In this document: one piece after another, positions 1 to 64,000 of the stretch
Numbering within the stretch: position 1 is the stretch's first letter
How the letters are laid out: each line of letters begins with the position of its first letter
NCBI GenBank assembly: GCA_947499255.1
Contig: CANMNF010000003.1
Coordinates: 124,001 to 188,000 of the forward strand
Source of the DNA: an uncultured Sphingomonadaceae bacterium
GTDB taxonomy: Bacteria; Pseudomonadota; Alphaproteobacteria; Sphingomonadales; Sphingomonadaceae
Direction of reading: 5' to 3'
DNA length: 64,000 nucleotides
The notes under the pieces: model-generated
What the model saw: only the letters and a program-made list of their open reading frames with translations
Database searches by the model: none
What the model was told of the DNA's origin: nothing
Translations under genes and position numbers: made by a program

Positions 1-324
1 GCGGCGGTTTCGCTTGGTTATAGCCACACGCGGATTATCCTGCGCCACCTGATCCCCAATGTGCTCGGCCCGGTGATCGTGATCGCGACGCTTACGGTGC
101 CTGCGGTTATGCTGCTTGAGGCGTTTTTGAGCTTCCTTGGTCTTGGTGTTCAGCCGCCCAATGCTTCATGGGGCGTGCTTATCAATGAAGGTCAGCAGAA
201 CATGGAGATTTTCCCATGGCTGCTGATGTTCCCGGCCTTCTTCTTTGCTCTTACGCTGTTCTCGCTAAACTTCCTTGGCGATGGCTTGCGCGATGCGCTT
301 GACCCCAAAAGCGCAAAGGATTGA
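1..324 (+). CDS. oppC: Peptide-type ABC transporter permease, C-terminal part
   Basis: This is the 3' end of an inner-membrane permease of the DppC/OppC type, cut by the window start. The reading frame is open from base 1. The first residues (AAVSLGYSHTRIILRHLIP) match the cytoplasmic coupling loop that contacts the ATPases in this family. Two hydrophobic membrane segments follow, with the typical LSFLGLGVQPP-NASWG stretch between them. The stop lies 2 nt before the start of the ATPase gene, so the three genes form an operon. The substrate (oligopeptide, dipeptide or similar) cannot be read from this fragment. Confidence 0.9.
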   Translation, partial: AAVSLGYSHTRIILRHLIPNVLGPVIVIATLTVPAVMLLEAFLSFLGLGVQPPNASWGVLINEGQQNMEIFPWLLMFPAFFFALTLFSLNFLGDGLRDALDPKSAKD

Positions 325-326
325 AC

Positions 327-1352
327 ATGCCGCTTCTTGATGTTCGCAACCTTAGCACCTCGTTCCATTTGCGCAGCGGCATTGTCCGCGCTGCGCAGAA
401 TATCAGCCTGACGCTGGAAAAGGGGGAGACGCTGGGCATTGTTGGCGAATCCGGATCTGGCAAATCGGTCACGTGTTATTCGATCCTGCAGCTGATCCCG
501 CAACCTCCCGGCCGCATTGAAAGCGGGGAAGTGTTGTTTGAAGGGCGGGATCTTCTCAAGCTTTCAGAATCGGAAATGCGCTCGATCCGTGGGAAACGAA
601 TTTCGATGATCTTTCAGGATCCGATGACGTCGCTAAACCCGTATTTGCGCATCTCAACACAGCTTATTGAGGCGATCCGTGTCCATGACAATATGGATGA
701 GGATGCCGCGCTGAAAAAAGCGATCACTGCGCTTGAAGAAGTCGGCATTCCCGATGCCGCAAGCCGCGTGCGTAGTTACCCGCATGAGTTTTCCGGCGGT
801 ATGCGTCAACGTGTGATGATCGCAATGGCGCTGGTCAATGATCCCGATTTGCTGATCGCTGATGAACCGACAACGGCGCTGGATGTGACCGTGCAAGCGC
901 AAGTCCTCGACATCATTAAAGAGCGTCAGCGCCGTTTGGGCACTGCGGTTATCCTTGTAACGCATGATCTGGGCGTTGTGGCTGGCACGTGTGACAAAGT
1001 GCAGGTCATGTATGCCGGGCAAGTGGTGGAAAGCGGCACGACGGATCAAGTCTTCTACAATCCGCAGCACGCCTATACCCGCTCTTTGCAGAAGGCGATC
1101 CCCTCGCTTCAGGCCAAGAATGAGGCATTGTATACGATTGCGGGCACTCCGCCTGACTTGTCCAAGCCTGTTCTAGGCTGCGCTTTCTATCCGCGATGCC
1201 CGTTCCCCAAGGTCAAAGATCAGGATGGTCCTGCACCGGAACTGACTGAGCTGAGTGGCGGGCATTGCGTTCGCGATTGCGGTTATTGCGATCGCACCAA
1301 GCCGATAGAGACGGTATTGGCGCAGGACGTGGTGGCGGAGGAAACACCGTGA
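327..1352 (+). CDS. oppD: ABC transporter ATPase, OppD/DppD type
   Basis: This 341-residue ATPase would energise import of peptides or a similar solute with the permease upstream. Visible motifs are Walker A GESGSGKS near residue 41, signature FSGGMRQRV, Walker B LLIADEP followed by TTALDV, and the switch histidine in VTHDLG. The C-terminal region carries the cysteine-containing oligopeptide-transporter extension (GCAFYPRCPF), typical of OppD/OppF. I chose the ATG at 327; an in-frame TTG at 321 is less likely. The stop overlaps the GTG start of the next gene (GTGA), which points to translational coupling. Confidence 0.93.
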   Translation: MPLLDVRNLSTSFHLRSGIVRAAQNISLTLEKGETLGIVGESGSGKSVTCYSILQLIPQPPGRIESGEVLFEGRDLLKLSESEMRSIRGKRISMIFQDPMTSLNPYLRISTQLIEAIRVHDNMDEDAALKKAITALEEVGIPDAASRVRSYPHEFSGGMRQRVMIAMALVNDPDLLIADEPTTALDVTVQAQVLDIIKERQRRLGTAVILVTHDLGVVAGTCDKVQVMYAGQVVESGTTDQVFYNPQHAYTRSLQKAIPSLQAKNEALYTIAGTPPDLSKPVLGCAFYPRCPFPKVKDQDGPAPELTELSGGHCVRDCGYCDRTKPIETVLAQDVVAEETP

Positions 1353-2332
1353 GCTCTGCGCAAACTGATCTGCGCGAGGACTTCCTTGTTCTCGATAACG
1401 TGACCCAGCATTTCGATCTGGGGAGGCACTTGTTTTCGCGAAAGAGCAAAGGCGTGGTGAAAGCAGTCGATGGCATTTCGCTGACGATCAAACAGGGTGA
1501 AATCCTTGGCATTGTGGGCGAATCTGGCTGCGGGAAGACAACGCTGAGCCGCACGATCATGCAGCTTTTGCGGCCGACATCAGGCCAGATATTTCTTGAA
1601 GGCAAAGAACTCAGCGCGCTTAGCGATGCCGATATTCGGGCTGAGCGAATCAATTTCCAGATGATCTTTCAAGACCCCTATGCCTCGCTCAATCCGCGGC
1701 TAACGGTTTTTACAACTTTGAGCGAAGCGATTGGGCGCCGTCATCCTGATTTGCGCGGAGAAGACCTGCGCGCCCGCGTGATTGAGCTGATGCGAACGGT
1801 GGGCCTCAACCCTGCGCAAATGAACCGATATCCGCATGAATTTTCCGGCGGGCAGCGTCAGCGTGTGGCGATTGCACGCGCGCTTGCGCCCGAACCCAAA
1901 CTGGTAATTGCCGATGAGCCTGTTTCAGCGCTCGACGTTTCCATCCAGTCGCAGATCCTGAACCTGCTAAAGCGGTTAAGCTCAGAAATGGGACTGACGA
2001 TGATTTTCGTGTCTCACGACCTGTCCGTAGTCCGCTATATCGCGGATCGGATTGCCGTTATGTATCGCGGTCAGATTATCGAGATGGGAACGGCAGAGGC
2101 AATCGTCGATGACCCGCGGCACATTTACACGCAAGCGTTGATGAGCGCGATCCCGCAGCCAGATCCCAAGCTTGAGCGGGAGCGGGAACGTATTCTGCTG
2201 GAGGACGAGCCACCCGGCGCGCGCAAGGCCGAAGATGATTTGGAAGTGGCTGAGCTTGAAGAGGTTGTTCCCGGCCATTTCGTATCGACACGCTCGTTCG
2301 ATCGCCGTGTCAAAGTGGCTGCGGACGCTTAG
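1349..2332 (+). CDS. oppF: ABC transporter ATPase, OppF/DppF type
   Basis: This is the second ATPase of the transporter, 327 residues. It has Walker A GESGCGKT, signature FSGGQRQRVAIARAL, Walker B LVIADEP with VSALDVS, and the H-loop VSHDLS. A long acidic C-terminal tail (about residues 265-327) follows the ATPase core. The start is the GTG at 1349, preceded by a strong GGAGGAAA ribosome site and overlapping the oppD stop. The longer frame from 1265 would run deep inside oppD and has no family similarity there. The 3' end overlaps the convergent small gene by 4 nt. Confidence 0.92.
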   Translation: MSSAQTDLREDFLVLDNVTQHFDLGRHLFSRKSKGVVKAVDGISLTIKQGEILGIVGESGCGKTTLSRTIMQLLRPTSGQIFLEGKELSALSDADIRAERINFQMIFQDPYASLNPRLTVFTTLSEAIGRRHPDLRGEDLRARVIELMRTVGLNPAQMNRYPHEFSGGQRQRVAIARALAPEPKLVIADEPVSALDVSIQSQILNLLKRLSSEMGLTMIFVSHDLSVVRYIADRIAVMYRGQIIEMGTAEAIVDDPRHIYTQALMSAIPQPDPKLERERERILLEDEPPGARKAEDDLEVAELEEVVPGHFVSTRSFDRRVKVAADA

Positions 2333-2550
2333 TCTAACCAATCGGCATCGTTCTTTTTGGACGAACGTGAACACCGCGCGTGGCAGCCCTTTTGGTGACA
2401 GTCTTCAGGCAATTCCGGCGCGCTTTTCTCGATAGGAATAGTGAAAGTGCCGCCATTGCAAAGCTGGGCAACGATTGCCTGATCAGCAGCGGGCAATGGC
2501 CCCGCAAGCATGGGGGCAAGTGCGGCAAAAGAAACCCAAAGCTGGGTCAT
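2329..2550 (-). CDS. Small exported cysteine-rich protein at the end of the cco operon
   Basis: This 73-residue protein is of unknown function. Residues 1-22 look like a cleavable signal peptide (hydrophobic core, then GPLPAADQ). The mature part has four cysteines (31, 51, 56, 60), three of them with histidines in the motif DCHQKGCHARC. That pattern could bind a metal or form disulfides in the periplasm. Its ATG overlaps the ccoS stop (ATGA), so it appears translationally coupled to the oxidase maturation genes. The coupling suggests a role with the oxidase, possibly in copper handling, but that is only inference. Confidence 0.65.
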   Translation of the reverse strand: MTQLWVSFAALAPMLAGPLPAADQAIVAQLCNGGTFTIPIEKSAPELPEDCHQKGCHARCSRSSKKNDADWLD

Positions 2551-2693
2551 TCTTCGTCCTCCTCGATCAAAATACGATTGGCCGCACCATCAAGATCTTC
2601 AAACTGCCCATTGCGCATGGCCCAAAAGAAAATCGTGAGGCCAAAGCCGCCCAGTATCAACGCGATAGGGATGAGAATGGTAAGAGCTGTCAT
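2547..2693 (-). CDS. ccoS: cbb3 oxidase maturation protein CcoS
   Basis: This short gene encodes 48 residues, read directly from the complementary strand (MTALTILIPIALILGG...). It has one N-terminal membrane segment, then FFWAMRNGQFEDLDG and an acidic tail. The sequence FFWAxxxGQFDDL is the hallmark of CcoS/FixS. CcoS is needed for cofactor insertion into cbb3 oxidase in characterised bacteria. Its ATG overlaps the ccoI stop by 4 nt, and its stop overlaps the next small gene by 4 nt. Confidence 0.93.
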   Translation of the reverse strand: MTALTILIPIALILGGFGLTIFFWAMRNGQFEDLDGAANRILIEEDEE

Positions 2694-4822
2694 GCCGCAA
2701 TTACCTTGGCCGCGCGCGCCAAACGCAGCGAATTGAGCACCACGATCATGGAGCTAACTGACATCGCGACGGCGGCGATCAAAGGCGTCACCATCCCCAA
2801 CAAAGCCAGCGGCACGACAAGCACATTGTACCCGATTGCAAAGGCGAAGTTCTGCCGCACAACCGCCATGGCTTTGCGCGCAACCTTAATGGCCAAGGCC
2901 ACAGGCAAGAGCTTGTCTCCAATGAACACTGCATCTGCTGCCTGCTGGCTAACATCACTCGCTGTGCCCGGAGCAATGGAGGCGTGAGCCGCGGCAAGGG
3001 CAGGGCCATCATTGATCCCGTCCCCTATCATCAAAGGTTTGCGACCTTGTGCAGCAAGTGCTTGCAGCATATCGAGCTTGTCCTTTGGATTGGCGTCGGA
3101 TTGCGCAAAAATGCCTAGCTCCCGGGCAACCGGCGCAACAGATTGCAATCGGTCTCCTGACAGCATGCGACTTTCCAAATCCATGTCAGTAAGGTGATTG
3201 AGCGTAGCTTTGGCATCATCGCGCAGATGATCGGCGAAAGGAATGATCCAGCTTTGCTCGCCAATCCGTAGATTGGAGGCGAGCTCCTGCGTCGTGTCCT
3301 GAGGCCGCTCTAGAGCGACTTCGATGCCCTGCCAAATGCCGGTGAGGCCATGTCCTGCATTTTCGCGCAAGCTATCAATCGGCTCTGGCACCACACCTTT
3401 TGTGAGCAATGCATTGGCCAGTCCCTTGCTAAGCGGATGCCGACTGGATTGCGCAAGCCCCAACGCGATGGAGCGCGCTACATCATCAAGGCCAGCAAGG
3501 TCAGGTTGCGGTGTGCCCATCGTCAACGTGCCGGTTTTGTCGAACAGCGCGATGTCTACCTCGGCCAATCGCTCCAACGCGCTGCCGTCTTTCACCAAAA
3601 GCCCGCGCTTAACCAACGCACCCGACGCGACAACTTGCGCTGCTGGAACAGCTAGTCCGATTGCGCAGGGGCAGGTTATGATCAGGACAGCAATCGCGAT
3701 GACCAAGGATTGATGCCATCCCGCGCCCGCGATCATCCATCCGACAAAAGCGATTGCCGCAAGGCTGTGAACGGCAGGCGCGTAAAGGCGTGATGCTCGA
3801 TCAGCGATACGCACATATTGGCTTTGCGATTGCCCGGCCTCGTCCATCAGGCGCGCGATTTCCGCGAGAACGGTATTGCTCGCAACCGCGGTTAAGCGCA
3901 CGCGCAGTGGGCCATGAAGGTTGATTGCGCCAGCGTGCACCGCAGTGCCGGGAGATACCGCTTCAGGTGCGCTTTCCCCGGTCAGCATGGCGTTGTCTAC
4001 CGCGCCTTGGCCTTCTTCGACAACGCCATCGGCTGCCAGTGCTTCTCCGGCAGCGACAAGGATCAACATGCCCGGTTCAAGATCATCTGCCGCCAATCGG
4101 CTGGTCGATCCGTCTGCTTCCAAAACGCTGGCGGTGCGTCCCATGCGGCCAAGCAAAGCACCGATCCCTGCTCTGGTGCGCGTGCGCATTGTGGCATCCA
4201 GCGCTCTGCCGCAAAGCAGGAAAAACAGCAGCATCACGGCGCTTTCAAAATAGGCATGCGAGCCGCCCGTTGCGGTTTCATACAGGCTAAGCGCAGTGGC
4301 GAGGAGGACACCGATGGAAATCGGCACATCCATATTGGTCCGCCCATATCGCAGCGCCATGAGCGCCGATGAAAAGAACGGCATCCCGGCATAGGCGATA
4401 ACGGGCAGAGCAATGATCGCAGAAAGCCAGTGGAACAGCTCACGCGTCGCACCGCTCGCGCCCGCCCAGACACTGACTGAAAGCAGCATGATGTTCATCA
4501 TGCCAAAGCCGGAAACCGCAAGCGCGCGCAGCAGTTTGGTGGCCTCGCCATTGTCCTGCGCCAATGGATCAGTTGCGGCCAAATGTGCGGAAAAGCCGAG
4601 GCTTTCTATCGCTTCGCCAAGCTCGTCTTGGGTGAGGCCAGCATCATGCCGGATCGCAACTCTTTTGGCAGAAAAATTGACGCGCGCGCTTTCTATGCCA
4701 TCGCGCCTGGGCAATTCGCGTTCGATTTTTGCGATGCAGCCAGCACAGCGCATGCCCGGAACGGTGAACCTTGTGTCGATCAGGTCCGGTGCATTGATAT
4801 CGATAGCGACCGGCGCATTCAT
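2690..4822 (-). CDS. ccoI: Copper-translocating P-type ATPase CcoI/FixI
   Basis: This 710-residue P1B-type ATPase supplies copper for assembly of the cbb3 oxidase. One N-terminal heavy-metal domain carries GMRCAGC. Further along are the actuator motif TGES, the membrane metal site CPC in ITCPCAIGL, the phosphorylation motif DKTGTLT, and the hinge GDGINDGPAL. The length and single HMA domain fit CcoI. I chose the ATG at 4822, which overlaps the ccoH stop as ATGA; an upstream in-frame start at 4846 would overlap ccoH further. The position between ccoH and ccoS is the canonical order ccoGHIS. Confidence 0.95.
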   Translation of the reverse strand: MNAPVAIDINAPDLIDTRFTVPGMRCAGCIAKIERELPRRDGIESARVNFSAKRVAIRHDAGLTQDELGEAIESLGFSAHLAATDPLAQDNGEATKLLRALAVSGFGMMNIMLLSVSVWAGASGATRELFHWLSAIIALPVIAYAGMPFFSSALMALRYGRTNMDVPISIGVLLATALSLYETATGGSHAYFESAVMLLFFLLCGRALDATMRTRTRAGIGALLGRMGRTASVLEADGSTSRLAADDLEPGMLILVAAGEALAADGVVEEGQGAVDNAMLTGESAPEAVSPGTAVHAGAINLHGPLRVRLTAVASNTVLAEIARLMDEAGQSQSQYVRIADRASRLYAPAVHSLAAIAFVGWMIAGAGWHQSLVIAIAVLIITCPCAIGLAVPAAQVVASGALVKRGLLVKDGSALERLAEVDIALFDKTGTLTMGTPQPDLAGLDDVARSIALGLAQSSRHPLSKGLANALLTKGVVPEPIDSLRENAGHGLTGIWQGIEVALERPQDTTQELASNLRIGEQSWIIPFADHLRDDAKATLNHLTDMDLESRMLSGDRLQSVAPVARELGIFAQSDANPKDKLDMLQALAAQGRKPLMIGDGINDGPALAAAHASIAPGTASDVSQQAADAVFIGDKLLPVALAIKVARKAMAVVRQNFAFAIGYNVLVVPLALLGMVTPLIAAVAMSVSSMIVVLNSLRLARAAKVIAA

Positions 4823-5262
4823 CGCAGCGGTACCTCTTCCAGCCATTCCTCACCGCCTGCAGTGATCGCAAGACGTACAGTCCACCGCCCTGCATCAACA
4901 GGTGCGGTTGAACGGAATTGGCCTTCTCCCATATCGGCAAAAGCGAGGGTCAATGTTTCTTGCTCGCCAAGAGGGCGGCGCAGGTTTGCTGAAACCGTAG
5001 CATCAGCTGGAACGCTGTTCGTTTTCACAAGCAAATAGCCATCTTCACGGGTGATCTGGGCCGTCCAGCCGAGCGCTTTGCTGCGTTCAGCCTCTTCCAG
5101 CCAGCCATTGAATTTTTGACTGGCGACATAGGAATTTTCGACGATCACGCCGCCAAATCCGCTGACCGCATAACTGGCCATCAGAAAGTTGACCGCAGCC
5201 ACAATGCCAAACCCTATCACGAGGATTGCGGCCATGTTTTTGCCAGTAAATTCGCGGTTCAT
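4819..5262 (-). CDS. ccoH: cbb3 oxidase assembly protein CcoH/FixH
   Basis: This 147-residue membrane-anchored protein has one N-terminal transmembrane segment (about residues 10-30) and a periplasmic domain with the FixH-type features ENSYVASQKFN, GW near residue 65 and TVRL towards the end. CcoH takes part in assembly of the cbb3 complex. It lies between ccoG and ccoI, with 4-nt overlaps on both sides. Confidence 0.9.
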   Translation of the reverse strand: MNREFTGKNMAAILVIGFGIVAAVNFLMASYAVSGFGGVIVENSYVASQKFNGWLEEAERSKALGWTAQITREDGYLLVKTNSVPADATVSANLRRPLGEQETLTLAFADMGEGQFRSTAPVDAGRWTVRLAITAGGEEWLEEVPLR

Positions 5263-6713
5263 GGGCTCTCTTCCGGTGTGACAAAACGTGTTTCGGACGT
5301 GTCGCTTTCGCGCTGCTCGTCAAGCGATGTGAGGGTGAAAGCGAAGCTTTGACCGGCTGTGTCAGAGGGCGCCACGACATAGGCGCGCACTGTGCGGGTT
5401 GCATCGGCGGGTACTTCGACAGTCTGACTGCGGGCGGCATTTTCGCGCTGAATACTGCCTGTCCACAACAGGCCACCGGGAAGGCCATCAAGCGCGATTT
5501 CCATATCGCGCGGGCGGCTTTCCATATTACGCAGCCGCAGCGTGTAGGCATTGCGTACAGAGCCATCGCGCATCAGCATGAAGGGCGGATTGCGATCCTG
5601 GGAAACTGTCAAATCGGTATGAGAGCGAACACCAAGTGAGAACAGCAGCGCTGCACCAATCGCGCCCCAAACGCCAAAATAGACAAAGGTGCGCGGGCGC
5701 AGCAAAGTTTGCCAAGGTGGCTTTGGCGCGCCGCCAGCGGCCTCATTCTTGCAGTCTTCAAGCGTGGCATAATCGATTAGGCCGCGCGGCCGCCCGACAT
5801 CTGCCATCACCTGATCACAGGCATCAATGCAAAGCCCACAGGTGATGCAGCCAATTTGCGCGCCTTCACGGATGTCCACCCCGGTTGGGCACACCGCAAC
5901 ACATTGCAGGCAGTCAACGCAGTCACCGTATTCGCCGGGATTTTTCTCAGCCTTCTTCAGGCTGCCACGCTTTTCACCGCGCCAGTCTTTATATGTCACG
6001 ATAAGCGATTTTTCGTCGAGCATCGCGGTCTGAATGCGCGGCCAAGGGCACATATAAATGCACACTTGTTCGCGCATAAATCCGCCCAGAACAAAAGTCG
6101 TTGCGGTCAAAATACCCACAGTGGCGTAAGCGACGGGGGCAGCTTGTCCGGTGAAGAAATCCTGGAAAAGCGTGGGCGCATCCGCGAAGTAAAGTATCCA
6201 CGCCCCGCCAGTGACCAAGCTGATCAGCAGGTACACGCTCCATTTGCTGGTGCGACGGGTGATCTTGGACAAGCCCCAAGGCGCTTTATCGAGACGAATG
6301 CGGGCATTGCGATCGCCATCGAACAACCGATCAATATGCTGGAACACATCGGTCCATACCGTCTGTGGGCAAGCATATCCGCACCATGCGCGGCCCACAG
6401 CACTGGTCACCAGAAACAGGCCAATGCCCGCCATCACCAATAGCCCGGCGATGAAATAGAATTCATGCGGCCAGATCTCGATGCCGAACATATAGAACCG
6501 GCGATTGGCAAGATCGATCAGCACCGCTTGATCAGGGGCATAAGGCCCGCGATCCCAACGGATCCAAGGCGTGATGTAATAAATTCCAAGTGTCACCACC
6601 ATGGCGAGCCATTTGAACCGCCGAAACGGTCCATCGACCCGCTTATTGTGGATCACCTTGTGCTTTTCATAAAGCTCAGGTGGTTGATCAAGAGTGGGGC
6701 TAGGGTTGGCCAT
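5259..6713 (-). CDS. ccoG: cbb3 oxidase maturation ferredoxin-like protein CcoG/FixG
   Basis: This 484-residue polytopic membrane protein carries two ferredoxin-type cysteine clusters, CVDCLQCVAVCP and CITCGLCIDAC. A membrane-side WCGYACPQTVW motif and CIYMCPWPR are also present. CcoG acts as a cupric reductase in oxidase assembly in characterised systems. An Ig-like C-terminal domain occupies about the last 120 residues. The ATG at 6713 is preferred over the upstream start at 6764 because it lies just before the ccoP stop (14-nt overlap) and gives the usual N-terminus. Confidence 0.94.
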   Translation of the reverse strand: MANPSPTLDQPPELYEKHKVIHNKRVDGPFRRFKWLAMVVTLGIYYITPWIRWDRGPYAPDQAVLIDLANRRFYMFGIEIWPHEFYFIAGLLVMAGIGLFLVTSAVGRAWCGYACPQTVWTDVFQHIDRLFDGDRNARIRLDKAPWGLSKITRRTSKWSVYLLISLVTGGAWILYFADAPTLFQDFFTGQAAPVAYATVGILTATTFVLGGFMREQVCIYMCPWPRIQTAMLDEKSLIVTYKDWRGEKRGSLKKAEKNPGEYGDCVDCLQCVAVCPTGVDIREGAQIGCITCGLCIDACDQVMADVGRPRGLIDYATLEDCKNEAAGGAPKPPWQTLLRPRTFVYFGVWGAIGAALLFSLGVRSHTDLTVSQDRNPPFMLMRDGSVRNAYTLRLRNMESRPRDMEIALDGLPGGLLWTGSIQRENAARSQTVEVPADATRTVRAYVVAPSDTAGQSFAFTLTSLDEQRESDTSETRFVTPEESP

Positions 6714-7620
6714 TGCCCTCCTCCAACACCGCCACTTCAGGAGCGGGCAAGGTTTCGCCGCCACCCAGAGAGTGGACGTAGGCGGCCAGCATCTTGATGG
6801 TCACAGGATCAAGGCGATCCTTCCATCCGGGCATCACGCCGTGGTTTGGTACAGCGATTTGCTGACGCACTTCGGCTTCACTGCTGCCATAAAGCCAGAT
6901 GGCATCATTAAGCGCGGGTGCTCCAAATGTCCGGTTTCCAGATCCGTTCGCCTGATGACAGGCGACGCAATTGATGTCGTAAAGCTCAGCGCCGGTCGCA
7001 GAACTTTGCCCGCGATCGGTGAAGGACAAGACGTGTCCGGCAAGCGCGTTGATCTGCCCATCGCTAAACACTTCGCCAAAGCCCGGCATCAGGCTGAAAC
7101 GCGTTTGCGCAGAGCCTTCCCAGCGAATGCCGTGCTGGAGCGTGAATTCGATAGCTTCAAGGTCACCGCCCCAAATCCAGTCATCATCATTGAGATTGGG
7201 ATATCCGGGAGAACCGGCAGCACCTGCGCCATGGCATTGCACGCAATTCACCTTGAACGCTGCCGCACCGCCAGCCACCGCTCGCTGCATCAGTTCAGGA
7301 TTGGCTGGCAGTTTAACGATATCGATCGCTGCGATTTGATCGCGTACACCTTGGCGCGCCATGTCGGCGGTGCTGATCTCTTCTGCCAGCTGACCGCGGC
7401 TGGTCCAACCCAGCACGCCTTGTGTGGCGTTGTTCACCAGCGGCCATGCCGGATAGAGAACCACATAGACCACTGCCCACACAATGGTTGCGTAAAAGGT
7501 CCACAGCCACCAGCGCGGCAAAGGTGTGTTCAGTTCTTCGATACCGTCCCATTCATGGCCGACAAATTCGGTTCCGGTCGGTTGATCGACGCGTGTTTCG
7601 TTGTGCGGATCATTCGCCAT
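6700..7620 (-). CDS. ccoP: cbb3-type cytochrome c oxidase subunit III (diheme)
   Basis: This 306-residue subunit brings electrons into the oxidase. It has one N-terminal membrane helix (LPRWWLWTFYATIVWAVVY) and two c-type heme motifs, CVQCH and CVACH, each followed by a later methionine ligand region (SLMPGFG and GVMPGW). The ATG at 7620 lies inside the end of ccoQ, an 11-nt overlap; an in-frame start at 7662 would add 14 unlikely residues. It is part of ccoNOQP. Confidence 0.95.
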   Translation of the reverse strand: MANDPHNETRVDQPTGTEFVGHEWDGIEELNTPLPRWWLWTFYATIVWAVVYVVLYPAWPLVNNATQGVLGWTSRGQLAEEISTADMARQGVRDQIAAIDIVKLPANPELMQRAVAGGAAAFKVNCVQCHGAGAAGSPGYPNLNDDDWIWGGDLEAIEFTLQHGIRWEGSAQTRFSLMPGFGEVFSDGQINALAGHVLSFTDRGQSSATGAELYDINCVACHQANGSGNRTFGAPALNDAIWLYGSSEAEVRQQIAVPNHGVMPGWKDRLDPVTIKMLAAYVHSLGGGETLPAPEVAVLEEGNGQP

Positions 7621-7774
7621 CGTCTTGGTCCTTGAAGATCGAGTGCTTGGCTTCTTCGGCATGCTTGCTGGCGCGGGGCAGGAAATGCCAACCGCACAAA
7701 AGCAGATAAAGCGCGAAAATCATCACCAGCCCATAGCTGTCGGCAAAGTGGCGCAAAGCGTCATAAAAGCTCAT
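7610..7774 (-). CDS. ccoQ: cbb3-type cytochrome c oxidase subunit CcoQ
   Basis: This 54-residue subunit, read directly from the complementary strand, starts [16 protein letters not shown] and has one membrane helix ([15 protein letters not shown]) followed by a charged cytoplasmic tail. Size, single helix and place between ccoO and ccoP define CcoQ, which stabilises the oxidase. Its start overlaps the ccoO stop as ATGA and its 3' end overlaps ccoP by 11 nt. Confidence 0.92.
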
Positions 7775-8532
7775 CGTCCAACCTCCTGCGCCAATTCTTG
7801 TTGTGCAGCAGCGCTGTTCACATCGACCAGCGTGCCAAGCATTTGCAGGTAAGCGACAAGCGCATCCATTTCGGTCACCCGCCCAGGGTCGCCGTCAAAG
7901 TCGCGAACTTGCGCTTTGGGGTAACGCTCGGTCAGATCTTCTGGGCGCACATCGGGATCGGCCTGGGCAACGATATCTGTTGCGGCCATCTCAATATCGC
8001 GATCTGTGTAAGGCACGCCAACGCGGCTCAATGCTGTCAGCATTCCAGCGGGATCAGCCACTTTCAGCTGCGTTTCAGCGAGAAAGCTGTATTGCGGCAT
8101 GATCGATTGCGGCACCACGCTTTGCGGGTCGATCAGGTGCTGGACATGCCATGCATCAGAATACCGACCGCCCACACGCGCCAGATCAGGGCCGGTACGT
8201 TTTGATCCCCATTGGAAAGGGTGATCAAACATACTCTCGGCAGCAAGGCTGTACGGGCCATAGCGCTCCACTTCATCACGGAACGGACGGATCATCTGGC
8301 TGTGACAGGTGTAGCACCCTTCACGGATATAGATGTCACGTCCGGCCTGTTCGAGCGGGGTATAAGGACGCATCCCTTCCACCTGCTCGATCGTGTTGTC
8401 GAGGTAGAACAATGGTGTGATCTGGACGAGGCCGCCAATCGCGACAGTAACCAGCGTTCCCAAAGCCATAAGAGTGATATTGCGCTCCAGCCGTGCGTGG
8501 CCTTTGGCGGGTGTATTGGGCTCAGTGCTCAT
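7771..8532 (-). CDS. ccoO: cbb3-type cytochrome c oxidase subunit II (monoheme)
   Basis: This 253-residue cytochrome c subunit has one N-terminal membrane segment (about residues 20-42) and a single heme motif, CYTCH, in the family-typical context [23 protein letters not shown]. The sequence [20 protein letters not shown] is also characteristic of CcoO/FixO. It is separated from ccoN by 12 nt and coupled to ccoQ by a 4-nt overlap. Confidence 0.96.
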
Positions 8533-8544
8533 CGATTTGCCCTC

Positions 8545-10200
8545 CTATTCGGCCGGTACAGCGGTGATGGGACGATCCTTGGCAGGATCATGGGCGGCCT
8601 GAGCCATCGGCTCTTCGTCGCGCAGTTTCCCGGCAATCGTCATCCAGACATTGTAGGTCATTACGATGGCGCCAGAGAGGTACAGCAGCCCGCCAAAGGC
8701 GCGTGCAGCATACATCGGCTTCAGCGCTTCGACTGTGTCGACAAAGGAATTCACCAAGTATCCATCTGCGCCATATTCACGCCACATCAGGCCCTGCGTT
8801 ATCCCCGCGACCCACATGCTGGCGGCGTAAAAAACGATACCGAGCGTGGCGAGCCAGAAGTGCCAGTTGATCATGCGCATGGAATACATCCGCTCCCGGT
8901 TCCACAGACGCGGGACGAGGAAATACATGCAGGCGAAAGTGATCATCCCGTTCCATCCCAAAGCGCCGGAATGCACATGGCCAATCGTCCAATCGGTGTA
9001 GTGCGAGAGCGAGTTTACGGCTTTGATGCTCATCATCGGGCCTTCAAACGTGCTCATCCCATAAAAGGCGAGCGCCATTACCATCATGCGGATGATCGGA
9101 TCGGTGCGCACCTTGTCCCATGCGCCGTTCAACGTCATCAGACCGTTGATCATCCCGCCCCAGCTGGGCATCCACAACACGATGGAGAACACCATGCCAA
9201 GCGTCTGCGCCCAATCGGGCAGGGCGGTGTAATGCAAGTGGTGCGGTCCGGCCCAGATATAGAGGAATATGAGGCTCCAGAAATGGATGATGGAAAGGCG
9301 GTAGGAATAAACCGGCCGCTCCGCCTGCTTGGGCACGAAGTAATACATCATCGCCAGGAAGCCTGCGGTCAGGAAAAAGCCGACCGCGTTATGGCCATAC
9401 CACCATTGCGTCAGCGCATCTTGCACACCGGCAAAAACGCTATAGCTGCGTGATCCGGTGAGGCTGATCGGGACTGCCAGATTGTTGACGATATGCAGCA
9501 TCGCAACGGTCAAAATGAAAGCGAGATAGAACCAGTTGGCGACATAGATATGCGGCTCATGCCGGCGCACAATCGTGCCCAGAAACACAATGAAATAAGC
9601 GACCCAGACAATCGTCAGCCACAAATCGACATACCATTCAGGCTCGGCATATTCCTTGGATTGCGTAATGCCCAAAAGATAGCCGGTTGCCGCAAGCACG
9701 ATGAACAATTGATACCCCCAGAACACAAATCGCGCGAGGCCGGGGAAAGCCAAAGTGGTGCGGCACGTGCGCTGCACGACATAGAAACTGGTGGCGATAA
9801 GCGCATTGCCGCCAAAGGCGAAAATAACGGCGGAGGTGTGTAGCGGGCGCAGTCTTCCAAAATTGAGCCAAGGTTCAATATTCAGCTCTGGCAGCACCAT
9901 TTGCAGCGCGATGATTAGCCCTGCAAGAAAGCCTGCCATACCCCAAAATACGGTAGCGATAACACCCCAGCGGATGACATCATCATCATAGCGCGATGGC
10001 CCCGGCGGCATCTTGAAAATGCTCTGCGCGGCGGTGAGCGGATTGTACCGCATCACGGTGAAGAGAAGTAAGCCTGTAGCGACAATGCCCACGATCACAG
10101 CATGTACAGCAAAGCCTGCGTCCTGTGCCCCCAGATAGGCGCCAAGCGCCAATATCAATACAACAAACCACAGGCCAACCCGGCCAAGCACGCCTTCCAT
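8545..10200 (-). CDS. ccoN: cbb3-type cytochrome c oxidase catalytic subunit I
   Basis: This 551-residue catalytic subunit reduces oxygen to water with high affinity and pumps protons across the inner membrane. About a dozen or more hydrophobic helices are visible. Conserved histidines occur in RPLHTSAV (heme ligand), [18 protein letters not shown] (CuB ligands) and [11 protein letters not shown] (heme ligands). It is the first structural gene of the operon. A perfect FNR box is centred about 63 nt before its ATG, so oxygen limitation should induce it. Confidence 0.97.
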
Positions 10201-10223
10201 AACGATAGTCCCTTATGTTTCGG

Positions 10224-10991
10224 CTAGAGTGATATTGCAGCGCGGCGATCCGCACCTTGATCCAGATCAAATTTGGCAGTTGATTTGGAAATCATTTTTG
10301 GATCGACCGCATTGCCAGCGCGCTCTTCCAGAGCCGCGATGTTGAGCAGCCGGATTTGGGAGCGTCCAATCGTCTCGATCAGGCCAGCATCTTTAAGTAG
10401 GCCAAGCTGACGGCTGACGGTTTCGATGGTGAGCCCGAGAGAGTCGCCAATATCGCGGCGGGACATTGGCAGATCGAGGCGACAGCTATTGCCATCCAGC
10501 CGGCCAATGCGCTGTGCCATGGCGCACAAGAAGCTGGCCATGCGTTCAGGCGCGTTCTTGCATCCCAAAGCGACGGTTTTGTCCCGGCATCGGTGCAGCG
10601 CGGCAGGCAACCGGTCAAACAGAGTGCGCGCCATGGCATTTTCGCTCGATGCGCAGTCGTAAAACTCGCGCGCTGGGAAGACCAGCAACTGCGTGTCGAG
10701 AAGTGCGGTGAGGTGATAGGAATGGGTGCCGTCGGCTGGAATGGAGATGATGTCTCCGCCGAAATGAAAGGCCACGATTTGCGATCGCGAGCCAGAGCCT
10801 TGAGCGCACAACTTTGTGGCGCCAATGGCGACATAAGCGACTTTGTCCAGCGAACCATCAAGTGCAGCGACTGCGCCGCGTTTTGGATTGAGAGCTACTG
10901 ATATGTCTTCAAGCTGGCAGCCGACCCTACCACCCGGTTCCACCGCAAATGCTGCGCGCATGAACGTTTCAAAATCTGCGGTGTCGACCAT
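10224..10991 (-). CDS. Crp/Fnr-family regulator (FixK/FnrL-like)
   Basis: This 255-residue regulator has an N-terminal cyclic-nucleotide-like domain (about residues 20-130) and a C-terminal winged helix with the FNR-type recognition helix in LGLTIETVSRQLGLL. The glutamate, serine and arginine in ETVSRQ are the residues that read TTGAT in FNR/FixK. The N-terminus lacks the clustered cysteines of iron-sulfur FNR; only scattered cysteines (25, 62 and later) are present. It may therefore be closer to FixK, or use an unusual sensing mode. It lies just upstream of ccoN, with an FNR box in its own promoter, so autoregulation is likely. Confidence 0.88.
   Translation of the reverse strand: MVDTADFETFMRAAFAVEPGGRVGCQLEDISVALNPKRGAVAALDGSLDKVAYVAIGATKLCAQGSGSRSQIVAFHFGGDIISIPADGTHSYHLTALLDTQLLVFPAREFYDCASSENAMARTLFDRLPAALHRCRDKTVALGCKNAPERMASFLCAMAQRIGRLDGNSCRLDLPMSRRDIGDSLGLTIETVSRQLGLLKDAGLIETIGRSQIRLLNIAALEERAGNAVDPKMISKSTAKFDLDQGADRRAAISL
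10257..10270. promoter_or_regulatory. FNR/FixK box upstream of ccoN
   Basis: The sequence TTGATCCAGATCAA is a perfect match to the anaerobox TTGAT-N4-ATCAA. It lies inside the 3' end of the regulator gene, centred about 63 nt before the ccoN start codon, a fitting position for class II activation. Confidence 0.88.
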
Positions 10992-11053
10992 ATCATGTCC
11001 AAAAATTACGGATTTCTGGACAGGATCACTGGAGCGTATTGCTCGCCAAGTCT

Positions 11054-11067
11054 TTGATCAGGATCAA
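11054..11067. promoter_or_regulatory. FNR/FixK box upstream of the Crp/Fnr regulator gene
   Basis: The sequence TTGATCAGGATCAA matches TTGAT-N4-ATCAA without mismatch. It is centred about 70 nt before the regulator ATG on the minus strand, which suggests autoregulation. Confidence 0.85.
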
Positions 11068-11101
11068 ACTTGCAAGAAAGCGGTGCGATCCTGATTGACC
11101 G

Positions 11102-11140
11102 CAAAAACAAAAGGGGAGCTGCTCGACGAGCAACTCCCCC
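11102..11140 (-). terminator. Rho-independent terminator of the TonB receptor gene
   Basis: Read on the minus strand, a GC-rich hairpin (GGGGGAGTTGCTCG with partner CGAGCAGCTCCCC) is followed by TTTTGTTTTT. It begins about 27 nt after the receptor stop codon. Confidence 0.85.
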
Positions 11141-11166
11141 AAAGTTTGTTCAGTTGTTTGATCAGC

Positions 11167-14100
11167 TTAGAAGCTGACGTTCACACCTCCGACGATACGA
11201 CGGTCAGTGAAGGCTTGCTGACACAGCAGCGCGCCATCATTGATGCAGAACTCATCGCGATTTTCACGCAGCAAGTTGATACCATCAACACCAACAGTAA
11301 TATTGTCGGTCACAGCATAGCTGAGGCTGGCATTAAGCTGACCACGACTGCCAACCACGCGGGGCAGGCCAAAGCGGTTTGTCTGCTGGATGACGAAGTC
11401 AGAACGCCAAGTGTAACGAGCCCGCAGATTGACGCCATATTTGTCATAGAAAAGCGTCGCATTGTACGCATAGTTTGACAGATTTGGCAGTGTCACACGC
11501 TGTTGCACCGGATCATCGGCTGCACGGTCCAAAAGCTGTGACAATGCGTTGCCGCTACCTGTACCTGTGAAGAAGTTGCTGACGTTGCCGCCGTCTTCTT
11601 GGTAGGTGAAGTTCGCGATCACACCAAAGCCCGAAGCAAAGCCAAGCGTATCTTCGTAGCGCGCCAGATCATACTGAAGAGCAACTTCAACACCAGTTTG
11701 CGTCGCCGTGCCTTCAGAGTTGAAGGTCGATGTCAGTGGAACACAGATGCCTACACCTTGGATGGTGGAGAACACGTTACGGTCAGCGAACGGGTTAAAG
11801 ATACCACCGCCTTCACAAGGCGGAGTGATGTCACGTTCGATCGCTCCATTTTCGCCAGTAGGCTCCAATGGGAAGCTGGTTTCTCTCGCAAACAGATTGG
11901 TCCGACGCTTGTGGAAGATGCCAAGGCTCAAAAAGCCGCCATCCGCGAAATAATATTCACCCGATACATCGTAAGACCAAACGGTTTCTGGCTGCAGAGC
12001 CGGGTTGCCCAAGGTAACCGCGTTGCCAGCACCGCCACCAAACGCCACCGAAATCGACAGATCGTCGAAATCAGGACGACGTAGATCGCGAGAAATACCA
12101 GCGCGCAACAACAGGCCCGCCGCAGGCTCAACAACAGCGCTCCAGCGCGGAAGGAAGAACTCGTACGTCGAGGTTTCGCTAAGAGTGTCCACTACCACGT
12201 CGTCCACGACGTTATTACCTATGGAATCGATGGTAGTCTGTACCCAGCGAACACCAATGTTACCCCGAACTGGCGTCCCGAAAAGATTCAGGTCGTAGTT
12301 ACCCTGAGCATAGAGTGCGTTGGTTTTTTCTCTGATGTCAAAGAACGCGGTCAGCGATTGGTTAGGCATGCCGATAAGCGGAATATCTACACCGTTCTGC
12401 TGATTGGAGGTAGTAATCGCACCATTAACCGCAGCAAGAACGGCATCGCTGTTATTGAAGGAGGCGTCTGGGTCGAGGATCAGATAGTTCGGAATGAAAA
12501 GTGTCCGACCATCTGCATCGTTAAAGTTATCCGGACCGGCAGACACAAACTCACTGAAGAGAGAAGCTGAAGGGCGGAAGAAGAACGGCTCGCTCGCCGA
12601 GGTGAAGTTGTTGGTAGAGGTACTGTCAATATTTTCAGCAGTGCTGACATTGTGCCTCCAACCAAAATCGAAAGACGAAAACAGCGGTATGATACCGTCT
12701 GAATCGTAATTCACATCTACCCGGAAAGCGGTTTCGCCATTTTCATTCGTGCTCGCGCCTTGAGAGATCTGGCGCAGGCGATAGTTGGCAGGATCGAGCA
12801 ATTGCTCGGTCGTCGGAGTTTCGGCCAAGCCTTGTGCGATGCCGAATTGCAACGTGCCACCGCGAATATCAAACTCTGCTGGTACGCCATTATCGCTGCT
12901 TTCCCCAAGCACAGGCTGCGGACCATTTGGATTGATGAAGTCGAGCGAGCTGGAAAGGCTTGGGAAAACTGAATTGGATTCCGAACGCGCTACTTCACCC
13001 ATGATGGTGAGGCGACCAACGCCCCATTCAATACCCGATGCAAGAACCGAGCTATTGGTTACTCGTGAACCTGTGCTAGTTGCTGTACGCAAGTTGGGAT
13101 CAATCCCACCAGTTCCAGTTACGCCAACTCCAAGAATCCCCGAGGTAACAGCTTGCACTTCACCCAGAACGTCTGGACCATTGACGCCGTCAACAACGCC
13201 AAGATCAACGGTTTCGAACGTGTTGTTAATGGTGCCGTCGACCACCGCAGAAGATGTTGTGCCGGAGAAGAGCGCGCGACCACTTTGCTGGATCCGCTCC
13301 TGATCGTTGATCGTGGCATCCATATAAAAGCGGAAGTTATCCGCCGGCTTCCATTCGAATGAGCCGTTGAAGTTCTTCGTTTCAAATTCCTGATTGGTAA
13401 TTTGCTGATCGAGAAACTGAATACGCAGGAACGGAAATGCTTCTGCACTGCCAAAGCCTGAATCAGGCAAAACTGTACGGTCGCGGTCAACGCGCGGGGC
13501 AAAGTCGGTGACGTCGAGCTCAGCATAGCTTCCGCTCAAAACGATGCCGATTTCACCAGCAGCTGTATCCCAGCTATTGCCGATGGTTCCGGAGAAGCGA
13601 GGTGAGATTGTATCCGACAGATCGCTGTGTTCAGCTTGAGCCCGGAAAGAGAGTACACGCTCGGTCAGATCGAGTGGACGGATGGTGCGAAGGTTAATCG
13701 TACCGCCAACAGAACCTTCAATGGTTTTGGCTTCGGACACTTTGATGACCTCAACCGCAGCGATCAACGATGCGGGCAAATCTTCAAAGCTGATGCCCGA
13801 ACGACCATTCCCTGCACCCACTGTCGAAACACCGTTAATTTCAACACGGTTCGCGCCGGTGCCGCGGATTTGCACAGCAGTACCAACACCTTGCGAACGT
13901 ATAATCTGGATACCAGTGATATTCTCGAGGACTTCGGCGAGGTTTTGGTCAGGAAGCTTACCGATATCCTCAGCCTGAATGACTTCAACGATATTATCAG
14001 ATTGGCGCTTTTCCTGCAGCGCTTGTTGGAGGGATGCACGGATACCCTGAACCAAAATGACATCGGTGTCAGAATCTTGCGAAGAAACATCAGTGTCGTT

Positions 14101-14202
14101 GTTTGCAGACTGTGCCGCAGCCGAGCCGGAACCGACGGCAATTGCCATCAATGCCAACGCCGATACGGACGCTGATGATTTAAGGAATGTCTCGATTTTC
14201 AT
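11167..14202 (-). CDS. TonB-dependent receptor (Xanthomonas/Caulobacter carbohydrate type)
   Basis: This outer-membrane receptor of 1011 residues should import oligosaccharides using TonB energy. It has a signal peptide ending in GSAAAQS, a plug domain beginning at VILVQGIRASLQQALQEKR and containing SDNIVEVI and LPDQNLAEVLENITG, and a long beta-barrel ending in phenylalanine (GGVNVSF). The IRASLQQAL...K pattern at the plug entrance is typical of the large receptors next to carbohydrate genes in sphingomonads and xanthomonads. I chose the ATG at 14202, preceded by GGGAGAGAG, because it gives a clean signal peptide; the frame extends back to 14397. It is divergent from the DeoR regulator, so it is probably the ulvan oligomer importer. 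Confidence 0.92.
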   Translation of the reverse strand: MKIETFLKSSASVSALALMAIAVGSGSAAAQSANNDTDVSSQDSDTDVILVQGIRASLQQALQEKRQSDNIVEVIQAEDIGKLPDQNLAEVLENITGIQIIRSQGVGTAVQIRGTGANRVEINGVSTVGAGNGRSGISFEDLPASLIAAVEVIKVSEAKTIEGSVGGTINLRTIRPLDLTERVLSFRAQAEHSDLSDTISPRFSGTIGNSWDTAAGEIGIVLSGSYAELDVTDFAPRVDRDRTVLPDSGFGSAEAFPFLRIQFLDQQITNQEFETKNFNGSFEWKPADNFRFYMDATINDQERIQQSGRALFSGTTSSAVVDGTINNTFETVDLGVVDGVNGPDVLGEVQAVTSGILGVGVTGTGGIDPNLRTATSTGSRVTNSSVLASGIEWGVGRLTIMGEVARSESNSVFPSLSSSLDFINPNGPQPVLGESSDNGVPAEFDIRGGTLQFGIAQGLAETPTTEQLLDPANYRLRQISQGASTNENGETAFRVDVNYDSDGIIPLFSSFDFGWRHNVSTAENIDSTSTNNFTSASEPFFFRPSASLFSEFVSAGPDNFNDADGRTLFIPNYLILDPDASFNNSDAVLAAVNGAITTSNQQNGVDIPLIGMPNQSLTAFFDIREKTNALYAQGNYDLNLFGTPVRGNIGVRWVQTTIDSIGNNVVDDVVVDTLSETSTYEFFLPRWSAVVEPAAGLLLRAGISRDLRRPDFDDLSISVAFGGGAGNAVTLGNPALQPETVWSYDVSGEYYFADGGFLSLGIFHKRRTNLFARETSFPLEPTGENGAIERDITPPCEGGGIFNPFADRNVFSTIQGVGICVPLTSTFNSEGTATQTGVEVALQYDLARYEDTLGFASGFGVIANFTYQEDGGNVSNFFTGTGSGNALSQLLDRAADDPVQQRVTLPNLSNYAYNATLFYDKYGVNLRARYTWRSDFVIQQTNRFGLPRVVGSRGQLNASLSYAVTDNITVGVDGINLLRENRDEFCINDGALLCQQAFTDRRIVGGVNVSF

Positions 14203-14568
14203 AGGTATCTCTCTCCCAATCTGTTTTTTTCGGGTCAACTCCGCTAGCCTTGCTCCTTCCCAATGACAATGCGTGATTTGAGATTTGAGCGAAATCGATT
14301 GATAACTGTTGTTTTCTGGCCATAGTGCGTTCGTGGGTTGGACTGCACATTCACCTTTATGGATTGGTGTGCAGATGAAGGGAAAATCGTGAGGCACTAT
14401 GTTTGATCGGTAATCAGAGGGGCAGCCTCATGATGACAATCGCAAGCCGATTTGTTCGTGCGGCGGCCTTTTAAATGGTGCCAGCTTGATGCCTGAAATC
14501 CCGAGTGCAAAAGATAAACAGCGACACGAGTTCGGGATGAATGTCGCCAAAAAATAGAAGGATGGGGC
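14203..14568. promoter_or_regulatory. Divergent promoter region between TonB receptor and DeoR regulator
   Basis: No gene is supported in this 366-nt stretch. It contains TGATTTGA followed by AGCGAAATCGATTG at 14288-14301; nearly the same combination occurs before the FGGY kinase gene, which suggests a shared operator. The receptor start is preceded by GGGAGAGAG and the regulator start by GAAGGATGGG. Confidence 0.6.
14288..14301. promoter_or_regulatory. Candidate DeoR-type operator, copy 1
   Basis: The 14-mer AGCGAAATCGATTG differs at one base from a 14-mer before the FGGY kinase gene, and its core recurs before the NCS1 permease gene. It lies 86 nt before the TonB receptor start. That the DeoR regulator encoded beside it binds here is inference from position. 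Confidence 0.45.
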
Positions 14569-15366
14569 ATGCACGCTGCCGAACGCGAAGAGATCATTCT
14601 TGAGGCATTGCGCAAAAAGGGATTTACCACTTACCGGCATCTCGAAACAAAAGTTGACGCGTCACCGGCAACGATCCGCCGAGACCTCGTCCGGTTGGAA
14701 AAGCTTGGCAAGATCACGCGATTGCATGGTGGTGCCAGAGCGGTGGAGCCTGAAGATAGCACCAGCCGCGCGCTGCGTAGCCTCGAAGGTACGCCCTTTG
14801 AAAAATCCCTCGAAATCAGAATCGGCGCCAAGCGCGCGATTGCAAAGGCGGCTGCGCAATTGTGCCGCAACAGCGAAGGTGTGATCATCGATGGCGGCAC
14901 AACCACATATCAGATGTGTGAATTTCTTGGTGATACTGAACTGCAGGTGCTCACCAATTCCCTGCATATCGTAACCGCGCTGTTGCAACAGGAAACGACC
15001 CAATTGCTCGTTCCATCAGGGCCGATCTTCAGAGAGCAGAACATCATTCTCGCCCCGGCGGGTGAGAAAACCATGCCCAATTTTCATGCAAGCAAGCTGT
15101 TTCTGGGCGCAGCAGCGGTAAGCCCGCGCGGCATCTTCCAGACTGATGCGCTGCTCGTCGCCAGCCAAAGGCGCTTTCTTGAACGCACAGATGAGGTCAT
15201 ATTGGTGGTCGATAGCAGCAAACTGGAAACGTCATCGGGTGCTATCGTTTGCGAGCTCGACCAGATTGATCGCATGATCACAGATAGCGGGGCCGACCCG
15301 GCATTGATTGCTCAGCTTAAGGAAGCGGGTCTGGAGCAAATCGATATTGTTGATCCTGCAAGCTAA
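14569..15366 (+). CDS. DeoR/GlpR-family transcriptional regulator
   Basis: This 265-residue regulator has a DeoR winged helix at the N-terminus (AEREEIILEAL, VDASPATIRRDLVRLEKLG, ITRLHGGA) and a C-terminal sugar-phosphate sensing domain with DGGTTTYQM and the NSLHIVTAL region typical of the family. DeoR proteins usually repress sugar catabolic genes and release DNA on binding a phosphorylated sugar. Its neighbours (TonB receptor, FGGY kinase) suggest that a rhamnose- or fucose-type phosphate is the effector. It is divergent from the receptor and convergent with the oxidase gene, 20 nt away. Confidence 0.92.
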   Translation: MHAAEREEIILEALRKKGFTTYRHLETKVDASPATIRRDLVRLEKLGKITRLHGGARAVEPEDSTSRALRSLEGTPFEKSLEIRIGAKRAIAKAAAQLCRNSEGVIIDGGTTTYQMCEFLGDTELQVLTNSLHIVTALLQQETTQLLVPSGPIFREQNIILAPAGEKTMPNFHASKLFLGAAAVSPRGIFQTDALLVASQRRFLERTDEVILVVDSSKLETSSGAIVCELDQIDRMITDSGADPALIAQLKEAGLEQIDIVDPAS

Positions 15367-15386
15367 AACGGCAGGGGCAAAACGAC

Positions 15387-16535
15387 TTACTCCGGCGCGA
15401 CCAGCATATCGCGTGTGATCTGATCAATCGATGTCGCACCTGTCAATGCCATGCCCACCTGCATTTCAGCTTCAATCAGGCTGAGCATATGGGAGATGCC
15501 TCTCTCCCCATCTGCGGCAAGCGCATAGGCCCATAATCTGCCCAGCAAAACGCCCTTCGCGCCTAAAGCCAACATGCGAATAACATCCAGCCCGGTGCGA
15601 ATGCCGCCATCGGCCAGCACTGTGAGTTCATCGCCAACTTCATCTGCGATCGCTGGCAATGCTCGGGTTGTTGAGGGAACGCCATCCAGCTGTCTGCCGC
15701 CATGGTTCGAGACCACAATCCCATCTGCGCCAAGCGCTGCCGCCTGGCGAGCATCATCTTTGTCCAGAATGCCTTTGATTATCAGCGGACCGTCCCATTC
15801 GGTACGGATGAAGTCCAGATCATCCCACGTTACGGTCGGATCAAAATTGTTGCGCATCCATGCGAAGAAATCTTCGATACCTGAATTTGCACCCAGTACC
15901 GGTGCCACATTGCCCAGACTGTGTGGTTTGCCATTGATGCCAACATCCCAGGCCCAATGCGGCTTCATCGCTCCTTGTACAGCACGCCGGATACCGCCTT
16001 TAATGCCTGGCGCTCCGGCCAGGCCGCTGCGATAATCGCGATACCGCGTTCCGGGCACTGGCATATCGACTGTGAAAATCAATGCGCTGCACCCGGCTTC
16101 TTTGGCGCGGACCATCAAGTCGCGCATAAATTCGCGATCTCGGATCATGTATAGTTGAAACCAGAAAGGTGCGCTCGCAGCCGCATTGACCTCCTCAATG
16201 TCACAAGCCGAAACCGTTGAGAGGGAAAAGGGGATGCCTGCTTTGTTGGCAGCGCGCACGGCCTGACATTCGCCGCGCCGCGCATTCATCCCGGCAAGAC
16301 CAATGGGCGCAAGAGCGCAAGGCAACGCCATCTTCTGGCCAAACAGCGATGTAGACAGATCAATCTGCGAAACATTGTTCAAAACACGTTGGCGCAAGGC
16401 GATCTTCTGCAGATCTTTGACATTGCGATGCAGCGTCTCTTCTGCATATGAGCCGCCATCGATATACTCGAAGAGGAAATGCGGCAGGCGGCGGCGAGCA
16501 AGCTCGCGATAATCGGTACTACTTGCAGGTTTCAT
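15387..16535 (-). CDS. lldD: FMN-dependent alpha-hydroxy-acid oxidase (L-lactate dehydrogenase type)
   Basis: This 382-residue member of the LldD/glycolate oxidase family oxidises an L-2-hydroxy acid, most simply L-lactate to pyruvate. Visible features are the N-terminal [12 protein letters not shown], the FMN-binding LAPIGLAGM, the active-site stretch [11 protein letters not shown] with catalytic histidine and arginine, and the FMN-phosphate region [20 protein letters not shown]. It follows the FGGY kinase gene with a 1-nt TAATG overlap. In the rhamnose pathway that ends in lactaldehyde, lactate is a product, which would explain this enzyme here. The substrate assignment is inference; the symbol refers to the family. 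Confidence 0.85.
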
Positions 16536-17932
16536 TATTTCACCAACATTTCTTCATGCCAGGCATTGACATAAGGTGTGAGATCTTCGTCAAGCGGAGC
16601 AATCTTGCGCAGACTGCCAAGCGGCCGCAAAGTCGGATTGATCAGACGGATTGCACCAAAGCTGACATCATTATGCGCATTGGCGATATAAACCGTCATA
16701 TCAGGAAGCAAGCTGGCGAGCGCACGCACGAACACTTCCGCTTCGGCAAAGCGCCCTTCGACAAGCAGGCGTTGTTCTGAACCAAGCAGGTTAAGCGATT
16801 GGCTGGTGACCAAAGCGGCATACAGGCAGGCAGCGGCGCGGCGTTCAAACCAATCTGCGGGGCGATTGATCCATCCACCCTTTGCATTGGGGAAGGGGCC
16901 ATTGCCGGGAGCCAACGTGGGCAAGACCATTGCTTTGTATTTCAAAACCGCCGGCACTGCTGCCAGAAGCTTGGGCTGATCAGGTTTGATGTCCACTTGC
17001 CGGGTATCGATTTCAATCAAAGTTTCGATCTCGCGGCCGCCCATAAATCGGGCAGAGGGTACAGGTTGGCCGAACGGATCGACATTGGCAAAACAATCGC
17101 GGGTCTCCGGCATACCAGCCAAGGATAACGGCGCGCGGGTCAAACGCATCCCAATAAACCACGTCCCTGTCGAAAGAACGGTGGCTTCGTTATTCTCGAT
17201 TTCGGCAAATCCACGCGCGGCCAATAACGCCGCATTGGAATCGTGCAATCCGACAAGGATTTTCACATCGGGTGACAGCCCCGTTTGCTTGGCAAGCTGC
17301 GGACGTAACGTGCCAACTTGATCATGCGCACGCCGAATTGGCGCAAACCGTGCTGCCCATCCGCGTTCTGTAGCAAGCGTTGAATACGTGCCTTCAGCGA
17401 CATTCCACAAATCAGAATGACAGCCAAGACTGCTGACTTCACTCGATGCTTCACCTGACAGATGCCATGCCCAATATTGCGCCCAAGGCACCAGCGTCGC
17501 GTCGCTGACCTTCGGGCCATAGATGTAATCAGCCCACAACAGCTGAATTCCAAAATTCAGGCCAGCGGGCAATATCGGCGACCCAGTTTCGCAAAATGGT
17601 GAGCGCATATCGTGGTAGGCGTTCACAACTTCTGCAGGCGGCTCGGCCTCATAATCCAGCGGAGGGTAGGCCAATTCACCATCGCGGATCGCTGCGACGC
17701 TGGCGCCATGAGCGACCGGCACGATATATTCAACCGGGTGGTCAGAAAAGTCAGAGAGTGCAGCGTCAACAAAGGATGCAATCGCTGCAACATTGAGGCA
17801 AGCGATGCCATTCTCTTTACAAGGAAGGTTCGCGTGGGAACGCTTTTCAAGCATAATGCCTTCGCGAGACCAGAGCGTTACCTTGCTCCTAGTCTTGCCA
17901 ATATCCACAACAATTGCAAAGCCTTCTTTCAC
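16535..17932 (-). CDS. FGGY-family carbohydrate kinase (rhamnulokinase candidate)
   Basis: This 465-residue sugar kinase starts with the phosphate-binding loop [14 protein letters not shown] and has the second-domain nucleotide region [22 protein letters not shown] holds the likely catalytic aspartate. It would phosphorylate a ketose or deoxyketose in the cytoplasm. Rhamnulose is the best guess because a rhamnose mutarotase and ulvan enzymes lie nearby, but fuculose or xylulose cannot be excluded. It is coupled to the downstream oxidase gene. Its promoter carries the candidate DeoR motif. Confidence 0.8.
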
Positions 17933-17985
17933 TAAACCCCCTCCAACGAGATACCGTATTTATTCTGATTTGATGATTGTGGATT

Positions 17986-17999
17986 AGCGAAATTGATTG
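17986..17999. promoter_or_regulatory. Candidate DeoR-type operator, copy 2
   Basis: AGCGAAATTGATTG lies 54 nt before the FGGY kinase start. It matches copy 1 at 13 of 14 positions and, like it, is preceded on the left by TGATTTGA. Confidence 0.45.
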
Positions 18000-18053
18000 C
18001 TTTTGTCCATCTGGGATGCCGTAGAAGCTGTCTATGAGCGCGCCCGCTTCCGT

Positions 18054-18101
18054 GGCCCAAAAAGCTCATGGGCTTGCGTGAGATCGCATCGTTTTTGGGC
18101 C
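18054..18101. repeat. Inverted repeat in the FGGY kinase/GH105 intergenic region
   Basis: Ten-base perfect arms, GGCCCAAAAA at 18054-18063 and TTTTTGGGCC at 18092-18101, enclose 28 nt. The role is unknown; it could be a leader hairpin of the GH105 transcript or a protein site. Confidence 0.5.
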
Positions 18102-18298
18102 TACTTTATCCAGTCTATTGCACGGGTTTCACACCAGTTTTTGCTTTACCCGTCACAAAGTGGGTGGTGCGATTGACCAGAGCGCATTACACCGTTCAAG
18201 CTAAAAAATGCGGCCGCAAAGCAAAAACGCAAGGCCTTTGAGATCTGGCGCAGGCACTGTCTGAGCCAGCTTGCCTCATAGAAAATTCGGAGAGAGAC

Positions 18299-19492
18299 AT
18301 GTTTGATCGTACTATTCGCAGCCGTATCCTTGCAGGCGCAGCATTGCCCCTGGCCGCCATTCTTGCAGCATGTGCACCAACCGCTGTCGATCAATCGCCT
18401 GCGCCAATTGCTGCGGCCAGCAAGTCTGACAGCGATCCTGCCGCAGTTCGCTATGTCGCCAATAGCGTTGCCAACTGGCAGCTGGCGAACATGACCAATC
18501 TGGAGGAGTGGATCGCCTATATCTCTGGTGAGACAGCGAACCCGCGCGGTTGGGTTAAAGGGACCTTCTTCCTTGGCCTTGCGGATTATGGCGTAAAAAC
18601 AGATCAGCCTGACTACCTCAAAGCGCTTGAAGCCATCGCCGTGCGTGAAGGGTGGCGCATGGGAGATCGTCCTTTTCACGCCGATGATCACCTTGTTGGC
18701 CAAGTTTATTTCATGTTGGATCGTGCTGGCATCGCCTCGGCAGATATTGCTCCAACGCGTGCTGGTTTGGACTATATATTGGCGGACCGTCCGACCAATC
18801 AGATGATGCATCCGGATAAGCCCGGCGATACGCCTTGCTCCAAGCGCTGGTGCTGGTCTGACGCTTTGTTTATGGCCCCAGCGACATGGTGGGATGCTGC
18901 CGAAACCTTTGACAATGACGCCTATGCGCAGTTTGCACATGAGGAGTTCATTGTCGCCACGGATCTCCTTTTCGACCAGGATGAGTCGCTATATTACCGT
19001 GACAGCCGCTTTTTTGATCGTCGCGGAGATGATGGCGAAAAGCTGTTCTGGAGCCGCGGAAATGGCTGGGTCTATGGCGGTCTGGTCAATATCCTTCGAG
19101 TTATGGATGAAGGTGATCCGCGCCGAGCCTATTACGTCGATCTGTTCGTCAAAATGTCTGATCGGCTGGTCGAATTGCAGACAGATGAGGGCATGTGGCG
19201 CGCTTCGCTTTTGGCAACCAGCGAAACTCCGCCCGAAACAAGCGGCACAGGTTTTTTCACCTATGGTCTGACTTGGGGCTTGAATGAAGGCATCCTGCGC
19301 GGAACGCAGTACGAGAAAGCTTCAGCTGAAGGCTGGAGCGCGCTTGTGCGCAATGTCGATGACAACGGCAAGCTTGGCTATGTGCAGCAGGTTGGTGACC
19401 GTCCCAAAGGGGTTAGCCCTGACCATTCGCAGTTCTACGGCACAGGTGCCTTTCTACTGGCAGCCGGTCAGATGCTGCGCCGCGCCGAATAA
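18299..19492 (+). CDS. GH105 unsaturated uronyl hydrolase, lipoprotein
   Basis: This 397-residue enzyme of the YteR/YesR family removes the unsaturated uronic acid left at the non-reducing end by lyases. It has an N-terminal lipoprotein signal with lipobox LAAC at about residues 22-25, so it should be anchored to a membrane facing the periplasm or surface. GH105 hallmarks visible are RGWVKGTFFLGL, HADDHLVGQ, WCWSDALFMAP, WSRGNGWVYGGL and HSQFYGTGAFLLA. In ulvan breakdown this enzyme yields 4-deoxy-hexosulose uronate for KduI/DhuI. It is the first gene on this strand after the divergent promoter. Confidence 0.92.
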   Translation: MFDRTIRSRILAGAALPLAAILAACAPTAVDQSPAPIAAASKSDSDPAAVRYVANSVANWQLANMTNLEEWIAYISGETANPRGWVKGTFFLGLADYGVKTDQPDYLKALEAIAVREGWRMGDRPFHADDHLVGQVYFMLDRAGIASADIAPTRAGLDYILADRPTNQMMHPDKPGDTPCSKRWCWSDALFMAPATWWDAAETFDNDAYAQFAHEEFIVATDLLFDQDESLYYRDSRFFDRRGDDGEKLFWSRGNGWVYGGLVNILRVMDEGDPRRAYYVDLFVKMSDRLVELQTDEGMWRASLLATSETPPETSGTGFFTYGLTWGLNEGILRGTQYEKASAEGWSALVRNVDDNGKLGYVQQVGDRPKGVSPDHSQFYGTGAFLLAAGQMLRRAE

Positions 19493-19674
19493 GGACTTGG
19501 CCGCCTGCCGTATTAGCCGGACACGCGGCGGCGAAGAACTCTCCCGCTTGTACCAATTTAATGGCCGGGCGTATTCATTGTCTGCAAGGTTTAGCCTCTG
19601 AAACAAAATTGTCCCCTCCCAAAGTCGGTGGCCTGACGCGTGTTTGGACACTGGTTGCTTATTTGAGACTTGAA

Positions 19675-21057
19675 ATGACTGATCGCATGTCTGGAATCTC
19701 GATATTTCCCCGCTATTTGCTGGGCGCATTGTTGCCTGTGGCAATGGTGGCATCGCCTGCTTTGGCGCAAGGCAGTGATGTGTTGCCTGTGTCCAAGCTC
19801 AACATTGCAAGCGAGGTTGAAGCGATAGATTTTACCTGGTCGGGACACCGCGTTTATGCGCAAATGATCCAGCGTGGTGAACATCAGTTCATTATTTACT
19901 ATGACGCCAGCCGCCAGATGACGATCGCACATCGCAAACATCAACGCACCCCCTGGCGGTACCAGAAGGTTGATAGCTTTGTCGGCTGGGACAGCCACAA
20001 TTATGCGACACTCGATGTAGATGAGCAGGGCTACATTCACGTCTTGGGAAATATGCATAACGACCAGCTGGTCTATTACCGTTCGACAATTCCATGGAAT
20101 GTTCGCTCGCTTGAAAAGGTTGATTATATGATCAGCCTCGAACGCGAACATAACGTCACCTATCCGCGCTTCTTACATGATGCCAACGGCACGCTTATTG
20201 CCATTTATCGCCTCGGCGGAAGTGGTGATGGCCGGTACTATTATCATGGCTATGACGTTGAAACACGCACCTGGCGGCTTTTGCATGATAAGGAATTTTT
20301 TAACGGCGAAGGGGAGCGGGGTGCCTATTATGAGGGTCCCCATCTTGGCCCTGATGGCTTGTTTCATATGATCTGGGTGTGGCGTGAGACACCTTCGGCG
20401 GCCACCAATAACAACTTGTCTTATGTCCGCAGTCCTGACCTGATAAATTGGGAAGATTCCAACGGTGAGCCGGTTCAGTTACCGCTCATTCGGTCAACCG
20501 GTGAAATCGTTGATCCTATTCCAACTTTCGCGGGGCTTTTGAACGGTCAGAAAAAGTTGGGCTTTGATGCTGATGATCTGCCGATGATCTCGTATTACAA
20601 GCATGATAGCGCCGGCGATACGCAGATCATGCTGGCGCGCAAGTCTGGTAAAGGGTGGACAACTCACCAGATCAGCGATTGGACAGATAGCAAGCAGGAC
20701 CTAGACCGTGGCGGCAGCCTTAGCGTTTCCGTTTTGGTCCCTCAAAAGCCATTTATGGCGGAGGATGGAACTATCCGGGTGCGCGTTATGCGTGATGGCA
20801 ATGCGATAGAATTCACGGTCGATCCGAACAGCAATAAGCGCGTTGAGACCGGTTCATATGAGCCGTTTCCGAGCGCTATTGCCGATTTTCAGGACAATCC
20901 GGAGCTGAGGCAATATGTTGTACAAGCTCAAGGCGTTGCCGAAGATGCGTCGCATGATTTCTATTTGAGTTGGGAGGCAAACCCCACCAATCAGGATCAA
21001 GCGCGGGGCGATATTCCGGCACCTTCCACGCTGCGTCTGCACAAGGTGCCTCGTTAG
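19675..21057 (+). CDS. BNR-type beta-propeller protein, probable ulvan lyase (PL24/PL25-like)
   Basis: This 460-residue secreted protein is of the BNR_4 beta-propeller type. It has a signal peptide ending VASPALAQ. In the first third it carries WDSHNYATLDVDEQGYIHVLGNMHN-like sequence with two histidines; the same D-x-H ... D-x-x-GYIH ... H pattern recurs in the second propeller protein of this locus. Ulvan lyases of PL24 and PL25 are seven-bladed propellers with catalytic histidines in such positions. The start at 19675 (or 19687) is chosen for the signal peptide; the frame is open back to 19561. The ulvan-lyase call rests on fold, secretion and neighbours. Confidence 0.75.
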   Translation: MTDRMSGISIFPRYLLGALLPVAMVASPALAQGSDVLPVSKLNIASEVEAIDFTWSGHRVYAQMIQRGEHQFIIYYDASRQMTIAHRKHQRTPWRYQKVDSFVGWDSHNYATLDVDEQGYIHVLGNMHNDQLVYYRSTIPWNVRSLEKVDYMISLEREHNVTYPRFLHDANGTLIAIYRLGGSGDGRYYYHGYDVETRTWRLLHDKEFFNGEGERGAYYEGPHLGPDGLFHMIWVWRETPSAATNNNLSYVRSPDLINWEDSNGEPVQLPLIRSTGEIVDPIPTFAGLLNGQKKLGFDADDLPMISYYKHDSAGDTQIMLARKSGKGWTTHQISDWTDSKQDLDRGGSLSVSVLVPQKPFMAEDGTIRVRVMRDGNAIEFTVDPNSNKRVETGSYEPFPSAIADFQDNPELRQYVVQAQGVAEDASHDFYLSWEANPTNQDQARGDIPAPSTLRLHKVPR

Positions 21058-21171
21058 ACCAGCCCATTTGAGGTGGTGATTTGCTCGCGGGTAAAGGCCC
21101 GTTTCATTCAAAGCTGTTGCGCCGGGCACGATTGGCAGGCGCAATTGCTGGAGGAGAAACGCGTCAAACTC

Positions 21172-21486
21172 TCACGCATGTGAAAATTGCAGGGGCAACA
21201 GGTAAGGAAATTTGGTCGCCGGGTCGATATCGACCTGCATAATGGGGGCCATATATTCAGCCCAACTTTGGTTTACCTTATTGTCTGCAAGGAAGGCGGC
21301 TGTGGCTTCGAAATCATCTGTCTCGAAATAACCAAACAGCGTTAGGCCATGTTTGAAAATCTGATAATTACGAATTCCCGATTGCCGCAAAGCTTGAGTC
21401 ATTTCAGGCCAGATTTCATCGTGACGCCGCTTGTATTCTTCCTCGTAGCCTGGCCTGATATGCAAAACCCACGCATGTGACGCCAT
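21172..21486 (-). CDS. rhaM: L-rhamnose mutarotase
   Basis: This 104-residue protein interconverts the anomers of L-rhamnose, speeding its entry into catabolism. Family features are the N-terminal histidine in VLHIRPG, RRHDEIWPEM and GIRNYQIF...LFGYFE, with a conserved tryptophan in NQSWAEYM; the full-length match to RhaM is clear. It points to rhamnose, a main sugar of ulvan. It is convergent with the propeller gene and divergent from kduI, with about 100 nt between the two starts. Confidence 0.93.
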   Translation of the reverse strand: MASHAWVLHIRPGYEEEYKRRHDEIWPEMTQALRQSGIRNYQIFKHGLTLFGYFETDDFEATAAFLADNKVNQSWAEYMAPIMQVDIDPATKFPYLLPLQFSHA

Positions 21487-21590
21487 CGTCAGCCTCCTCT
21501 TTCAAAACCCGACCAATTTTTGCATAAGCAGTCGGGAAATCTGAAAATCATTCAATTTTGATCATTAGCAAACCCAGTTTGGAGCCACCA

Positions 21591-22427
21591 GTGGAACTCA
21601 ACCGCAAATTCGCCGCCGACCAACACCGTTATCGTACCATGCCAAACGAAGAGTTGCGCGAAAGCTTCGTTGTAAGCGACCTGATGCAACCCGGCGTCTT
21701 GACGCTCACGCTATCAGATATTGATCGCGGGATCATCGGCAGCGCGGTTCCTTTGGGGGAAGCTTTGACGATCGGTACTTTTTCAGAACTGGGCGGTGGG
21801 CCGTTCCTTGCCCGTCGTGAACTTGGCATCATAAACATCGGCGCGAACGGGCGTGTCAATCTGGGCGGGGAAGAGTTTGCGATGACGCGGCTTGATAGCG
21901 TGTATGTCGGGCGCGGCGATCATGAGGTCAGCTTTACCAGCGATGATCCGGCAAACCCGGCACGCTTTTATTTCGTGAGCTATCCCGCGCACAAAGCGTA
22001 TCCGCACAAACACGTGCCGCAATCCGAAGCGAACCGCATCGATCTGGGCGCACAGGCAACCTGCAATGAACGCACCATTTTCCAGCCAATCCGCCCCGGC
22101 ATTGTCGATACCTGTCAGTTGGTGATGGGGTTCACCTGTATTGCCGAGGGCAGCGTCTGGAACACTTTTCCGCCGCACACGCATGATCGCCGGTCCGAGT
22201 TCTACTTCTACTTCGACCTTGCCGATGACGCGCGCGTTTTCCATCTGATGGGCAAGCCCAATGAGTTGAAAGCTTTGCCGCTTAGCAATGAAGAAACCGC
22301 CCTGTCGCCATCATGGTCAATGCATAGCGGCGTTGGCAGCGGCGATTATAGCTTCATCTGGTCCATGGGCGGTGAGAACCAGGAATTTGACGATATGGAT
22401 CATATCGCGCAGGCCGATCTGGCATAA
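21591..22427 (+). CDS. kduI: 5-keto-4-deoxyuronate isomerase
   Basis: This 278-residue cupin isomerase converts 5-keto-4-deoxyuronate (from unsaturated uronic acid) to 2,5-diketo-3-deoxygluconate. The metal-binding segment PPHTHDRRSEFYFYFD, with two histidines and a glutamate, is diagnostic, as is the final SPSWSMHSGVGSGDYSFIWSMGGEN. I chose the GTG at 21591, preceded by GGAG 6 nt upstream; this gives exactly the length of the E. coli enzyme, whereas the frame opens at a TTG at 21558. A second, unrelated isomerase for the same step lies at 35319. Confidence 0.95.
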   Translation: MELNRKFAADQHRYRTMPNEELRESFVVSDLMQPGVLTLTLSDIDRGIIGSAVPLGEALTIGTFSELGGGPFLARRELGIINIGANGRVNLGGEEFAMTRLDSVYVGRGDHEVSFTSDDPANPARFYFVSYPAHKAYPHKHVPQSEANRIDLGAQATCNERTIFQPIRPGIVDTCQLVMGFTCIAEGSVWNTFPPHTHDRRSEFYFYFDLADDARVFHLMGKPNELKALPLSNEETALSPSWSMHSGVGSGDYSFIWSMGGENQEFDDMDHIAQADLA

Positions 22428-22471
22428 CGCGATACGATTGGCTTGTTGAAGATCAGGAGAGCGGGCTCCGC

Positions 22472-23971
22472 TTATTTGTAGCGGGCCTGCTCTTCCAGTT
22501 CAGCGGCGAAGCGTGCCGCAAAATCGGCTGCAATTTCGGGATATTGTTGGGCAAGATCGTTCGCTTCGCCCGGATCTTGCGCCAGATTATAAAGTTTGAT
22601 CGGCGAATTGCCATCGAGCCGCATAGCTTTCCAGTCACCAACACGGCCGGCTTGCTGAACTTTTCCTATAACTCCGGAATTGGGATCGCCCAGCTGGCGT
22701 GAGAAGGCCCAATATAGCATCCGTTCGGGCAATTCAGCGTCATCGCTGATCAACAGTTCAGCCAGCGAAAATCCGTTTGCGCCCATCGCTTCAGCTGCTC
22801 CAGGACGGCCCGCGAGCGCGCCCAGCGTCGGCATAATATCAGCAAACATCACTGGCTCATCTTCAACGCGGCCTGCCTGGATTACGGAGGGCCAATGCGC
22901 GATAAAGGGCATGTGGATGCCGCCTTCAGTCAGATCGCGCTTCCCGCCTCGGAACGGCCCGGCTGCGGCGATGCCGATAGGATCACCGCCGCCTTCTGAA
23001 TGTGGGCCATTGTCGGAGGTAATGAAGATCAGCGTATCGTCGGCCAGACCTTGTTCTTTCAGCTTCGCAACCAGTTCACCCACATAAGAATCCAGCGCAG
23101 CAATCATACCTGCCTGAACAGCGTTGGGCTGATCAATTGGCCGCGGATAATATTCGGGGAACTGTCCAGCCGGGGTTGGACCTTCGAGGCCATTATACGG
23201 CGTTTCGGGAAATTTGCCCCGATAAGGCGCGACAAACTCTTCGGGTGCTTCCATTTCGGAATGCGGCGAGGTGTAGCTTACGAAAGCAAAAAACGGTTTG
23301 TCGCCATCCTGCTCATCCAGAAAACCCAGCGCAGCATCAGTAAACAGCCGCTGGGCATAAGCACCGCGCGCCCCGGCGCGGTTTTCCGGGATAGGGATCA
23401 TCATGTTGTTCTGGAATAACAAAATTGGGAACTGGCGATGCGCCTCGATATTGTGAAGCAGGCCGGTCCATTGTTGAAAGCCCATCACCATGGGATCTGT
23501 TTCACCAAATGTCGTGCCGATGCCGAACTTTCCAAACAGGCCGGTATTGTATCCTGCATCGCTCAACAAATTGGCGACAGTCTTGTCACCCGGACGCAGC
23601 GTTATTGAGTTGCCAGCGCTGCTGAGCCGGGAGGTATCTCGTCCTGTCATCAGCGAAATGCGCGAAGGTGAACACACTGTGCTTCCCGCATACCCGTTGG
23701 CAAAGATCATACCGTCGCGCGCAAGCTTATCGATATTGGGGGTCTTGATGATCTTGTGGCCAGTAATGCCCAGCTGTCCATACCCCATGTCATCAAACAG
23801 AATGAACAGCACGTTGGGCCGTGCAGCGCGCGCCATCTCCACTGCGGACACCGCATGATGTGATGCAGCAGCAACGGCAGCAGCATTGGTTGCTTCGCTT
23901 TGTGCCGATGTGAAGGCAGGTACCGTCAGCAAGGTACCGGCAAGAAGCGCTGAAAAAAGTTTGCGCGTCAT
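22472..23971 (-). CDS. Secreted arylsulfatase-type sulfatase (Cys-type)
   Basis: This 499-residue type I sulfatase has a signal peptide (MTRKLFSALLAGTLL...TSAQ). The metal-binding FILFDDMGYGQLG and the maturation motif CSPSR at residues 100-104 are present; its cysteine must be converted to formylglycine by a maturase not seen in this window. Further residues include TSPHSE and ITSDNGPHSEGGG. It would remove sulfate esters from ulvan oligosaccharides in the periplasm, rhamnose-3-sulfate being the obvious target. It overlaps the DUF4861 gene by 4 nt. Confidence 0.93.
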   Translation of the reverse strand: MTRKLFSALLAGTLLTVPAFTSAQSEATNAAAVAAASHHAVSAVEMARAARPNVLFILFDDMGYGQLGITGHKIIKTPNIDKLARDGMIFANGYAGSTVCSPSRISLMTGRDTSRLSSAGNSITLRPGDKTVANLLSDAGYNTGLFGKFGIGTTFGETDPMVMGFQQWTGLLHNIEAHRQFPILLFQNNMMIPIPENRAGARGAYAQRLFTDAALGFLDEQDGDKPFFAFVSYTSPHSEMEAPEEFVAPYRGKFPETPYNGLEGPTPAGQFPEYYPRPIDQPNAVQAGMIAALDSYVGELVAKLKEQGLADDTLIFITSDNGPHSEGGGDPIGIAAAGPFRGGKRDLTEGGIHMPFIAHWPSVIQAGRVEDEPVMFADIMPTLGALAGRPGAAEAMGANGFSLAELLISDDAELPERMLYWAFSRQLGDPNSGVIGKVQQAGRVGDWKAMRLDGNSPIKLYNLAQDPGEANDLAQQYPEIAADFAARFAAELEEQARYK

Positions 23972-24927
23972 TGCGCAGCTTCTTCCATGCGCGCCAATTC
24001 GCTTTCCAACAAAGCTTCAAATCCGGCGCGATCTGTTACGCCGGACGTGTCCAATTCCCAATCTGCGAGAAAACCATATTCGAATTCTGCGCCGTCAAAA
24101 GCCACGAAATGCGTTTGGTTGGCGAGGCCGCCATAGCTTGCCTGATCCGCGCGGTAGAACAAGGCCGTGCCTAGGCCATCCTTATTCTCGCTTTGCACAT
24201 CGCCATAGGTGGCGATGTAACGCCACGTCGCGCCTTCGGCTTCTTCAGATTGCCAGAATTGCGCGCCTTCATGCATAACAATCCCGGTGGCGAGCGGGAG
24301 GCCTTGGGTAGCGGTGACACCAACCTTGGTCATCGGGCTGTCCGCCATAATCGAATAGGCAGCGGTGAAGCCACCGGTATCGCCTGAAGGCGCTTCAATG
24401 CCGCCCGCTGAAATCGTAAAGCGGCCAACATCGCCGCCACTTTCAGCAATGCTAGCAGAGAGTTCAGGAACACTGCCAAACTGTGCAGGCTCCCCGTCGC
24501 GCATGATGCCAATTCCGCCAATGCCAAGACTTGGACCAACTTTAAGGACGTCCATACCCCACGGTGCCAGATCGTGATAGCTGCCGAACTCGCCAATGGT
24601 TGCCAGTGCAGGATCGGTCACTTGCTTGCCGAAGATATCGCTTACCAAACGGCCATCGAGATAGAGGCGATAACCAACCAAGCCATTTTCCCAGCCGATC
24701 CCTTCGTATGGGAACATGCCATCGCCAATTTCATGGCTATCAGGCACGGTCACTTCATCAACAGAGCGATACGGTTCTTCAGCATTATCACGCAGACGCA
24801 AATCCACCATGACAGGTGCGCTGCCTTCGGAGGTGTTTTGCGTCGTGGCCATATCCTCAGCAGGGGCAGTGCAAGCCGACAACAAAGCGATGGCAGCGAC
24901 CATGCCGCCCAAAATAACCGTTTTCAT
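23968..24927 (-). CDS. DUF4861 lipoprotein
   Basis: This 319-residue protein belongs to the DUF4861 type, which has no established function and is often found in polysaccharide loci. A lipoprotein signal with lipobox LSAC ends at residue 19. Recognisable family stretches are EGIGWENGLVGYRLYLDGR, SYHDLAPWGMDVLKVG and SLGIGGIG. Its stop overlaps the sulfatase start, so the two are made together, and both should lie outside the cytoplasm. A carbohydrate-binding or enzymatic role is possible. Confidence 0.85.
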   Translation of the reverse strand: MKTVILGGMVAAIALLSACTAPAEDMATTQNTSEGSAPVMVDLRLRDNAEEPYRSVDEVTVPDSHEIGDGMFPYEGIGWENGLVGYRLYLDGRLVSDIFGKQVTDPALATIGEFGSYHDLAPWGMDVLKVGPSLGIGGIGIMRDGEPAQFGSVPELSASIAESGGDVGRFTISAGGIEAPSGDTGGFTAAYSIMADSPMTKVGVTATQGLPLATGIVMHEGAQFWQSEEAEGATWRYIATYGDVQSENKDGLGTALFYRADQASYGGLANQTHFVAFDGAEFEYGFLADWELDTSGVTDRAGFEALLESELARMEEAAQ

Positions 24928-24981
24928 AGATCATCACTCCAGTTCTAAATCAGTTGCCAGTCCCCAAAGGCAGCCAAAAGC

Positions 24982-26625
24982 TTACTGCTCTTGCTTACCT
25001 TCACGAAGGACAAGGAAAATTGCGAAGGCAAAGTAGGTCAGCGATGGCCAGATGATCATCGCCTGGAAGCTCGCCAGATCGCCAGAGATATACGCCGAAA
25101 TGCCCAAACCTACTGCGACAGCCAGAGATAGCGCTGCGCCTCCCAAAAGCAGGCCGTTTCCGCTGCCTTTGAATTTAATCTCTGGCGGATTACGCAGGAA
25201 TTCCCGCTCAATCGCAATACGCTCAGCTTCGGCGGTTTCGCCCCGAGCAAGCATGTCCATATCAGCTTTTTTCGCGCCCATCGCAGAAGCAATCAGCGGA
25301 TACAGGATCAATGCCGAGAGCCAGGCAGGGATAAACAGGAAGAAGATTTCCACGCCCAAACCAAAGCTGCAAATAGCAGCCACACCCACACTTGCGATCC
25401 AAGTGATAAGTGCTGGCACGTTTAGTGCCGAGCCAGTGGTTGAATGCCAATAGCGCGGCAAACCCATTTTGCGGAACACGAAATGCTCGGCAAAAATCAA
25501 TCCGCCAATCGGTGCCATGACGAGCGCCATAAGGCCAAGGAAGCCAAGCAGCCCAGTGAACACGAAAGGGAAGCAGGCAATGATGGTGGTAATCACACCA
25601 ACCACCGCGGTCACCCGTTCGCGAGACCATTTCGGATTGAGTGACTGGAACGCCAGACCCGAGCGATAAATCGTGGGATTGGATGTCGTCCAGCCTGCGA
25701 CGATAACGGCCAGAATACCCATCGCGCCCAGCGCCTGAAATGCGACTTCACCAGCGTCAAGCGTATTAAGGGGTTGTTGCAAGATCATTGCCGCGCCAGC
25801 GCCCATGATGCCCGCCGCCAACCATGCAGCGAAGTGACCGATGAACATGCCCAGCGATGAATACCAGGCATAGCCGGCTTTGCGCGCGTAACGCAGGATC
25901 GACATATCACCCAGCCCGCCATGGAAAGCCAGATTGGCACCCCAGGCGAAGGAGGCGACATGCCAGAAGCCGACATCGCCACCTTGTTCGATCCAGATGC
26001 TGGTTTCAGCCAGTTCTAGAAAATCGCCATAGCTGTTGATGCTGGTGACCGAGGGCGTGTTTGCCAAAATCAGCGGCAGGGTTGCTGCCCCGCCGATAAA
26101 GAACATCGCGATCATCCACGGTGCTGCCACTTCAGAGAAGCGCGCAACGAAGCTGAAACCGCGCATGGCAGCAAAGGATACAACCGCGCCAACCGCCAGA
26201 GCGATCAGCACAAATGTTATGCTGGTTGGATACCATTCCACCTGTGGGGGAATTCCGAACAAGATGCGTACTGCGCTTGCGGATACGGTGATCATTGCGC
26301 CTGCAAGTACGCAGAACAAAATGCCGTTGATAACGCTGTAAACCTTGATGAAGCCGGGACCGGCTATCTTTTCGAGATAGGCATAAAGCGTCAGCCGGGT
26401 ATCAGTCGCGATAGGTGCGCAGATCAAGACCCAGCTGAGCACCGCCAGAAGATTCCCGACCAGCAGGCCCGCGATCACTTCACCAGCGCCAACGCCCCAT
26501 GTAACAAACAGCGCGCCGATAACAAATTCGGTACCAGCGACATGTTCGCCAGCATAGGATCCGGCAAAATACCGTCCCGGTTTCAGCGCCGCCGGTGCTA
26601 CCGGCTCACGTTCAAATTCCGCCAT
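24982..26625 (-). CDS. NCS1-type permease (purine-cytosine permease family)
   Basis: This 547-residue inner-membrane transporter has about 12 helices in the core plus two near the C-terminus. The opening features (AGEHVAGTEFVIGALFVTWGVGAGEVIAGLL) and the middle GWTTSNPTIYRSGLAFQSLNP match the nucleobase-cation-symporter-1 family. Within a polysaccharide locus, lying downstream of a DeoR-like motif, it may carry a sugar or uronate derivative rather than a nucleobase. No nucleobase metabolism genes are nearby. The substrate is unknown. Confidence 0.82.
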   Translation of the reverse strand: MAEFEREPVAPAALKPGRYFAGSYAGEHVAGTEFVIGALFVTWGVGAGEVIAGLLVGNLLAVLSWVLICAPIATDTRLTLYAYLEKIAGPGFIKVYSVINGILFCVLAGAMITVSASAVRILFGIPPQVEWYPTSITFVLIALAVGAVVSFAAMRGFSFVARFSEVAAPWMIAMFFIGGAATLPLILANTPSVTSINSYGDFLELAETSIWIEQGGDVGFWHVASFAWGANLAFHGGLGDMSILRYARKAGYAWYSSLGMFIGHFAAWLAAGIMGAGAAMILQQPLNTLDAGEVAFQALGAMGILAVIVAGWTTSNPTIYRSGLAFQSLNPKWSRERVTAVVGVITTIIACFPFVFTGLLGFLGLMALVMAPIGGLIFAEHFVFRKMGLPRYWHSTTGSALNVPALITWIASVGVAAICSFGLGVEIFFLFIPAWLSALILYPLIASAMGAKKADMDMLARGETAEAERIAIEREFLRNPPEIKFKGSGNGLLLGGAALSLAVAVGLGISAYISGDLASFQAMIIWPSLTYFAFAIFLVLREGKQEQ

Positions 26626-26664
26626 GCAAGTCCCTCTCTTGTATTTTTGCCGAGACTAGCCTGC

Positions 26665-26695
26665 TTTTCAATCGACGCAAGAAATTGATTGAAAA
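26665..26695. promoter_or_regulatory. Inverted repeat upstream of the NCS1 permease gene
   Basis: Perfect 9-nt arms TTTTCAATC and GATTGAAAA are separated by 13 nt, about 40 nt before the permease start. The right arm includes GAAATTGATTG, the core of the candidate DeoR motif seen in two other promoters of the locus. Confidence 0.55.
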
Positions 26696-26744
26696 TGAGC
26701 AAAAAGGATCGTCACGATAAACCGCTATCAATACTTTGCGCTTT

Positions 26745-28040
26745 TTACATCAGGCCAAAAGCACGCGGCAGAGCTTCGGAAAGTGCGGGGAACACCGTGG
26801 TCAAAATCAGCACCGCGATCAAAGCGAGATACAAAGGCATAAGCGGTTTGATCATCGAGGCGACCTTGGTCTGACATACCGCAGCACCCACAAACAGAAC
26901 CGTCCCAACAGGCGGTGTCAGCAATCCGATTGACAGGTTGAACACCATGATCATGCCGAAATGCACAGGCGAAATGCCCAGCGCCACGGCAACCGGAAGC
27001 AGGATCGGTGTGAAGATCAAAATCGCAGGAGTGATATCCAGAAACGCGCCCACGATCAGCAGGATGATATTGATCACCAACAGCAGCAGAATTGGGTTCT
27101 CTGCAATCGTTAACAAGCCTTCCGCAATCGCGCCGGGCAGACCTGAATATGCAAGCATCCATGCCATGCCGGTTGAAACGGCAATCAGGAACAGCACGAT
27201 CCCGGTTGTTTCAGCCGACTTGATAATGACACCGGGCAAATCGCTCAGCTTCATTTCGCGGTGCACAGCAAGGCCAAGGATTAGCGAATAGACCACTGCA
27301 AAGGCGCTGGCCTCTGTTGCAGTAAAGAAGCCTGCCACAATGCCGCCAACTACGATCGCAAGCATCGCGATGCTGGGCAGCGCCGATACAACCATGCGCA
27401 TGGATTCGCGCACTGGCAGGCGTTCAGAAACGGGATAGCCGGAGCGTTTTGCAATCACCATCGCTGTGATGATGAGCGCAAGACCCGCGGCAATGCCGGG
27501 GCCATACCCTGCCAAGAAAAGCGCGCCGATGGACACGCCGCCAGCTGCAACGGCATAGACAATCATAACGTTGGAGGGCGGGATCAGCAGGCCGATAATG
27601 GATGCCGACGTGGTCACCGATGCTGAGAAGGGCGCGTCATAGCCATCCTTCTTCATGGCCGGAACCATGAAAGAGCCGATGGCCGAAGTCGCAGCAACGG
27701 CAGAACCTGAAACCGCGCCAAACAGCATGCACGACAAGATGTTCACCACGGCGAGGCCACCGGGCAGCGCGCCGATAAGACCCTTGGCCGCGTTTATCAA
27801 TCTGGTCGCGACCCCGCCTGCTCCCATTAAATACCCGCTCAAGATAAAGAACGGGATGGCGAGCAATGTGAAGCTGTCGAGCCCTGCGACCATGCGCTGT
27901 GCCATGGTGGTGGTTGCTGGATCGATGGGCATGATCGTCGCCAAAGCGGCGAGGGTGGAAACGCCAATCGCAAACCCGATCGGCACATTAAGCGCGACCA
28001 GAATGAAGAAGGCGAGGACCAGTACAAGGCCACTAGTCAT
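26745..28040 (-). CDS. dctM: TRAP transporter large membrane subunit (DctM/SiaM type)
   Basis: This 431-residue permease of a TRAP transporter drives uptake of an acidic sugar or carboxylate with sodium or protons. It starts with FFILVALNVPIGFAIGVS and includes ALPGGLAVVNILSCMLFGAVSGSAVAATSAIG, a family hallmark, and LLTPPVGTVLFVG near the end. It overlaps the small subunit gene by 8 nt. The system likely takes up uronates or unsaturated disaccharides from ulvan (inference from neighbours). Confidence 0.93.
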   Translation of the reverse strand: MTSGLVLVLAFFILVALNVPIGFAIGVSTLAALATIMPIDPATTTMAQRMVAGLDSFTLLAIPFFILSGYLMGAGGVATRLINAAKGLIGALPGGLAVVNILSCMLFGAVSGSAVAATSAIGSFMVPAMKKDGYDAPFSASVTTSASIIGLLIPPSNVMIVYAVAAGGVSIGALFLAGYGPGIAAGLALIITAMVIAKRSGYPVSERLPVRESMRMVVSALPSIAMLAIVVGGIVAGFFTATEASAFAVVYSLILGLAVHREMKLSDLPGVIIKSAETTGIVLFLIAVSTGMAWMLAYSGLPGAIAEGLLTIAENPILLLLVINIILLIVGAFLDITPAILIFTPILLPVAVALGISPVHFGMIMVFNLSIGLLTPPVGTVLFVGAAVCQTKVASMIKPLMPLYLALIAVLILTTVFPALSEALPRAFGLM

Positions 28041-28530
28041 TCATCGTCTCCTCAGGATTTTCAGCATCTTGCAAGGCACCTTCGCGCAAATAGGCAAGGG
28101 CATAGAAGGTCACGATCACGCCGCTTATCGGCAGGACCGTATAAATCGTCCACATCGGCAGCCCGAGCGAGGGCGATGTCTGGCCCAATGTCATGGTGAT
28201 GTTGACCAAACGTCCGCCGCCATAAACGAGGACAGTCAGCGCAAAGACCGCACAAATCAGCCAGATCAAGCGGGACAGGTTCTTATGCGAGGACGGTGCC
28301 ATCCTGGCGGTGATCAAGTCCACGCCGACATGCATACGCATGATGAAAGCATAGACCATCGCCAGCATCCCCAACCAGATCAGCAAGAAGCGCGCAATTT
28401 CCTCGGTGGCAGAACTTGGTGAGGAGAGCAGGTAACGCCCAACCACCTGCCAACATACGGCCAGAACGGTGGCGGTGAAAATCGCCACCAGCAGACCTGC
28501 GACCGTTTTTTCAATCAGGTTTCGCATCAA
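28033..28530 (-). CDS. dctQ: TRAP transporter small membrane subunit (DctQ type)
   Basis: This 165-residue protein has four membrane helices and the DctQ features CWQVVGRYLL near residue 27 and EEIARFLLIWLGMLA near residue 45. It joins the binding protein to the large permease. It overlaps dctP by 4 nt and dctM by 8 nt. Confidence 0.9.
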   Translation of the reverse strand: MMRNLIEKTVAGLLVAIFTATVLAVCWQVVGRYLLSSPSSATEEIARFLLIWLGMLAMVYAFIMRMHVGVDLITARMAPSSHKNLSRLIWLICAVFALTVLVYGGGRLVNITMTLGQTSPSLGLPMWTIYTVLPISGVIVTFYALAYLREGALQDAENPEETMND

Positions 28531-29528
28531 ACCCCTCCCGCAGCAGCTTCGACCCGCGTCGCCAGATCACCCACGCGCGTTCCGTTAAAGGTCGCGCGCA
28601 AATCGGCAACAGCTTCGCGGAATGGGGCTTTGTCGGGCCGATTGATCTGAACGCCATTGGCTTCAAGTTCGGTCAGCGCATCATCGGATGCCTTTTGCCA
28701 CAATTCGCGCTGGTAAACTGCGGAGGCGTCCATCGCCTCTTGCACCCAAACTTGCTCCTGCTCGCTAAGGGAATCCCATTTCCCTTTGCTCATCACCACC
28801 ACATCGGGCGCGCTGACATGTTCATCGAGGGAGTAAAATTTTGCCACTTCGTAATGGCGCGCGGTGATCATGCTGGGCGGATTGTTCTCCGCGCCATCGA
28901 CGACGCCTTGCTGCAAAGCTGCGTACAATTCGCCAAATGCGATGGGGGCTGCCGCGCCGCCAAATGTTTCAATCGTCTTCACCAACGCTTCACTGGAAAG
29001 CACGCGCACGGTTTTGCCGCGGATATCGTCAGGCGTATTTACCGGGCCATCGGTCATATAAAAACTGCGCGCGCCTGCATCATAATAGCCCATGCCTTTA
29101 AGCAGCACGGCGTCCAAAGTTTGAAGCACTTCTCGGCCAACATCACCATCAAGCACGCGGTATTGGTGCTCTGCACTCTCAAACAGATAGGGGATCGAAT
29201 ACACGCCCATATCGGGAGAGAAATTTTCCAGTGACAGGGATGAAACTTTGGTCATCGAGATGGCACCGATTTGTGCCAGTTCCACCAATTCGCGTTCTGT
29301 ACCAAGCTGACCATTGGGAAAAATCTCGACAGCCAGCGTATTGCTGGAAAGCCGGGTAAGCTCTTCGCGAAAGCGCACCATGGCAAGGTGCACCGGATGA
29401 TTTTCATCCAGCGTGTGAGCTAGCGTGATGCGGCCCTGACCGCCGATTTGGCCACAGGCCGGCAAAAGCGACAAAGCCCCTGCCGCTGTGAGCATTTTTA
29501 AATGGGCACGTCTTGAATGCACAGACAA
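28527..29528 (-). CDS. dctP: TRAP transporter substrate-binding protein (DctP type)
   Basis: This 333-residue periplasmic binding protein has an N-terminal twin-arginine-like start (SRRAHLKM) running into a hydrophobic stretch ending LLPACG, so it may be exported or lipid-anchored. DctP features include TLAHTLDENHPVHLAM, the conserved arginine in DDIRGKTVRVLSSE, and ALQQGVVDGAENNPP, which binds the substrate carboxylate. It is the first gene of the TRAP operon; a palindrome resembling a LacI operator lies 54-71 nt upstream of its ATG. Confidence 0.92.
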   Translation of the reverse strand: MSVHSRRAHLKMLTAAGALSLLPACGQIGGQGRITLAHTLDENHPVHLAMVRFREELTRLSSNTLAVEIFPNGQLGTERELVELAQIGAISMTKVSSLSLENFSPDMGVYSIPYLFESAEHQYRVLDGDVGREVLQTLDAVLLKGMGYYDAGARSFYMTDGPVNTPDDIRGKTVRVLSSEALVKTIETFGGAAAPIAFGELYAALQQGVVDGAENNPPSMITARHYEVAKFYSLDEHVSAPDVVVMSKGKWDSLSEQEQVWVQEAMDASAVYQRELWQKASDDALTELEANGVQINRPDKAPFREAVADLRATFNGTRVGDLATRVEAAAGGV

Positions 29529-29581
29529 TTCTCTCTCCCGGCTAAGCCGATCCCTTAAGGATTTGTTTCCTGACTAAACGG

Positions 29582-29599
29582 TTTGTCACCGGTGTCAAA
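29582..29599. promoter_or_regulatory. Candidate LacI-family operator upstream of the TRAP operon
   Basis: TTTGTCACCGGTGTCAAA is a near-perfect palindrome centred on CCGG, as LacI-family operators are. It lies between dctP and the divergent LacI gene. A close match, TTGATACCGGTGTCAA, occurs once more, at 34355. Confidence 0.75.
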
Positions 29600-29704
29600 A
29601 GACTTGCGTATCTGTTCACGAAATTTGCGCTTGAAGCAAGAAAGTGACAGCAGAAGGTTTGGTAAGATATATTTTGCGCAGAGTTGGGATGAGGGTCTTT
29701 GGTA

Positions 29705-30775
29705 GTGACGGTAAATGGGAACTCTGCGCAAGGGCACGCTGCACCAACTATCAATGACGTCGCCTCGCTTGCCGGAGTGTCCAAGAAAACAGTCAGCCGC
29801 TTCATCAACAATTCGCCCATGATGAGTGAGGCAACGCGCGAGAAAGTCTCCGTAGCGATCGACACTTTGGGATATGTTCCCAATCCGCAGGCACGGGCGC
29901 TCGCATTGCGGCGAAATTTCATGATCGCGCTGCTGCATGACAATCCCAACGCGAAGACTGTGGTGAATTTTCAAAAAGGGGTCTTGTCCGCGATCCGCGA
30001 TACCGAACTGGCGCTTGCAGTGCGGCCAGTGGACAGGGAATCACCTGACCTGCTGGCCGATGTTGAATCGTTTCTGACCAAGCAAAGGCCACTTGGTGTG
30101 CTGATCCTGCCGCCGATTTCGGAACGCAGCGATCTGGTGGAGCTGTGCCAGCGGTTGGAGGTCAATTATGTACGGATCGGTTCCACACCGCTTGATACCA
30201 GCGAGCATTGCGTTGCCTCCAATGACCGGCAGATTGTGTGCAAGATGGTTGGCGCGCTTATCCGTGCAGGCCATCAGCGGATTGGCTTTGTACGCGGGCC
30301 GGAAGGCTTTCGCTCTCCTATTGAAAGAGAGGGCGGCTTTATGGATGCGTTGTCTGCGGCGAATATCGAATTTGATCCTGATCTGATTTACAGGGGCAAT
30401 TACCGGTTTGAATCGGGCGTGCTTGCCGGCCAGCAGCTTTTGAACCGGGAGACCAGACCTACCGCGATATTTGTCAGCAATGATGAGATGGCAGCAGGCG
30501 TTCTGCATGTAGCGCATGAATTGGGCATTCGCGTGCCCGGTGATCTGGAACTGCTGGGTTTTGATGATACCGGCACCGCCTCGTATGTGTGGCCTCCTTT
30601 GACGACAGTGCATTGGCCGATTGAGGAGATGGGCCGGCTTGCCGCGTTGAAACTCGTGCCCGAATTTGTTGGCGATGGCGCCGAAAATGAAGATTTGAAC
30701 GCTGTCATCGTCCCATCTCACATTGTTGAGCGCTCCTCCGCCAAACTCAACCTGAAAGACGCAAAGCTACTATAG
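29705..30775 (+). CDS. LacI-family transcriptional regulator
   Basis: This 356-residue LacI-type regulator has the N-terminal helix-turn-helix and hinge (TINDVASLAGVSKKTVSRF, then LGYVPNPQARAL) and a periplasmic-binding-protein-like effector domain with FVSNDEMAAGVL and PGDLELLGFDDT. It probably represses the TRAP operon and the genes at 34307/34419, where matching palindromes lie. The start is uncertain: GTG at 29705 has a GAGGG site 9 nt upstream, while a TTG at 29699 is closer. A uronate or its breakdown product is a likely effector (inference). Confidence 0.9.
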   Translation: MTVNGNSAQGHAAPTINDVASLAGVSKKTVSRFINNSPMMSEATREKVSVAIDTLGYVPNPQARALALRRNFMIALLHDNPNAKTVVNFQKGVLSAIRDTELALAVRPVDRESPDLLADVESFLTKQRPLGVLILPPISERSDLVELCQRLEVNYVRIGSTPLDTSEHCVASNDRQIVCKMVGALIRAGHQRIGFVRGPEGFRSPIEREGGFMDALSAANIEFDPDLIYRGNYRFESGVLAGQQLLNRETRPTAIFVSNDEMAAGVLHVAHELGIRVPGDLELLGFDDTGTASYVWPPLTTVHWPIEEMGRLAALKLVPEFVGDGAENEDLNAVIVPSHIVERSSAKLNLKDAKLL

Positions 30776-31087
30776 GGCCTGCGCATTATAGCGTGTCCCT
30801 CTTGGTTACAGATGGCGGTACGCAGTTTGGGGCAGAGCTGATTGGCAATGCGGATGACGCGATGAGGAGTTTTTACTGAACGGCTGGAGAGGCTCCAATC
30901 GCTGCGGTCGTTCTGCATTACTACAGTCCGTGATGGTGGCGCAGTTCTTGCTCACGTGGCTGCGCTCAGATATGTTCATTGATGATCGTAATTGAATATC
31001 CGGGCACTTCCATCGCTTCCACGCCATGCATTGCCTCGATGGTATAAACACGCACAAACGATCTGGCGTTGAGGTGGAGGATTGATG
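30776..31087. other. Intergenic region between LacI gene and second propeller gene
   Basis: I see no supportable gene in these 312 nt. No LacI-type palindrome was seen. A strong GGTGGAGG ribosome site at its end decides the start of the next gene. Short open frames here are not backed by any recognised similarity. Confidence 0.5.
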
Positions 31088-32530
31088 ATGAAAAAGGCTT
31101 TTCTAACCGGTCCTGTGGCGAAAGTTTTGGCTCTATCGTGCCTTGGCGGTGTAGTGGCCTGCTCACCGGGCGAAAGCGTAGTGGCCAGTGCCAGCCAAAG
31201 CATCCCCGAGGTGCAAATGGTCGATTACTTTGCTGACGATGGTCTTGGCAATGCGGTCGCTGTAATTCAGCATCCGGCGGGCGAGCATCTCGATGGGATC
31301 ACCTATATATCCTACCAAGGGCCTTACGAAGATCCTTACGTTGCCGCCTATAATCATGAGACGGCCGAATGGTCAGGGCCCTATCAGGCTGGCGTTAGCC
31401 TTATGGGCAAAGACCCGACGCGCAAAATCGATAACCATGGCAAACCAACGCTGATTATCGACAATGCGGGGTACATCCATATCTTCTTCGGGGGGCATGG
31501 AGGTATGCGCGATGTGCATGGTGCAAATCCGCTGGGCAACCATCACTATGGTGAAAACCGGCATGTCGTTTCCAAGCGTCCGCTGGATATTACGGAATGG
31601 GAAACGCTTGATACACTCCCGCCATTTGGCACCTATAATCAGGTGGTGAAAATGGATAATGGCGATATCTATCTGTTCTATCGCCACGGGGCGCATCGCA
31701 GCGATTGGGTCTATCACAAATCAACCGATAATGGCCGCACCTTCTCCGCGCCTGTTTCCTTCCTGAAGCATAAGCGCCGCACGGATTTGGGCGCGGTAGA
31801 TAGCTGGTATCCTTATGTGACCAAGGGTAAAGGTGACGAAATCATTGTCAGCTTCGATTATCACCTGTGTTGGGATGGCGCCTCCGCGCCTGATGAACGT
31901 GGCCACACCGCCAACCGGCAAGATCTGTTCTACATGGTGTTCGATACCGGCGATGGCTTATGGCGCAATGTGCAGGGCGAGCAATTGCCTATGCCGTTGA
32001 CCCGCGAAATTGCCGAGGAAAAAGCTTTGGTTGCACGCAGCGGCGATCTGTGGAGCTTCAATGCATCGTCCACGCTTGATCCTAAAGGCCGGCCGCATAT
32101 CGGCATTACCATGGGTGAGGATATCGGCCATGTCACAGGTGGTCCCAAGCAAATGCGTCATTTCCGCTGGGATGGTGAGGAATGGGTGGGTGGGCACTCC
32201 ACCGCTCTTCCCATCGGGACAGGTGACATCGATGTGCCAGGCCAGAACCATGTGCGCTTCTTGCTGAAGTCACAAACAGATGATCGCAACGGCATTATCG
32301 CTTGGTGGGAGAGCTTTGATGGCGGGCAGACTTTTGCGCAAAGCGAAGTTTTGTTGCGCCGCCCCAATGCTGGCTTTGCGATCAGCTCCACCATCCGTAA
32401 CGCCCATCGCGACGCGCAGGTTATCGCTGCGGAAATACCGCGCGGCAGCGTGAACCGACGCATGTATCTGATCGGCGATAGCGGTCCGCTTGGTCGCCCA
32501 AAAAGCGATGCGACCCTGCTTAACAATTGA
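31088..32530 (+). CDS. BNR-type beta-propeller lipoprotein, probable ulvan lyase
   Basis: This is a 480-residue lipoprotein with lipobox VVAC at about residues 22-25, followed by a BNR_4-type propeller. It shares with the earlier propeller protein the pattern DNHGKPTLIIDNAGYIHIF...GGHGG, and adds HHYGENRHVVSK and WYPYVTKG segments. Such proteins with PL24/PL25-like folds cleave ulvan at rhamnose-uronate bonds. The lipid anchor suggests action at the cell surface or periplasmic face, while its paralogue looks soluble. ATG 31088 has the best spacing to GGAGG at 31076; TTG 31082 and ATG 31085 are alternatives. Confidence 0.75.
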   Translation: MKKAFLTGPVAKVLALSCLGGVVACSPGESVVASASQSIPEVQMVDYFADDGLGNAVAVIQHPAGEHLDGITYISYQGPYEDPYVAAYNHETAEWSGPYQAGVSLMGKDPTRKIDNHGKPTLIIDNAGYIHIFFGGHGGMRDVHGANPLGNHHYGENRHVVSKRPLDITEWETLDTLPPFGTYNQVVKMDNGDIYLFYRHGAHRSDWVYHKSTDNGRTFSAPVSFLKHKRRTDLGAVDSWYPYVTKGKGDEIIVSFDYHLCWDGASAPDERGHTANRQDLFYMVFDTGDGLWRNVQGEQLPMPLTREIAEEKALVARSGDLWSFNASSTLDPKGRPHIGITMGEDIGHVTGGPKQMRHFRWDGEEWVGGHSTALPIGTGDIDVPGQNHVRFLLKSQTDDRNGIIAWWESFDGGQTFAQSEVLLRRPNAGFAISSTIRNAHRDAQVIAAEIPRGSVNRRMYLIGDSGPLGRPKSDATLLNN

Positions 32531-32573
32531 ACGGCTAACGGACTGCCAATCCGCCTTTAGCGCCAGGCAACAA

Positions 32574-34307
32574 TCATTCCTTGCCCTGACGCTGAAGCAA
32601 TTGCCAATAGTACAGCGATGGCACGGCCCGCACGGGCTCACCCATCATCTCTGTGTAAGGCGTGGGCTTGTGAAAAAGCTCAAGCGGGCGATTGCCGTGC
32701 ATTCCGACAATGCGCGCGTCTGGCCCTTCTGAACCGGCATAGATGACAACCGGATCTTCTGGTGCAACGCCGCTATCGACAACCACATTTAAATTCCACG
32801 TTGTGTTGTATTTGCCGTGTCCCGGCAGCCAATATGGCGCACCGCCAGCTCTATACAGATCATACAGGTGTTTGCCGTCATCGGTCATGCGATCAGGCGT
32901 GATATGTACCGTCAAATTGTCATACAGATTCTGATGGTTTGACCCGGCATGCTGATCCAGCGTCGGGGCATTCCACGCAACAGAATTGGTATATACCGAT
33001 TTGGTCGAACGCGTATTGATGCTGAAGGTATGCACTGTGGGGTTAAACACTGTGAGCCCTTCGACCAACACGTTGTGCACGCTGCCGATATGAACGCTGT
33101 AATGCGCTTTATGCTCACCGTCTGTGATGATGTTGCGGATCGTCAGATTGGCGGCATCATCGGTGAGAATGCCAGTATCGCCGTTGGTCACGCGCACATT
33201 ATCGATCCAGCCATTGTGCACACCGGTCATATAAATACCGTTGAAGCCGGATTCATTGTGATGGCCGAAATAAGGATTTTCCGGGAAGACGAGCGCGAGA
33301 TCTTCAATCCCCACATTGGTCAGGTGTTCCCACTGCGCGAAATAGGCGGGCAATTCATCGGAGATCGAATGCAAAAGAGGATCGGCAATCGTCACCATAT
33401 TGCCCGAAATCGCTTCAATCCGCGTGGCTTGCTGTACCAAAGGACGGTCAGGATATTCCCAATGCCTGCTGCCGATTGCTTCTTCGGTGTCACCATAAAG
33501 CGATTTGACCAGCGGTCCTTCAGGCCCCGCGCGGTTGTGCCAGAAAATCTTGAGCACATCGCCAACTTTCAACGCTGATGCGTTGGGCACGGTCAAAGTG
33601 CGCTCAAACTGTTCGCCCGATGCGATATCGGCGACCTTTTCGATAGGCCTGTCTTTTTCTTCCAGATAGGCGACTGGACGACCATTGGGGACCTGGGTCC
33701 AGATGAATCCAGCTGTCCAGCTATATTCTGAAAACAGCACATCAAGATTAAGCGGTTCAGACCGGGCATATTTGTTCTCAGAAGACAGATATTCGCGAAG
33801 TTCATCCAACGCGCCGCCATCATCCACCTGATTGAGAGGGCGCGGCATGTAAATCTGTGTGCCGCCTTCACCCATGCCCATACCGGCCAAAACCACGTTA
33901 CTGTGTTCGATCCACAAGATTTCGGTCAGTTGATAGCGCCCTTTGCCAAGCTGTACGCGGACCAGGCCCTCATGCTCTCCCGCAGCCGCCACAGCAGCAC
34001 GCAGGGCGACGCTGTCATCACGGTCATCATCGGCTATGGCGCCATAATCAGCGACATCGATAACCTTGGTTACGACCGGCAAAGCCGCGTTACCAAATTC
34101 ATATCCGGCGTAAGAAAAGTCTGGCATCGGGTGAGCGGTGATTGTCGCGGGGTCAGATAAGATCGCGGGTACGCCATGGTTACCGCTACTGCTATCACCA
34201 CCGCTGCCACTGTGGTGTGAAGCACTGACAGGCGATGTCATGAGCGCAAGTGCCGTGGCGCTAAGCGCTGCTAAATGAATTTGCTTTACCTGCATTCCTC
34301 GACCCAT
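32574..34307 (-). CDS. Secreted right-handed beta-helix protein (pectate-lyase-superfamily-like)
   Basis: This 577-residue protein has a signal peptide (LAALSATALALMTSPVSA) followed by a His/Ser/Gly-rich linker. The start of the helix fold is VIDVADYGAIADDDRDDSVALRAAV, the usual opening of pectate-lyase-3-type proteins. Later repeats include GIYMTGVHNGWIDNVRVTNGDTGI, typical of parallel beta-helix coils. The substrate is not identified; being secreted and apparently under LacI control it may be a lyase or hydrolase acting on ulvan or a related polymer. ATG 34307 follows a GGCGAG ribosome site; ATG 34295 is an alternative. Confidence 0.75.
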   Translation of the reverse strand: MGRGMQVKQIHLAALSATALALMTSPVSASHHSGSGGDSSSGNHGVPAILSDPATITAHPMPDFSYAGYEFGNAALPVVTKVIDVADYGAIADDDRDDSVALRAAVAAAGEHEGLVRVQLGKGRYQLTEILWIEHSNVVLAGMGMGEGGTQIYMPRPLNQVDDGGALDELREYLSSENKYARSEPLNLDVLFSEYSWTAGFIWTQVPNGRPVAYLEEKDRPIEKVADIASGEQFERTLTVPNASALKVGDVLKIFWHNRAGPEGPLVKSLYGDTEEAIGSRHWEYPDRPLVQQATRIEAISGNMVTIADPLLHSISDELPAYFAQWEHLTNVGIEDLALVFPENPYFGHHNESGFNGIYMTGVHNGWIDNVRVTNGDTGILTDDAANLTIRNIITDGEHKAHYSVHIGSVHNVLVEGLTVFNPTVHTFSINTRSTKSVYTNSVAWNAPTLDQHAGSNHQNLYDNLTVHITPDRMTDDGKHLYDLYRAGGAPYWLPGHGKYNTTWNLNVVVDSGVAPEDPVVIYAGSEGPDARIVGMHGNRPLELFHKPTPYTEMMGEPVRAVPSLYYWQLLQRQGKE

Positions 34308-34354
34308 GTATTCTCGCCTTTGGCTTTGTTTGATGAAGCGAGTATTGACCAAGA

Positions 34355-34370
34355 TTGATACCGGTGTCAA
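34355..34370. promoter_or_regulatory. Candidate LacI-family operator between beta-helix and hydratase genes
   Basis: TTGATACCGGTGTCAA is a palindrome with one mismatched pair, centred on CCGG. It sits almost exactly midway between two divergent starts, 47 nt from 34307 and 48 nt from 34419. It matches the site at 29582. Confidence 0.75.
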
Positions 34371-34418
34371 ACGAACTGCCGCGACACATTGAACTGCAAG
34401 TTTTGACAGGAATGATTT

Positions 34419-35198
34419 ATGGCGACTGCCAGCAAGATTGATAACGATCGGATAACGGAAGTTTCCAAAACGCTGCTGGATGCAAGGCGGCATGCGGGTT
34501 CTTTGCCCGGTTTCCCCGGTGAATTGCCGCCAACGCTCGCCGATGCTTATGCCATTCAAGCGTTATCTCGTGCTGATTTTGGTCACCCGGTTTCAGGTTG
34601 GAAAGTGGGCGGCATTCCTCCGGCTCAAGCTGAAGTGCTGGGTGCGAATTTCCTCGCAGGCCCGATTTTCGCTCATCAGGTTGTTCACGCCGATGGCGAA
34701 GCAATTGTTCATATGCCCGTTTTCGCTGATGGCGGCGCTGCGATAGAGCCTGAATTTGTACTGCGGCTTGGCGAAACGCGGGCTGATGACCGGGTATTTA
34801 TTGGCGTCGAAATTGCCAGCAGCCCCATTGTCGGGATCAACCAGATAGGCGCGCTGGCGGTGGTATGTGATTTTGGAAACAATCGCGGACTTCTGGTTGG
34901 CCCGGAGATTGAAAACTGGGTTGAACGTTTGGCAGAGCCTGTCACGGTCAAATCATATATCGACGGCGAAGAAGTTGGCGCGCGCGAGTTGGATGGTATT
35001 GCGCAAATGGCTGGTCCACGCGATTTCCTGATTGAGCACGCAGCGAGCAGCGATATCGATCTGCCCGTCGGAACACTTATTTCAACAGGCGCAATTACCG
35101 GTATTCATGATGCTGTGGTCGGCGCGTCCTCAACTCTTGATTTTGGCGAATTTGGCAAACTCAATATCGAATTGGTCGCAGCTGACCCTGAGGCCTGA
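34419..35198 (+). CDS. 2-keto-4-pentenoate hydratase / fumarylacetoacetase-family protein
   Basis: This 259-residue protein resembles MhpD-type hydratases. It has ADAYAIQALSRADFGHPVSGWKVGG at the start, the metal-binding IEPEFVLRL, and PVGTLISTGAITGIH near the end. The family acts on 2-keto acids with an adjacent deoxy or enol group. It could handle a deoxy keto acid from the uronate or rhamnose branches, but the exact reaction cannot be read from sequence. It is divergent from the beta-helix gene and shares its palindromic operator. Confidence 0.8.
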   Translation: MATASKIDNDRITEVSKTLLDARRHAGSLPGFPGELPPTLADAYAIQALSRADFGHPVSGWKVGGIPPAQAEVLGANFLAGPIFAHQVVHADGEAIVHMPVFADGGAAIEPEFVLRLGETRADDRVFIGVEIASSPIVGINQIGALAVVCDFGNNRGLLVGPEIENWVERLAEPVTVKSYIDGEEVGARELDGIAQMAGPRDFLIEHAASSDIDLPVGTLISTGAITGIHDAVVGASSTLDFGEFGKLNIELVAADPEA

Positions 35199-35318
35199 CC
35201 TGTTGACCGGCCTGCACCCTTGTTTGAACTTTAATACCGATTACCTGTTTTTCCATCGCGGTCCTGCCGCTTGTCCTATCATTTTATACAGGCTCTTTCA
35301 GAGCCACAGAGAGGCACT

Positions 35319-35951
35319 ATGAAAATTGCGCTTATTATCGAGAACAGCCAAGCTGCCAAAAGCAGCGTCATTCAAGATGCGTTGACCAGCGTGGCCGAAC
35401 CATTTGGCCACGAAGTTCATCATTATGGTATGTATACGCCGGAAGATTCAGCGCAAATGACCTATGTCATGAACGGTTTGCTGGCGGGCATTTTGCTCAA
35501 TTCCAAAGCGGCTGATTTTGTGATCACCGGTTGCGGCACGGGCATGGGCTCAATGCTGGCATGCAACTCCATGCCTGGCGTGTTCTGCGGCCTGGTCATC
35601 GATCCGACGGATGCGTTCTTGTTCAGCCAGATCAATGACGGCAATTGCATGTCGATGCCTTACGCCAAAGGCTTTGGCTGGGCAGCTGAACTTAACCTGC
35701 AGGATTGCTATCGCAAGATCTTCGAGAATGAAGGCGGCGCGGGTTATCCTAAAGAGCGTGCCGAAATCATGCGCACCAATCGCAACATCCTCAAGGATCT
35801 GAAATCTGCGGCCTGCAATGATATGCTGACCGTGTTGAAGAACGTTGATCAAGATTTGCTGCGTGCAACGATTGCGGGCGAAAAGTTTGCCGAGTATTTT
35901 TACGCAAATTCGCAGGATGAGGCGATAAACGCCTATCTCAAGAGCCTGTAA
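35319..35951 (+). CDS. dhuI: RpiB/LacA/LacB-family isomerase, DhuI-like
   Basis: This 210-residue protein has the RpiB/LacAB fold signature VITGCGTGMGSMLACNSMPG. It starts at ATG 35319 (MKIALIIENSQAAK) after GAGAGGCACT; the frame opens at 35271. It is followed 24 nt later by kduD. A protein of this family, DhuI, isomerises 4-deoxy-5-hexosulose uronate in streptococci and pairs with an SDR reductase, which is the arrangement seen here. I therefore prefer DhuI over a ribose-phosphate isomerase. The window also encodes KduI for the same reaction. Confidence 0.75.
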   Translation: MKIALIIENSQAAKSSVIQDALTSVAEPFGHEVHHYGMYTPEDSAQMTYVMNGLLAGILLNSKAADFVITGCGTGMGSMLACNSMPGVFCGLVIDPTDAFLFSQINDGNCMSMPYAKGFGWAAELNLQDCYRKIFENEGGAGYPKERAEIMRTNRNILKDLKSAACNDMLTVLKNVDQDLLRATIAGEKFAEYFYANSQDEAINAYLKSL

Positions 35952-35975
35952 TTCGTAAAAAGAGGTAATTTAACA

Positions 35976-36734
35976 ATGGCTTCCAATCCATTCGATCTCA
36001 CCGGCAAAGTGGCAATCGTCACTGGCGCCAATACCGGCATCGGGCAAGGCATCGCAGTTGCATTGGCGCACGCGGGTGCGGATATTGCGCTTGTCGCGCG
36101 CCGCGATCCTGAAGAAACTGTGCAAATGGTCGAAGCAGCCGGTCGCCGTGCACATGTCGTAATGGCGGACCTTTCTTCTATTGAGCCGTGTGAACGCATT
36201 GTTTCTGAAACAGTTGCGGCTCTGGGCGGCGCAGATATTCTGGTGAACAATGCCGGGATTATCCGTCGCAATGATGCTTTGGATTTCACCGAGGATGATT
36301 GGGATAGCGTTGTCGATACCAACCTCAAAGTGCTGTTCTTTCTTAGCCAAGCTGCGGGCCGACATATGGTGGAACATGGTGGTGGCTCAATCATCAACAT
36401 CGCTTCCATGCTGACTTTCCAAGGCGGCATTCGCGTGGCGAGCTATACCGCTTCAAAAAGCGGCGTGGGCGGTTTGACCAAGCTGCTCGCGAATGAGTGG
36501 GCTTCGAAAGACATCACGGTCAATGCGATTGCACCGGGCTATATCGCCACGAACAACACGGCACAGCTGCAGGCAGATGAAGATCGTAACCGCCAGATTC
36601 TTGAGCGTATTCCAGCTGGCCGCTGGGGCGCTCCATCTGATCTTGGCGGGGCCGCGGTCTTCCTGTCCTCGGATGCTGCACGCTATGTTCAAGGCCACAT
36701 CCTGGCAGTCGATGGCGGTTGGTTGGCGCGCTAA
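35976..36734 (+). CDS. kduD: 2-deoxy-D-gluconate 3-dehydrogenase family reductase (KduD/DhuD)
   Basis: This 252-residue short-chain dehydrogenase reduces 2,5-diketo-3-deoxygluconate to KDG with NAD(P)H. It has TGANTGIGQG (cofactor), NNAG, the catalytic YTASK in ASYTASKSGVGGLTK, and the KduD-typical stretch IAPGYIATNNTAQLQADEDR followed by ILERIPAGRWG. It is paired with the DhuI-like gene 24 nt upstream and is ended by a strong terminator. Its product feeds KdgK at 47803. Confidence 0.93.
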   Translation: MASNPFDLTGKVAIVTGANTGIGQGIAVALAHAGADIALVARRDPEETVQMVEAAGRRAHVVMADLSSIEPCERIVSETVAALGGADILVNNAGIIRRNDALDFTEDDWDSVVDTNLKVLFFLSQAAGRHMVEHGGGSIINIASMLTFQGGIRVASYTASKSGVGGLTKLLANEWASKDITVNAIAPGYIATNNTAQLQADEDRNRQILERIPAGRWGAPSDLGGAAVFLSSDAARYVQGHILAVDGGWLAR

Positions 36735-36761
36735 ACGCGTAAGTTTCGTCTCGCTCAAAAT

Positions 36762-36799
36762 ATGGGGCCGCTACTTGCTTGAAAGTGGCGGCCCCTTTT
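36762..36799 (+). terminator. Rho-independent terminator after kduD
   Basis: A 13-bp stem (GGGGCCGCTACTT with AAGTGGCGGCCCC) is followed by six T residues, 28 nt after the kduD stop. Confidence 0.93.
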
Positions 36800-36979
36800 T
36801 TGTGCGCCATAAATCTCCAGTTAGCGGTCGCGCGATGGCGCCATGTGTCCAGGGCGCGGCTCGCTTTACGCAGTGCTGTCTTCATGCTGCGGGGCTGAGT
36901 GCGGATCATGCGCGTGCAACCAACACCACCAGACGAGATATGAGCGTCCAGAAACTTCGAGAAACTATCACGTATAGCA

Positions 36980-37020
36980 AATTGGTAGGACACTTATTCC
37001 TGTAAAGGTATAACACTAAG
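36980..37020. promoter_or_regulatory. Candidate GntR-family operator pair before TonB receptor 2
   Basis: Two direct copies of a GGTA-NN-ACACT motif start 24 nt apart: AATTGGTAGGACACTTA and AAAGGTATAACACTAAG. The same pattern occurs before the PL6 gene. Confidence 0.5.
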
Positions 37021-37083
37021 ATTGACATAGTTGCATACCACATTACCATTCCGGGCAGATAAACAAGTCAGGGACGGGAAATC

Positions 37084-40000
37084 ATGATGGGCAACCACAT
37101 CACAAACGCGCCTTTAAAAGGTAGGAAAGCACATATTTTGGCAGGCTTGCTCGGCGGTTCAGCGATTGCGCTGACCCACGGTGCGGCTTTTGCGCAAGAT
37201 AGCGAATCGCAAGATGCAACTGCGACAGATGGCGACGTCATCACGGTCACAGGCATTCGCGCCACGATCCAAGGTGCCATTGAAGAAAAGCGCAATTCGG
37301 TCGAGGTGTTTGACGCGATTTCAGCTGATGAAATCGGTGATCTTCCCGCGCTTTCGATTGGGGAGGCATTGGAAACCCTAACGGGTGCAGGCTCTCACCG
37401 TGAACAGGGCGGAGCGACAGAAATTTCCATCCGCGGTCTTGGGCCCTTCTTGGGCTCTACGGTTATCAATGGCCGCGTTGCTACCAATGGCAGCGGTGAC
37501 CGTTCTGTCAATTTCAGCCAGTTCCCATCCGAACTGTTCAGCAAAGTTGGCATCTATAAAACGCAAGCTGCAAGCTATGTCGAAGGCGGTGTTGCAGGCC
37601 AGATCGTTCTCGAAACGGTGAAGCCGCTGGATTATGGCAAGCGCCGTATTCAGGCCGATTTCAAACTTAATTACAACCCAAACAATTTCGACATTGCGTC
37701 AGATCAACGCCTGCGCGATCTGGGCTACCGCGCAACTGTCAGCTTTGTTGACCAGTTTGAATTGGGCAGCACCGAACTTGGTATATCGCTTGGCTATGGC
37801 CGCAACCGCGCCACCAATCCAGAACAGGAAGCTGCAGCCAGCAATACGATCCGCGCTTGCGTAATCGATCCAACCACGACCAGCGATGGCGTGTTTGACG
37901 ATGGCAATTGCGACACCAGCAGCTCAACCATAAACGGGCTTCGCGATGGCAGCGTAACTGACGAATTCGTAATTGCGCGCAACAGTTATTTCTTCCGCCA
38001 AAACCGGACCGATGATCAGCGCGATTCCTTCTTTGGTGCGCTGCAATGGCGTACTTCGCCCGATGTCGAATTCAATTTGGACTTTCAATATTCCAACCGT
38101 GATTTTCAGGAATTGCGCAGCGATCTCATCTTCTCCGAAGGGCGCCGTATTGATGGCCCTGGAGATCCCAATCGGATCGATTCCGGAAATTCGCTCAACT
38201 TCCCGCTTATTTTCACAGAGACGGGTGCACTGCGGCAATTCACCAATGAATCTCGCATCGAAACCAACAGCCACGAAGTTGAACGACGCGAGCGGTATTA
38301 TGGCGGTGGTTTTTCCATCGATGTGCAAGCAAGCGATCGCCTGAAATTGCGTGCTGATCTTTCTTATTCGGAGACCGAGCGCTTTGAAGAGCAGATCGAA
38401 ATCCGCATGCGGACCCGCGATACGCTGGATATCTTTGGCAACACCGACAGTTTTATCGACGGCGTGGAAAGCGATGGCGGTACTCAAAATGACCGTGTCG
38501 AAGCGGCATACCTGATCCGTCAAAACGGCTCGGAGATCGTCAATTTCTTCGTGCAGGATTTTGACGTTACCAATCATGATCTGTTCGCCGGCGATGCACG
38601 GGCGCGTTACGATCTTGATCAGAGCCGTTTTAATTCCGTTTGGGGCGTGCGCGGCGATGCTGAGTATGAAATGGATGGCTTTGTCACATCGATCATGGGC
38701 GGCGTGCGCTATCAGGAATTGGCGTATCGGGCCGTTCCGGGGGGGGCACGCGGCACCAGCCGATTTGAAGTCACCTTTGACGCGGATGCATTGTCGGCGG
38801 CCAATCAGGAATGCCGGATCGCATTTCCGGAAGAAGGCTTCTTGTCCAATGTTTCAGGTGGCAACGCCTTGGTGACCAATGTCGATACCGATGGCAATGT
38901 GATTGGGACAACCAATTCCTACGCTGCATTTAATGCAAGGTGCTTGTCTCAAGTGTTGGAGCAGAACGATCCCAGCGGCCTGGAACTTGGCCCTGATGGT
39001 GTGCCTTTATTCCCCACCAACAACTTCCAATCCACACGCAATAGCGATGTGCTTGAGGAAAGCTGGGCGGCCTATCTGCAAGCAAATTTTGACGGCGATC
39101 TTGGTAGTCTTCCGATCCGTGGCAATTTTGGTCTTCGCGGTGTCAGAACCTCGGTCACCTCGAAGGGCTTCCGCACCACACTGACATCCAGCGTGGATGC
39201 CGGCACTGGCGATGTGACGCTTGATGAGAATACTTCAAGCCTCTTTATCGATACTGCGCAAACGTCTTACACTGAATGGCTGCCCAGCTTTAATGTGGTT
39301 GCAGAATTGCGGCCAGATGTGTTGGCACGTGTCGGCATTTACCGTGCGCTTTCGCGCCCTGATCCATCGGATTTAAGCTTTGGCCGTCAATTCGGAAATG
39401 CCAATGATGCTGACGATGCGCAATCTGTGCAAGAAGCGCTTGGCGTGGTCAGCGCAACGGGCAATCCGTTCACCGATCCTTTGTTGTCATGGAACTTTGA
39501 TGCGGGCCTTGAATGGTATCCGAACGATGACACAATACTTGCCTTCAACGCGTATTACAAAAGCTTCAATGGCGGGTTTGAAACGGTGGGTCAGCAAGAG
39601 ACTTTCACCATCGATAGGCAGCCGGAAAATGCCTTTGTCGCAACGGTACAGACAACCGATGAAACCAGCACGATTTACGGTCTTGAAATCACCGCTGCAC
39701 ATACGCTCGCCTGGCTGCCTAAACCGCTCGACGGCCTAGGTTTCAAACTGAGCTATAATTACGCAGATTCCAATTTTGAATTTGAAGATGATGCGCTTGG
39801 CGCTGTGACATCGGTTGCACTTGACGGAACCGTGACGAGCAGAGCAGCTTTGATCCCGGCGGCGAACCTGTTCGGCTTCTCCAAGCATGTTCTGTCTGCA
39901 CAGGCGTATTACTCGATCGGCGATCTGGATTTGCAAGGCGTTTACAAATATCGCAGCAATTATTTCCAGCAATTTATCAGTACGCCGGGCCGCATCCGTT

Positions 40001-40191
40001 ACACAGACGATGTGTCGGTTTTCGAAGCGCGCCTGTCCTACAGCATCACGAGAAATGTGCGCTTCACTGTGGAAGGACTGAACCTGTTCAGCAATCCGCG
40101 GACCGACTTCCGCGGGGCGCCTGACGATTTTGGACAGGTTTTGTCCTACGGCCCGCGTTATTTCGCCGGTGTCCGTGTGAAGTTCAACTAA
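37084..40191 (+). CDS. TonB-dependent receptor of the alginate locus
   Basis: This 1035-residue outer-membrane receptor has a signal peptide ending HGAAFAQD, a plug starting VITVTGIRATIQGAIEEKRNS and containing LPALSIGEALETLTG, and a barrel ending GVRVKFN. It is of the same large type as the first receptor but only distantly alike. Its place before the GntR regulator and the alginate lyases suggests import of alginate oligomers (inference). The start is ATG 37084, after GGGACGGG. Confidence 0.92.
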   Translation: MMGNHITNAPLKGRKAHILAGLLGGSAIALTHGAAFAQDSESQDATATDGDVITVTGIRATIQGAIEEKRNSVEVFDAISADEIGDLPALSIGEALETLTGAGSHREQGGATEISIRGLGPFLGSTVINGRVATNGSGDRSVNFSQFPSELFSKVGIYKTQAASYVEGGVAGQIVLETVKPLDYGKRRIQADFKLNYNPNNFDIASDQRLRDLGYRATVSFVDQFELGSTELGISLGYGRNRATNPEQEAAASNTIRACVIDPTTTSDGVFDDGNCDTSSSTINGLRDGSVTDEFVIARNSYFFRQNRTDDQRDSFFGALQWRTSPDVEFNLDFQYSNRDFQELRSDLIFSEGRRIDGPGDPNRIDSGNSLNFPLIFTETGALRQFTNESRIETNSHEVERRERYYGGGFSIDVQASDRLKLRADLSYSETERFEEQIEIRMRTRDTLDIFGNTDSFIDGVESDGGTQNDRVEAAYLIRQNGSEIVNFFVQDFDVTNHDLFAGDARARYDLDQSRFNSVWGVRGDAEYEMDGFVTSIMGGVRYQELAYRAVPGGARGTSRFEVTFDADALSAANQECRIAFPEEGFLSNVSGGNALVTNVDTDGNVIGTTNSYAAFNARCLSQVLEQNDPSGLELGPDGVPLFPTNNFQSTRNSDVLEESWAAYLQANFDGDLGSLPIRGNFGLRGVRTSVTSKGFRTTLTSSVDAGTGDVTLDENTSSLFIDTAQTSYTEWLPSFNVVAELRPDVLARVGIYRALSRPDPSDLSFGRQFGNANDADDAQSVQEALGVVSATGNPFTDPLLSWNFDAGLEWYPNDDTILAFNAYYKSFNGGFETVGQQETFTIDRQPENAFVATVQTTDETSTIYGLEITAAHTLAWLPKPLDGLGFKLSYNYADSNFEFEDDALGAVTSVALDGTVTSRAALIPAANLFGFSKHVLSAQAYYSIGDLDLQGVYKYRSNYFQQFISTPGRIRYTDDVSVFEARLSYSITRNVRFTVEGLNLFSNPRTDFRGAPDDFGQVLSYGPRYFAGVRVKFN

Positions 40192-40200
40192 GTCAGCCTT

Positions 40201-40248
40201 CTTGGCGGCGTCCCCATTAGTTTCCTCCCACAAGGGGGCGCCGCCAAG
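40201..40248. terminator. Long stem-loop after TonB receptor 2
   Basis: Fifteen-base arms (CTTGGCGGCGTCCCC and GGGGGCGCCGCCAAG, one mismatch) enclose 18 nt, just after the receptor stop. No T-run follows, so it may be a weak terminator or an mRNA-protecting structure that lowers expression of the next genes. Confidence 0.55.
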
Positions 40249-40302
40249 TTCATGACGACCACTGGTAAACGCGCGAGCAGTCATTTAAGGAGTAAATATC
40301 CA

Positions 40303-40317
40303 CGCGTCTTACCAAAT
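40303..40317. promoter_or_regulatory. Candidate GntR operator before the gntR gene
   Basis: CGCGTCTTACCAAAT is, on the other strand, ATTTGGTAAGACGCG, matching the GGTA-NN-AC pattern of the other sites. A partner half, GGTAAACGCG, lies at about 40264, so the two form a widely spaced inverted repeat. Confidence 0.4.
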
Positions 40318-40336
40318 GGGGGATTTAGGAGCGGCA

Positions 40337-41077
40337 ATGACCAGCAAGCGTCTATTCCAATCTGTAGCAGAGCAAATCTCAGACTTGATTGATGAAGGTC
40401 AGTTCCCTCCGGGAACGCGTTTGCCCGGTGAACGGGAATTGGCCGAAAAGCTGGGGGTAAGCCGGGTAACGATCCGCGAAGCTGAAATCGCCTTACAGGC
40501 CATTGGCCGGCTGGAAATTAAAACCGGTTCCGGAGTTTATGTTAGCGAAAAGCAGCCAACTGGCCTCGCGGCGCTTCCCAAAGCAAGCGCGTTCGAAGTG
40601 ACAGAAGCGCGGTTGTTGCTGGAATCCGAAGCGGCCGCATTGGCGGCGCATAATATCTCCAAAGAAGCAATTGCGACCCTTGCAGAACTGGTCGAACAAA
40701 TGCGTTCGAACGATGCCGAAATCGCGGACAAAGCTGATCAACTTTTCCATGAAACGATCGCAGAATCGTCCAATAACGCGGCCCTGGTACACACTGTGGC
40801 GACCTTGTGGCGCATGCGGGAAGAAATCCCTGAAGTTAAAAAGACATACAATGCGGTTTGCGTCCATGATGCACAAACCCGGTATGAAGAGCACAAGGCC
40901 ATCTTTGACGCCCTGAAAGCGCATGACCCCGCTGGCGCACGCAATGCCATGCGAGAGCATTTCCAGCGCTTGCTCGAAGCGATGTTGGAGGCGACAGAGC
41001 GCCTTGCGATGGAAGCTGTACAGCAGCAAGCGAGCGAAAGTCGTCAACGCTTCCTAGCATCGGCTAAAATTGGTTAG
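40337..41077 (+). CDS. GntR-family regulator (FadR subfamily)
   Basis: This 246-residue regulator has the N-terminal winged helix (PPGTRLPGERELAEKLGVSRVTIREAEIALQAIG) and a C-terminal alpha-helical FCD domain with ARLLLESEAAALAA, a metal-site-type histidine in DQLFHETIAE, and EHKAIFDAL. FadR-type proteins control uronate and alginate genes in many proteobacteria, responding to KDG-type acids. ATG 40337 is chosen because TTAGGAGC lies just upstream; another in-frame ATG exists at 40316. Similar GGTA motifs flank the gene on both sides. Confidence 0.9.
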   Translation: MTSKRLFQSVAEQISDLIDEGQFPPGTRLPGERELAEKLGVSRVTIREAEIALQAIGRLEIKTGSGVYVSEKQPTGLAALPKASAFEVTEARLLLESEAAALAAHNISKEAIATLAELVEQMRSNDAEIADKADQLFHETIAESSNNAALVHTVATLWRMREEIPEVKKTYNAVCVHDAQTRYEEHKAIFDALKAHDPAGARNAMREHFQRLLEAMLEATERLAMEAVQQQASESRQRFLASAKIG

Positions 41078-41080
41078 ATC

Positions 41081-41098
41081 AATTGGTATTACACTAAT
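41081..41098. promoter_or_regulatory. Candidate GntR operator before the alginate lyase operon
   Basis: AATTGGTATTACACTAAT matches the motif before TonB receptor 2 (AATTGGTAGGACACTTA). It lies just after the gntR stop and about 90 nt before the PL6 start. Confidence 0.5.
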
Positions 41099-41184
41099 AT
41101 ACTAAAGATCAATCCAGATTGATTGACAATCATTGCGACTCCCCTATTGTCACTCTCACAAAATAAGATGAGAGGGACGATCGT

Positions 41185-43455
41185 ATGTTCACCAGGCTTT
41201 GCCTTGGCGTGATTTTGGCGTGGTTGGCCGTGTCACCGGCCCATGCTGAAAATCATTTTGTACGCAACCAGAACGAATATGCGCATGCCTTGGCGCAAAT
41301 TGAGGCTGGCGATGTCATCATTCTTGCCAATGGCGTATGGCGTGATTTTGAAATGGTGATTACCGGGGAAGGGCGGGCCGATGCCCCGATCACCATCATC
41401 TCTGAAGAGCCGGGCAAAGTGTTTCTTACCGGGCAATCCAGTTTGCGCATTGGTGGCAATTATATCTTCGTCACAGGGCTGATCTTCCGCGATGGTTATA
41501 GCCCGCGCGGCGAAGTCATCTCCTTTCGCCGGAACAAGCAGGACCTGGCCCGCAATTCGCGTGTGACCGAGGTCGTGATTGATGGTTTCAGCAAGCCGGA
41601 CCGTTATGAGTCCGATTATTGGGTTGGCCTGTATGGGCAGAGCAATCGTTTTGATCACAACCTTCTGGTGGGCAAAACCAATAAGGGCGTTACCTTGGCG
41701 GTGCGTCTCGACAGCGAAGAGAGCCGCGAAAACAATCACCGCATTGATCACAATTATTTCGGCCCGCGCCCTGTTTTGGGCTCCAATGGCGGGGAGACTT
41801 TGCGCGTCGGCACCAGCCGGTATTCGATGTTTAATTCCAACACTTTGGTTGAAAACAATATCTTTGATCGGTGTGATGGCGAAGTTGAGATTATCTCATC
41901 GAAAGCAGGCGGGAATATATATCGCGGTAATGTGTTCCTGCGTTCTCGCGGCACGCTGACTTTGCGCCATGGCGATGGCAATTTGGTTGAGCGCAATGTC
42001 TTTCTTGGCGAGGGCAAGGATTACACAGGCGGCATTCGCGTTATCAATCAGCACCAAACGGTGCGGCACAATTATATGGAAGGCCTTCGCGGCACCGGCT
42101 TTTCCAGCGCGCTGACAGTGATGAACGGCGTGCCCAATTCGCCCGTCAATCGCTATGTCCAGGTGCTCAACGCACATATTGCCAACAACACTGTGATCGA
42201 TAGCCGCCGGATAACGCTTGGCGCGGGCGCGGATGAAGAACGCTCCGCTCCGCCGATTGAAAGCGTTTTTGCCAACAATTTGCTTGGCGGTTTGGAAAGC
42301 GGGACTTTCATCGAAGTCGATGCAGATATTTCCGGCATCGCATTTAGCGGCAATCGCATTACCACAGGCAATGTGCATAGCGCTTTGTCAGACATGCCGC
42401 GCGCTCCTGTTGCAATGGAGCGGGCCGAGAATGGTCTGCTCTATCCGGCGGATGAGGCATTATCAGCTCTGGGCGCGCCGCGCGATTTGCAGCCTGTCGC
42501 ACTCGATCAAGTGGGCGTGAATTGGTATGCCAAGCCGTCCAACGATACTCCCTTTGCCACGAGCGGCAATGTGACGGCAGTCGCGGCGCAAGAGAACGCG
42601 CTTGTCGCCGCCATTGCGAATGCTGAAACGGGCGATGTGCTTGAGCTTGCACATGGTGAACATGTGATCGATCGCACCATTCAGCTCGGCAAAGCGATCA
42701 CCATCAAAGGCGCCACCCAAGAAGACGGACAAGGCGCGGTTCTGATGTTCTCGCGCCCGTCACTGTTTGAACTGCGCGAAGGCGGTAATTTGCAGCTGAT
42801 CAATCTGGTTATTGATGGCGCGCTGGCACCGGATTCGGTGGGCAATGCAGTGATCCGCACGACCACCTATCCCATCAAATCCAATTTCCAGATCGAAATG
42901 GACAGCGTGCAGGTTCGCGGACTTGTGGTGAACAAGTCTTTCAACGTGCTCACGCTTGGCAAAAGCACGCTGGCTGACCGGGTTCTGATCCGCAATAGCA
43001 GCTTTTCCGACATAACCGGCGCGGTCCTTTCGGCAAGTGCTGAAACTGAGGATTTTGGCCAGTATAATGTCGAATATCTCGATATCATCGACAGCGCTTT
43101 TAACAATGTCGGCGGTCCGGTGGCGGATGTGTATCGCGGTGGCCGCGATGAAAGCACCTTTGGGCCGTTTGTCACCTTCACCGGCAATGCGCTTTCCAAT
43201 GTCGGTTTGGCCACCACCAATGGCTCTGGCGCATCGCTGAACTTGCATGGTGTGCAAACAACTAAGGTCGCCAGAAATGCCTTCTTCAAAGGTGCGCCTC
43301 TGCGGATTGTCCATACTGTCGGCACGCCTGTGACCAGCGTTGAAGGCAATGCCTTTACCCAAACCGCCAAGCCCGTTCTTGAAGAGCTGAATTACGAAGG
43401 CGAGCCGCGCGTACTGATGGCGGGCAATGTCCTTGATGGGGAGCCTGTCGAATGA
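41185..43455 (+). CDS. PL6 alginate lyase
   Basis: This 756-residue polysaccharide lyase of the chondroitinase-B/alginate-lyase family 6 has a signal peptide (LAVSPAHAEN) and a long right-handed beta-helix. Key PL6 features are NGGETLRVGTS and CDGEVEIISSKAGGN, with the likely catalytic lysine, and LTLRHGDGN with the arginine. A second region (about residues 450-756) continues beta-helix-like repeats, as in two-domain PL6 enzymes. It would cleave alginate in the periplasm or outside. It overlaps the PL17 gene by 4 nt. Confidence 0.93.
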   Translation: MFTRLCLGVILAWLAVSPAHAENHFVRNQNEYAHALAQIEAGDVIILANGVWRDFEMVITGEGRADAPITIISEEPGKVFLTGQSSLRIGGNYIFVTGLIFRDGYSPRGEVISFRRNKQDLARNSRVTEVVIDGFSKPDRYESDYWVGLYGQSNRFDHNLLVGKTNKGVTLAVRLDSEESRENNHRIDHNYFGPRPVLGSNGGETLRVGTSRYSMFNSNTLVENNIFDRCDGEVEIISSKAGGNIYRGNVFLRSRGTLTLRHGDGNLVERNVFLGEGKDYTGGIRVINQHQTVRHNYMEGLRGTGFSSALTVMNGVPNSPVNRYVQVLNAHIANNTVIDSRRITLGAGADEERSAPPIESVFANNLLGGLESGTFIEVDADISGIAFSGNRITTGNVHSALSDMPRAPVAMERAENGLLYPADEALSALGAPRDLQPVALDQVGVNWYAKPSNDTPFATSGNVTAVAAQENALVAAIANAETGDVLELAHGEHVIDRTIQLGKAITIKGATQEDGQGAVLMFSRPSLFELREGGNLQLINLVIDGALAPDSVGNAVIRTTTYPIKSNFQIEMDSVQVRGLVVNKSFNVLTLGKSTLADRVLIRNSSFSDITGAVLSASAETEDFGQYNVEYLDIIDSAFNNVGGPVADVYRGGRDESTFGPFVTFTGNALSNVGLATTNGSGASLNLHGVQTTKVARNAFFKGAPLRIVHTVGTPVTSVEGNAFTQTAKPVLEELNYEGEPRVLMAGNVLDGEPVE

Positions 43456-45632
43456 TCCGTACAGGCTTCCTCGCTGTACTGTTTGCAGCATCTATAACGC
43501 AGCCAGCACTGGCGCATGGGCATGAAGCTGTGGCGGCGCAAACAAGCGCTATGATGCCCGCCTTTTTCACTGCCGAGATGGAACGCGCGCAAAGCTTCGT
43601 TGCGCAGATGATGGAACAGGGCGTCATTGTCCCTGAACCCAAGGATCCGGGCGGCGGATACACCCACGAACAGCATAAGCGCAATTACCGCGCGATGTAT
43701 CTTGCCGGGCAATTGTTTCGCATCACCGGTGATCAGGTTTACGCTGATTATGTCCGCGATATGCTGCTCGATTATGCCGCGCTTTATCCCACTTTGGGCG
43801 AACATCCGGCCAAAGCCAGCACAAATGTCGGGCGGCTTTTCTGGCAAGGTCTTAATGATGCGGTGTGGCTGGTCCATTCGGTGCAGGGTTATGGCGATAT
43901 TCGCGATACTTTGTCCGACGCGGACCGTGATCTGATCGACAATCAGGTGTTCCGCCGTGCGGCAAATTTCTTATCGGTGGAATCGCCGCACACCTTTGAT
44001 CGGATCCATAATCACGCCACATGGTCCACCGCTGGCGTTGGCATGACCGGTTATTTGCTGGGCGATCAGGATATGGTTGATCGCGCTTTGCTAGGCTCTG
44101 ACAAAAGCGGTGAGACGGGTTTTCTGCGTCAGACCGAATTGCTGTTTTCGCCCGATGGGTATTACACAGAAGGGCCGTATTATCAGCGCTATGCTTTGAT
44201 GCCGTTCATGGTTTTTGGCGGTGCGATTGCGCGCAATGATCCAGATCGTCGCATTTTTGAACATCGCGATGGCATTCTGCTCAAAGCACTCCAGACGACC
44301 ATTCAGCTGACCTACGGCGGATATTTCTTCCCTTTCAACGATGCGATCCGCGACAAGAGCCTCAACACAGATGAGCTGTATCACGGCGTGGCGATTGCTT
44401 ATGCCGAGACGCGGGATCCGGGCCTGTTGGCAATTGCACAATGGCAGGGGCGCACGATCTTAACCGATGATGGTTTGGAGCTGTCCCGCGATCTTGCCGC
44501 GGGCAAAGCGCAAGCTTTTGATTTCCGCTCGATGCTTTTGTCAGATGGGCCAGATGGCGATCAAGGAGCGGTAGCGATCCTGCGCGATGGCCAGGAGCAT
44601 GGTGAAGATCACACAACACTGGTCGCCAAGAACAGCTCGCAAGGGATGGGGCATGGCCATTTCGATAAGCTGGCATGGCAGCTTTACGATAACGGCAATG
44701 AGATCGTGCGCGATTATGGCGCGGCGCGTTTTCTCAATATCGTTGCCAAAGCTGGCGGGCGCTATCTTCCTGAGAATGAAAGCTGGGCCAAGCAAACCAT
44801 CGCGCACAATGCGCTGGTGGTGAATGAGCGCAGCCATTTCGACAAAGATGCCGATGTGGCCGATATGTTTGCGCCCACGCAGCTGTATTTTGCCTCAACG
44901 CCAGAACTGCAGATTAGCACAGCGGCGATAAACACTGCCTATCCGCAAGAGCAGGTGACGATGCTGCGCAGCTTGGCGATGATGGAGGTGAAGGGTCTTT
45001 CCGCGCCTATCATAGTCGATGTGATGCGTGCGCAAGGGCAAGGCGATCTGCGGTTTGATTTGCCGCTGCATTATTCCGGCCACATCATGGAAATGGGCTT
45101 TGACACACAAAGCAATGTGACCACACGGCCAGTGCTTGGCGATAGCAATGGATATGAGCATATCTGGGTCGATGCGACCGGCATGCCAGAAGCGGGTGAG
45201 GCTTATCTCACATGGCTGCTGGATGGGCGTTTTTACACCTATCGGTTTGTCCCGCATGGTGAAACGCAGGCGATCCTTGGGGAAAGCGGCGCGAATGATC
45301 CTGCGTTTAATTTGCGACGCGAACCGATCATTATTCAGCGCGTCGACAATTCCGACCAAGCCACTTTTGTAAGCGTTCTGGAATCGCACGGTTTGTCAGA
45401 CGGGGCTGCTGAATTGGTTGTTGGCAGCACCAGCCAAATCGCATCACTGCGCCATGTCGCGATGGGCGGATATGATCTGGTCGTGGTGGAAACGGTTGGC
45501 GGCGTGAAGGCGGCTATGGCGCTTTCTTACGATAATGATGCGGCCAAACAGCACGCCATCACGTTCGAAGGCCAAGAGCTGTTCTGGACCGGTTTTGCCG
45601 CAAGGATCGAACTTGCCGGGCAAGGCGATTGA
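43452..45632 (+). CDS. PL17 oligoalginate lyase (heparinase II/III-like)
   Basis: This 726-residue exo-acting lyase releases unsaturated monomers (converted to DEH) from alginate oligomers. It has an N-terminal signal (IRTGFLAVLFAASITQPALA), an alpha/alpha-barrel with NHATWSTAGVGMTGYLLGD carrying the asparagine-histidine pair, and FSPDGYYTEGPYYQRYAL carrying the catalytic tyrosine, as in Alg17C. The C-terminal half is a heparinase-II/III-type beta-sandwich domain with GMGHGHFDKLAW, a metal-type histidine motif. It acts after PL6 in the same operon. Confidence 0.94.
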   Translation: MIRTGFLAVLFAASITQPALAHGHEAVAAQTSAMMPAFFTAEMERAQSFVAQMMEQGVIVPEPKDPGGGYTHEQHKRNYRAMYLAGQLFRITGDQVYADYVRDMLLDYAALYPTLGEHPAKASTNVGRLFWQGLNDAVWLVHSVQGYGDIRDTLSDADRDLIDNQVFRRAANFLSVESPHTFDRIHNHATWSTAGVGMTGYLLGDQDMVDRALLGSDKSGETGFLRQTELLFSPDGYYTEGPYYQRYALMPFMVFGGAIARNDPDRRIFEHRDGILLKALQTTIQLTYGGYFFPFNDAIRDKSLNTDELYHGVAIAYAETRDPGLLAIAQWQGRTILTDDGLELSRDLAAGKAQAFDFRSMLLSDGPDGDQGAVAILRDGQEHGEDHTTLVAKNSSQGMGHGHFDKLAWQLYDNGNEIVRDYGAARFLNIVAKAGGRYLPENESWAKQTIAHNALVVNERSHFDKDADVADMFAPTQLYFASTPELQISTAAINTAYPQEQVTMLRSLAMMEVKGLSAPIIVDVMRAQGQGDLRFDLPLHYSGHIMEMGFDTQSNVTTRPVLGDSNGYEHIWVDATGMPEAGEAYLTWLLDGRFYTYRFVPHGETQAILGESGANDPAFNLRREPIIIQRVDNSDQATFVSVLESHGLSDGAAELVVGSTSQIASLRHVAMGGYDLVVVETVGGVKAAMALSYDNDAAKQHAITFEGQELFWTGFAARIELAGQGD

Positions 45633-45633
45633 T

Positions 45634-45717
45634 ATGGCGATGATGATGCAAGCGGGAGCCATGCCATTTGTCTTTGCACGTGATGGCGCGGCTGAAAAAC
45701 CTGGGGGAGGGGCCTGA
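45634..45717 (+). CDS. Possible 27-residue leader-type peptide
   Basis: A tiny frame of 27 codons (MAMMMQAGAMPFVFARDGAAEKPGGGA) begins 1 nt after the PL17 stop and ends 2 nt before the MFS start. It resembles no protein I recognise. It could be a coupling peptide, the remnant of a lost gene, or chance. Confidence 0.25.
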   Translation: MAMMMQAGAMPFVFARDGAAEKPGGGA

Positions 45718-45719
45718 TA

Positions 45720-47009
45720 ATGATGAAGGGAAATTTGCGCTGGGCGATTGTGATCCTGGTCGCGATTGCGACGATCATCAATTACATTGATCGCGGGGCG
45801 CTGGGCTTTTTGTGGCCTGAAATCTCACAGGACCTTGGGCTGACCAAGACCGATTATGCGATCATCCTCAATGTCTTCACTTTCGCTTATGCGTTTGGCC
45901 AGGCTCTGTTTGGGAAGATCTTTGACTGGATCGGTGTGCGGCTGGGCTTTGTGCTGTCCATCGTCGTTTGGTCGGCGGCAACCATGGCCCATGCCCTGGC
46001 AGTGGGCCTAATGAGCTTCACCATTTTTCGCGCCATCCTTGGTGTATCAGAAGCGGGCAATTGGCCGGGCGCTACCAAGGCGAATGCCGAATGGTTCACG
46101 ATTAATGAGCGCGCACTTGCGCAAGGTATTTTCAATTCTGGTGCGGCGATTGGCGGGATTGTATCTGCACCGATAATCGCGTTTGCCTTTGTGTTTCTGG
46201 GCACGTGGCAGGCGACCTTTATTGCGCTGGGCGCACTGGGCTTCTTGTGGCTGATCCCGTGGCTGATCGTTTACAAATCAGGCCCAGACACACATCCTTG
46301 GGTCAGCGAGGAAGAACGCCAGTTTATCCTCACCGGACAGCGCAACAAAGATGTTGGCGAAACGGCTGACTATGCGCCGGGTTCTGCAGAAATCCTGTCC
46401 CGCAAGGAAAGCTGGGGCGTGATCATGGCCTCATTTTTCCTCGATCCGATCTGGTGGCTTTTTGTGGGGTGGTTGCCGCTTTATCTGGCCGAAACCTATG
46501 GCTTTGGTGTTGTGGAAATCGGCAAATACGCCTGGGTGCCTTATGTCGGCGCGATGTTTGGCGCGTGGTTCGGCGGGTTACTGGCACAAAATCGCATCAA
46601 AGTTGGCTGGTCGGTCAACAAGACGCGCAAAAGCGTTATTGCGCTTGGCGGCGTGATCATGTTGATCTCGTTGCTCGCCACGACGCAGGCGGCAACGCCA
46701 TTGTTCGCCGTTTTGTTGATGGCTGCGATCTTGTTTGGCTTCCAAACCGCGGTGGGCAATATCCAAACATTGCCCAGCGATTTTTACTCAGGTGGTTCGG
46801 TCGGCACGCTTGCAGGCTATGCCGGAACGGCGGCAAAACTTGCCGTAGTGGGCCTCAATTTCCTGATCCCGGTAATAACAGTGAATAGCTATGCACCTGC
46901 CTTCGCGGTTGGGGCTGCGCTGGCTATTTTAACGGTTCTTTTGGTCTTCATTTTGTGCCCGGACATTAAACCGCTCAAACCCAAATCAACCACTCAAACA
47001 ATTTCCTAA
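45720..47009 (+). CDS. MFS transporter, hexuronate/ExuT-like
   Basis: This 429-residue major-facilitator permease has 12 helices. It belongs to the anion-cation symporter branch, with NYIDRGALGFLWPEI in helix 1, GKIFDWIGVRLG in the 2-3 loop, and FRAILGVSEAGNWPGATKANAEWF in helix 4, all shared with ExuT and DEH transporters. It likely brings unsaturated uronate monomers (DEH) into the cytoplasm. Start at ATG 45720 after GGGGGAGGGGCC; an in-frame ATG follows directly at 45723. Confidence 0.92.
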   Translation: MMKGNLRWAIVILVAIATIINYIDRGALGFLWPEISQDLGLTKTDYAIILNVFTFAYAFGQALFGKIFDWIGVRLGFVLSIVVWSAATMAHALAVGLMSFTIFRAILGVSEAGNWPGATKANAEWFTINERALAQGIFNSGAAIGGIVSAPIIAFAFVFLGTWQATFIALGALGFLWLIPWLIVYKSGPDTHPWVSEEERQFILTGQRNKDVGETADYAPGSAEILSRKESWGVIMASFFLDPIWWLFVGWLPLYLAETYGFGVVEIGKYAWVPYVGAMFGAWFGGLLAQNRIKVGWSVNKTRKSVIALGGVIMLISLLATTQAATPLFAVLLMAAILFGFQTAVGNIQTLPSDFYSGGSVGTLAGYAGTAAKLAVVGLNFLIPVITVNSYAPAFAVGAALAILTVLLVFILCPDIKPLKPKSTTQTIS

Positions 47010-47023
47010 GGACGGGGCAGAAT

Positions 47024-47779
47024 ATGAATCTTGCAGGTAAGGTAGCAATCGTAACTGGCGGCAGCCGCGATATTGGTCGCGCAATTTGTGTCAAACTCGC
47101 CAGCCAAGGCGCCAATGTTGCGGTGAATTATCGCAGCAATGAAGCCGAAGCTGATGCAACGCTGGCAGCGATTGCGGCTGCTGGCGGTGGCAAAGGCATC
47201 AAAGTTAAAGGCGATGTGACCAAGCCTGCAGATGTTGCAGGCATCGTTGCCCAAACGCGCGAAGCGTTTGGCGATGCGATCCATATCCTTGTGAACAATG
47301 CCGGCGGACTGGTCGCGCGCAAAACGCTGGCAGAGATGGATGAGACGTTTTTCAATGATCTCATGCAGCTCAACGTCACCTCAACCTTTTTGGTCACGCA
47401 GGCCGTAGCTGCGCATATGAGCGAAGGCGCTTCGATCGTGAATATTGCTTCTATCGCGGGGCGTGATGGTGGTGGCCCGGGCGCAAGCGCTTATGCAACG
47501 GCAAAAGGCGCTGTCATCACTTTCACCCGTTCAATGGCGAAGGAGCTGGGTCCCAAAGGCATCCGCGTCAACGCGCTGTGCCCCGGCATGATTGCGACCA
47601 AATTCCACGATGAATTCACCGCCGATCAGGCGCGCGCTAATGTGGCAGGAGCAACCCCGCTGCGCCGCGAAGGGCGTGCCGAAGAAATCGGTGATGCGGT
47701 GGCGTATCTTGCATCTTGTGAAGCATCTTTTATCAATGGCGCGAATGTCGATATCAATGGCGGACTCGCCTTCTCCTGA
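47024..47779 (+). CDS. DEH reductase (short-chain dehydrogenase)
   Basis: This 251-residue SDR has TGGSRDIGRAI (cofactor), NNAG, and the catalytic YATAK in ASAYATAKGAV. By position in an alginate operon, between a uronate transporter and KDG kinase, it should reduce 4-deoxy-5-hexosulose uronate (DEH) to KDG, as the A1-R enzymes do. The sequence NYRSNE after the second strand favours NADPH, since an arginine there often binds the 2'-phosphate; this is inference. Starts after AGGACGGGGC. Confidence 0.88.
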   Translation: MNLAGKVAIVTGGSRDIGRAICVKLASQGANVAVNYRSNEAEADATLAAIAAAGGGKGIKVKGDVTKPADVAGIVAQTREAFGDAIHILVNNAGGLVARKTLAEMDETFFNDLMQLNVTSTFLVTQAVAAHMSEGASIVNIASIAGRDGGGPGASAYATAKGAVITFTRSMAKELGPKGIRVNALCPGMIATKFHDEFTADQARANVAGATPLRREGRAEEIGDAVAYLASCEASFINGANVDINGGLAFS

Positions 47780-47802
47780 TCCGGCCGATATCAAGCAACG
47801 CC

Positions 47803-48699
47803 ATGACCACCTTTATTTTTGGCGAAGCAATGTTGGAATATCACTGCCAAGGCGGGGCCGGCGCTGGCCTGCGCTTTGGCGGTGATACATTAAACACCGC
47901 GATCCATCTTGTGCGGGCCGGGCACCATGTGTGTTATGTGACGGCCGTTGGTACCGACCCGATCAGCGATGCGCTTGTCGCCAAGTGGGAACGCGAGGGA
48001 ATCGATACGCGCCACGTGCTGCGTCACCCCGATCGCAGCCCCGGCATCTACGCGATCCGCCTTGATCAAGCTGGTGAGCGCAAGTTCCTGTATTGGCGGG
48101 ATAAAAGCGCGGCGCGCGATATGTTTAATCTGGACGGGATCAACGCAGCGCTCGAAGCGGCGGCCGATGCCAGACTAACCTATTTCAGCCTGATTTCGCT
48201 GGCGATCCTTGATAAAGCGGGGCGCGATCGATTGCTGGATTTCTCAGCACAGCGCAAACGTGCTGGGCTGGCGGTCGCCTATGACAGCAATTTTCGCCCC
48301 AGCCTGTGGCCGGACTACGCCGCTGCGCAAATAGCATCGCAAAAGGCGATGGAAAGCTGCACCATTGGTTTGCCCACAAATAGCGATGAACATGCCCTGT
48401 GGGAGCGCCAAGAGGCCGAGGCACAGATTGTCGCAAGGTGGCTTGATGCAGGGCTTGATACCATCGCGGTGAAAGCAGGTGAGCACGGATGCTTTTTGGC
48501 GAGCGCGCAGCAGCAGGGCGCATGTCAGCATAAAGCGACATCGGTCGAGGTGGTGGATAGCAGCGGTGCGGGTGATGCTTTCAATGGCGGTTTCTTAAGC
48601 GCCTGGCTGGACAATCAAGCGCCTGAGGCCTGTGTAGAAGCCGCGCAAGCCACTGCGCGGCGCACGCTGGGCCACCAAGGCGCAATCAGCCTCACATAG
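47803..48699 (+). CDS. kdgK: 2-keto-3-deoxygluconate kinase (PfkB family)
   Basis: This 298-residue sugar kinase has the PfkB features GGDTLNTAIHL near residue 27, AYDSNFRPSLW, and the ATP/catalytic signature VDSSGAGDAFNGGF. It phosphorylates KDG to KDPG, the meeting point of the alginate, ulvan and uronate routes. KDPG aldolase is not in the window. The gene ends the alginate operon, just before the tRNA genes on the opposite strand. Confidence 0.92.
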   Translation: MTTFIFGEAMLEYHCQGGAGAGLRFGGDTLNTAIHLVRAGHHVCYVTAVGTDPISDALVAKWEREGIDTRHVLRHPDRSPGIYAIRLDQAGERKFLYWRDKSAARDMFNLDGINAALEAAADARLTYFSLISLAILDKAGRDRLLDFSAQRKRAGLAVAYDSNFRPSLWPDYAAAQIASQKAMESCTIGLPTNSDEHALWERQEAEAQIVARWLDAGLDTIAVKAGEHGCFLASAQQQGACQHKATSVEVVDSSGAGDAFNGGFLSAWLDNQAPEACVEAAQATARRTLGHQGAISLT

Positions 48700-48723
48700 C
48701 GTTGTACAAAGCCGGTTGGAGAG

Positions 48724-48799
48724 TGGTGCCGCTTAGAGGACTCGAACCTCTGACCCCATCATTACGAATGATGTGCTCTACCACCTGAGCTAAAGCGGC
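48724..48799 (-). tRNA. tRNA-Thr (anticodon CGT)
   Basis: The complementary strand folds into a 76-nt cloverleaf: acceptor GCCGCTT with AAGCGGC, D arm GCTC...GAGC, anticodon loop TTCGTAA within CATCA/TGATG, T arm AGAGG-TTCGAGT-CCTCT, and encoded CCA. Confidence 0.96.
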
Positions 48800-48849
48800 T
48801 CTCGCGCCGCCATTAGCGAGCAGTTATGCACGCTGCAACGGTCAAGATA

Positions 48850-48923
48850 TGGAGGCCCGAGCCGGAATCGAACCGGCGTGCAAGGATTTGCAGTCCTCTG
48901 CGTAACCACTCCGCCATCGGGCC
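48850..48923 (-). tRNA. tRNA-Cys (anticodon GCA)
   Basis: The complementary strand folds as a 74-nt tRNA: acceptor GGCCCGA with TCGGGCC, anticodon loop CTGCAAA, T arm GCCGG-TTCGATT-CCGGC and encoded CCA. The GCA anticodon and T discriminator agree with cysteine. Confidence 0.95.
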
Positions 48924-49135
48924 GGAAGGCGCGCCAAGTAGCGAAAGCAGGCGCGCGACGCAATGCAATTATGCGTCGGCCCGATATGAAGGGCGAGGAC
49001 GGTCAGCAAAACTGCACCTGATTAGGGCGATTGCAACCATATTTTCCGGCAAAAATTTAGGGGAATTTGCTTATCTGCTGGAAAGCCAATGGGCGGCAAG
49101 TGGGGACCTGTCCTGTCCGTTGGGGAGATGCTAAG

Positions 49136-49435
49136 ATGACGACCCCAACTGATGCGCCAGATCGCCAGGATGTGCGTATCCGATGTCGAGCAAAATCTGG
49201 CTTAACAGCCGATCTGGCGGTGCGTGATATTACGCTGGGTGGTTGCATGGTAGAATGTGACGATTGGACAGCAGGCATCGGTGAACGTGTCCTGGTTATT
49301 CTTCCCGGTCTGGATTGGCAGTCTGCGCATTTGGTATGGCTTGAAGATGGCTATGCCGGCCTTGCTTTTGAGCAGCTGCTTTACGAGCCTCTCGCGATAC
49401 ATTTACAACGCTTGATTGCCGCGCCAGCGCATTAG
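49136..49435 (+). CDS. PilZ-like domain protein, copy 1
   Basis: This 99-residue protein has the PilZ-type pattern RIRCRAKSG...DITLGGCMVECDDW...GERVLVILPGL...AGLAFEQLL. PilZ domains bind cyclic di-GMP, but the usual RxxxR is degenerate here, so binding is uncertain. It is about half identical to the next gene. The ATG at 49136 follows GGGGAGATGC. Confidence 0.75.
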   Translation: MTTPTDAPDRQDVRIRCRAKSGLTADLAVRDITLGGCMVECDDWTAGIGERVLVILPGLDWQSAHLVWLEDGYAGLAFEQLLYEPLAIHLQRLIAAPAH

Positions 49436-49599
49436 TTGGCAGCCCTCGTGGCGCGCACTTCAAGGCTCTGGCTGGACCCGTTTGGTTAATGCTGGACTAA
49501 GCACAAATTTCCAGAACTGATTATCCAGCAACATGAAGCGTGGGTAAACCTGTGGTGTCTAACAAGGGTGTATCAAGGGGCCAGAAGAGACACACAATC

Positions 49600-49884
49600 G
49601 TGAAATCAACAGACACTGCCGCGCGTACACGGCTTAAAATAAAGTGCCGCGCAAAATCAGGCACCAGCGCAGAGCTGGATGTGCTGGATTTGTCGGAAGG
49701 GGGCTGCATGGTCCTGTATCAGGGCTGGGCAGCGCGCGTTGGGGAACGTGTTCTGGCGACCTTGCCCGGACTTGCCGCACAACCAGGTGAATTGGTGTGG
49801 ATCGAAGATGGCAATGCCGGGATCGCTTTTGAGCAACCGCTTTACGGGCCCGTTTTAAGCCATTTGCGGCAGCTCATGGGTTGA
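49600..49884 (+). CDS. PilZ-like domain protein, copy 2
   Basis: A 94-residue paralogue of the previous protein, with KIKCRAKSG, DLSEGGCMVLYQGW, GERVLATLPGL and AGIAFEQPLYG. The start is set at GTG 49600 so that the two copies align end to end; the frame opens at GTG 49540. Tandem duplication is likely. Its 3' end overlaps the convergent regulator gene by 43 nt. Confidence 0.7.
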   Translation: MKSTDTAARTRLKIKCRAKSGTSAELDVLDLSEGGCMVLYQGWAARVGERVLATLPGLAAQPGELVWIEDGNAGIAFEQPLYGPVLSHLRQLMG

Positions 49885-50618
49885 TCACCATGCTCTGCTT
49901 GCTTTGACGACCAGCCAAGGCCAGCAAGGAAATGATCAAGCGCATCAGCTTCATTCTTTGGCGGTGAATAACGCATCGCGATATCTTCAGCGAGCTGATA
50001 ACCACCGCCCTCGACAGTACGAATGATCTCATCTGCACCGGCCAGGGCAATTTTTGAGCGCAAACGTGAAATATGCACTTCGACACTATTGGTGTCGGGC
50101 TCATGATTGAGCCGCCAAACATCTTTGAGCAATTGTTTGCGCGTCACGCGCGCTCCGGGATTATCGGACAGCCGCCACAAAACGCCAAATTCGCGCGGGT
50201 GCAGATTAAGCCAGCTTGACCCATGGCGCGCATCGCGATGAAACAGATCGAGTGTCAGCGGCCCGACATTGCGCCAACGTGGCAACATTCCGAACATATC
50301 ATCCACCCGTTTTGCGCGCGCTTCCAATTCGCGCAGGCTGGTATCCTGCGTGATCACTTCGGCACAGCCCAGTGAAAGCAGATTGGCGCGCTCTGCCGGT
50401 TCTTCAACACCCAGCAAGATAAGCCGCCATGCAGGACGATCCGCTTCGGCCATAGCAATGCGTTGTGCAACGGAAAGCGTGCGCACATCGCAGATAAGGA
50501 CATGACGGCAATCTGCACGCGTTTCGTGCTCTCCCTGGCACAGATGCCAGCCAGCCTCGCGCAGATCCCACTGCGACGGAGGCTCGCTCGTATCCGCAAT
50601 CCAACCGAAAACCGCCAA
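49842..50618 (-). CDS. Atypical OmpR-family response regulator
   Basis: This 258-residue protein has a C-terminal OmpR-type winged helix (about residues 125-212: LHPREFGVLWRLSDNPGARVTRKQLLKDVW, NSVEVHISRLRSKI, IRTVEGGGYQL). The N-terminal receiver is degenerate. The opening acidic pair is missing, LICDVR may hold the aspartate, and EVITQD replaces the usual lysine region. It may work without phosphorylation. A tail of about 40 residues follows the DNA-binding domain. Confidence 0.8.
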   Translation of the reverse strand: MAVFGWIADTSEPPSQWDLREAGWHLCQGEHETRADCRHVLICDVRTLSVAQRIAMAEADRPAWRLILLGVEEPAERANLLSLGCAEVITQDTSLRELEARAKRVDDMFGMLPRWRNVGPLTLDLFHRDARHGSSWLNLHPREFGVLWRLSDNPGARVTRKQLLKDVWRLNHEPDTNSVEVHISRLRSKIALAGADEIIRTVEGGGYQLAEDIAMRYSPPKNEADALDHFLAGLGWSSKQAEHGDQPMSCRKWLKTGP

Positions 50619-50725
50619 GTAACATGCTCCACCCGCTTACGGGCTATCGCACCAGTTTCTGTCGCGGTGCGCAACTGTGATTTCTTATTCGATACCGAAA
50701 GGTGAGGGAGCTCTGCGGTTTCTAC

Positions 50726-51925
50726 TTAGGAATTTGCCGAATTGATGCCCTTGCTTTGCAGGTAGCGTTTGATATTTCGTGCCGCTTGACGCAGGCGCTG
50801 TTCGTTTTCAACCAAACCTATACGGACAAAACCTTCACCGTCTTCACCATAACCAACGCCAGGTGCGACGGCGACTTCGGCATGGGCCAGCAGTTCCTTG
50901 GCGAATTCCATGCTGCCCATCTCTTTTAATCCAGGTGGCAGCGGCGCCCATGCGAACATGGAGGCAGGCGGCGCGGGAATATCCCAGCCAGCGCGTCCAA
51001 ACGATTCAACCAGAACATCGCGCCGCTTGTGATAAAGCAGGCGGTTCTTTTCCACGATATCCTGCGGACCATTAAGCGCAGCACATGCAGCGGCCTGTAT
51101 GGGCGTGAATGCGCCGTAATCGATATAAGACTTCACCCGCATCAAGGCGGAGATCAGTGTGGGATTGCCAACGGCAAAGCCAACACGCCAACCGGCCATC
51201 GAATAGGTTTTGGACAGGCTGGTAAATTCGACAGCCACATCCTTGGCACCGGGCACCTGTAAAACCGACGGCGTTGGATTGCCGTCATAATACAGCTCAG
51301 AATAAGCAAGGTCGGACAAGATCCAAACCTTGTGAAACTTCGCCCAATCCACCAGCCGCTCATAAAAGGCCAGATCGACGACTTCGGATGTCGGGTTGCT
51401 GGGAAAGTTTACCACCAGCACTGTGGGGCGCGGCACGGTAAAGCGCATGGCGCGTTCCAGCTCATCCCAATAATGTTCATCAGGGGTCGTGGGCACAGAT
51501 TGGATCGATGCGCCTGCAATGATGAAACCGAACTGGTGGATCGGGTAAGATGGGTTTGGCGAAAGGATCGTGTCGCCGGGCGCAGTAATCGCTGTGGCCA
51601 GGCTCGCCAGCCCTTCTTTAGAGCCCAGCGTGACAACAACTTCGCTTTCCGGATCAAGATCAACGCCAAAACGGCGCTCATAATAATTGGCTTGCGCGCG
51701 GCGCAGGCCGGGAATGCCTTGGGATTGGGAATAGCCATGCGCATCAGGCTTTTGGGCCACTTCGCACAGCTTATCGATCACATGCTGGGGAGGGGGCAAA
51801 TCCGGATTGCCCATACCCAGATCGATAATGTCACGCCCTTCTTGCCGCGCGGCCGCTCGCATCGCGTTTACTTCGGCGATGACATAAGGCGGTAGTCGCT
51901 TGATGCGGTAGAACTGGTCGTCCAT
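50726..51925 (-). CDS. alaC: Aminotransferase, class I/II, AlaC-like
   Basis: This 399-residue PLP enzyme starts MDDQFYRIKRLPPYVIAEVN, the usual opening of glutamate-pyruvate (alanine) aminotransferase AlaC and close relatives such as LL-diaminopimelate aminotransferase. The PLP lysine is in SLSKTYSMAGWRVGFAVG; IIDLGMGNPDLPPP and VVNFPSNPTSEVV are also typical. The ATG at 51925 follows CGAGGAAAC and gives this N-terminus; the frame opens at 52048. It is divergent from phaC. Confidence 0.88.
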   Translation of the reverse strand: MDDQFYRIKRLPPYVIAEVNAMRAAARQEGRDIIDLGMGNPDLPPPQHVIDKLCEVAQKPDAHGYSQSQGIPGLRRAQANYYERRFGVDLDPESEVVVTLGSKEGLASLATAITAPGDTILSPNPSYPIHQFGFIIAGASIQSVPTTPDEHYWDELERAMRFTVPRPTVLVVNFPSNPTSEVVDLAFYERLVDWAKFHKVWILSDLAYSELYYDGNPTPSVLQVPGAKDVAVEFTSLSKTYSMAGWRVGFAVGNPTLISALMRVKSYIDYGAFTPIQAAACAALNGPQDIVEKNRLLYHKRRDVLVESFGRAGWDIPAPPASMFAWAPLPPGLKEMGSMEFAKELLAHAEVAVAPGVGYGEDGEGFVRIGLVENEQRLRQAARNIKRYLQSKGINSANS

Positions 51926-52025
51926 GTTTCCTCGGGTGTGTTTGACGCGGGCCACCATGGCGCGCGCAAAAGCTTGTGGCGCAAAGCCAGGTGAAGCGCA
52001 ACGCGGGCCGTGCGCAAATCGCACA

Positions 52026-52036
52026 TTGCAGTGCAA
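52026..52036. promoter_or_regulatory. TTGCAGTGCAA palindrome before phaC, possible PhaR site
   Basis: TTGCAGTGCAA is palindromic about its centre and lies 40 nt before the phaC ATG. TGCACTGCA, the same sequence on the other strand, occurs twice before the phasin gene. PhaR repressors bind TGC-rich repeats in related bacteria. Confidence 0.5.
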
Positions 52037-52075
52037 GGCTCTCCACATTGCGGAGCAGATCGCTATACAGGACCT

Positions 52076-53965
52076 ATGCCAAACAAGACTCCGTCATCCG
52101 ACAAAGCCGCCGATATTTTCACCGAAATGCTCCAAATCCAAGGCGAGGCCGCTCGTCAGGTGATGCAGTCTTTTGCGCCGGAAGCAGCCGATTCGTTGCC
52201 CGGTAATGATGTCTATGCACAAATGGGCAAAGCGATGCTGCAATTGCAGGAAATGTGGCTTGGCCCCCATTTCCCCGGCAATGACAAACCGCCAGCGGCT
52301 CCGCTGCTGTCTGATCCCAAAGCGTGGATGGACGCGATGCAGTCATGGTCCAAAACCGTGCCTTTGCTCGATATGGATCAACAACAGCGCATGTGGTCCG
52401 AAGGCATGGGTTTGTGGCAGCAGATCCTTGAGCAATATAATCCTGTCGCCTCTGAGCTGCCCGATAATGCCAAAGATGCCGTGCCCAAATTGCCGCGCAA
52501 AGATCGCCGCTTTGCCGATCCTGCGTGGAGCGATCAGCCGGTCTTCGCGCTGATCCACCAAACCTATCTGCTATTTGCAGAACGCATTGCCGAGGCGGTC
52601 GATACTGCTGATGGTTTGAGCGATGATGAGCGCACCGAATTGCGGTTTGCCACGCAAAGCGTGCTCGACGCGATGAGCCCGGCGAATTATCCGATGATGA
52701 ACCCGGTGGTGCTGGAACGTACAGTGGAGACGGGCGGCGATAATCTGCTGCGCGGGATGGAACGGCTGCAACACGATCTAGAAAAAGGTCAACTCACCCA
52801 TACCGATACCAGCAAGTTTACCCTGGGAGAAAATGTCGCGGCGACGCCGGGCAAAGTGATTTACGAAACCGATCTTTACCAGATCATTCATTACACGCCG
52901 ACCACTGACAAGGTGATTGAAACGCCGCTGTTGATCTTTCCGCCATGGATCAATCGCTATTACATCCTCGATCTAAATCCGAAGAAAAGCTTTGTGCGCT
53001 GGGCTGTGGAGCAAGGCTTGTCGGTCCTGCTGGTCAGCTGGCGTTCCGCGGATGAAAGCCTGGGCGAAGTGGATGGTGAGGCGTATATCCGCGCGCAGAT
53101 GGAAGCCATCGATGTGGTGCGCGAACGGCTTAAAGTGCCATCGGTTCACACTATCGGTTACTGCGTGGCGGGCACCAATCTTGCTGCATCTTTGGCCGTT
53201 CTGGCGCAGCGCGGCGAAGCGGACAAGGTCGCCAGCGTCACCTTCCTCACTGCGCAAGTGGATTTCGAACGCGCTGGTGAACTGCGCATGTTTATTGATG
53301 ATGCGAAGCTGGAAATGGTGCGGCAGGCCAGCAAAGGCGGCTTCTTGGATGGGCGCTATATGGCGGCCACGTTCAACATGCTGCGCGGATCAGATTTGAT
53401 CTGGAACTATGTCGTCAATCATTATCTTCTGGGCGAAGATTATCCTGCCTTTGACCTGTTGTACTGGAATGGCGACGTCACCAATCTGCCGGCCAAATGG
53501 CATGCTTGCTATCTTCAAGATTATTACAAGGACAACAAGCTGGTGCAGCCCGGCGCGCTATCGGTGGACGGCACGCCAATTGATCTGCGCAAGGTGAAGA
53601 CGCCAGCTTATGTTCAGGCGGGCAAGGAAGATCACATCGCGCCTGCGCAAAGCGTGTTTCGCATTCAAGAGCATCTTTCTGGCCCGATCCGCTTTGTCTT
53701 GGCGGGCAGTGGTCATATTGCAGGTGTGGTCAATCCTCCAGCGGCGAACAAATATCAGTATTGGACCTGTGCTAAACCGCAAAAAAGCCTTGAGAGCTTT
53801 GTCGCCAAAGCCAAAGAGCATCCCGGAAGCTGGTGGCCCGATTGGTTCAAATGGATTGAAAAGCTGGACAAGACCCGGGTTGCTGCAAAAGGTCGGCGGG
53901 TGCCTGGTGGCCGTGGAAACAAAGCACTTGAAGATGCTCCGGGCCGCTATGTACGGATGCGGTAA
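52076..53965 (+). CDS. phaC: Class I poly(3-hydroxyalkanoate) synthase
   Basis: This 629-residue enzyme polymerises 3-hydroxyacyl-CoA to storage polyester in the cytoplasm. The catalytic cysteine (residue 363) is in the lipase-like box IGYCVAGT; an aspartate region (KEDHIAP) and the histidine in GSGHIAG complete the triad. The N-terminus (about 1-200) is the variable region and the C-terminal half the alpha/beta-hydrolase core, with PPWINRYYILDLNPKKSFV typical of class I. The ATG at 52076 is chosen; the frame opens at 52010. Confidence 0.95.
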   Translation: MPNKTPSSDKAADIFTEMLQIQGEAARQVMQSFAPEAADSLPGNDVYAQMGKAMLQLQEMWLGPHFPGNDKPPAAPLLSDPKAWMDAMQSWSKTVPLLDMDQQQRMWSEGMGLWQQILEQYNPVASELPDNAKDAVPKLPRKDRRFADPAWSDQPVFALIHQTYLLFAERIAEAVDTADGLSDDERTELRFATQSVLDAMSPANYPMMNPVVLERTVETGGDNLLRGMERLQHDLEKGQLTHTDTSKFTLGENVAATPGKVIYETDLYQIIHYTPTTDKVIETPLLIFPPWINRYYILDLNPKKSFVRWAVEQGLSVLLVSWRSADESLGEVDGEAYIRAQMEAIDVVRERLKVPSVHTIGYCVAGTNLAASLAVLAQRGEADKVASVTFLTAQVDFERAGELRMFIDDAKLEMVRQASKGGFLDGRYMAATFNMLRGSDLIWNYVVNHYLLGEDYPAFDLLYWNGDVTNLPAKWHACYLQDYYKDNKLVQPGALSVDGTPIDLRKVKTPAYVQAGKEDHIAPAQSVFRIQEHLSGPIRFVLAGSGHIAGVVNPPAANKYQYWTCAKPQKSLESFVAKAKEHPGSWWPDWFKWIEKLDKTRVAAKGRRVPGGRGNKALEDAPGRYVRMR

Positions 53966-54011
53966 GATGCCGGCTATGGACGCCTGACCCCGCTCTTCCG
54001 CCAATTTCAGT

Positions 54012-54073
54012 CTATTGTGCACTGCACAAAAATTTCTTGACTTCGCGTGCGTAGGCACCTATTGTGCACTGCA
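54012..54073. repeat. Direct repeat CTATTGTGCACTGCA before the phasin gene
   Basis: Two identical 15-nt copies start at 54012 and 54059. Each contains TGCACTGCA, also found before phaC on the other strand. They are probable operator sites (PhaR type) controlling the phasin gene. Confidence 0.65.
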
Positions 54074-54110
54074 ACAAAGTCGCAATGGGGCGACGCGAGA
54101 GTGAGGAAAT

Positions 54111-54998
54111 ATGGCTGAGTCGAAGACATCAGACAGTGTTGCAAAAACCACCGCCGAAACACCCGCTGTGGTAAAAGCACCGGCCGCGCCTTCTGCAAAG
54201 GCTCCGGCGAAAAAAGCATCGGCAACCAAGCCGAGTGTAAATGCGCCTGCGAAAGCGCCGCTGGTTAAAGCAGCAGCCAAGGCGGTTGCTAAGAAAACCG
54301 TTGCGGAAAAGCCTGCGGCGAAAAAACCCGCTGCAAAGCCTGTAGCAAAGAAGGCTGTTGCCAAGAAGGCAACCGCTCCCAAGCCCGTAGCGCCCAAAGC
54401 TGCTCCGGAAAAGAAACCTGCACCTGCCAAAAAGCCAGTTGCAGCTAAAACAAAACCAGCTCCCAAGCCCAAGGCGACACCCGTCGCTGCGAAAGCTCCG
54501 AGCATTCCGGCACTTGCTGCCATCCCAACCATTACCGACCTGAAGGAAACTATTATGGCTACCGATTACACCGCAGACATCACCCAGTCGATGACCGAAG
54601 CTGCCAGCGAAATGCAGGGCAAGATCGAAGAAGCTGTTGCAAAGAGCAGCTCTGTCATCACCGAGATGAACGAATTTGCCAAGGGCAATGTTGAAGCTGT
54701 CGTCGAAAGCGGCAAAATTTACGCCGCTGGCGTGCAAGATCTGGGTAAGACCTATGCAGAAGAAGCCAAGTCGGCTTACGAAACTGCAACGGCTGACATC
54801 AAACAGATGGCCGGGATCAAGAGCCCGACCGAATTGTTCCAGCTTCAAGGTCAAATCATGCGTCGCAATTTCGATGCGATGATCTCGCAGACTTCGAAGT
54901 CAACCGACGCCGCTATGAAGCTGGCTAGCGATTCTGTGGCACCGATTTCGGGCCGCGTGAATGTTGCTGCTGAAAAGCTTTCCAACGTCGCAGCCTAA
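54111..54998 (+). CDS. Phasin with lysine/alanine/proline-rich N-terminal domain
   Basis: This 295-residue granule-associated protein has a C-terminal phasin domain (about residues 149-295: SMTEAASEMQGKIEEAV, GKIYAAGVQDLGKTYAEEAKSAYETATADIK, SPTELFQLQGQIMRRNFDAM). Residues 10-135 are made almost only of A, K, P, V and T in AAKKPAAKPVAKK-like repeats, resembling histone H1-like tails such as that of PhaF. An internal ATG at 54555 with AAGGAA 7 nt upstream would give a 147-residue phasin of normal size without the basic domain. The promoter has paired TGCACTGCA sites. Confidence 0.88.
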   Translation: MAESKTSDSVAKTTAETPAVVKAPAAPSAKAPAKKASATKPSVNAPAKAPLVKAAAKAVAKKTVAEKPAAKKPAAKPVAKKAVAKKATAPKPVAPKAAPEKKPAPAKKPVAAKTKPAPKPKATPVAAKAPSIPALAAIPTITDLKETIMATDYTADITQSMTEAASEMQGKIEEAVAKSSSVITEMNEFAKGNVEAVVESGKIYAAGVQDLGKTYAEEAKSAYETATADIKQMAGIKSPTELFQLQGQIMRRNFDAMISQTSKSTDAAMKLASDSVAPISGRVNVAAEKLSNVAA

Positions 54999-55054
54999 GC
55001 GCTGTTAAGCAGATACGGATCTGGCCAGACTTAATCTGGTATATCCAAGCGAAG

Positions 55055-55090
55055 GCCGGGTAGCGTAAAGCTGCCCGGCTTTCTCGTTTC
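55055..55090 (+). terminator. Rho-independent terminator after the phasin gene
   Basis: A stem GCCGGGTAGC with GCTGCCCGGC and a 5-nt loop is followed by TTTCTCGTTT. It begins 57 nt after the phasin stop. Confidence 0.85.
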
Positions 55091-55214
55091 TGACGCGCTG
55101 CTGGGCCAAGAGAGCCGCGCCCTGCGTATTAAGCCCGTGTTGTTTCTGCCGCGTTAGGTGAGAAACTTCGAGAACCGACTTGAAGCTGGCCCCTGCAATA
55201 CGATATTTCGATCC

Positions 55215-55616
55215 ATGATGATTTCACCAAGCCATCCCACCCATCTCGCCATTCGTGCCCCTGCGCCCGTTTTCTCTACCGGAGAGGGCGATGGAGCCGA
55301 TGATGGCGTGAAGGAAGGTGAAGGCGAAACGGGCATCGCCACCAAAACACGGACTCAGCCCAAAAAGCCTAGCCAGTATAAAGTGTTGTTGCTCAATGAT
55401 GATTACACGCCAATGGAATTTGTCGTGATGGTCCTCAAACGGTTTTTCCGCATGGATCTGGAACAGGCAACCCAGGTGATGTTCCATGTTCATCAACGCG
55501 GTGTGGGCGTGTGCGGCATCTTCCCCTATGAGGTGGCGGAAACCAAAGTGAACCAGGTGATGGACTTTGCGCGGGAGAACCAGCATCCGCTGCAATGCAC
55601 GCTGGAAAAGGCCTGA
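55215..55616 (+). CDS. clpS: ATP-dependent Clp protease adaptor ClpS
   Basis: This 133-residue adaptor delivers N-degron substrates to ClpAP. After an unstructured N-terminus of about 50 residues comes the ClpS core [24 protein letters not shown], with [23 protein letters not shown]. The start is uncertain: ATG 55215 or 55218 is likely, but GTG 55158 is possible. clpA is not adjacent; the following gene is lptF. Confidence 0.9.
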
Positions 55617-55762
55617 GGACAGCATGAGAAACGCCTGAAACTGCTCCAACGTCATCTATCCATTACAAAGCTGCGATGAAGGCATGGCCCCGCACATGAT
55701 TTGCCGCTAAGGCTTTTGCCGGCAAACAGCTCAATTCCTTTTGGACGCAACTGGCGAAACCC

Positions 55763-57013
55763 TTGTCCCGATTTATCACCGCTGCTGACCGCTATATATT
55801 TCGGCTCACCATTGTGCCGATGATTGGTGTATTTGTGCTTGCGGCAAGTTTGCTCATCTTGGAAAAGATGCTGCGGCTTTTTGAATTTGTCAGCGCAGAA
55901 GGCGGGCCAATTGGCGTTGTGTTCCGCATGCTGCTGAATCTGGTGCCGGAATATGCAGGCCTGGCTATACCATTGGGATTGATGCTGGGCATTCTGTTTG
56001 CATTTCGCAAACTGGCAACCTCTTCAGAACTGGATGTGATGCGCGCTGTGGGCTGGTCTTACACGCGGTTGTTGCGCGTGCCATTCCTGATCACGGCAGC
56101 GCTCGTCGTGCTTAATTTTGCCATTGTCGGTTTTATTCAACCGCAATCGCGCTTCGCATATGAAGAGCTGCAGTTTGAACTGCGATCTGGCGCGCTGGGC
56201 GCTTCGATCAAAGTTGGTGAATTTAACACGATTGATGATCGCATGGCGCTGCGCATTGAAGAAAGCCGCGATGAAGGGCGCCAGCTGATGGGCATTTTCG
56301 CGCGGCTGGGCGATGATGAGGGGCAGGTGCTGTCAATCTCTGCGCGGGAAGGGCGTTTTCTTGCCAATCGCGAAGATCGCAACACTATCATCCTGCGCCT
56401 TATGGATGGCACTATCGTGCATGATGTGCCCGAAGGTACGCCGCGCGTGCTAAGCTTTAGCCAGCATGATCTGCCGATTGATCTGCCCGCGATTGAAGCG
56501 TTTCGTGATCGCGGCGGTGATGATGAGCGCGAATATATCTTGCCAGAATTGCTCCAAATCGGCTGGAGCCAGGACAGCACGGCAGAACAACGCGCTGGAA
56601 GCCAAGCCAATTTCAATTATCGCATGGTCGAAGTGGTGATGATGGTGATGTTGCCGTTTTTGGCCGTGGCACTCGCCATTCCGCCCAAACGATCAAGTTC
56701 GGCGCTGGGCGTGTTCGTTTCGATTGTGGTGGTGGTGTCTTATCACAAGATCAACCAATATGGCGCTGAACTGGCTGATATTGGCCGGGTCGATCCCTTC
56801 CTTGCGCTTTGGGGGCCGTTCGCAGTGCTTTTCGCGCTGATATCATGGATGTATTATCAGGTCGCCTTTGTGCCTGGCGGGCAAGCAATCGGCTTCCTGG
56901 AAACCGGCTTTGCCAAATTGCTCAAAGCGTTGAAAAAGATCTTTATTCGCGAACCGCGCTCCAGCCGCAAAGTCACCGCCGAAGAAGCAGAAGGCGTGCC
57001 CGATGCTGTTTGA
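55763..57013 (+). CDS. lptF: LPS export permease LptF
   Basis: This 416-residue YjgP/YjgQ-type permease is part of the ABC exporter that moves lipopolysaccharide from the inner membrane to the outer membrane. It has three N-terminal membrane helices (YIFRLTIVPMIGVFVLAASLLIL...), LVPEYAGLAIPLGLMLGILFAFRKLATSSELDVMRAVG typical of the family, a periplasmic jelly-roll domain, and three C-terminal helices. The start is TTG 55763. It overlaps lptG by 11 nt. Confidence 0.92.
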   Translation: MSRFITAADRYIFRLTIVPMIGVFVLAASLLILEKMLRLFEFVSAEGGPIGVVFRMLLNLVPEYAGLAIPLGLMLGILFAFRKLATSSELDVMRAVGWSYTRLLRVPFLITAALVVLNFAIVGFIQPQSRFAYEELQFELRSGALGASIKVGEFNTIDDRMALRIEESRDEGRQLMGIFARLGDDEGQVLSISAREGRFLANREDRNTIILRLMDGTIVHDVPEGTPRVLSFSQHDLPIDLPAIEAFRDRGGDDEREYILPELLQIGWSQDSTAEQRAGSQANFNYRMVEVVMMVMLPFLAVALAIPPKRSSSALGVFVSIVVVVSYHKINQYGAELADIGRVDPFLALWGPFAVLFALISWMYYQVAFVPGGQAIGFLETGFAKLLKALKKIFIREPRSSRKVTAEEAEGVPDAV

Positions 57014-58103
57014 TTTTTTTCCCTCGCGCCGCCTCACCATCTATTTGGCCAAGACTTTTGTGGTCCGCATCCTTGCGGTTTTGGCGATGCTGGTGGTAGT
57101 GCTTTTGATGCTCGATCTGCTGGGCAAAACAGGCGATATTCTGGCGTTTGAAGGCAATGGACAGCCTGAAGTCCTGCAATATGCCTCCTTACGCATCCCG
57201 CAATTGGTCGCGCGTTTTTTACCGTATTCGGTGCTTTTGGCAACGATCATCACGCTCGCTACTCTTAACCAGAACAGCGAAGTGGTGGCGATGAAGGCGG
57301 CTGGTTTGTCTGCGCATCAAATCCTTGCGCCACTGTTGCTGACCGCGACCATATTGGCGGTCATATCCTTTGCCTTTAACGAACGGGTGGTAACGCGCGC
57401 CAACGCCACGCTCAAAGCATGGGAAGCGGTCGATTATGGCAATGTGCCGATTGACCCTGCCGCGCGCAGCAATGTCTATCTCAATGATGGCAATGACGTG
57501 CTGCTCGCGTCAACTCTGACGGGCAAAGGCGAAGATTTTGTGATGACAGGCGTTACCTTCTATTCGCGCGATGATGCAGGAATGATCGCTAGCCAAATCC
57601 GCGCTGACAGGGCAACTTACGCAGCGCCGGGTTGGCGTTTGGAAAATGCGCGCAGCTTCAACGTATCGACGGCCCGCGCTCAAACGATCGAAGGCGATCT
57701 GGTTGTTGGCGAGGGGGTTACGTTGGGGCAAGTCGAATTGCGCCGGGTCGATCCCAATGCTGAACCGCTGGCCGAATTATCGCGAAGCATCGAAGCATTG
57801 AAATCCGCTGGGCGCAGAACTTCGGAACTGGAAGCCAAATGGTGGCACAAGATTTCCGGTCCGCTATCGACGATCCTGATGCCATTGCTGGGCGCGGTGG
57901 CCGGTTTTGGGCTCGCGCGTTCGGGACAGCTGTTTGCACGCGCAGTGATCGGCATGGCTTTGGGCTTTGCCTATTTCGTGGTTGATAACGCTGCTTTGGC
58001 AATGGGAAGCTTTGGCGGCTACCCACCTTTACTGGCCGCTTGGGCGCCATTTTTCCTGTTTTTGTTTGTTGGTGAGACGGTGCTTGTGCGCACCGAGGAG
58101 TAG
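57003..58103 (+). CDS. lptG: LPS export permease LptG
   Basis: This 366-residue partner of LptF starts MLFDFFPSRRLTIYLAKTF, has the family stretch LPYSVLLATIITLATLNQNSEVVAMKAAGLSAHQIL, a periplasmic domain, and C-terminal helices. It overlaps lptF by 11 nt, so the two are cotranslated. Confidence 0.92.
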   Translation: MLFDFFPSRRLTIYLAKTFVVRILAVLAMLVVVLLMLDLLGKTGDILAFEGNGQPEVLQYASLRIPQLVARFLPYSVLLATIITLATLNQNSEVVAMKAAGLSAHQILAPLLLTATILAVISFAFNERVVTRANATLKAWEAVDYGNVPIDPAARSNVYLNDGNDVLLASTLTGKGEDFVMTGVTFYSRDDAGMIASQIRADRATYAAPGWRLENARSFNVSTARAQTIEGDLVVGEGVTLGQVELRRVDPNAEPLAELSRSIEALKSAGRRTSELEAKWWHKISGPLSTILMPLLGAVAGFGLARSGQLFARAVIGMALGFAYFVVDNAALAMGSFGGYPPLLAAWAPFFLFLFVGETVLVRTEE

Positions 58104-58196
58104 CGCTTTGTGATTGGTTGTGCCACAATTTGGCCACTTTGCCGGAACGCTGCGATCTGTTTGCGCATTCTGACACACGTAGAGTGAGGAATTTTT

Positions 58197-58562
58197 ATGA
58201 AAAAGACAGTTCTGACAAGCATTTCCATCACCGCCCTTCTGGCATTGTCAGCTTGCGGCGATCCTGTGGAATCAGATGATATGGTCGTCGAAGACCCCAT
58301 CGAAGATGCAACGGTGCTGCCCGAAGAAGGCGCTATGGCTGACGAGGGTGCAGCGATGGAAGATGGTGCGATGGAAGATGGTGCGATGGCCGATGATGCA
58401 GACGCTAATGGCGATGCTGAGGCCGCCATGGAAGCCGATGCGGGTGAAGGCGAAGAAAGCGGTAATCGCATTTCGATCAGCCGCGATAGCGTATCCGCCA
58501 ATGTCGATGGCGTATCGGTCAATGCGGGCGCGGATGGAGATGCCTCATTGACTGTCGAATAG
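58197..58562 (+). CDS. Small acidic lipoprotein with EDGAM repeats
   Basis: This 121-residue lipoprotein has lipobox LSAC at about residues 17-20. The mature part is rich in Asp, Glu, Ala and Met, including tandem AAMEDGAMEDGAMADDAD. A short polar end (ISRDSVSANVDGVSVNAGADG) has a repeat-like beta pattern. No family is recognised. It ends before a strong bidirectional hairpin terminator. Confidence 0.7.
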   Translation: MKKTVLTSISITALLALSACGDPVESDDMVVEDPIEDATVLPEEGAMADEGAAMEDGAMEDGAMADDADANGDAEAAMEADAGEGEESGNRISISRDSVSANVDGVSVNAGADGDASLTVE

Positions 58563-58585
58563 GCGCGACATCACAATTGCGCATT

Positions 58586-58618
58586 AAAAGGGCCATGGCA
58601 TTGCGCCAGGGCCCTTTT
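58586..58618. terminator. Bidirectional terminator between the acidic lipoprotein and desaturase genes
   Basis: AAAAGGGCC pairs with GGGCCCTTTT around an internal TGGC/GCCA stem. It lies between convergent genes and can end both transcripts. Confidence 0.85.
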
Positions 58619-58649
58619 CTATGCGCGTTCTATATAGAGGCTTTCAGCC

Positions 58650-59744
58650 TTACTCTGGCCCGCTGCCCATGGTGCTTTTGGCGATACGCCCGACCAGAGG
58701 GAAAAGCCCCTTATGGCTCGCTTGCGAAAAGGTGCCTTCATGTCCCAGCTTTGCCGAAATGCGCCGATGCGCTTCGGCCAGTGAGTGATAAGGCATCGAA
58801 GGGATCAAGTGGTGCAGCGCGTGGTAGCGCAAACCAACCGGGGCCCAAAAACCCGCCAAGGGCGAAGGTGGCGGCACATTGACCGAGTCCAGATATTGCG
58901 CGGTCACTGTCATCGCTTCGCCGTCATTCTCCCACAGATGCGCCACCAGCGTGCGCAATTGGTTGAACACAGCGACGGCAGAAAAGACCAGCACAGCAAT
59001 GCCAAATTCGCGCCATGCGCCGTAGGTGATGACAAGTACCACAAGCGCAATGGCCCATATGCTTGCGCCCACTTCCTGCCAGAAAAAGCGCTTTGCGGGG
59101 CTGCCTTCTGCCGGACGGCGGCGAAATTCAGGGTTGATGGCAAGCGCGCTCAAACGTTCCCAGGCAAACCGGCGCAATGGCGGCATGATCACACCAAGCG
59201 GAGCCAACACTGCCCAGCGCAGGATAAGCGCGACCGGCGCCAGCGCGGCGACCAGCACGAAGACCGGCAAGCTCCACGGCTTCATCAATGCAAGCGGCAT
59301 GTATTCGGGATCTTCGATGGTGCCATAACGCGTGCGGGCATGGTGCAGCGTGTGCACGCCTTCATACATCAAACTTGGCGTAAGCATCGGAATACCCACC
59401 AACAGGTTCCACACAGGCCGAAACCCGGGAAGTGCATCGCGGTGCAGATGGCTAATCTCGTGGATAAACAGCAGCGCGCGATAAAGTGGGAAAATCGCTG
59501 CAAGTCCGCTTGCCACAGCCAACCAGCCATCCAGCAACATCGCCCCTGCCAGCAGCGCATAACCGCCCAAAGCGGACACCAGCATATCAGGCCAGTAAAT
59601 CTCCGGGCGCGCGGTGTTGATATCGCGGGTCAGTTCAGCGGCTGCGCGCAGCATCGCCTTGTCATCGGGGATTTGAGCAAGCACACGTTTTTGGCCAGCC
59701 TGAAGGCCGGATGCGCTTTTATCGATAGGTGTACTCGCGCTCAT
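58650..59744 (-). CDS. Fatty acid desaturase family membrane protein
   Basis: This 364-residue membrane protein has the three histidine boxes of fatty acid desaturases: HEISH, HTLHHARTRYG and HALHHLIPSMPYH. It has several hydrophobic segments in between. It would introduce a double bond in a membrane lipid or hydroxylate a lipid; the substrate is unknown. I chose ATG 59744 (MSASTPIDKSASG); the frame opens at 59864. It is divergent from the acyltransferase-like gene. Confidence 0.87.
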   Translation of the reverse strand: MSASTPIDKSASGLQAGQKRVLAQIPDDKAMLRAAAELTRDINTARPEIYWPDMLVSALGGYALLAGAMLLDGWLAVASGLAAIFPLYRALLFIHEISHLHRDALPGFRPVWNLLVGIPMLTPSLMYEGVHTLHHARTRYGTIEDPEYMPLALMKPWSLPVFVLVAALAPVALILRWAVLAPLGVIMPPLRRFAWERLSALAINPEFRRRPAEGSPAKRFFWQEVGASIWAIALVVLVITYGAWREFGIAVLVFSAVAVFNQLRTLVAHLWENDGEAMTVTAQYLDSVNVPPPSPLAGFWAPVGLRYHALHHLIPSMPYHSLAEAHRRISAKLGHEGTFSQASHKGLFPLVGRIAKSTMGSGPE

Positions 59745-59879
59745 TTGCGTGATCCAAATCCTTTGCAGCGGCGCGCATCGCCCAATAATCTTCGGCCTTA
59801 AACAGGCCGCGCGCTTGACATCCTGCCTCTGGCACAGTGAGAGCGAACTCCCCATGAACGACATAGCAGGCTTTAATTC

Positions 59880-61034
59880 GTGGCCGACCAGATAGAGATT
59901 ACCCCCGTTTCCGACAAGAGGGACCTAAAGGCCTTCATCAATGTCGCGTATCGTATCAATGGCGATGATCCCAATTGGGTGCCGCCTTTGCGCAGCGAAA
60001 TGGAAGAGCTGCTGACGCCGGGCAAAAATCCGTTTCATGATCATGCAAGAGTGCAATATTTCCTCGCCAAGCGTGGCGGCAGAGTGGTGGGGCGGATTAG
60101 CGCGCATATCGATGAGCTTGCGATCAAGCAGCCGCCAGAGCAGGGCATGGGGCCGGGTACTGGCAATTGGGGCCTGTTTGAAGCTGATGATGAGACGGTG
60201 GCAAAAGCGCTGATTGCGCGCGCTGAACAATGGCTGCGCGATGAAGGCATGACCCGCGTTCTGGCCCCCATCAGCATGTCAATCTGGGAAGAGCCGGGCC
60301 TACTTGTCAAAGGGCATGATCATCCACCAATGTTGATGATGGGCCACAATAAGGCCGAATATGAAAGCTGGGTCGAAGGCGCTGGTTACGGCGTGGAAAA
60401 GTCGCTCTTCACCTATGAGCTGGAGGTTCAATCCGGCTTTGGCAGATTGGTCGATCGGATCGTTAAATCAAGCGAGAAAAATGATCGGATCACGATCCGC
60501 CCGGTTGTTAAATCCCGTTTCGCTGAGGAAGCGACGATCTGTATCGATATTCTCAACGACGCGTGGTCCAGCAATTGGGGTTTTGTACCCTTTACCGAAC
60601 GCGAGATTGAATATGGAGCGAAGAAGCTCAAGCCGCTAATATTGGAAAAAGCCAATATGATTGCAGAACTTGATGGCCGCCCGGTCGCCTTCATGCTTTC
60701 GCTTCCCGATGTGAACCCGATCCTGAAGAACATGGATGGCAAGCTGCTGCCATTTAACTGGCTGCGTTTGCTGCGCTGGGTAAAAAATCCGTCACCAGCT
60801 GATTTTCGCGTGCCTTTGATGGGCGTTCGACGTGAATTTCAAAATACGCGGCTGGCCAGTCAATTGGCCTTCATCATGATTGAGTATATTCGCCGTTATG
60901 CTGTTGAACATCACAACACCCAGCGCGCCGAGATTGGCTGGATTTTGGATGATAACAAAGGGATGAAGGCTATTGCGGATGCCATCAATTCCAAGCAGAA
61001 CCGCGAATATCGTCTTTACACCCGCTTACTTTGA
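59880..61034 (+). CDS. GNAT-like N-acyltransferase, large conserved form
   Basis: This 384-residue protein has a GNAT-type fold recognisable in NVAYRINGDDPNWVPPLRSEMEELLTPGKNPFHDHARVQYFLAKRGGRVVGRI. The family is conserved in many bacteria and its acyl acceptor is not known. The start is GTG 59880 (MADQIEITPV). It ends 7 nt before a response regulator gene. Confidence 0.7.
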   Translation: MADQIEITPVSDKRDLKAFINVAYRINGDDPNWVPPLRSEMEELLTPGKNPFHDHARVQYFLAKRGGRVVGRISAHIDELAIKQPPEQGMGPGTGNWGLFEADDETVAKALIARAEQWLRDEGMTRVLAPISMSIWEEPGLLVKGHDHPPMLMMGHNKAEYESWVEGAGYGVEKSLFTYELEVQSGFGRLVDRIVKSSEKNDRITIRPVVKSRFAEEATICIDILNDAWSSNWGFVPFTEREIEYGAKKLKPLILEKANMIAELDGRPVAFMLSLPDVNPILKNMDGKLLPFNWLRLLRWVKNPSPADFRVPLMGVRREFQNTRLASQLAFIMIEYIRRYAVEHHNTQRAEIGWILDDNKGMKAIADAINSKQNREYRLYTRLL

Positions 61035-61041
61035 GAACCCG

Positions 61042-61536
61042 ATGAACGTACTGGTCGCCAAGATTGCGAAGATACCCGGCAGGGCGGCCAAAAGGCTGAA
61101 GGTTAAGCGAGCCAGTAAAGGGCCCGCGGCCTTGCGGCGGGTGTTGCTGGTTGAAGATGATCCGGTACTCGCGCTCGCGCTGGAAGATGCGCTGCTGCGT
61201 GGCGGGGCTTGCGATGTGCAAATTTGTGCAACGATGAAAGCCACGGTTGACGCATTTGAAAAGGGCGTGCGGCCCACAGCGGTTATCCTGGATGTGCATT
61301 TGGCGGACCGGGATGATGGGTGGGCGATTGCCGAATTGCTTGGCCTGTTGGGGACAAAGCTGCCCCGCATTGTCTTTTCAACCGGGTCGCCGGAAGACAT
61401 CCCCAAAGACATTGCAGAAATGGGACCGGTGTTTGTTAAACCCTATGATGCCGATAAGCTTGTCGAGAAGCTGGTTTGCCAGCGCACGGCTGGCATCTTT
61501 GCGCGCTTGCGCCGTATCCGTGCCAAGAAAAGCTGA
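61042..61536 (+). CDS. Single-domain response regulator
   Basis: This 164-residue protein has a basic N-terminal stretch (KIPGRAAKRLKVKRASK) followed by a receiver: VLLVEDDPVLALALEDAL, phosphoacceptor D84 in VILDVHLAD, and FVKPYDADKL with the conserved lysine. No output domain is present, so it probably passes phosphate or controls a partner, perhaps of the stress system next to it. The start is ATG 61042. Confidence 0.85.
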   Translation: MNVLVAKIAKIPGRAAKRLKVKRASKGPAALRRVLLVEDDPVLALALEDALLRGGACDVQICATMKATVDAFEKGVRPTAVILDVHLADRDDGWAIAELLGLLGTKLPRIVFSTGSPEDIPKDIAEMGPVFVKPYDADKLVEKLVCQRTAGIFARLRRIRAKKS

Positions 61537-61552
61537 CCTTCGCAAATCCATG

Positions 61553-61591
61553 AAAAAAGGCCTCCGCTACCCTTGTGGGGTGGCGGAGGCC
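61553..61591 (-). terminator. Rho-independent terminator on the minus strand
   Basis: Read on the minus strand, GGCCTCCGCCACCCC pairs with GGGTAGCGGAGGCC around a short loop and is followed by TTTTTT. No annotated minus-strand gene precedes it except the small candidate ORF at 61567. Confidence 0.75.
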
Positions 61592-61680
61592 TTCGGGATC
61601 GTATCACCGGCCGCTTGGACGGGAGGGGGGTCTCGGCGGGTGATAACAACTAAATGCTTATTCGCCTGACCGGTTCCCAT
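61567..61680 (-). CDS. Candidate 37-residue small protein
   Basis: A minus-strand frame (MGTGQANKHLVVITRR...) with a plausible AAAAGAGTG ribosome site. The middle is proline-rich (RRDPPPVQAAG). The stop codon lies in the terminator stem. It may instead mark a small RNA. Confidence 0.35.
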   Translation of the reverse strand: MGTGQANKHLVVITRRDPPPVQAAGDTIPKASATPQG

Positions 61681-61839
61681 GGTTTCACTCTTTTCAAAAC
61701 TTTTTATCAGAATATAGGCAACATGGCTAAGACGCAGGGCAGGGGTTGCATGGTTTTGCGAACAAGGCCATGGCGATTGGGATCACCGGTAACCGCTTTT
61801 CTTGGCGGTTGAATTTGGGAATAAAAGAGGAATTTACGC

Positions 61840-62634
61840 ATGTCCGTCGGAGCTGAAATCGCTGGCCATCTTCCATTTTTGCGCCGCTATGCCCGCGCTT
61901 TGGCAGGATCACAGGCTGCAGGCGATGCGTTTGTGCAGGCCACTTTGGAAGCAGCTTTGTCCGATGACGCATTGGCTGAAAGCCTGCGCGATGGACGCGT
62001 CCCCTTATACAGGGCTTTCACGCAAATATGGTCTAGCGCCAATGTTGAAGTTGGCAGCAGTGACAGCGCGGCCGGAACGCATGAAACCGGCGCACAGGAA
62101 CAATTGGGCCGGATCACTCCGGTCAATCGCCAAGCTTTGTTGCTGACCACGGTTGAAGACTTTTCCACCAGTGATGCAGCCGCGATTATCGGAATCAGCG
62201 AAAGCGATGTTTCGGCAATGGTGCGCGAAGCGGTGGAAGAGATTGAACGTGAAAACACTACCAGCGTGCTGATCATTGAAGATGAGCCGTTAATATCGAT
62301 GCAGCTGGAAGATCTTGTGCGTTCGCTTGGCCATGAAATTTGCGGCACAGCAGCAACCCGCACGCAAGCGCGCGAAGTTGTTGCTCAAGCAACGCCGGGT
62401 TTGGTCCTTGCCGATATTCAATTGGCCGACGGATCATCTGGTCTCGATGCAGTCGATGATATTCTGGCAAATGATTCCATGCCGGTGATCTTCATTACCG
62501 CATATCCTGAACGTTTGTTGACAGGTGATCGGCCAGAGCCGACATATCTGATTACCAAGCCGTTCAAGGAAGATACGGTCCGTGCTGCGATTTCGCAGGC
62601 TTTGTTCTTCGGCTCCAGCCGCCCGCTGGATTAA
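61840..62634 (+). CDS. phyR: PhyR-type general stress response regulator
   Basis: This 264-residue anti-anti-sigma response regulator has an N-terminal sigma-factor-like domain (about residues 1-135: HLPFLRRYARALAGSQAAGDAFVQATLE, DFSTSDAAAIIGISESDVSAMVREA) and a C-terminal receiver (LIIEDEPLISMQLEDLV, D192 in LADIQLADGSSG, ITKPF). On phosphorylation PhyR binds NepR and frees the sigma factor EcfG in alphaproteobacteria. Neither nepR nor ecfG is adjacent here. It overlaps the convergent MATE gene by 4 nt. Confidence 0.93.
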   Translation: MSVGAEIAGHLPFLRRYARALAGSQAAGDAFVQATLEAALSDDALAESLRDGRVPLYRAFTQIWSSANVEVGSSDSAAGTHETGAQEQLGRITPVNRQALLLTTVEDFSTSDAAAIIGISESDVSAMVREAVEEIERENTTSVLIIEDEPLISMQLEDLVRSLGHEICGTAATRTQAREVVAQATPGLVLADIQLADGSSGLDAVDDILANDSMPVIFITAYPERLLTGDRPEPTYLITKPFKEDTVRAAISQALFFGSSRPLD

Positions 62635-64000
62635 TTCTTGGATTTGGCGAATATCCGCCACGCAATCCCGGCAGCGAGCAAGCCGCCAAGGATGTTGGCA
62701 ATCAGCTCAGCGCTATATATCGCATCTCCGCCCCAGCTTGGCCGCATAAACCAGGCAAACGGCAGCATCACAAGAAACACGCGGGCCAGCGAAAGTATCA
62801 GCGCGCTTGTCGCTTTGTCGATGGCGTTGAGCACGCCATTGATCATGATCAAAACACCAAAGCCGGCAAAGCCCCAGACAGAAATGCGCAAATATCGGGA
62901 CGTTGCCGCGATAACTTCGGGCTCATCACTGAACAGGCCAGCGAACCACTCGCACGCCATATACAATCCCAACGCCGCGGCAAAACCGTAAGCCAGGCAA
63001 AATACGCCAGCCTGCCATATAGCGCGATAGGCGCGGTCGTAATATTGCGCGCCCCAGTTCTGGCCCACAATCGCGCCAATTGATCCTGATAAAGCGAGCA
63101 GCGGCACAAGGACCACAGCCTGAATCCGCCCGCCCGCCCCATAGCCTGCAACCGCGGTTTGCCCTTCTGCTGCAAGCAACGCTGTCAGCACCGCAAGGGC
63201 GGCAGGACTTATCGAACTGGTGAAGGAGGCAGGGACTGCAACTTTGAGCAATGCACGAAGCCCGATGCCCCATCGTCTTCCGCGCAAAGCGGCTGGATTG
63301 AACGGGATATCGCCTTTTTTAAGGAAATAAAACGCCGCGATAACGCCAACGATCCATCCCGCTCCCGACGCATAAGCAGCCCCGGCCACTCCATATCCTG
63401 CAAAGCTGCCAATGCCGCCAATCAGGATCGGATCAAGCGCCCAATTGACCACGGAATACGCTATCAAAACTGCCGTGGAGCTTTTTGCCATACCTTGTGC
63501 GCGCAGGACGCCATTGATAGCCATCATTGCCAGCAGGATCGGAAATACGATTGAGAAAGGCAGGATGTATTCGTCAATAATGACAAGGATATCTGGCTCT
63601 GCCTGCATAAGCGCAAACAGCGGTTGGCGCACAGCATACAAAATACCGCCAAACAACAATCCGGCCGCTATGCCAGCCAGCATACCAAGGTTCGCGCGGC
63701 CAATTGCCCGCGCTTCGTCGCCTTCGCCAAGCGCCCGGCTGACCACCGATGCAACGCCGACCATAATGCCCACCCCAAGACTGGAAAGCGCAGTGATGAC
63801 AGGGAAGATAAAGCTGATAGCAGCAAGCTCATCACCGCCCAACTGGCCGATGAAATACGCATCGATCACACCCACTGACATAATCGCCAGCACGCCCACA
63901 ATGCCCGGCGCGGTCTGGCTGACCAGATGGCCCGGAATTGATCCGGTGATCAGTTTCGCACTGCCATTGCCAGAGGCCTTGGCAGTATCCCTCGATGCGT
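62631..64000 (-). CDS. MATE family efflux transporter, N-terminus cut by window end
   Basis: This multidrug/metabolite exporter of the MATE family continues beyond the window: the frame is open through position 64000 with ITGSIPGHLVSQTAPGIVGVLAIMSVGVIDAYFIGQLGGDEL-type residues, the usual first helix. Hydrophobic segments repeat in the 12-helix pattern. The substrate is unknown. A GTG at 63899 is internal to the first helix and should not be taken as the start. Confidence 0.9.
   Translation of the reverse strand, partial: ASRDTAKASGNGSAKLITGSIPGHLVSQTAPGIVGVLAIMSVGVIDAYFIGQLGGDELAAISFIFPVITALSSLGVGIMVGVASVVSRALGEGDEARAIGRANLGMLAGIAAGLLFGGILYAVRQPLFALMQAEPDILVIIDEYILPFSIVFPILLAMMAINGVLRAQGMAKSSTAVLIAYSVVNWALDPILIGGIGSFAGYGVAGAAYASGAGWIVGVIAAFYFLKKGDIPFNPAALRGRRWGIGLRALLKVAVPASFTSSISPAALAVLTALLAAEGQTAVAGYGAGGRIQAVVLVPLLALSGSIGAIVGQNWGAQYYDRAYRAIWQAGVFCLAYGFAAALGLYMACEWFAGLFSDEPEVIAATSRYLRISVWGFAGFGVLIMINGVLNAIDKATSALILSLARVFLVMLPFAWFMRPSWGGDAIYSAELIANILGGLLAAGIAWRIFAKSKN

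Follow-up and report, generated by a model that had tools for sequence, protein, structure and literature searches.

The locus occupies positions 11167–48699 of the window, by which we mean the whole 64,000-nucleotide stretch of DNA analysed, from an uncultured Sphingomonadaceae bacterium. Scans with Pfam and NCBIfam profiles recovered every gene class that an earlier sequence-only reading had named here: two BNR_4 propellers, a GH105, a sulfatase, a DUF4861 protein, RhaM, KduI, an FGGY kinase, PL6, PL17, an SDR and a KdgK-like kinase, together with the separate TonB-dependent receptors (two) and regulators (DeoR, LacI and GntR) that it had proposed. Its coordinates were right as well: the locus begins after a Crp-family gene (10224–10991) and ends 24 bases from a tRNA-Thr(CGT) gene on the minus strand (48724–48799). 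A beta-helix protein, a hydratase-like protein, an RpiB-like isomerase, KduD, a TRAP transporter, a permease and LldD had been omitted from its list. No SusD was found among the locus genes scanned, and where the locus has TonB receptors the ulvan polysaccharide utilisation locus (PUL) of Formosa agariphila presumably has SusCD. The division into two halves proposed earlier gives way to three modules, A, B and C: a beta-helix/isomerase/KduD cassette sits at the join, and it recurs independently.

Ulvan and alginate blocks

Module A, the ulvan block (11167–32530), opens with TonB-dependent receptor 1 (TBDR1; 11167–14397, minus strand, PF00593/PF07715, start codon uncertain), orthologues of which (67–71% identity) lie at the DeoR end of the ulvan loci in genomes G121, G250, G041 and G179. 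Next come a DeoR-family regulator (14569–15366, plus; PF00455, PF08220), whose orthologue adjoins FGGY/LldD in the same four genomes, an FMN-dependent L-lactate dehydrogenase, LldD, for the rhamnose end-product (15387–16535, minus; 570.7 bits to NF033901, cut-off 550), and an FGGY sugar kinase (16535–17932, minus; PF21546, PF00370) that from its context is probably a rhamnulokinase. A GH88/GH105-type unsaturated uronyl hydrolase (18299–19492, plus; PF07470), for which NCBIfam offers just a weak, different name and no fitting one, precedes the first propeller (19561–21057, plus), the L-rhamnose mutarotase RhaM (21172–21486, minus; PF05336, 95.3 bits) and the 5-dehydro-4-deoxy-D-glucuronate isomerase KduI (21558–22427, plus; 366.6 bits to NF002091, cut-off 250). 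Further along are an S1-type sulfatase (22472–23971, minus; PF00884, CSPSR signature at residue 100) and the DUF4861 protein (23968–24927, minus; PF16153, weak BT3233 family match of 32.6 bits), the N-terminus of which looks lipoprotein-like by eye. The 547-aa permease (24982–26625, minus) is distantly CytX-like (TIGR02358, 30 bits, far below cut-off), profile and homology searches giving no firm match; it is followed by the TRAP transporter genes for DctM, DctQ and DctP (26745–29528, minus; PF06808, PF04290, PF03480), a LacI-family regulator (29699–30775, plus; PF00356, PF13377) and the second propeller (31082–32530, plus).

Both propellers had been taken for lyase-like, and this stands most firmly for the second, a well-supported PL25 ulvan lyase with intact active-site residues. 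It matches PLSV_3936 (5UAM) over its full length (586.6 bits, residues 37–474 of 482), and its H119, H139, Y185 and R201 correspond to His123, His143, Tyr188 and Arg204 of that enzyme, the 5UAM chain index being the published numbering minus 24, an offset fitted on those four residues; the catalytic roles in PL25 propellers are those given in the available text of PMC8377490. The propeller at 19561–21057 is nearer GH145 and PL42 proteins (its best PDB matches, in that order) than PL24 or PL25, and reaches 175.5 of 700 bits with NF052497. In common with FoRham1 (PL42) and BT3686 (GH145), as described in the available text of PMC8377490, it is a BNR_4 propeller with a lyase-side His, His and Arg: H146, H166 and R217 align with His90, His110 and the matching Arg of BT3686. 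The posterior catalytic His48 of BT3686, the mark of a GH145 hydrolase, is instead R105 here (ends 26 residues longer or shorter lie outside the comparison). The protein thus looks like a candidate PL42-type exo-acting rhamnose-glucuronate lyase.

We suggest that the PL25 endolyase would make ulvan oligosaccharides for uptake by module A, and that the sulfatase, the PL42-type exolyase and GH105 would trim them; the monomers would be imported through TRAP and the permease, rhamnose being converted to L-lactate and the unsaturated uronate passing to KduI.

Module C, the alginate block (37084–48699, all genes on the plus strand), starts with TBDR2 (37084–40191; PF00593/PF07715). Its orthologues (60–68%) adjoin PL6 in G179, G180, G120, G082, G250, G273 and G254, and the receptor at this position in G121 is nearer TBDR1 (47%). 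A GntR/FCD regulator (40316–41077; PF00392, PF07729) is followed by an AlyGC-like PL6 alginate lyase (41185–43455), similar to AlyGC (5GKD) over the whole protein at 746.2 bits and carrying K240 and R261 at the positions of the AlyGC Lys/Arg pair, which we take to be its catalytic pair. An R241A variant of AlyGC is named in a PDB title. The probable PL17 oligoalginate lyase (43452–45632) has three Pfam domains (PF05426, PF07940, PF22686) and scores 977.4 bits with NF042990, below the cut-off of 1400. An MFS transporter (45720–47009; PF07690) is from its context a probable DEH/oligouronate importer, and context likewise makes the SDR (47024–47779; PF13561) a probable DEH reductase; the last gene encodes the KDG kinase KdgK of the PfkB family (47803–48699; PF00294, best match NF052444 with 241.7 of 400 bits). 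This receptor, regulator, lyase, transporter, reductase and kinase set is a standard alginate system, in which PL6, PL17, MFS, DEH reductase and KdgK would be under GntR control. Family membership and catalytic residues thus lend good support to the earlier assignment of ulvan and alginate as the predicted substrates.

The beta-helix cassette

Between these blocks lies module B (32574–36734). It comprises a right-handed beta-helix protein distantly related to PL29 (32574–34295, minus; start placed at the MQVKQ ATG), an MhpD/HpcG-fold hydratase-like protein (34419–35198, plus; profile matches to NahK and MhpD), an RpiB-type isomerase (35271–35951, plus; PF12408, PF02502) and the 2-dehydro-3-deoxy-D-gluconate 5-dehydrogenase KduD (35976–36734, plus; 391.1 bits to TIGR01832, cut-off 338.85; two further KduD models not reached). 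The isomerase belongs to the RpiB/LacAB family by Pfam, scores 315.3 bits with the unnamed family NF006753 (cut-off 137), is paired with KduD in cassettes and is by context DhuI-like, DhuI being, as we assume, the RpiB-type isomerase of 4-deoxy-L-threo-5-hexosulose-uronate.

The beta-helix protein is not a PL29 enzyme proper: it scores 71.6 bits against a cut-off of 1100 for NF058554, the BT3328 family, and this model nonetheless matches 26 of 26 beta-helix members at an E-value of 0.001 or better. Its AlphaFold model has a pLDDT of 92.5, and the best query-normalised TM-score was 0.46 among the 50 Foldseek matches listed. The hydratase-like protein (pLDDT 92.5, TM 0.77 to MhpD) falls within the MhpD/HpcG superfamily, and its E110, E112 and E131, presumably metal-site residues, are invariant in 18 of 18 aligned sequences. 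The beta-helix alignment was made without L153 (the G213 copy, one stop within the aligned part), L158 and L159 (duplicates of L162 and L164), and the hydratase alignment without the partial L177.

Eighteen family genomes carry the beta-helix gene, 13 of them without PL25. In all 13 the gene adjoins a hydratase and a LacI gene and shares its cassette with an isomerase (RpiB-type in ten, KduI-type in three); DctM adjoins in 12, and KduD also in 12, the stretch fetched for the genome in which KduD is missing ending early. The stretches fetched around these 13 cassettes held nothing related to the locus's own PL25, PL42-type, GH105 or sulfatase proteins. Because the beta-helix gene sits in a cassette of its own in every PL25-free genome, module B is probably an independent polyuronate system. 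We infer its substrate and activity, together with the import routes, regulation and flux of the locus, as follows: an exported beta-helix lyase would generate unsaturated uronates, which, perhaps after hydration or linearisation by the MhpD-fold protein, would be converted to 2-keto-3-deoxygluconate (KDG) by the RpiB-type isomerase and KduD.

The beta-helix protein might instead serve ulvan only, as a further ulvan lyase, a GH28-type hydrolase or a uronate C5-epimerase, leaving two modules rather than three. This is the less probable reading, although it has points in its favour: the gene is present in five of five family genomes with PL25 and directly adjoins PL25 in three of 79 PL25 loci (Hyphomonadaceae, Caulobacterales and Glaciecola), GH28 and mannuronan C5-epimerases are among the fold matches listed, and of three further beta-helix copies in this genome one adjoins an aldolase-SDR fusion and a GH105. 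Against it stand the PL25-free cassettes; moreover, none of ten other ORFs sampled near the beta-helix gene in four such genomes was recognised as carbohydrate-cleaving.

Operator-like palindromes

Among the intergenic regions of the locus, a single pair shares a palindrome: the 16-bp TTGTCACCGGTGTCAA lies between dctP and lacI (29583–29598) and the 16-bp TTGATACCGGTGTCAA in the divergent promoter of the beta-helix and hydratase genes (34355–34370). TTGNNACCGGTNNCAA occurs exactly at three places in 2.96 Mb, two of which are inside the locus. A site within two mismatches of TTGACACCGGTGTCAA is found no more than 500 bp upstream in 17 of 19 beta-helix cassettes, and the 595 kb fetched holds 21 such sites, whereas each of three first-order Markov resamplings gave 0; upstream of the beta-helix cassettes in G068 and G210 and of the three other beta-helix copies of this genome none was seen at that threshold. 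Through this putative operator, a single LacI probably regulates both the TRAP operon and module B. LacI/TRAP and module B are linked in this way in this window only, no TTGACACCGGTGTCAA-like site having been seen between LacI and TRAP in G121, G179, G250, G041 and G273. No shared palindrome was found among the intergenic regions that reaches the alginate half, and hence no single operator for all three modules.

Borders, adjacency and history

A chance gene list can be dismissed, the ulvan and alginate blocks each being syntenic in relatives. The two blocks adjoin, in the same order and orientation, in four of the six Erythrobacteraceae genomes where this could be judged, namely this genome, G121, G179 (Pontixanthobacter rizhaonensis) and G250; they occupy different chromosomal sites, and the G250 stretch is about 255 kb from that genome's own copy of the tRNA-Thr site. 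G254 and G273 carry the two blocks on separate contigs, PL6 lying a long way from a contig end, which speaks against a fixed association. In G121, the beta-helix gene and the ulvan block are on different contigs. The alginate block occurs without PL25 in G180 and G120, and the ulvan block without PL6 in G041. From a PL25 survey (79 loci kept of 102 confirmed), 44 were chosen for a PL6 genome search and 43 searched, 41 of these genomes being searched again for PL25; none of the 26 other genomes with both genes, many of them drafts, has them within 90 kb. The juxtaposition, which the earlier reading called unusual, is uncommon outside the family.

A single inherited composite is not favoured. 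G179 shares 85–86% identity with G121 and G273 over nine ulvan-block proteins versus 65% over five alginate-block proteins. In a PL6 tree of the 18 rows with loci in hand, a subset of the PL6 found, the four adjacent rows need four changes (which may include losses), as many as 500 of 500 shuffled labellings allow, and they are grouped in 0 of 200 bootstrap trees; rows without PL25 counted as non-adjacent by definition. The conflicting block trees suggest that, within Erythrobacteraceae, A and C became neighbours, or C was exchanged in situ, on more than one occasion, the neighbourhood thus having been assembled, or partly replaced, repeatedly. The locus is continuous, as proposed earlier, in that its genes are contiguous; against its being one unit are the separate regulators, the palindrome that stops short of the alginate half, these conflicting histories and the rhamnose isomerase-like and aldolase genes, which are on another contig.

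Could two unrelated ordinary loci have become neighbours by chance in a tRNA-bordered variable region, the adjacency having no functional meaning? The nearness of the tRNA-Thr gene fits such a picture: to its right, gene order is kept in four of four same-genus genomes, and the 9–18 kb fetched on its other side holds weak paralogue matches and no orthologue of the locus. The separate regulators, the conflicting trees and the separated blocks of G254 and G273 point the same way. We nevertheless regard it as rather unlikely, given the repeated adjacency at different sites: a random distance below 20 kb in a 3-Mb genome has a chance of about 1%, although these genomes cannot be counted as independent. 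We rejected an insertion at tRNA-Thr that duplicated the tRNA end, there being no att-like repeat (no word of at least 14 bases from the tRNA region recurs in the window), and no integrase was found by a Pfam scan of the window genes up to 53965, a few small ones aside. None of the four same-genus genomes yielded the Crp gene of the left flank, so only the right border is defined, with no demonstrable true empty site.

We think it likely that the locus is a stack of three polyuronate modules, juxtaposed rather than fused, all of which would feed KDG; family membership, catalytic residues, gene order, the palindrome pair and the conflicting trees are what this reading draws from the sequence. 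A bolder proposal is offered tentatively: module B may be an undescribed system, whose PL29-distant beta-helix protein would found a new lyase family and act alone on a uronic acid-rich polymer, an MhpD-type hydratase, not a KdgF cupin, opening the unsaturated uronate before the RpiB-type isomerase and KduD, under a LacI with a TTGACACCGGTGTCAA operator, the ulvan and alginate modules having been assembled beside it more than once. Glucuronan, which occurs in Ulva cell walls, is one candidate substrate. It is very improbable that the substrate of the first half is not ulvan but a glycosaminoglycan-like polymer of animals or bacteria: the beta-helix and DUF4861 proteins are distantly related to BT3328 (PL29, chondroitin/hyaluronan lyase) and BT3233, but the PL25 active site is intact, RhaM and LldD are present, an aldolase-SDR fusion with an isomerase-like TIM barrel lies elsewhere in the genome, and no amino-sugar gene was seen among the window genes scanned.

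Comparison with known systems

According to the available text of PMC10233909, Erythrobacter is one of the genera that dominate on co-located seaweeds of the green, brown and red types, and the locus, with its predicted use of ulvan and alginate, could account genetically for the exploitation of several seaweeds. An independently rebuilt adjacency would offer a natural test of selection for the clustering of pathways where they meet, at KDG. A lyase, and possibly a hydratase step, for which the available text of the literature compared describes no counterpart are suggested by the beta-helix cassette; these predictions are testable with purified proteins and available polymers. BT3328, the PL29 lyase of Bacteroides thetaiotaomicron (PMC6994673, available text), shares distant sequence similarity with all 26 beta-helix members, but the locus protein falls far below that family's cut-off and no glycosaminoglycan genes were recognised around it.

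The Formosa agariphila ulvan PUL, in the available text of PMC8511951, has in common with the locus a lyase, sulfatase, GH105, rhamnose release and unsaturated uronate; it has P30_PL28, GH78, GH3 and a dehydratase predicted with PL37, where the locus instead has PL25, the PL42-type propeller and the beta-helix. The Pseudoalteromonas marina PUA1001 ulvan locus, likewise from Pseudomonadota, also combines PL25 with sulfatases but has PL24 and PL40 in addition, and the sole mention of alginate in the available text of PMC13050008 is in a reference. Alteromonas sp. 76-1, according to the available text of PMC6431674, likewise has both ulvan lyases (PL24/PL25) and alginate lyases (PL6/PL7/PL17/PL18); there, ulvan degradation is tied to a 126-kb plasmid and the alginate lyases are for the most part gathered at two loci, whereas here the two sets are contiguous.

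Gene content and predicted substrates of the locus

The genome from which the window derives measures 2.96 Mb, and Erythrobacteraceae, named earlier, is right as its family, which also includes G179 (Pontixanthobacter rizhaonensis RZ02). Domain and profile scans bore out, gene by gene, the gene list that a sequence-only reading had given for the locus at 11167-48699. That reading had also named ulvan and alginate as the substrates, which is likely right as judged by the retained active-site residues of PL25 and the AlyGC-like character of PL6 (746.2 bits). The PL25 protein (31082-32530) scores 586.6 bits against the solved ulvan lyase 5UAM, and Tyr188, His123, Arg204 and His143 of that enzyme are present as Y185, H119, R201 and H139; catalytic roles of these residues are described in PMC8377490. 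PL17 has all three of its Pfam domains. Both propeller proteins had been taken for ulvan lyase-like, a description that fits PL25; the other (19561-21057) is nearer to GH145/PL42 than to PL24, with GH145 as the top structure match (140 bits), PL42 next (48.7 bits) and PL24 lower, at 20 bits. Because its His146, His166 and Arg217 align to lyase-side residues treated in the same paper (PMC8377490), and because Arg105 stands where the GH145 hydrolase has His48, this propeller is probably a PL42-type exolyase acting on Rha-GlcA ends.

The locus had been described as two halves. The halves are there (ulvan block, 11167-32530; alginate block, 37084-48699), but a third gene set between them, at 32574-36734, had been overlooked: it encodes a beta-helix protein (32574-34295), a hydratase-like protein (34419-35198), an RpiB-type isomerase (35271-35951) and KduD (35976-36734). 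The structure model of the beta-helix protein has a mean pLDDT of 92.5; among the best 50 of its 722 Foldseek matches, query-normalised TM reaches at most 0.46; phage tailspikes and capsule lyases head this list, and GH28 and C5-epimerases stand further down. The model of the PL29 reference BT3328 is matched by all 26 aligned beta-helix members, the window protein reaching 71.6 bits where the cut-off is 1100, and the motifs HHxE, HY, DQHxGxNxQN and PGxG are conserved along the alignment. No Pfam name was assigned to the 259-aa hydratase-like protein at E 0.001; the profile of its family retrieves the 4-oxalocrotonate decarboxylase NahK and MhpD, and its modelled structure resembles MhpD (TM 0.77).

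The beta-helix cassette in other genomes

The beta-helix protein is present in 18 of the 249 sampled genomes of the family and in 4 of 385 genomes sampled from the class, two of the four belonging to the family. Thirteen of the 18 are without PL25. In all 13 PL25-less stretches the beta-helix gene has as neighbours the hydratase, a LacI gene (49-62% identity to the window LacI, 29699-30775) and an adjoining isomerase, RpiB-type in 10 and KduI-type in 3; DctM adjoins it in 12, and KduD is found in 12, the thirteenth stretch (G092) stopping short of the KduD position. Relatives of the window PL25, PL42-type, GH105 and sulfatase proteins were found in none of the 13. A check for other carbohydrate enzymes near these cassettes, covering ten further ORFs in four genomes (G068, G132, G213 and G092), returned a PfkB kinase, BCCT, sulfotransferase, TonB receptor, oxidoreductase, helicase, AcrB, integrase, propeller and RelA/SpoT.

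The alginate block adjoins the cassette in four PL25-less genomes (G060, G235, G047 and G120), and PL6 occurs in 12 of the 18 beta-helix genomes, as compared to 28 of 249 family genomes overall. The protein is tied to ulvan too, being carried by all five PL25 genomes of the family sample; in G121 it lies on a separate contig from the ulvan block. Among 79 PL25 loci it adjoins PL25 in three, all from outside Erythrobacteraceae, and at these three the hydratase was not found.

The G213 beta-helix copy has a stop codon within its aligned part, and in this genome, of the same genus, a phage-integrase-family gene (L189:11500-12714, contig C18) follows the cassette beta-helix gene by ~170 bp; in G213 the cassette may be mobile, or it may be decaying. 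The window genome itself holds three further beta-helix paralogues on contigs C2 and C3 (L162, L163 and L164; 64, 43 and 56% identity): one adjoins rhamnose genes and GH105, another a GH105-type gene and two sulfatases, and another a sulfatase and a sulfotransferase.

Palindromes in the intergenic regions

Only one pair of near-identical palindromes is common to two intergenic regions of the locus: TTGTCACCGGTGTCAA at 29583, in the dctP/lacI gap, and TTGATACCGGTGTCAA at 34355, in the beta-helix/hydratase gap. Letter-shuffling of the intergenic regions yielded no such pair in 20 trials, and no shared palindrome was found to extend to the alginate genes. Genome-wide there are three exact matches to TTGNNACCGGTNNCAA, two of them being the locus palindromes. 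With one mismatch allowed there are 21 genomic places versus 13 for the reversed control (whose exact matches were not split out), so this loose form hardly exceeds chance. Across genomes, a TTGACACCGGTGTCAA-like site (at most two mismatches) lies within 500 bp upstream of the beta-helix or hydratase gene in 17 of 19 cassettes, those of G068 and G210 having three-mismatch sites at best. It is absent at all eight beta-helix places where the hydratase was not found, and was not seen in the LacI-TRAP gap of G121, G179, G250, G041 and G273.

Adjacency and histories of the ulvan and alginate blocks

In the family sample PL25 occurs in 5 of 249 genomes, PL6 in 28 and both in 4. Adjacency could be assessed in six Erythrobacteraceae genomes that have both, including G250, G254 and G273 from the PL25 locus search; G082 was too fragmented. 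The comparison with other Erythrobacteraceae proposed earlier gave a divided answer: PL25 and PL6 are neighbours in four of the six (the window genome, G121, G179 and G250; 9-17 kb apart, in identical order and orientation) and lie on separate contigs in two, G254 (Aurantiacibacter marinus) and G273, with PL6 far from the contig end. PL25 is present and PL6 was not found in three genomes: G041 and the uncultured Erythrobacter bins G249 and G252. That the joined arrangement is uncommon, as had been supposed, holds outside the family: a search of 36 further PL25 genomes found PL6 in 26, in none of them within 90 kb of PL25 on one contig, although many are drafts in which adjacency could be missed.

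The two block trees, of six and seven taxa, conflict. Nine ulvan-block proteins place G179 (Pontixanthobacter rizhaonensis) with G121 and G273 (85-86% identity, support 100), whereas in five alginate-block proteins G179 is 65% identical to G121/G273 and groups with G254 (support 100). In a PL6 tree of 18 rows, the four adjacent-locus proteins require four label changes. These conflicts suggest either repeated joining of the two blocks or an in-place replacement of the alginate block.

Locus borders and the rest of the pathway

The locus ends 24 bases from tRNA-Thr, and the tRNA-Thr/tRNA-Cys pair (48724-49842) borders a conserved order: to the right of tRNA-Thr, gene order is kept in all four same-genus genomes and G250. 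No locus orthologues were found across the tRNAs in the 8-18 kb examined; only weak matches came up, at 32% to an SDR, 35% to part of a sulfatase and 30% to an ABC protein. Since other DNA (~9 kb in G014, ~6.6 kb in G165) separates the tRNAs from the next conserved gene, the site looks like a hotspot. On the left, cbb3 oxidase genes and a Crp-family regulator flank the locus (5259-10991), the Crp gene not being found in the four same-genus genomes at E 1e-30. A PHA synthase gene (PhaC, 52010-53965) lies 3.3 kb from KdgK (47803-48699), a nearness that is probably incidental as PhaC belongs to the conserved stretch.

The predicted rhamnose steps are split between the window locus and a cluster at ~910-918 kb of C2, where a class II aldolase-SDR fusion is encoded alongside a xylose-isomerase-like TIM barrel, another FGGY kinase, GH105 and one of the beta-helix paralogues. 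The KDPG aldolase Eda is on C1. In G250 the ulvan, beta-helix and alginate genes share a single stretch of ~72 kb with an aldolase fusion 84% identical to that of C2; this stretch also encodes FGE, GH43, another GH105-type protein and further enzymes, none of these extras being seen among the window genes. With the fusion and all blocks held in one stretch in G250, the window locus looks like a compact, split version. The G250 ulvan locus also encodes a 645-aa heparinase II/III-like protein (L126:15827-17764), not seen in the window, which may be another lyase, and GH15 and GT20 genes (L126:1949-5174) lie between its alginate and ulvan blocks.

Comparison with described systems

The accessible text of PMC10233909 and PMC9676036, on ulvan, alginate and Erythrobacter, does not describe the window locus. 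Within the literature searched, mostly without subscription papers, none of the titles listed reports a joined ulvan-alginate locus, no paper was found that brings together ulvan lyase, alginate lyase, polysaccharide utilization loci and a sphingomonad, and no mention of DUF4861 was found; our claim of novelty reaches no further than this literature. Some papers mention ulvan together with Alphaproteobacteria and PL25, and some mention ulvan with PL29, PMC6994673 among them. The locus combines known catabolic parts in a new way and adds one uncharacterised cassette; this beta-helix cassette is its most interesting element.
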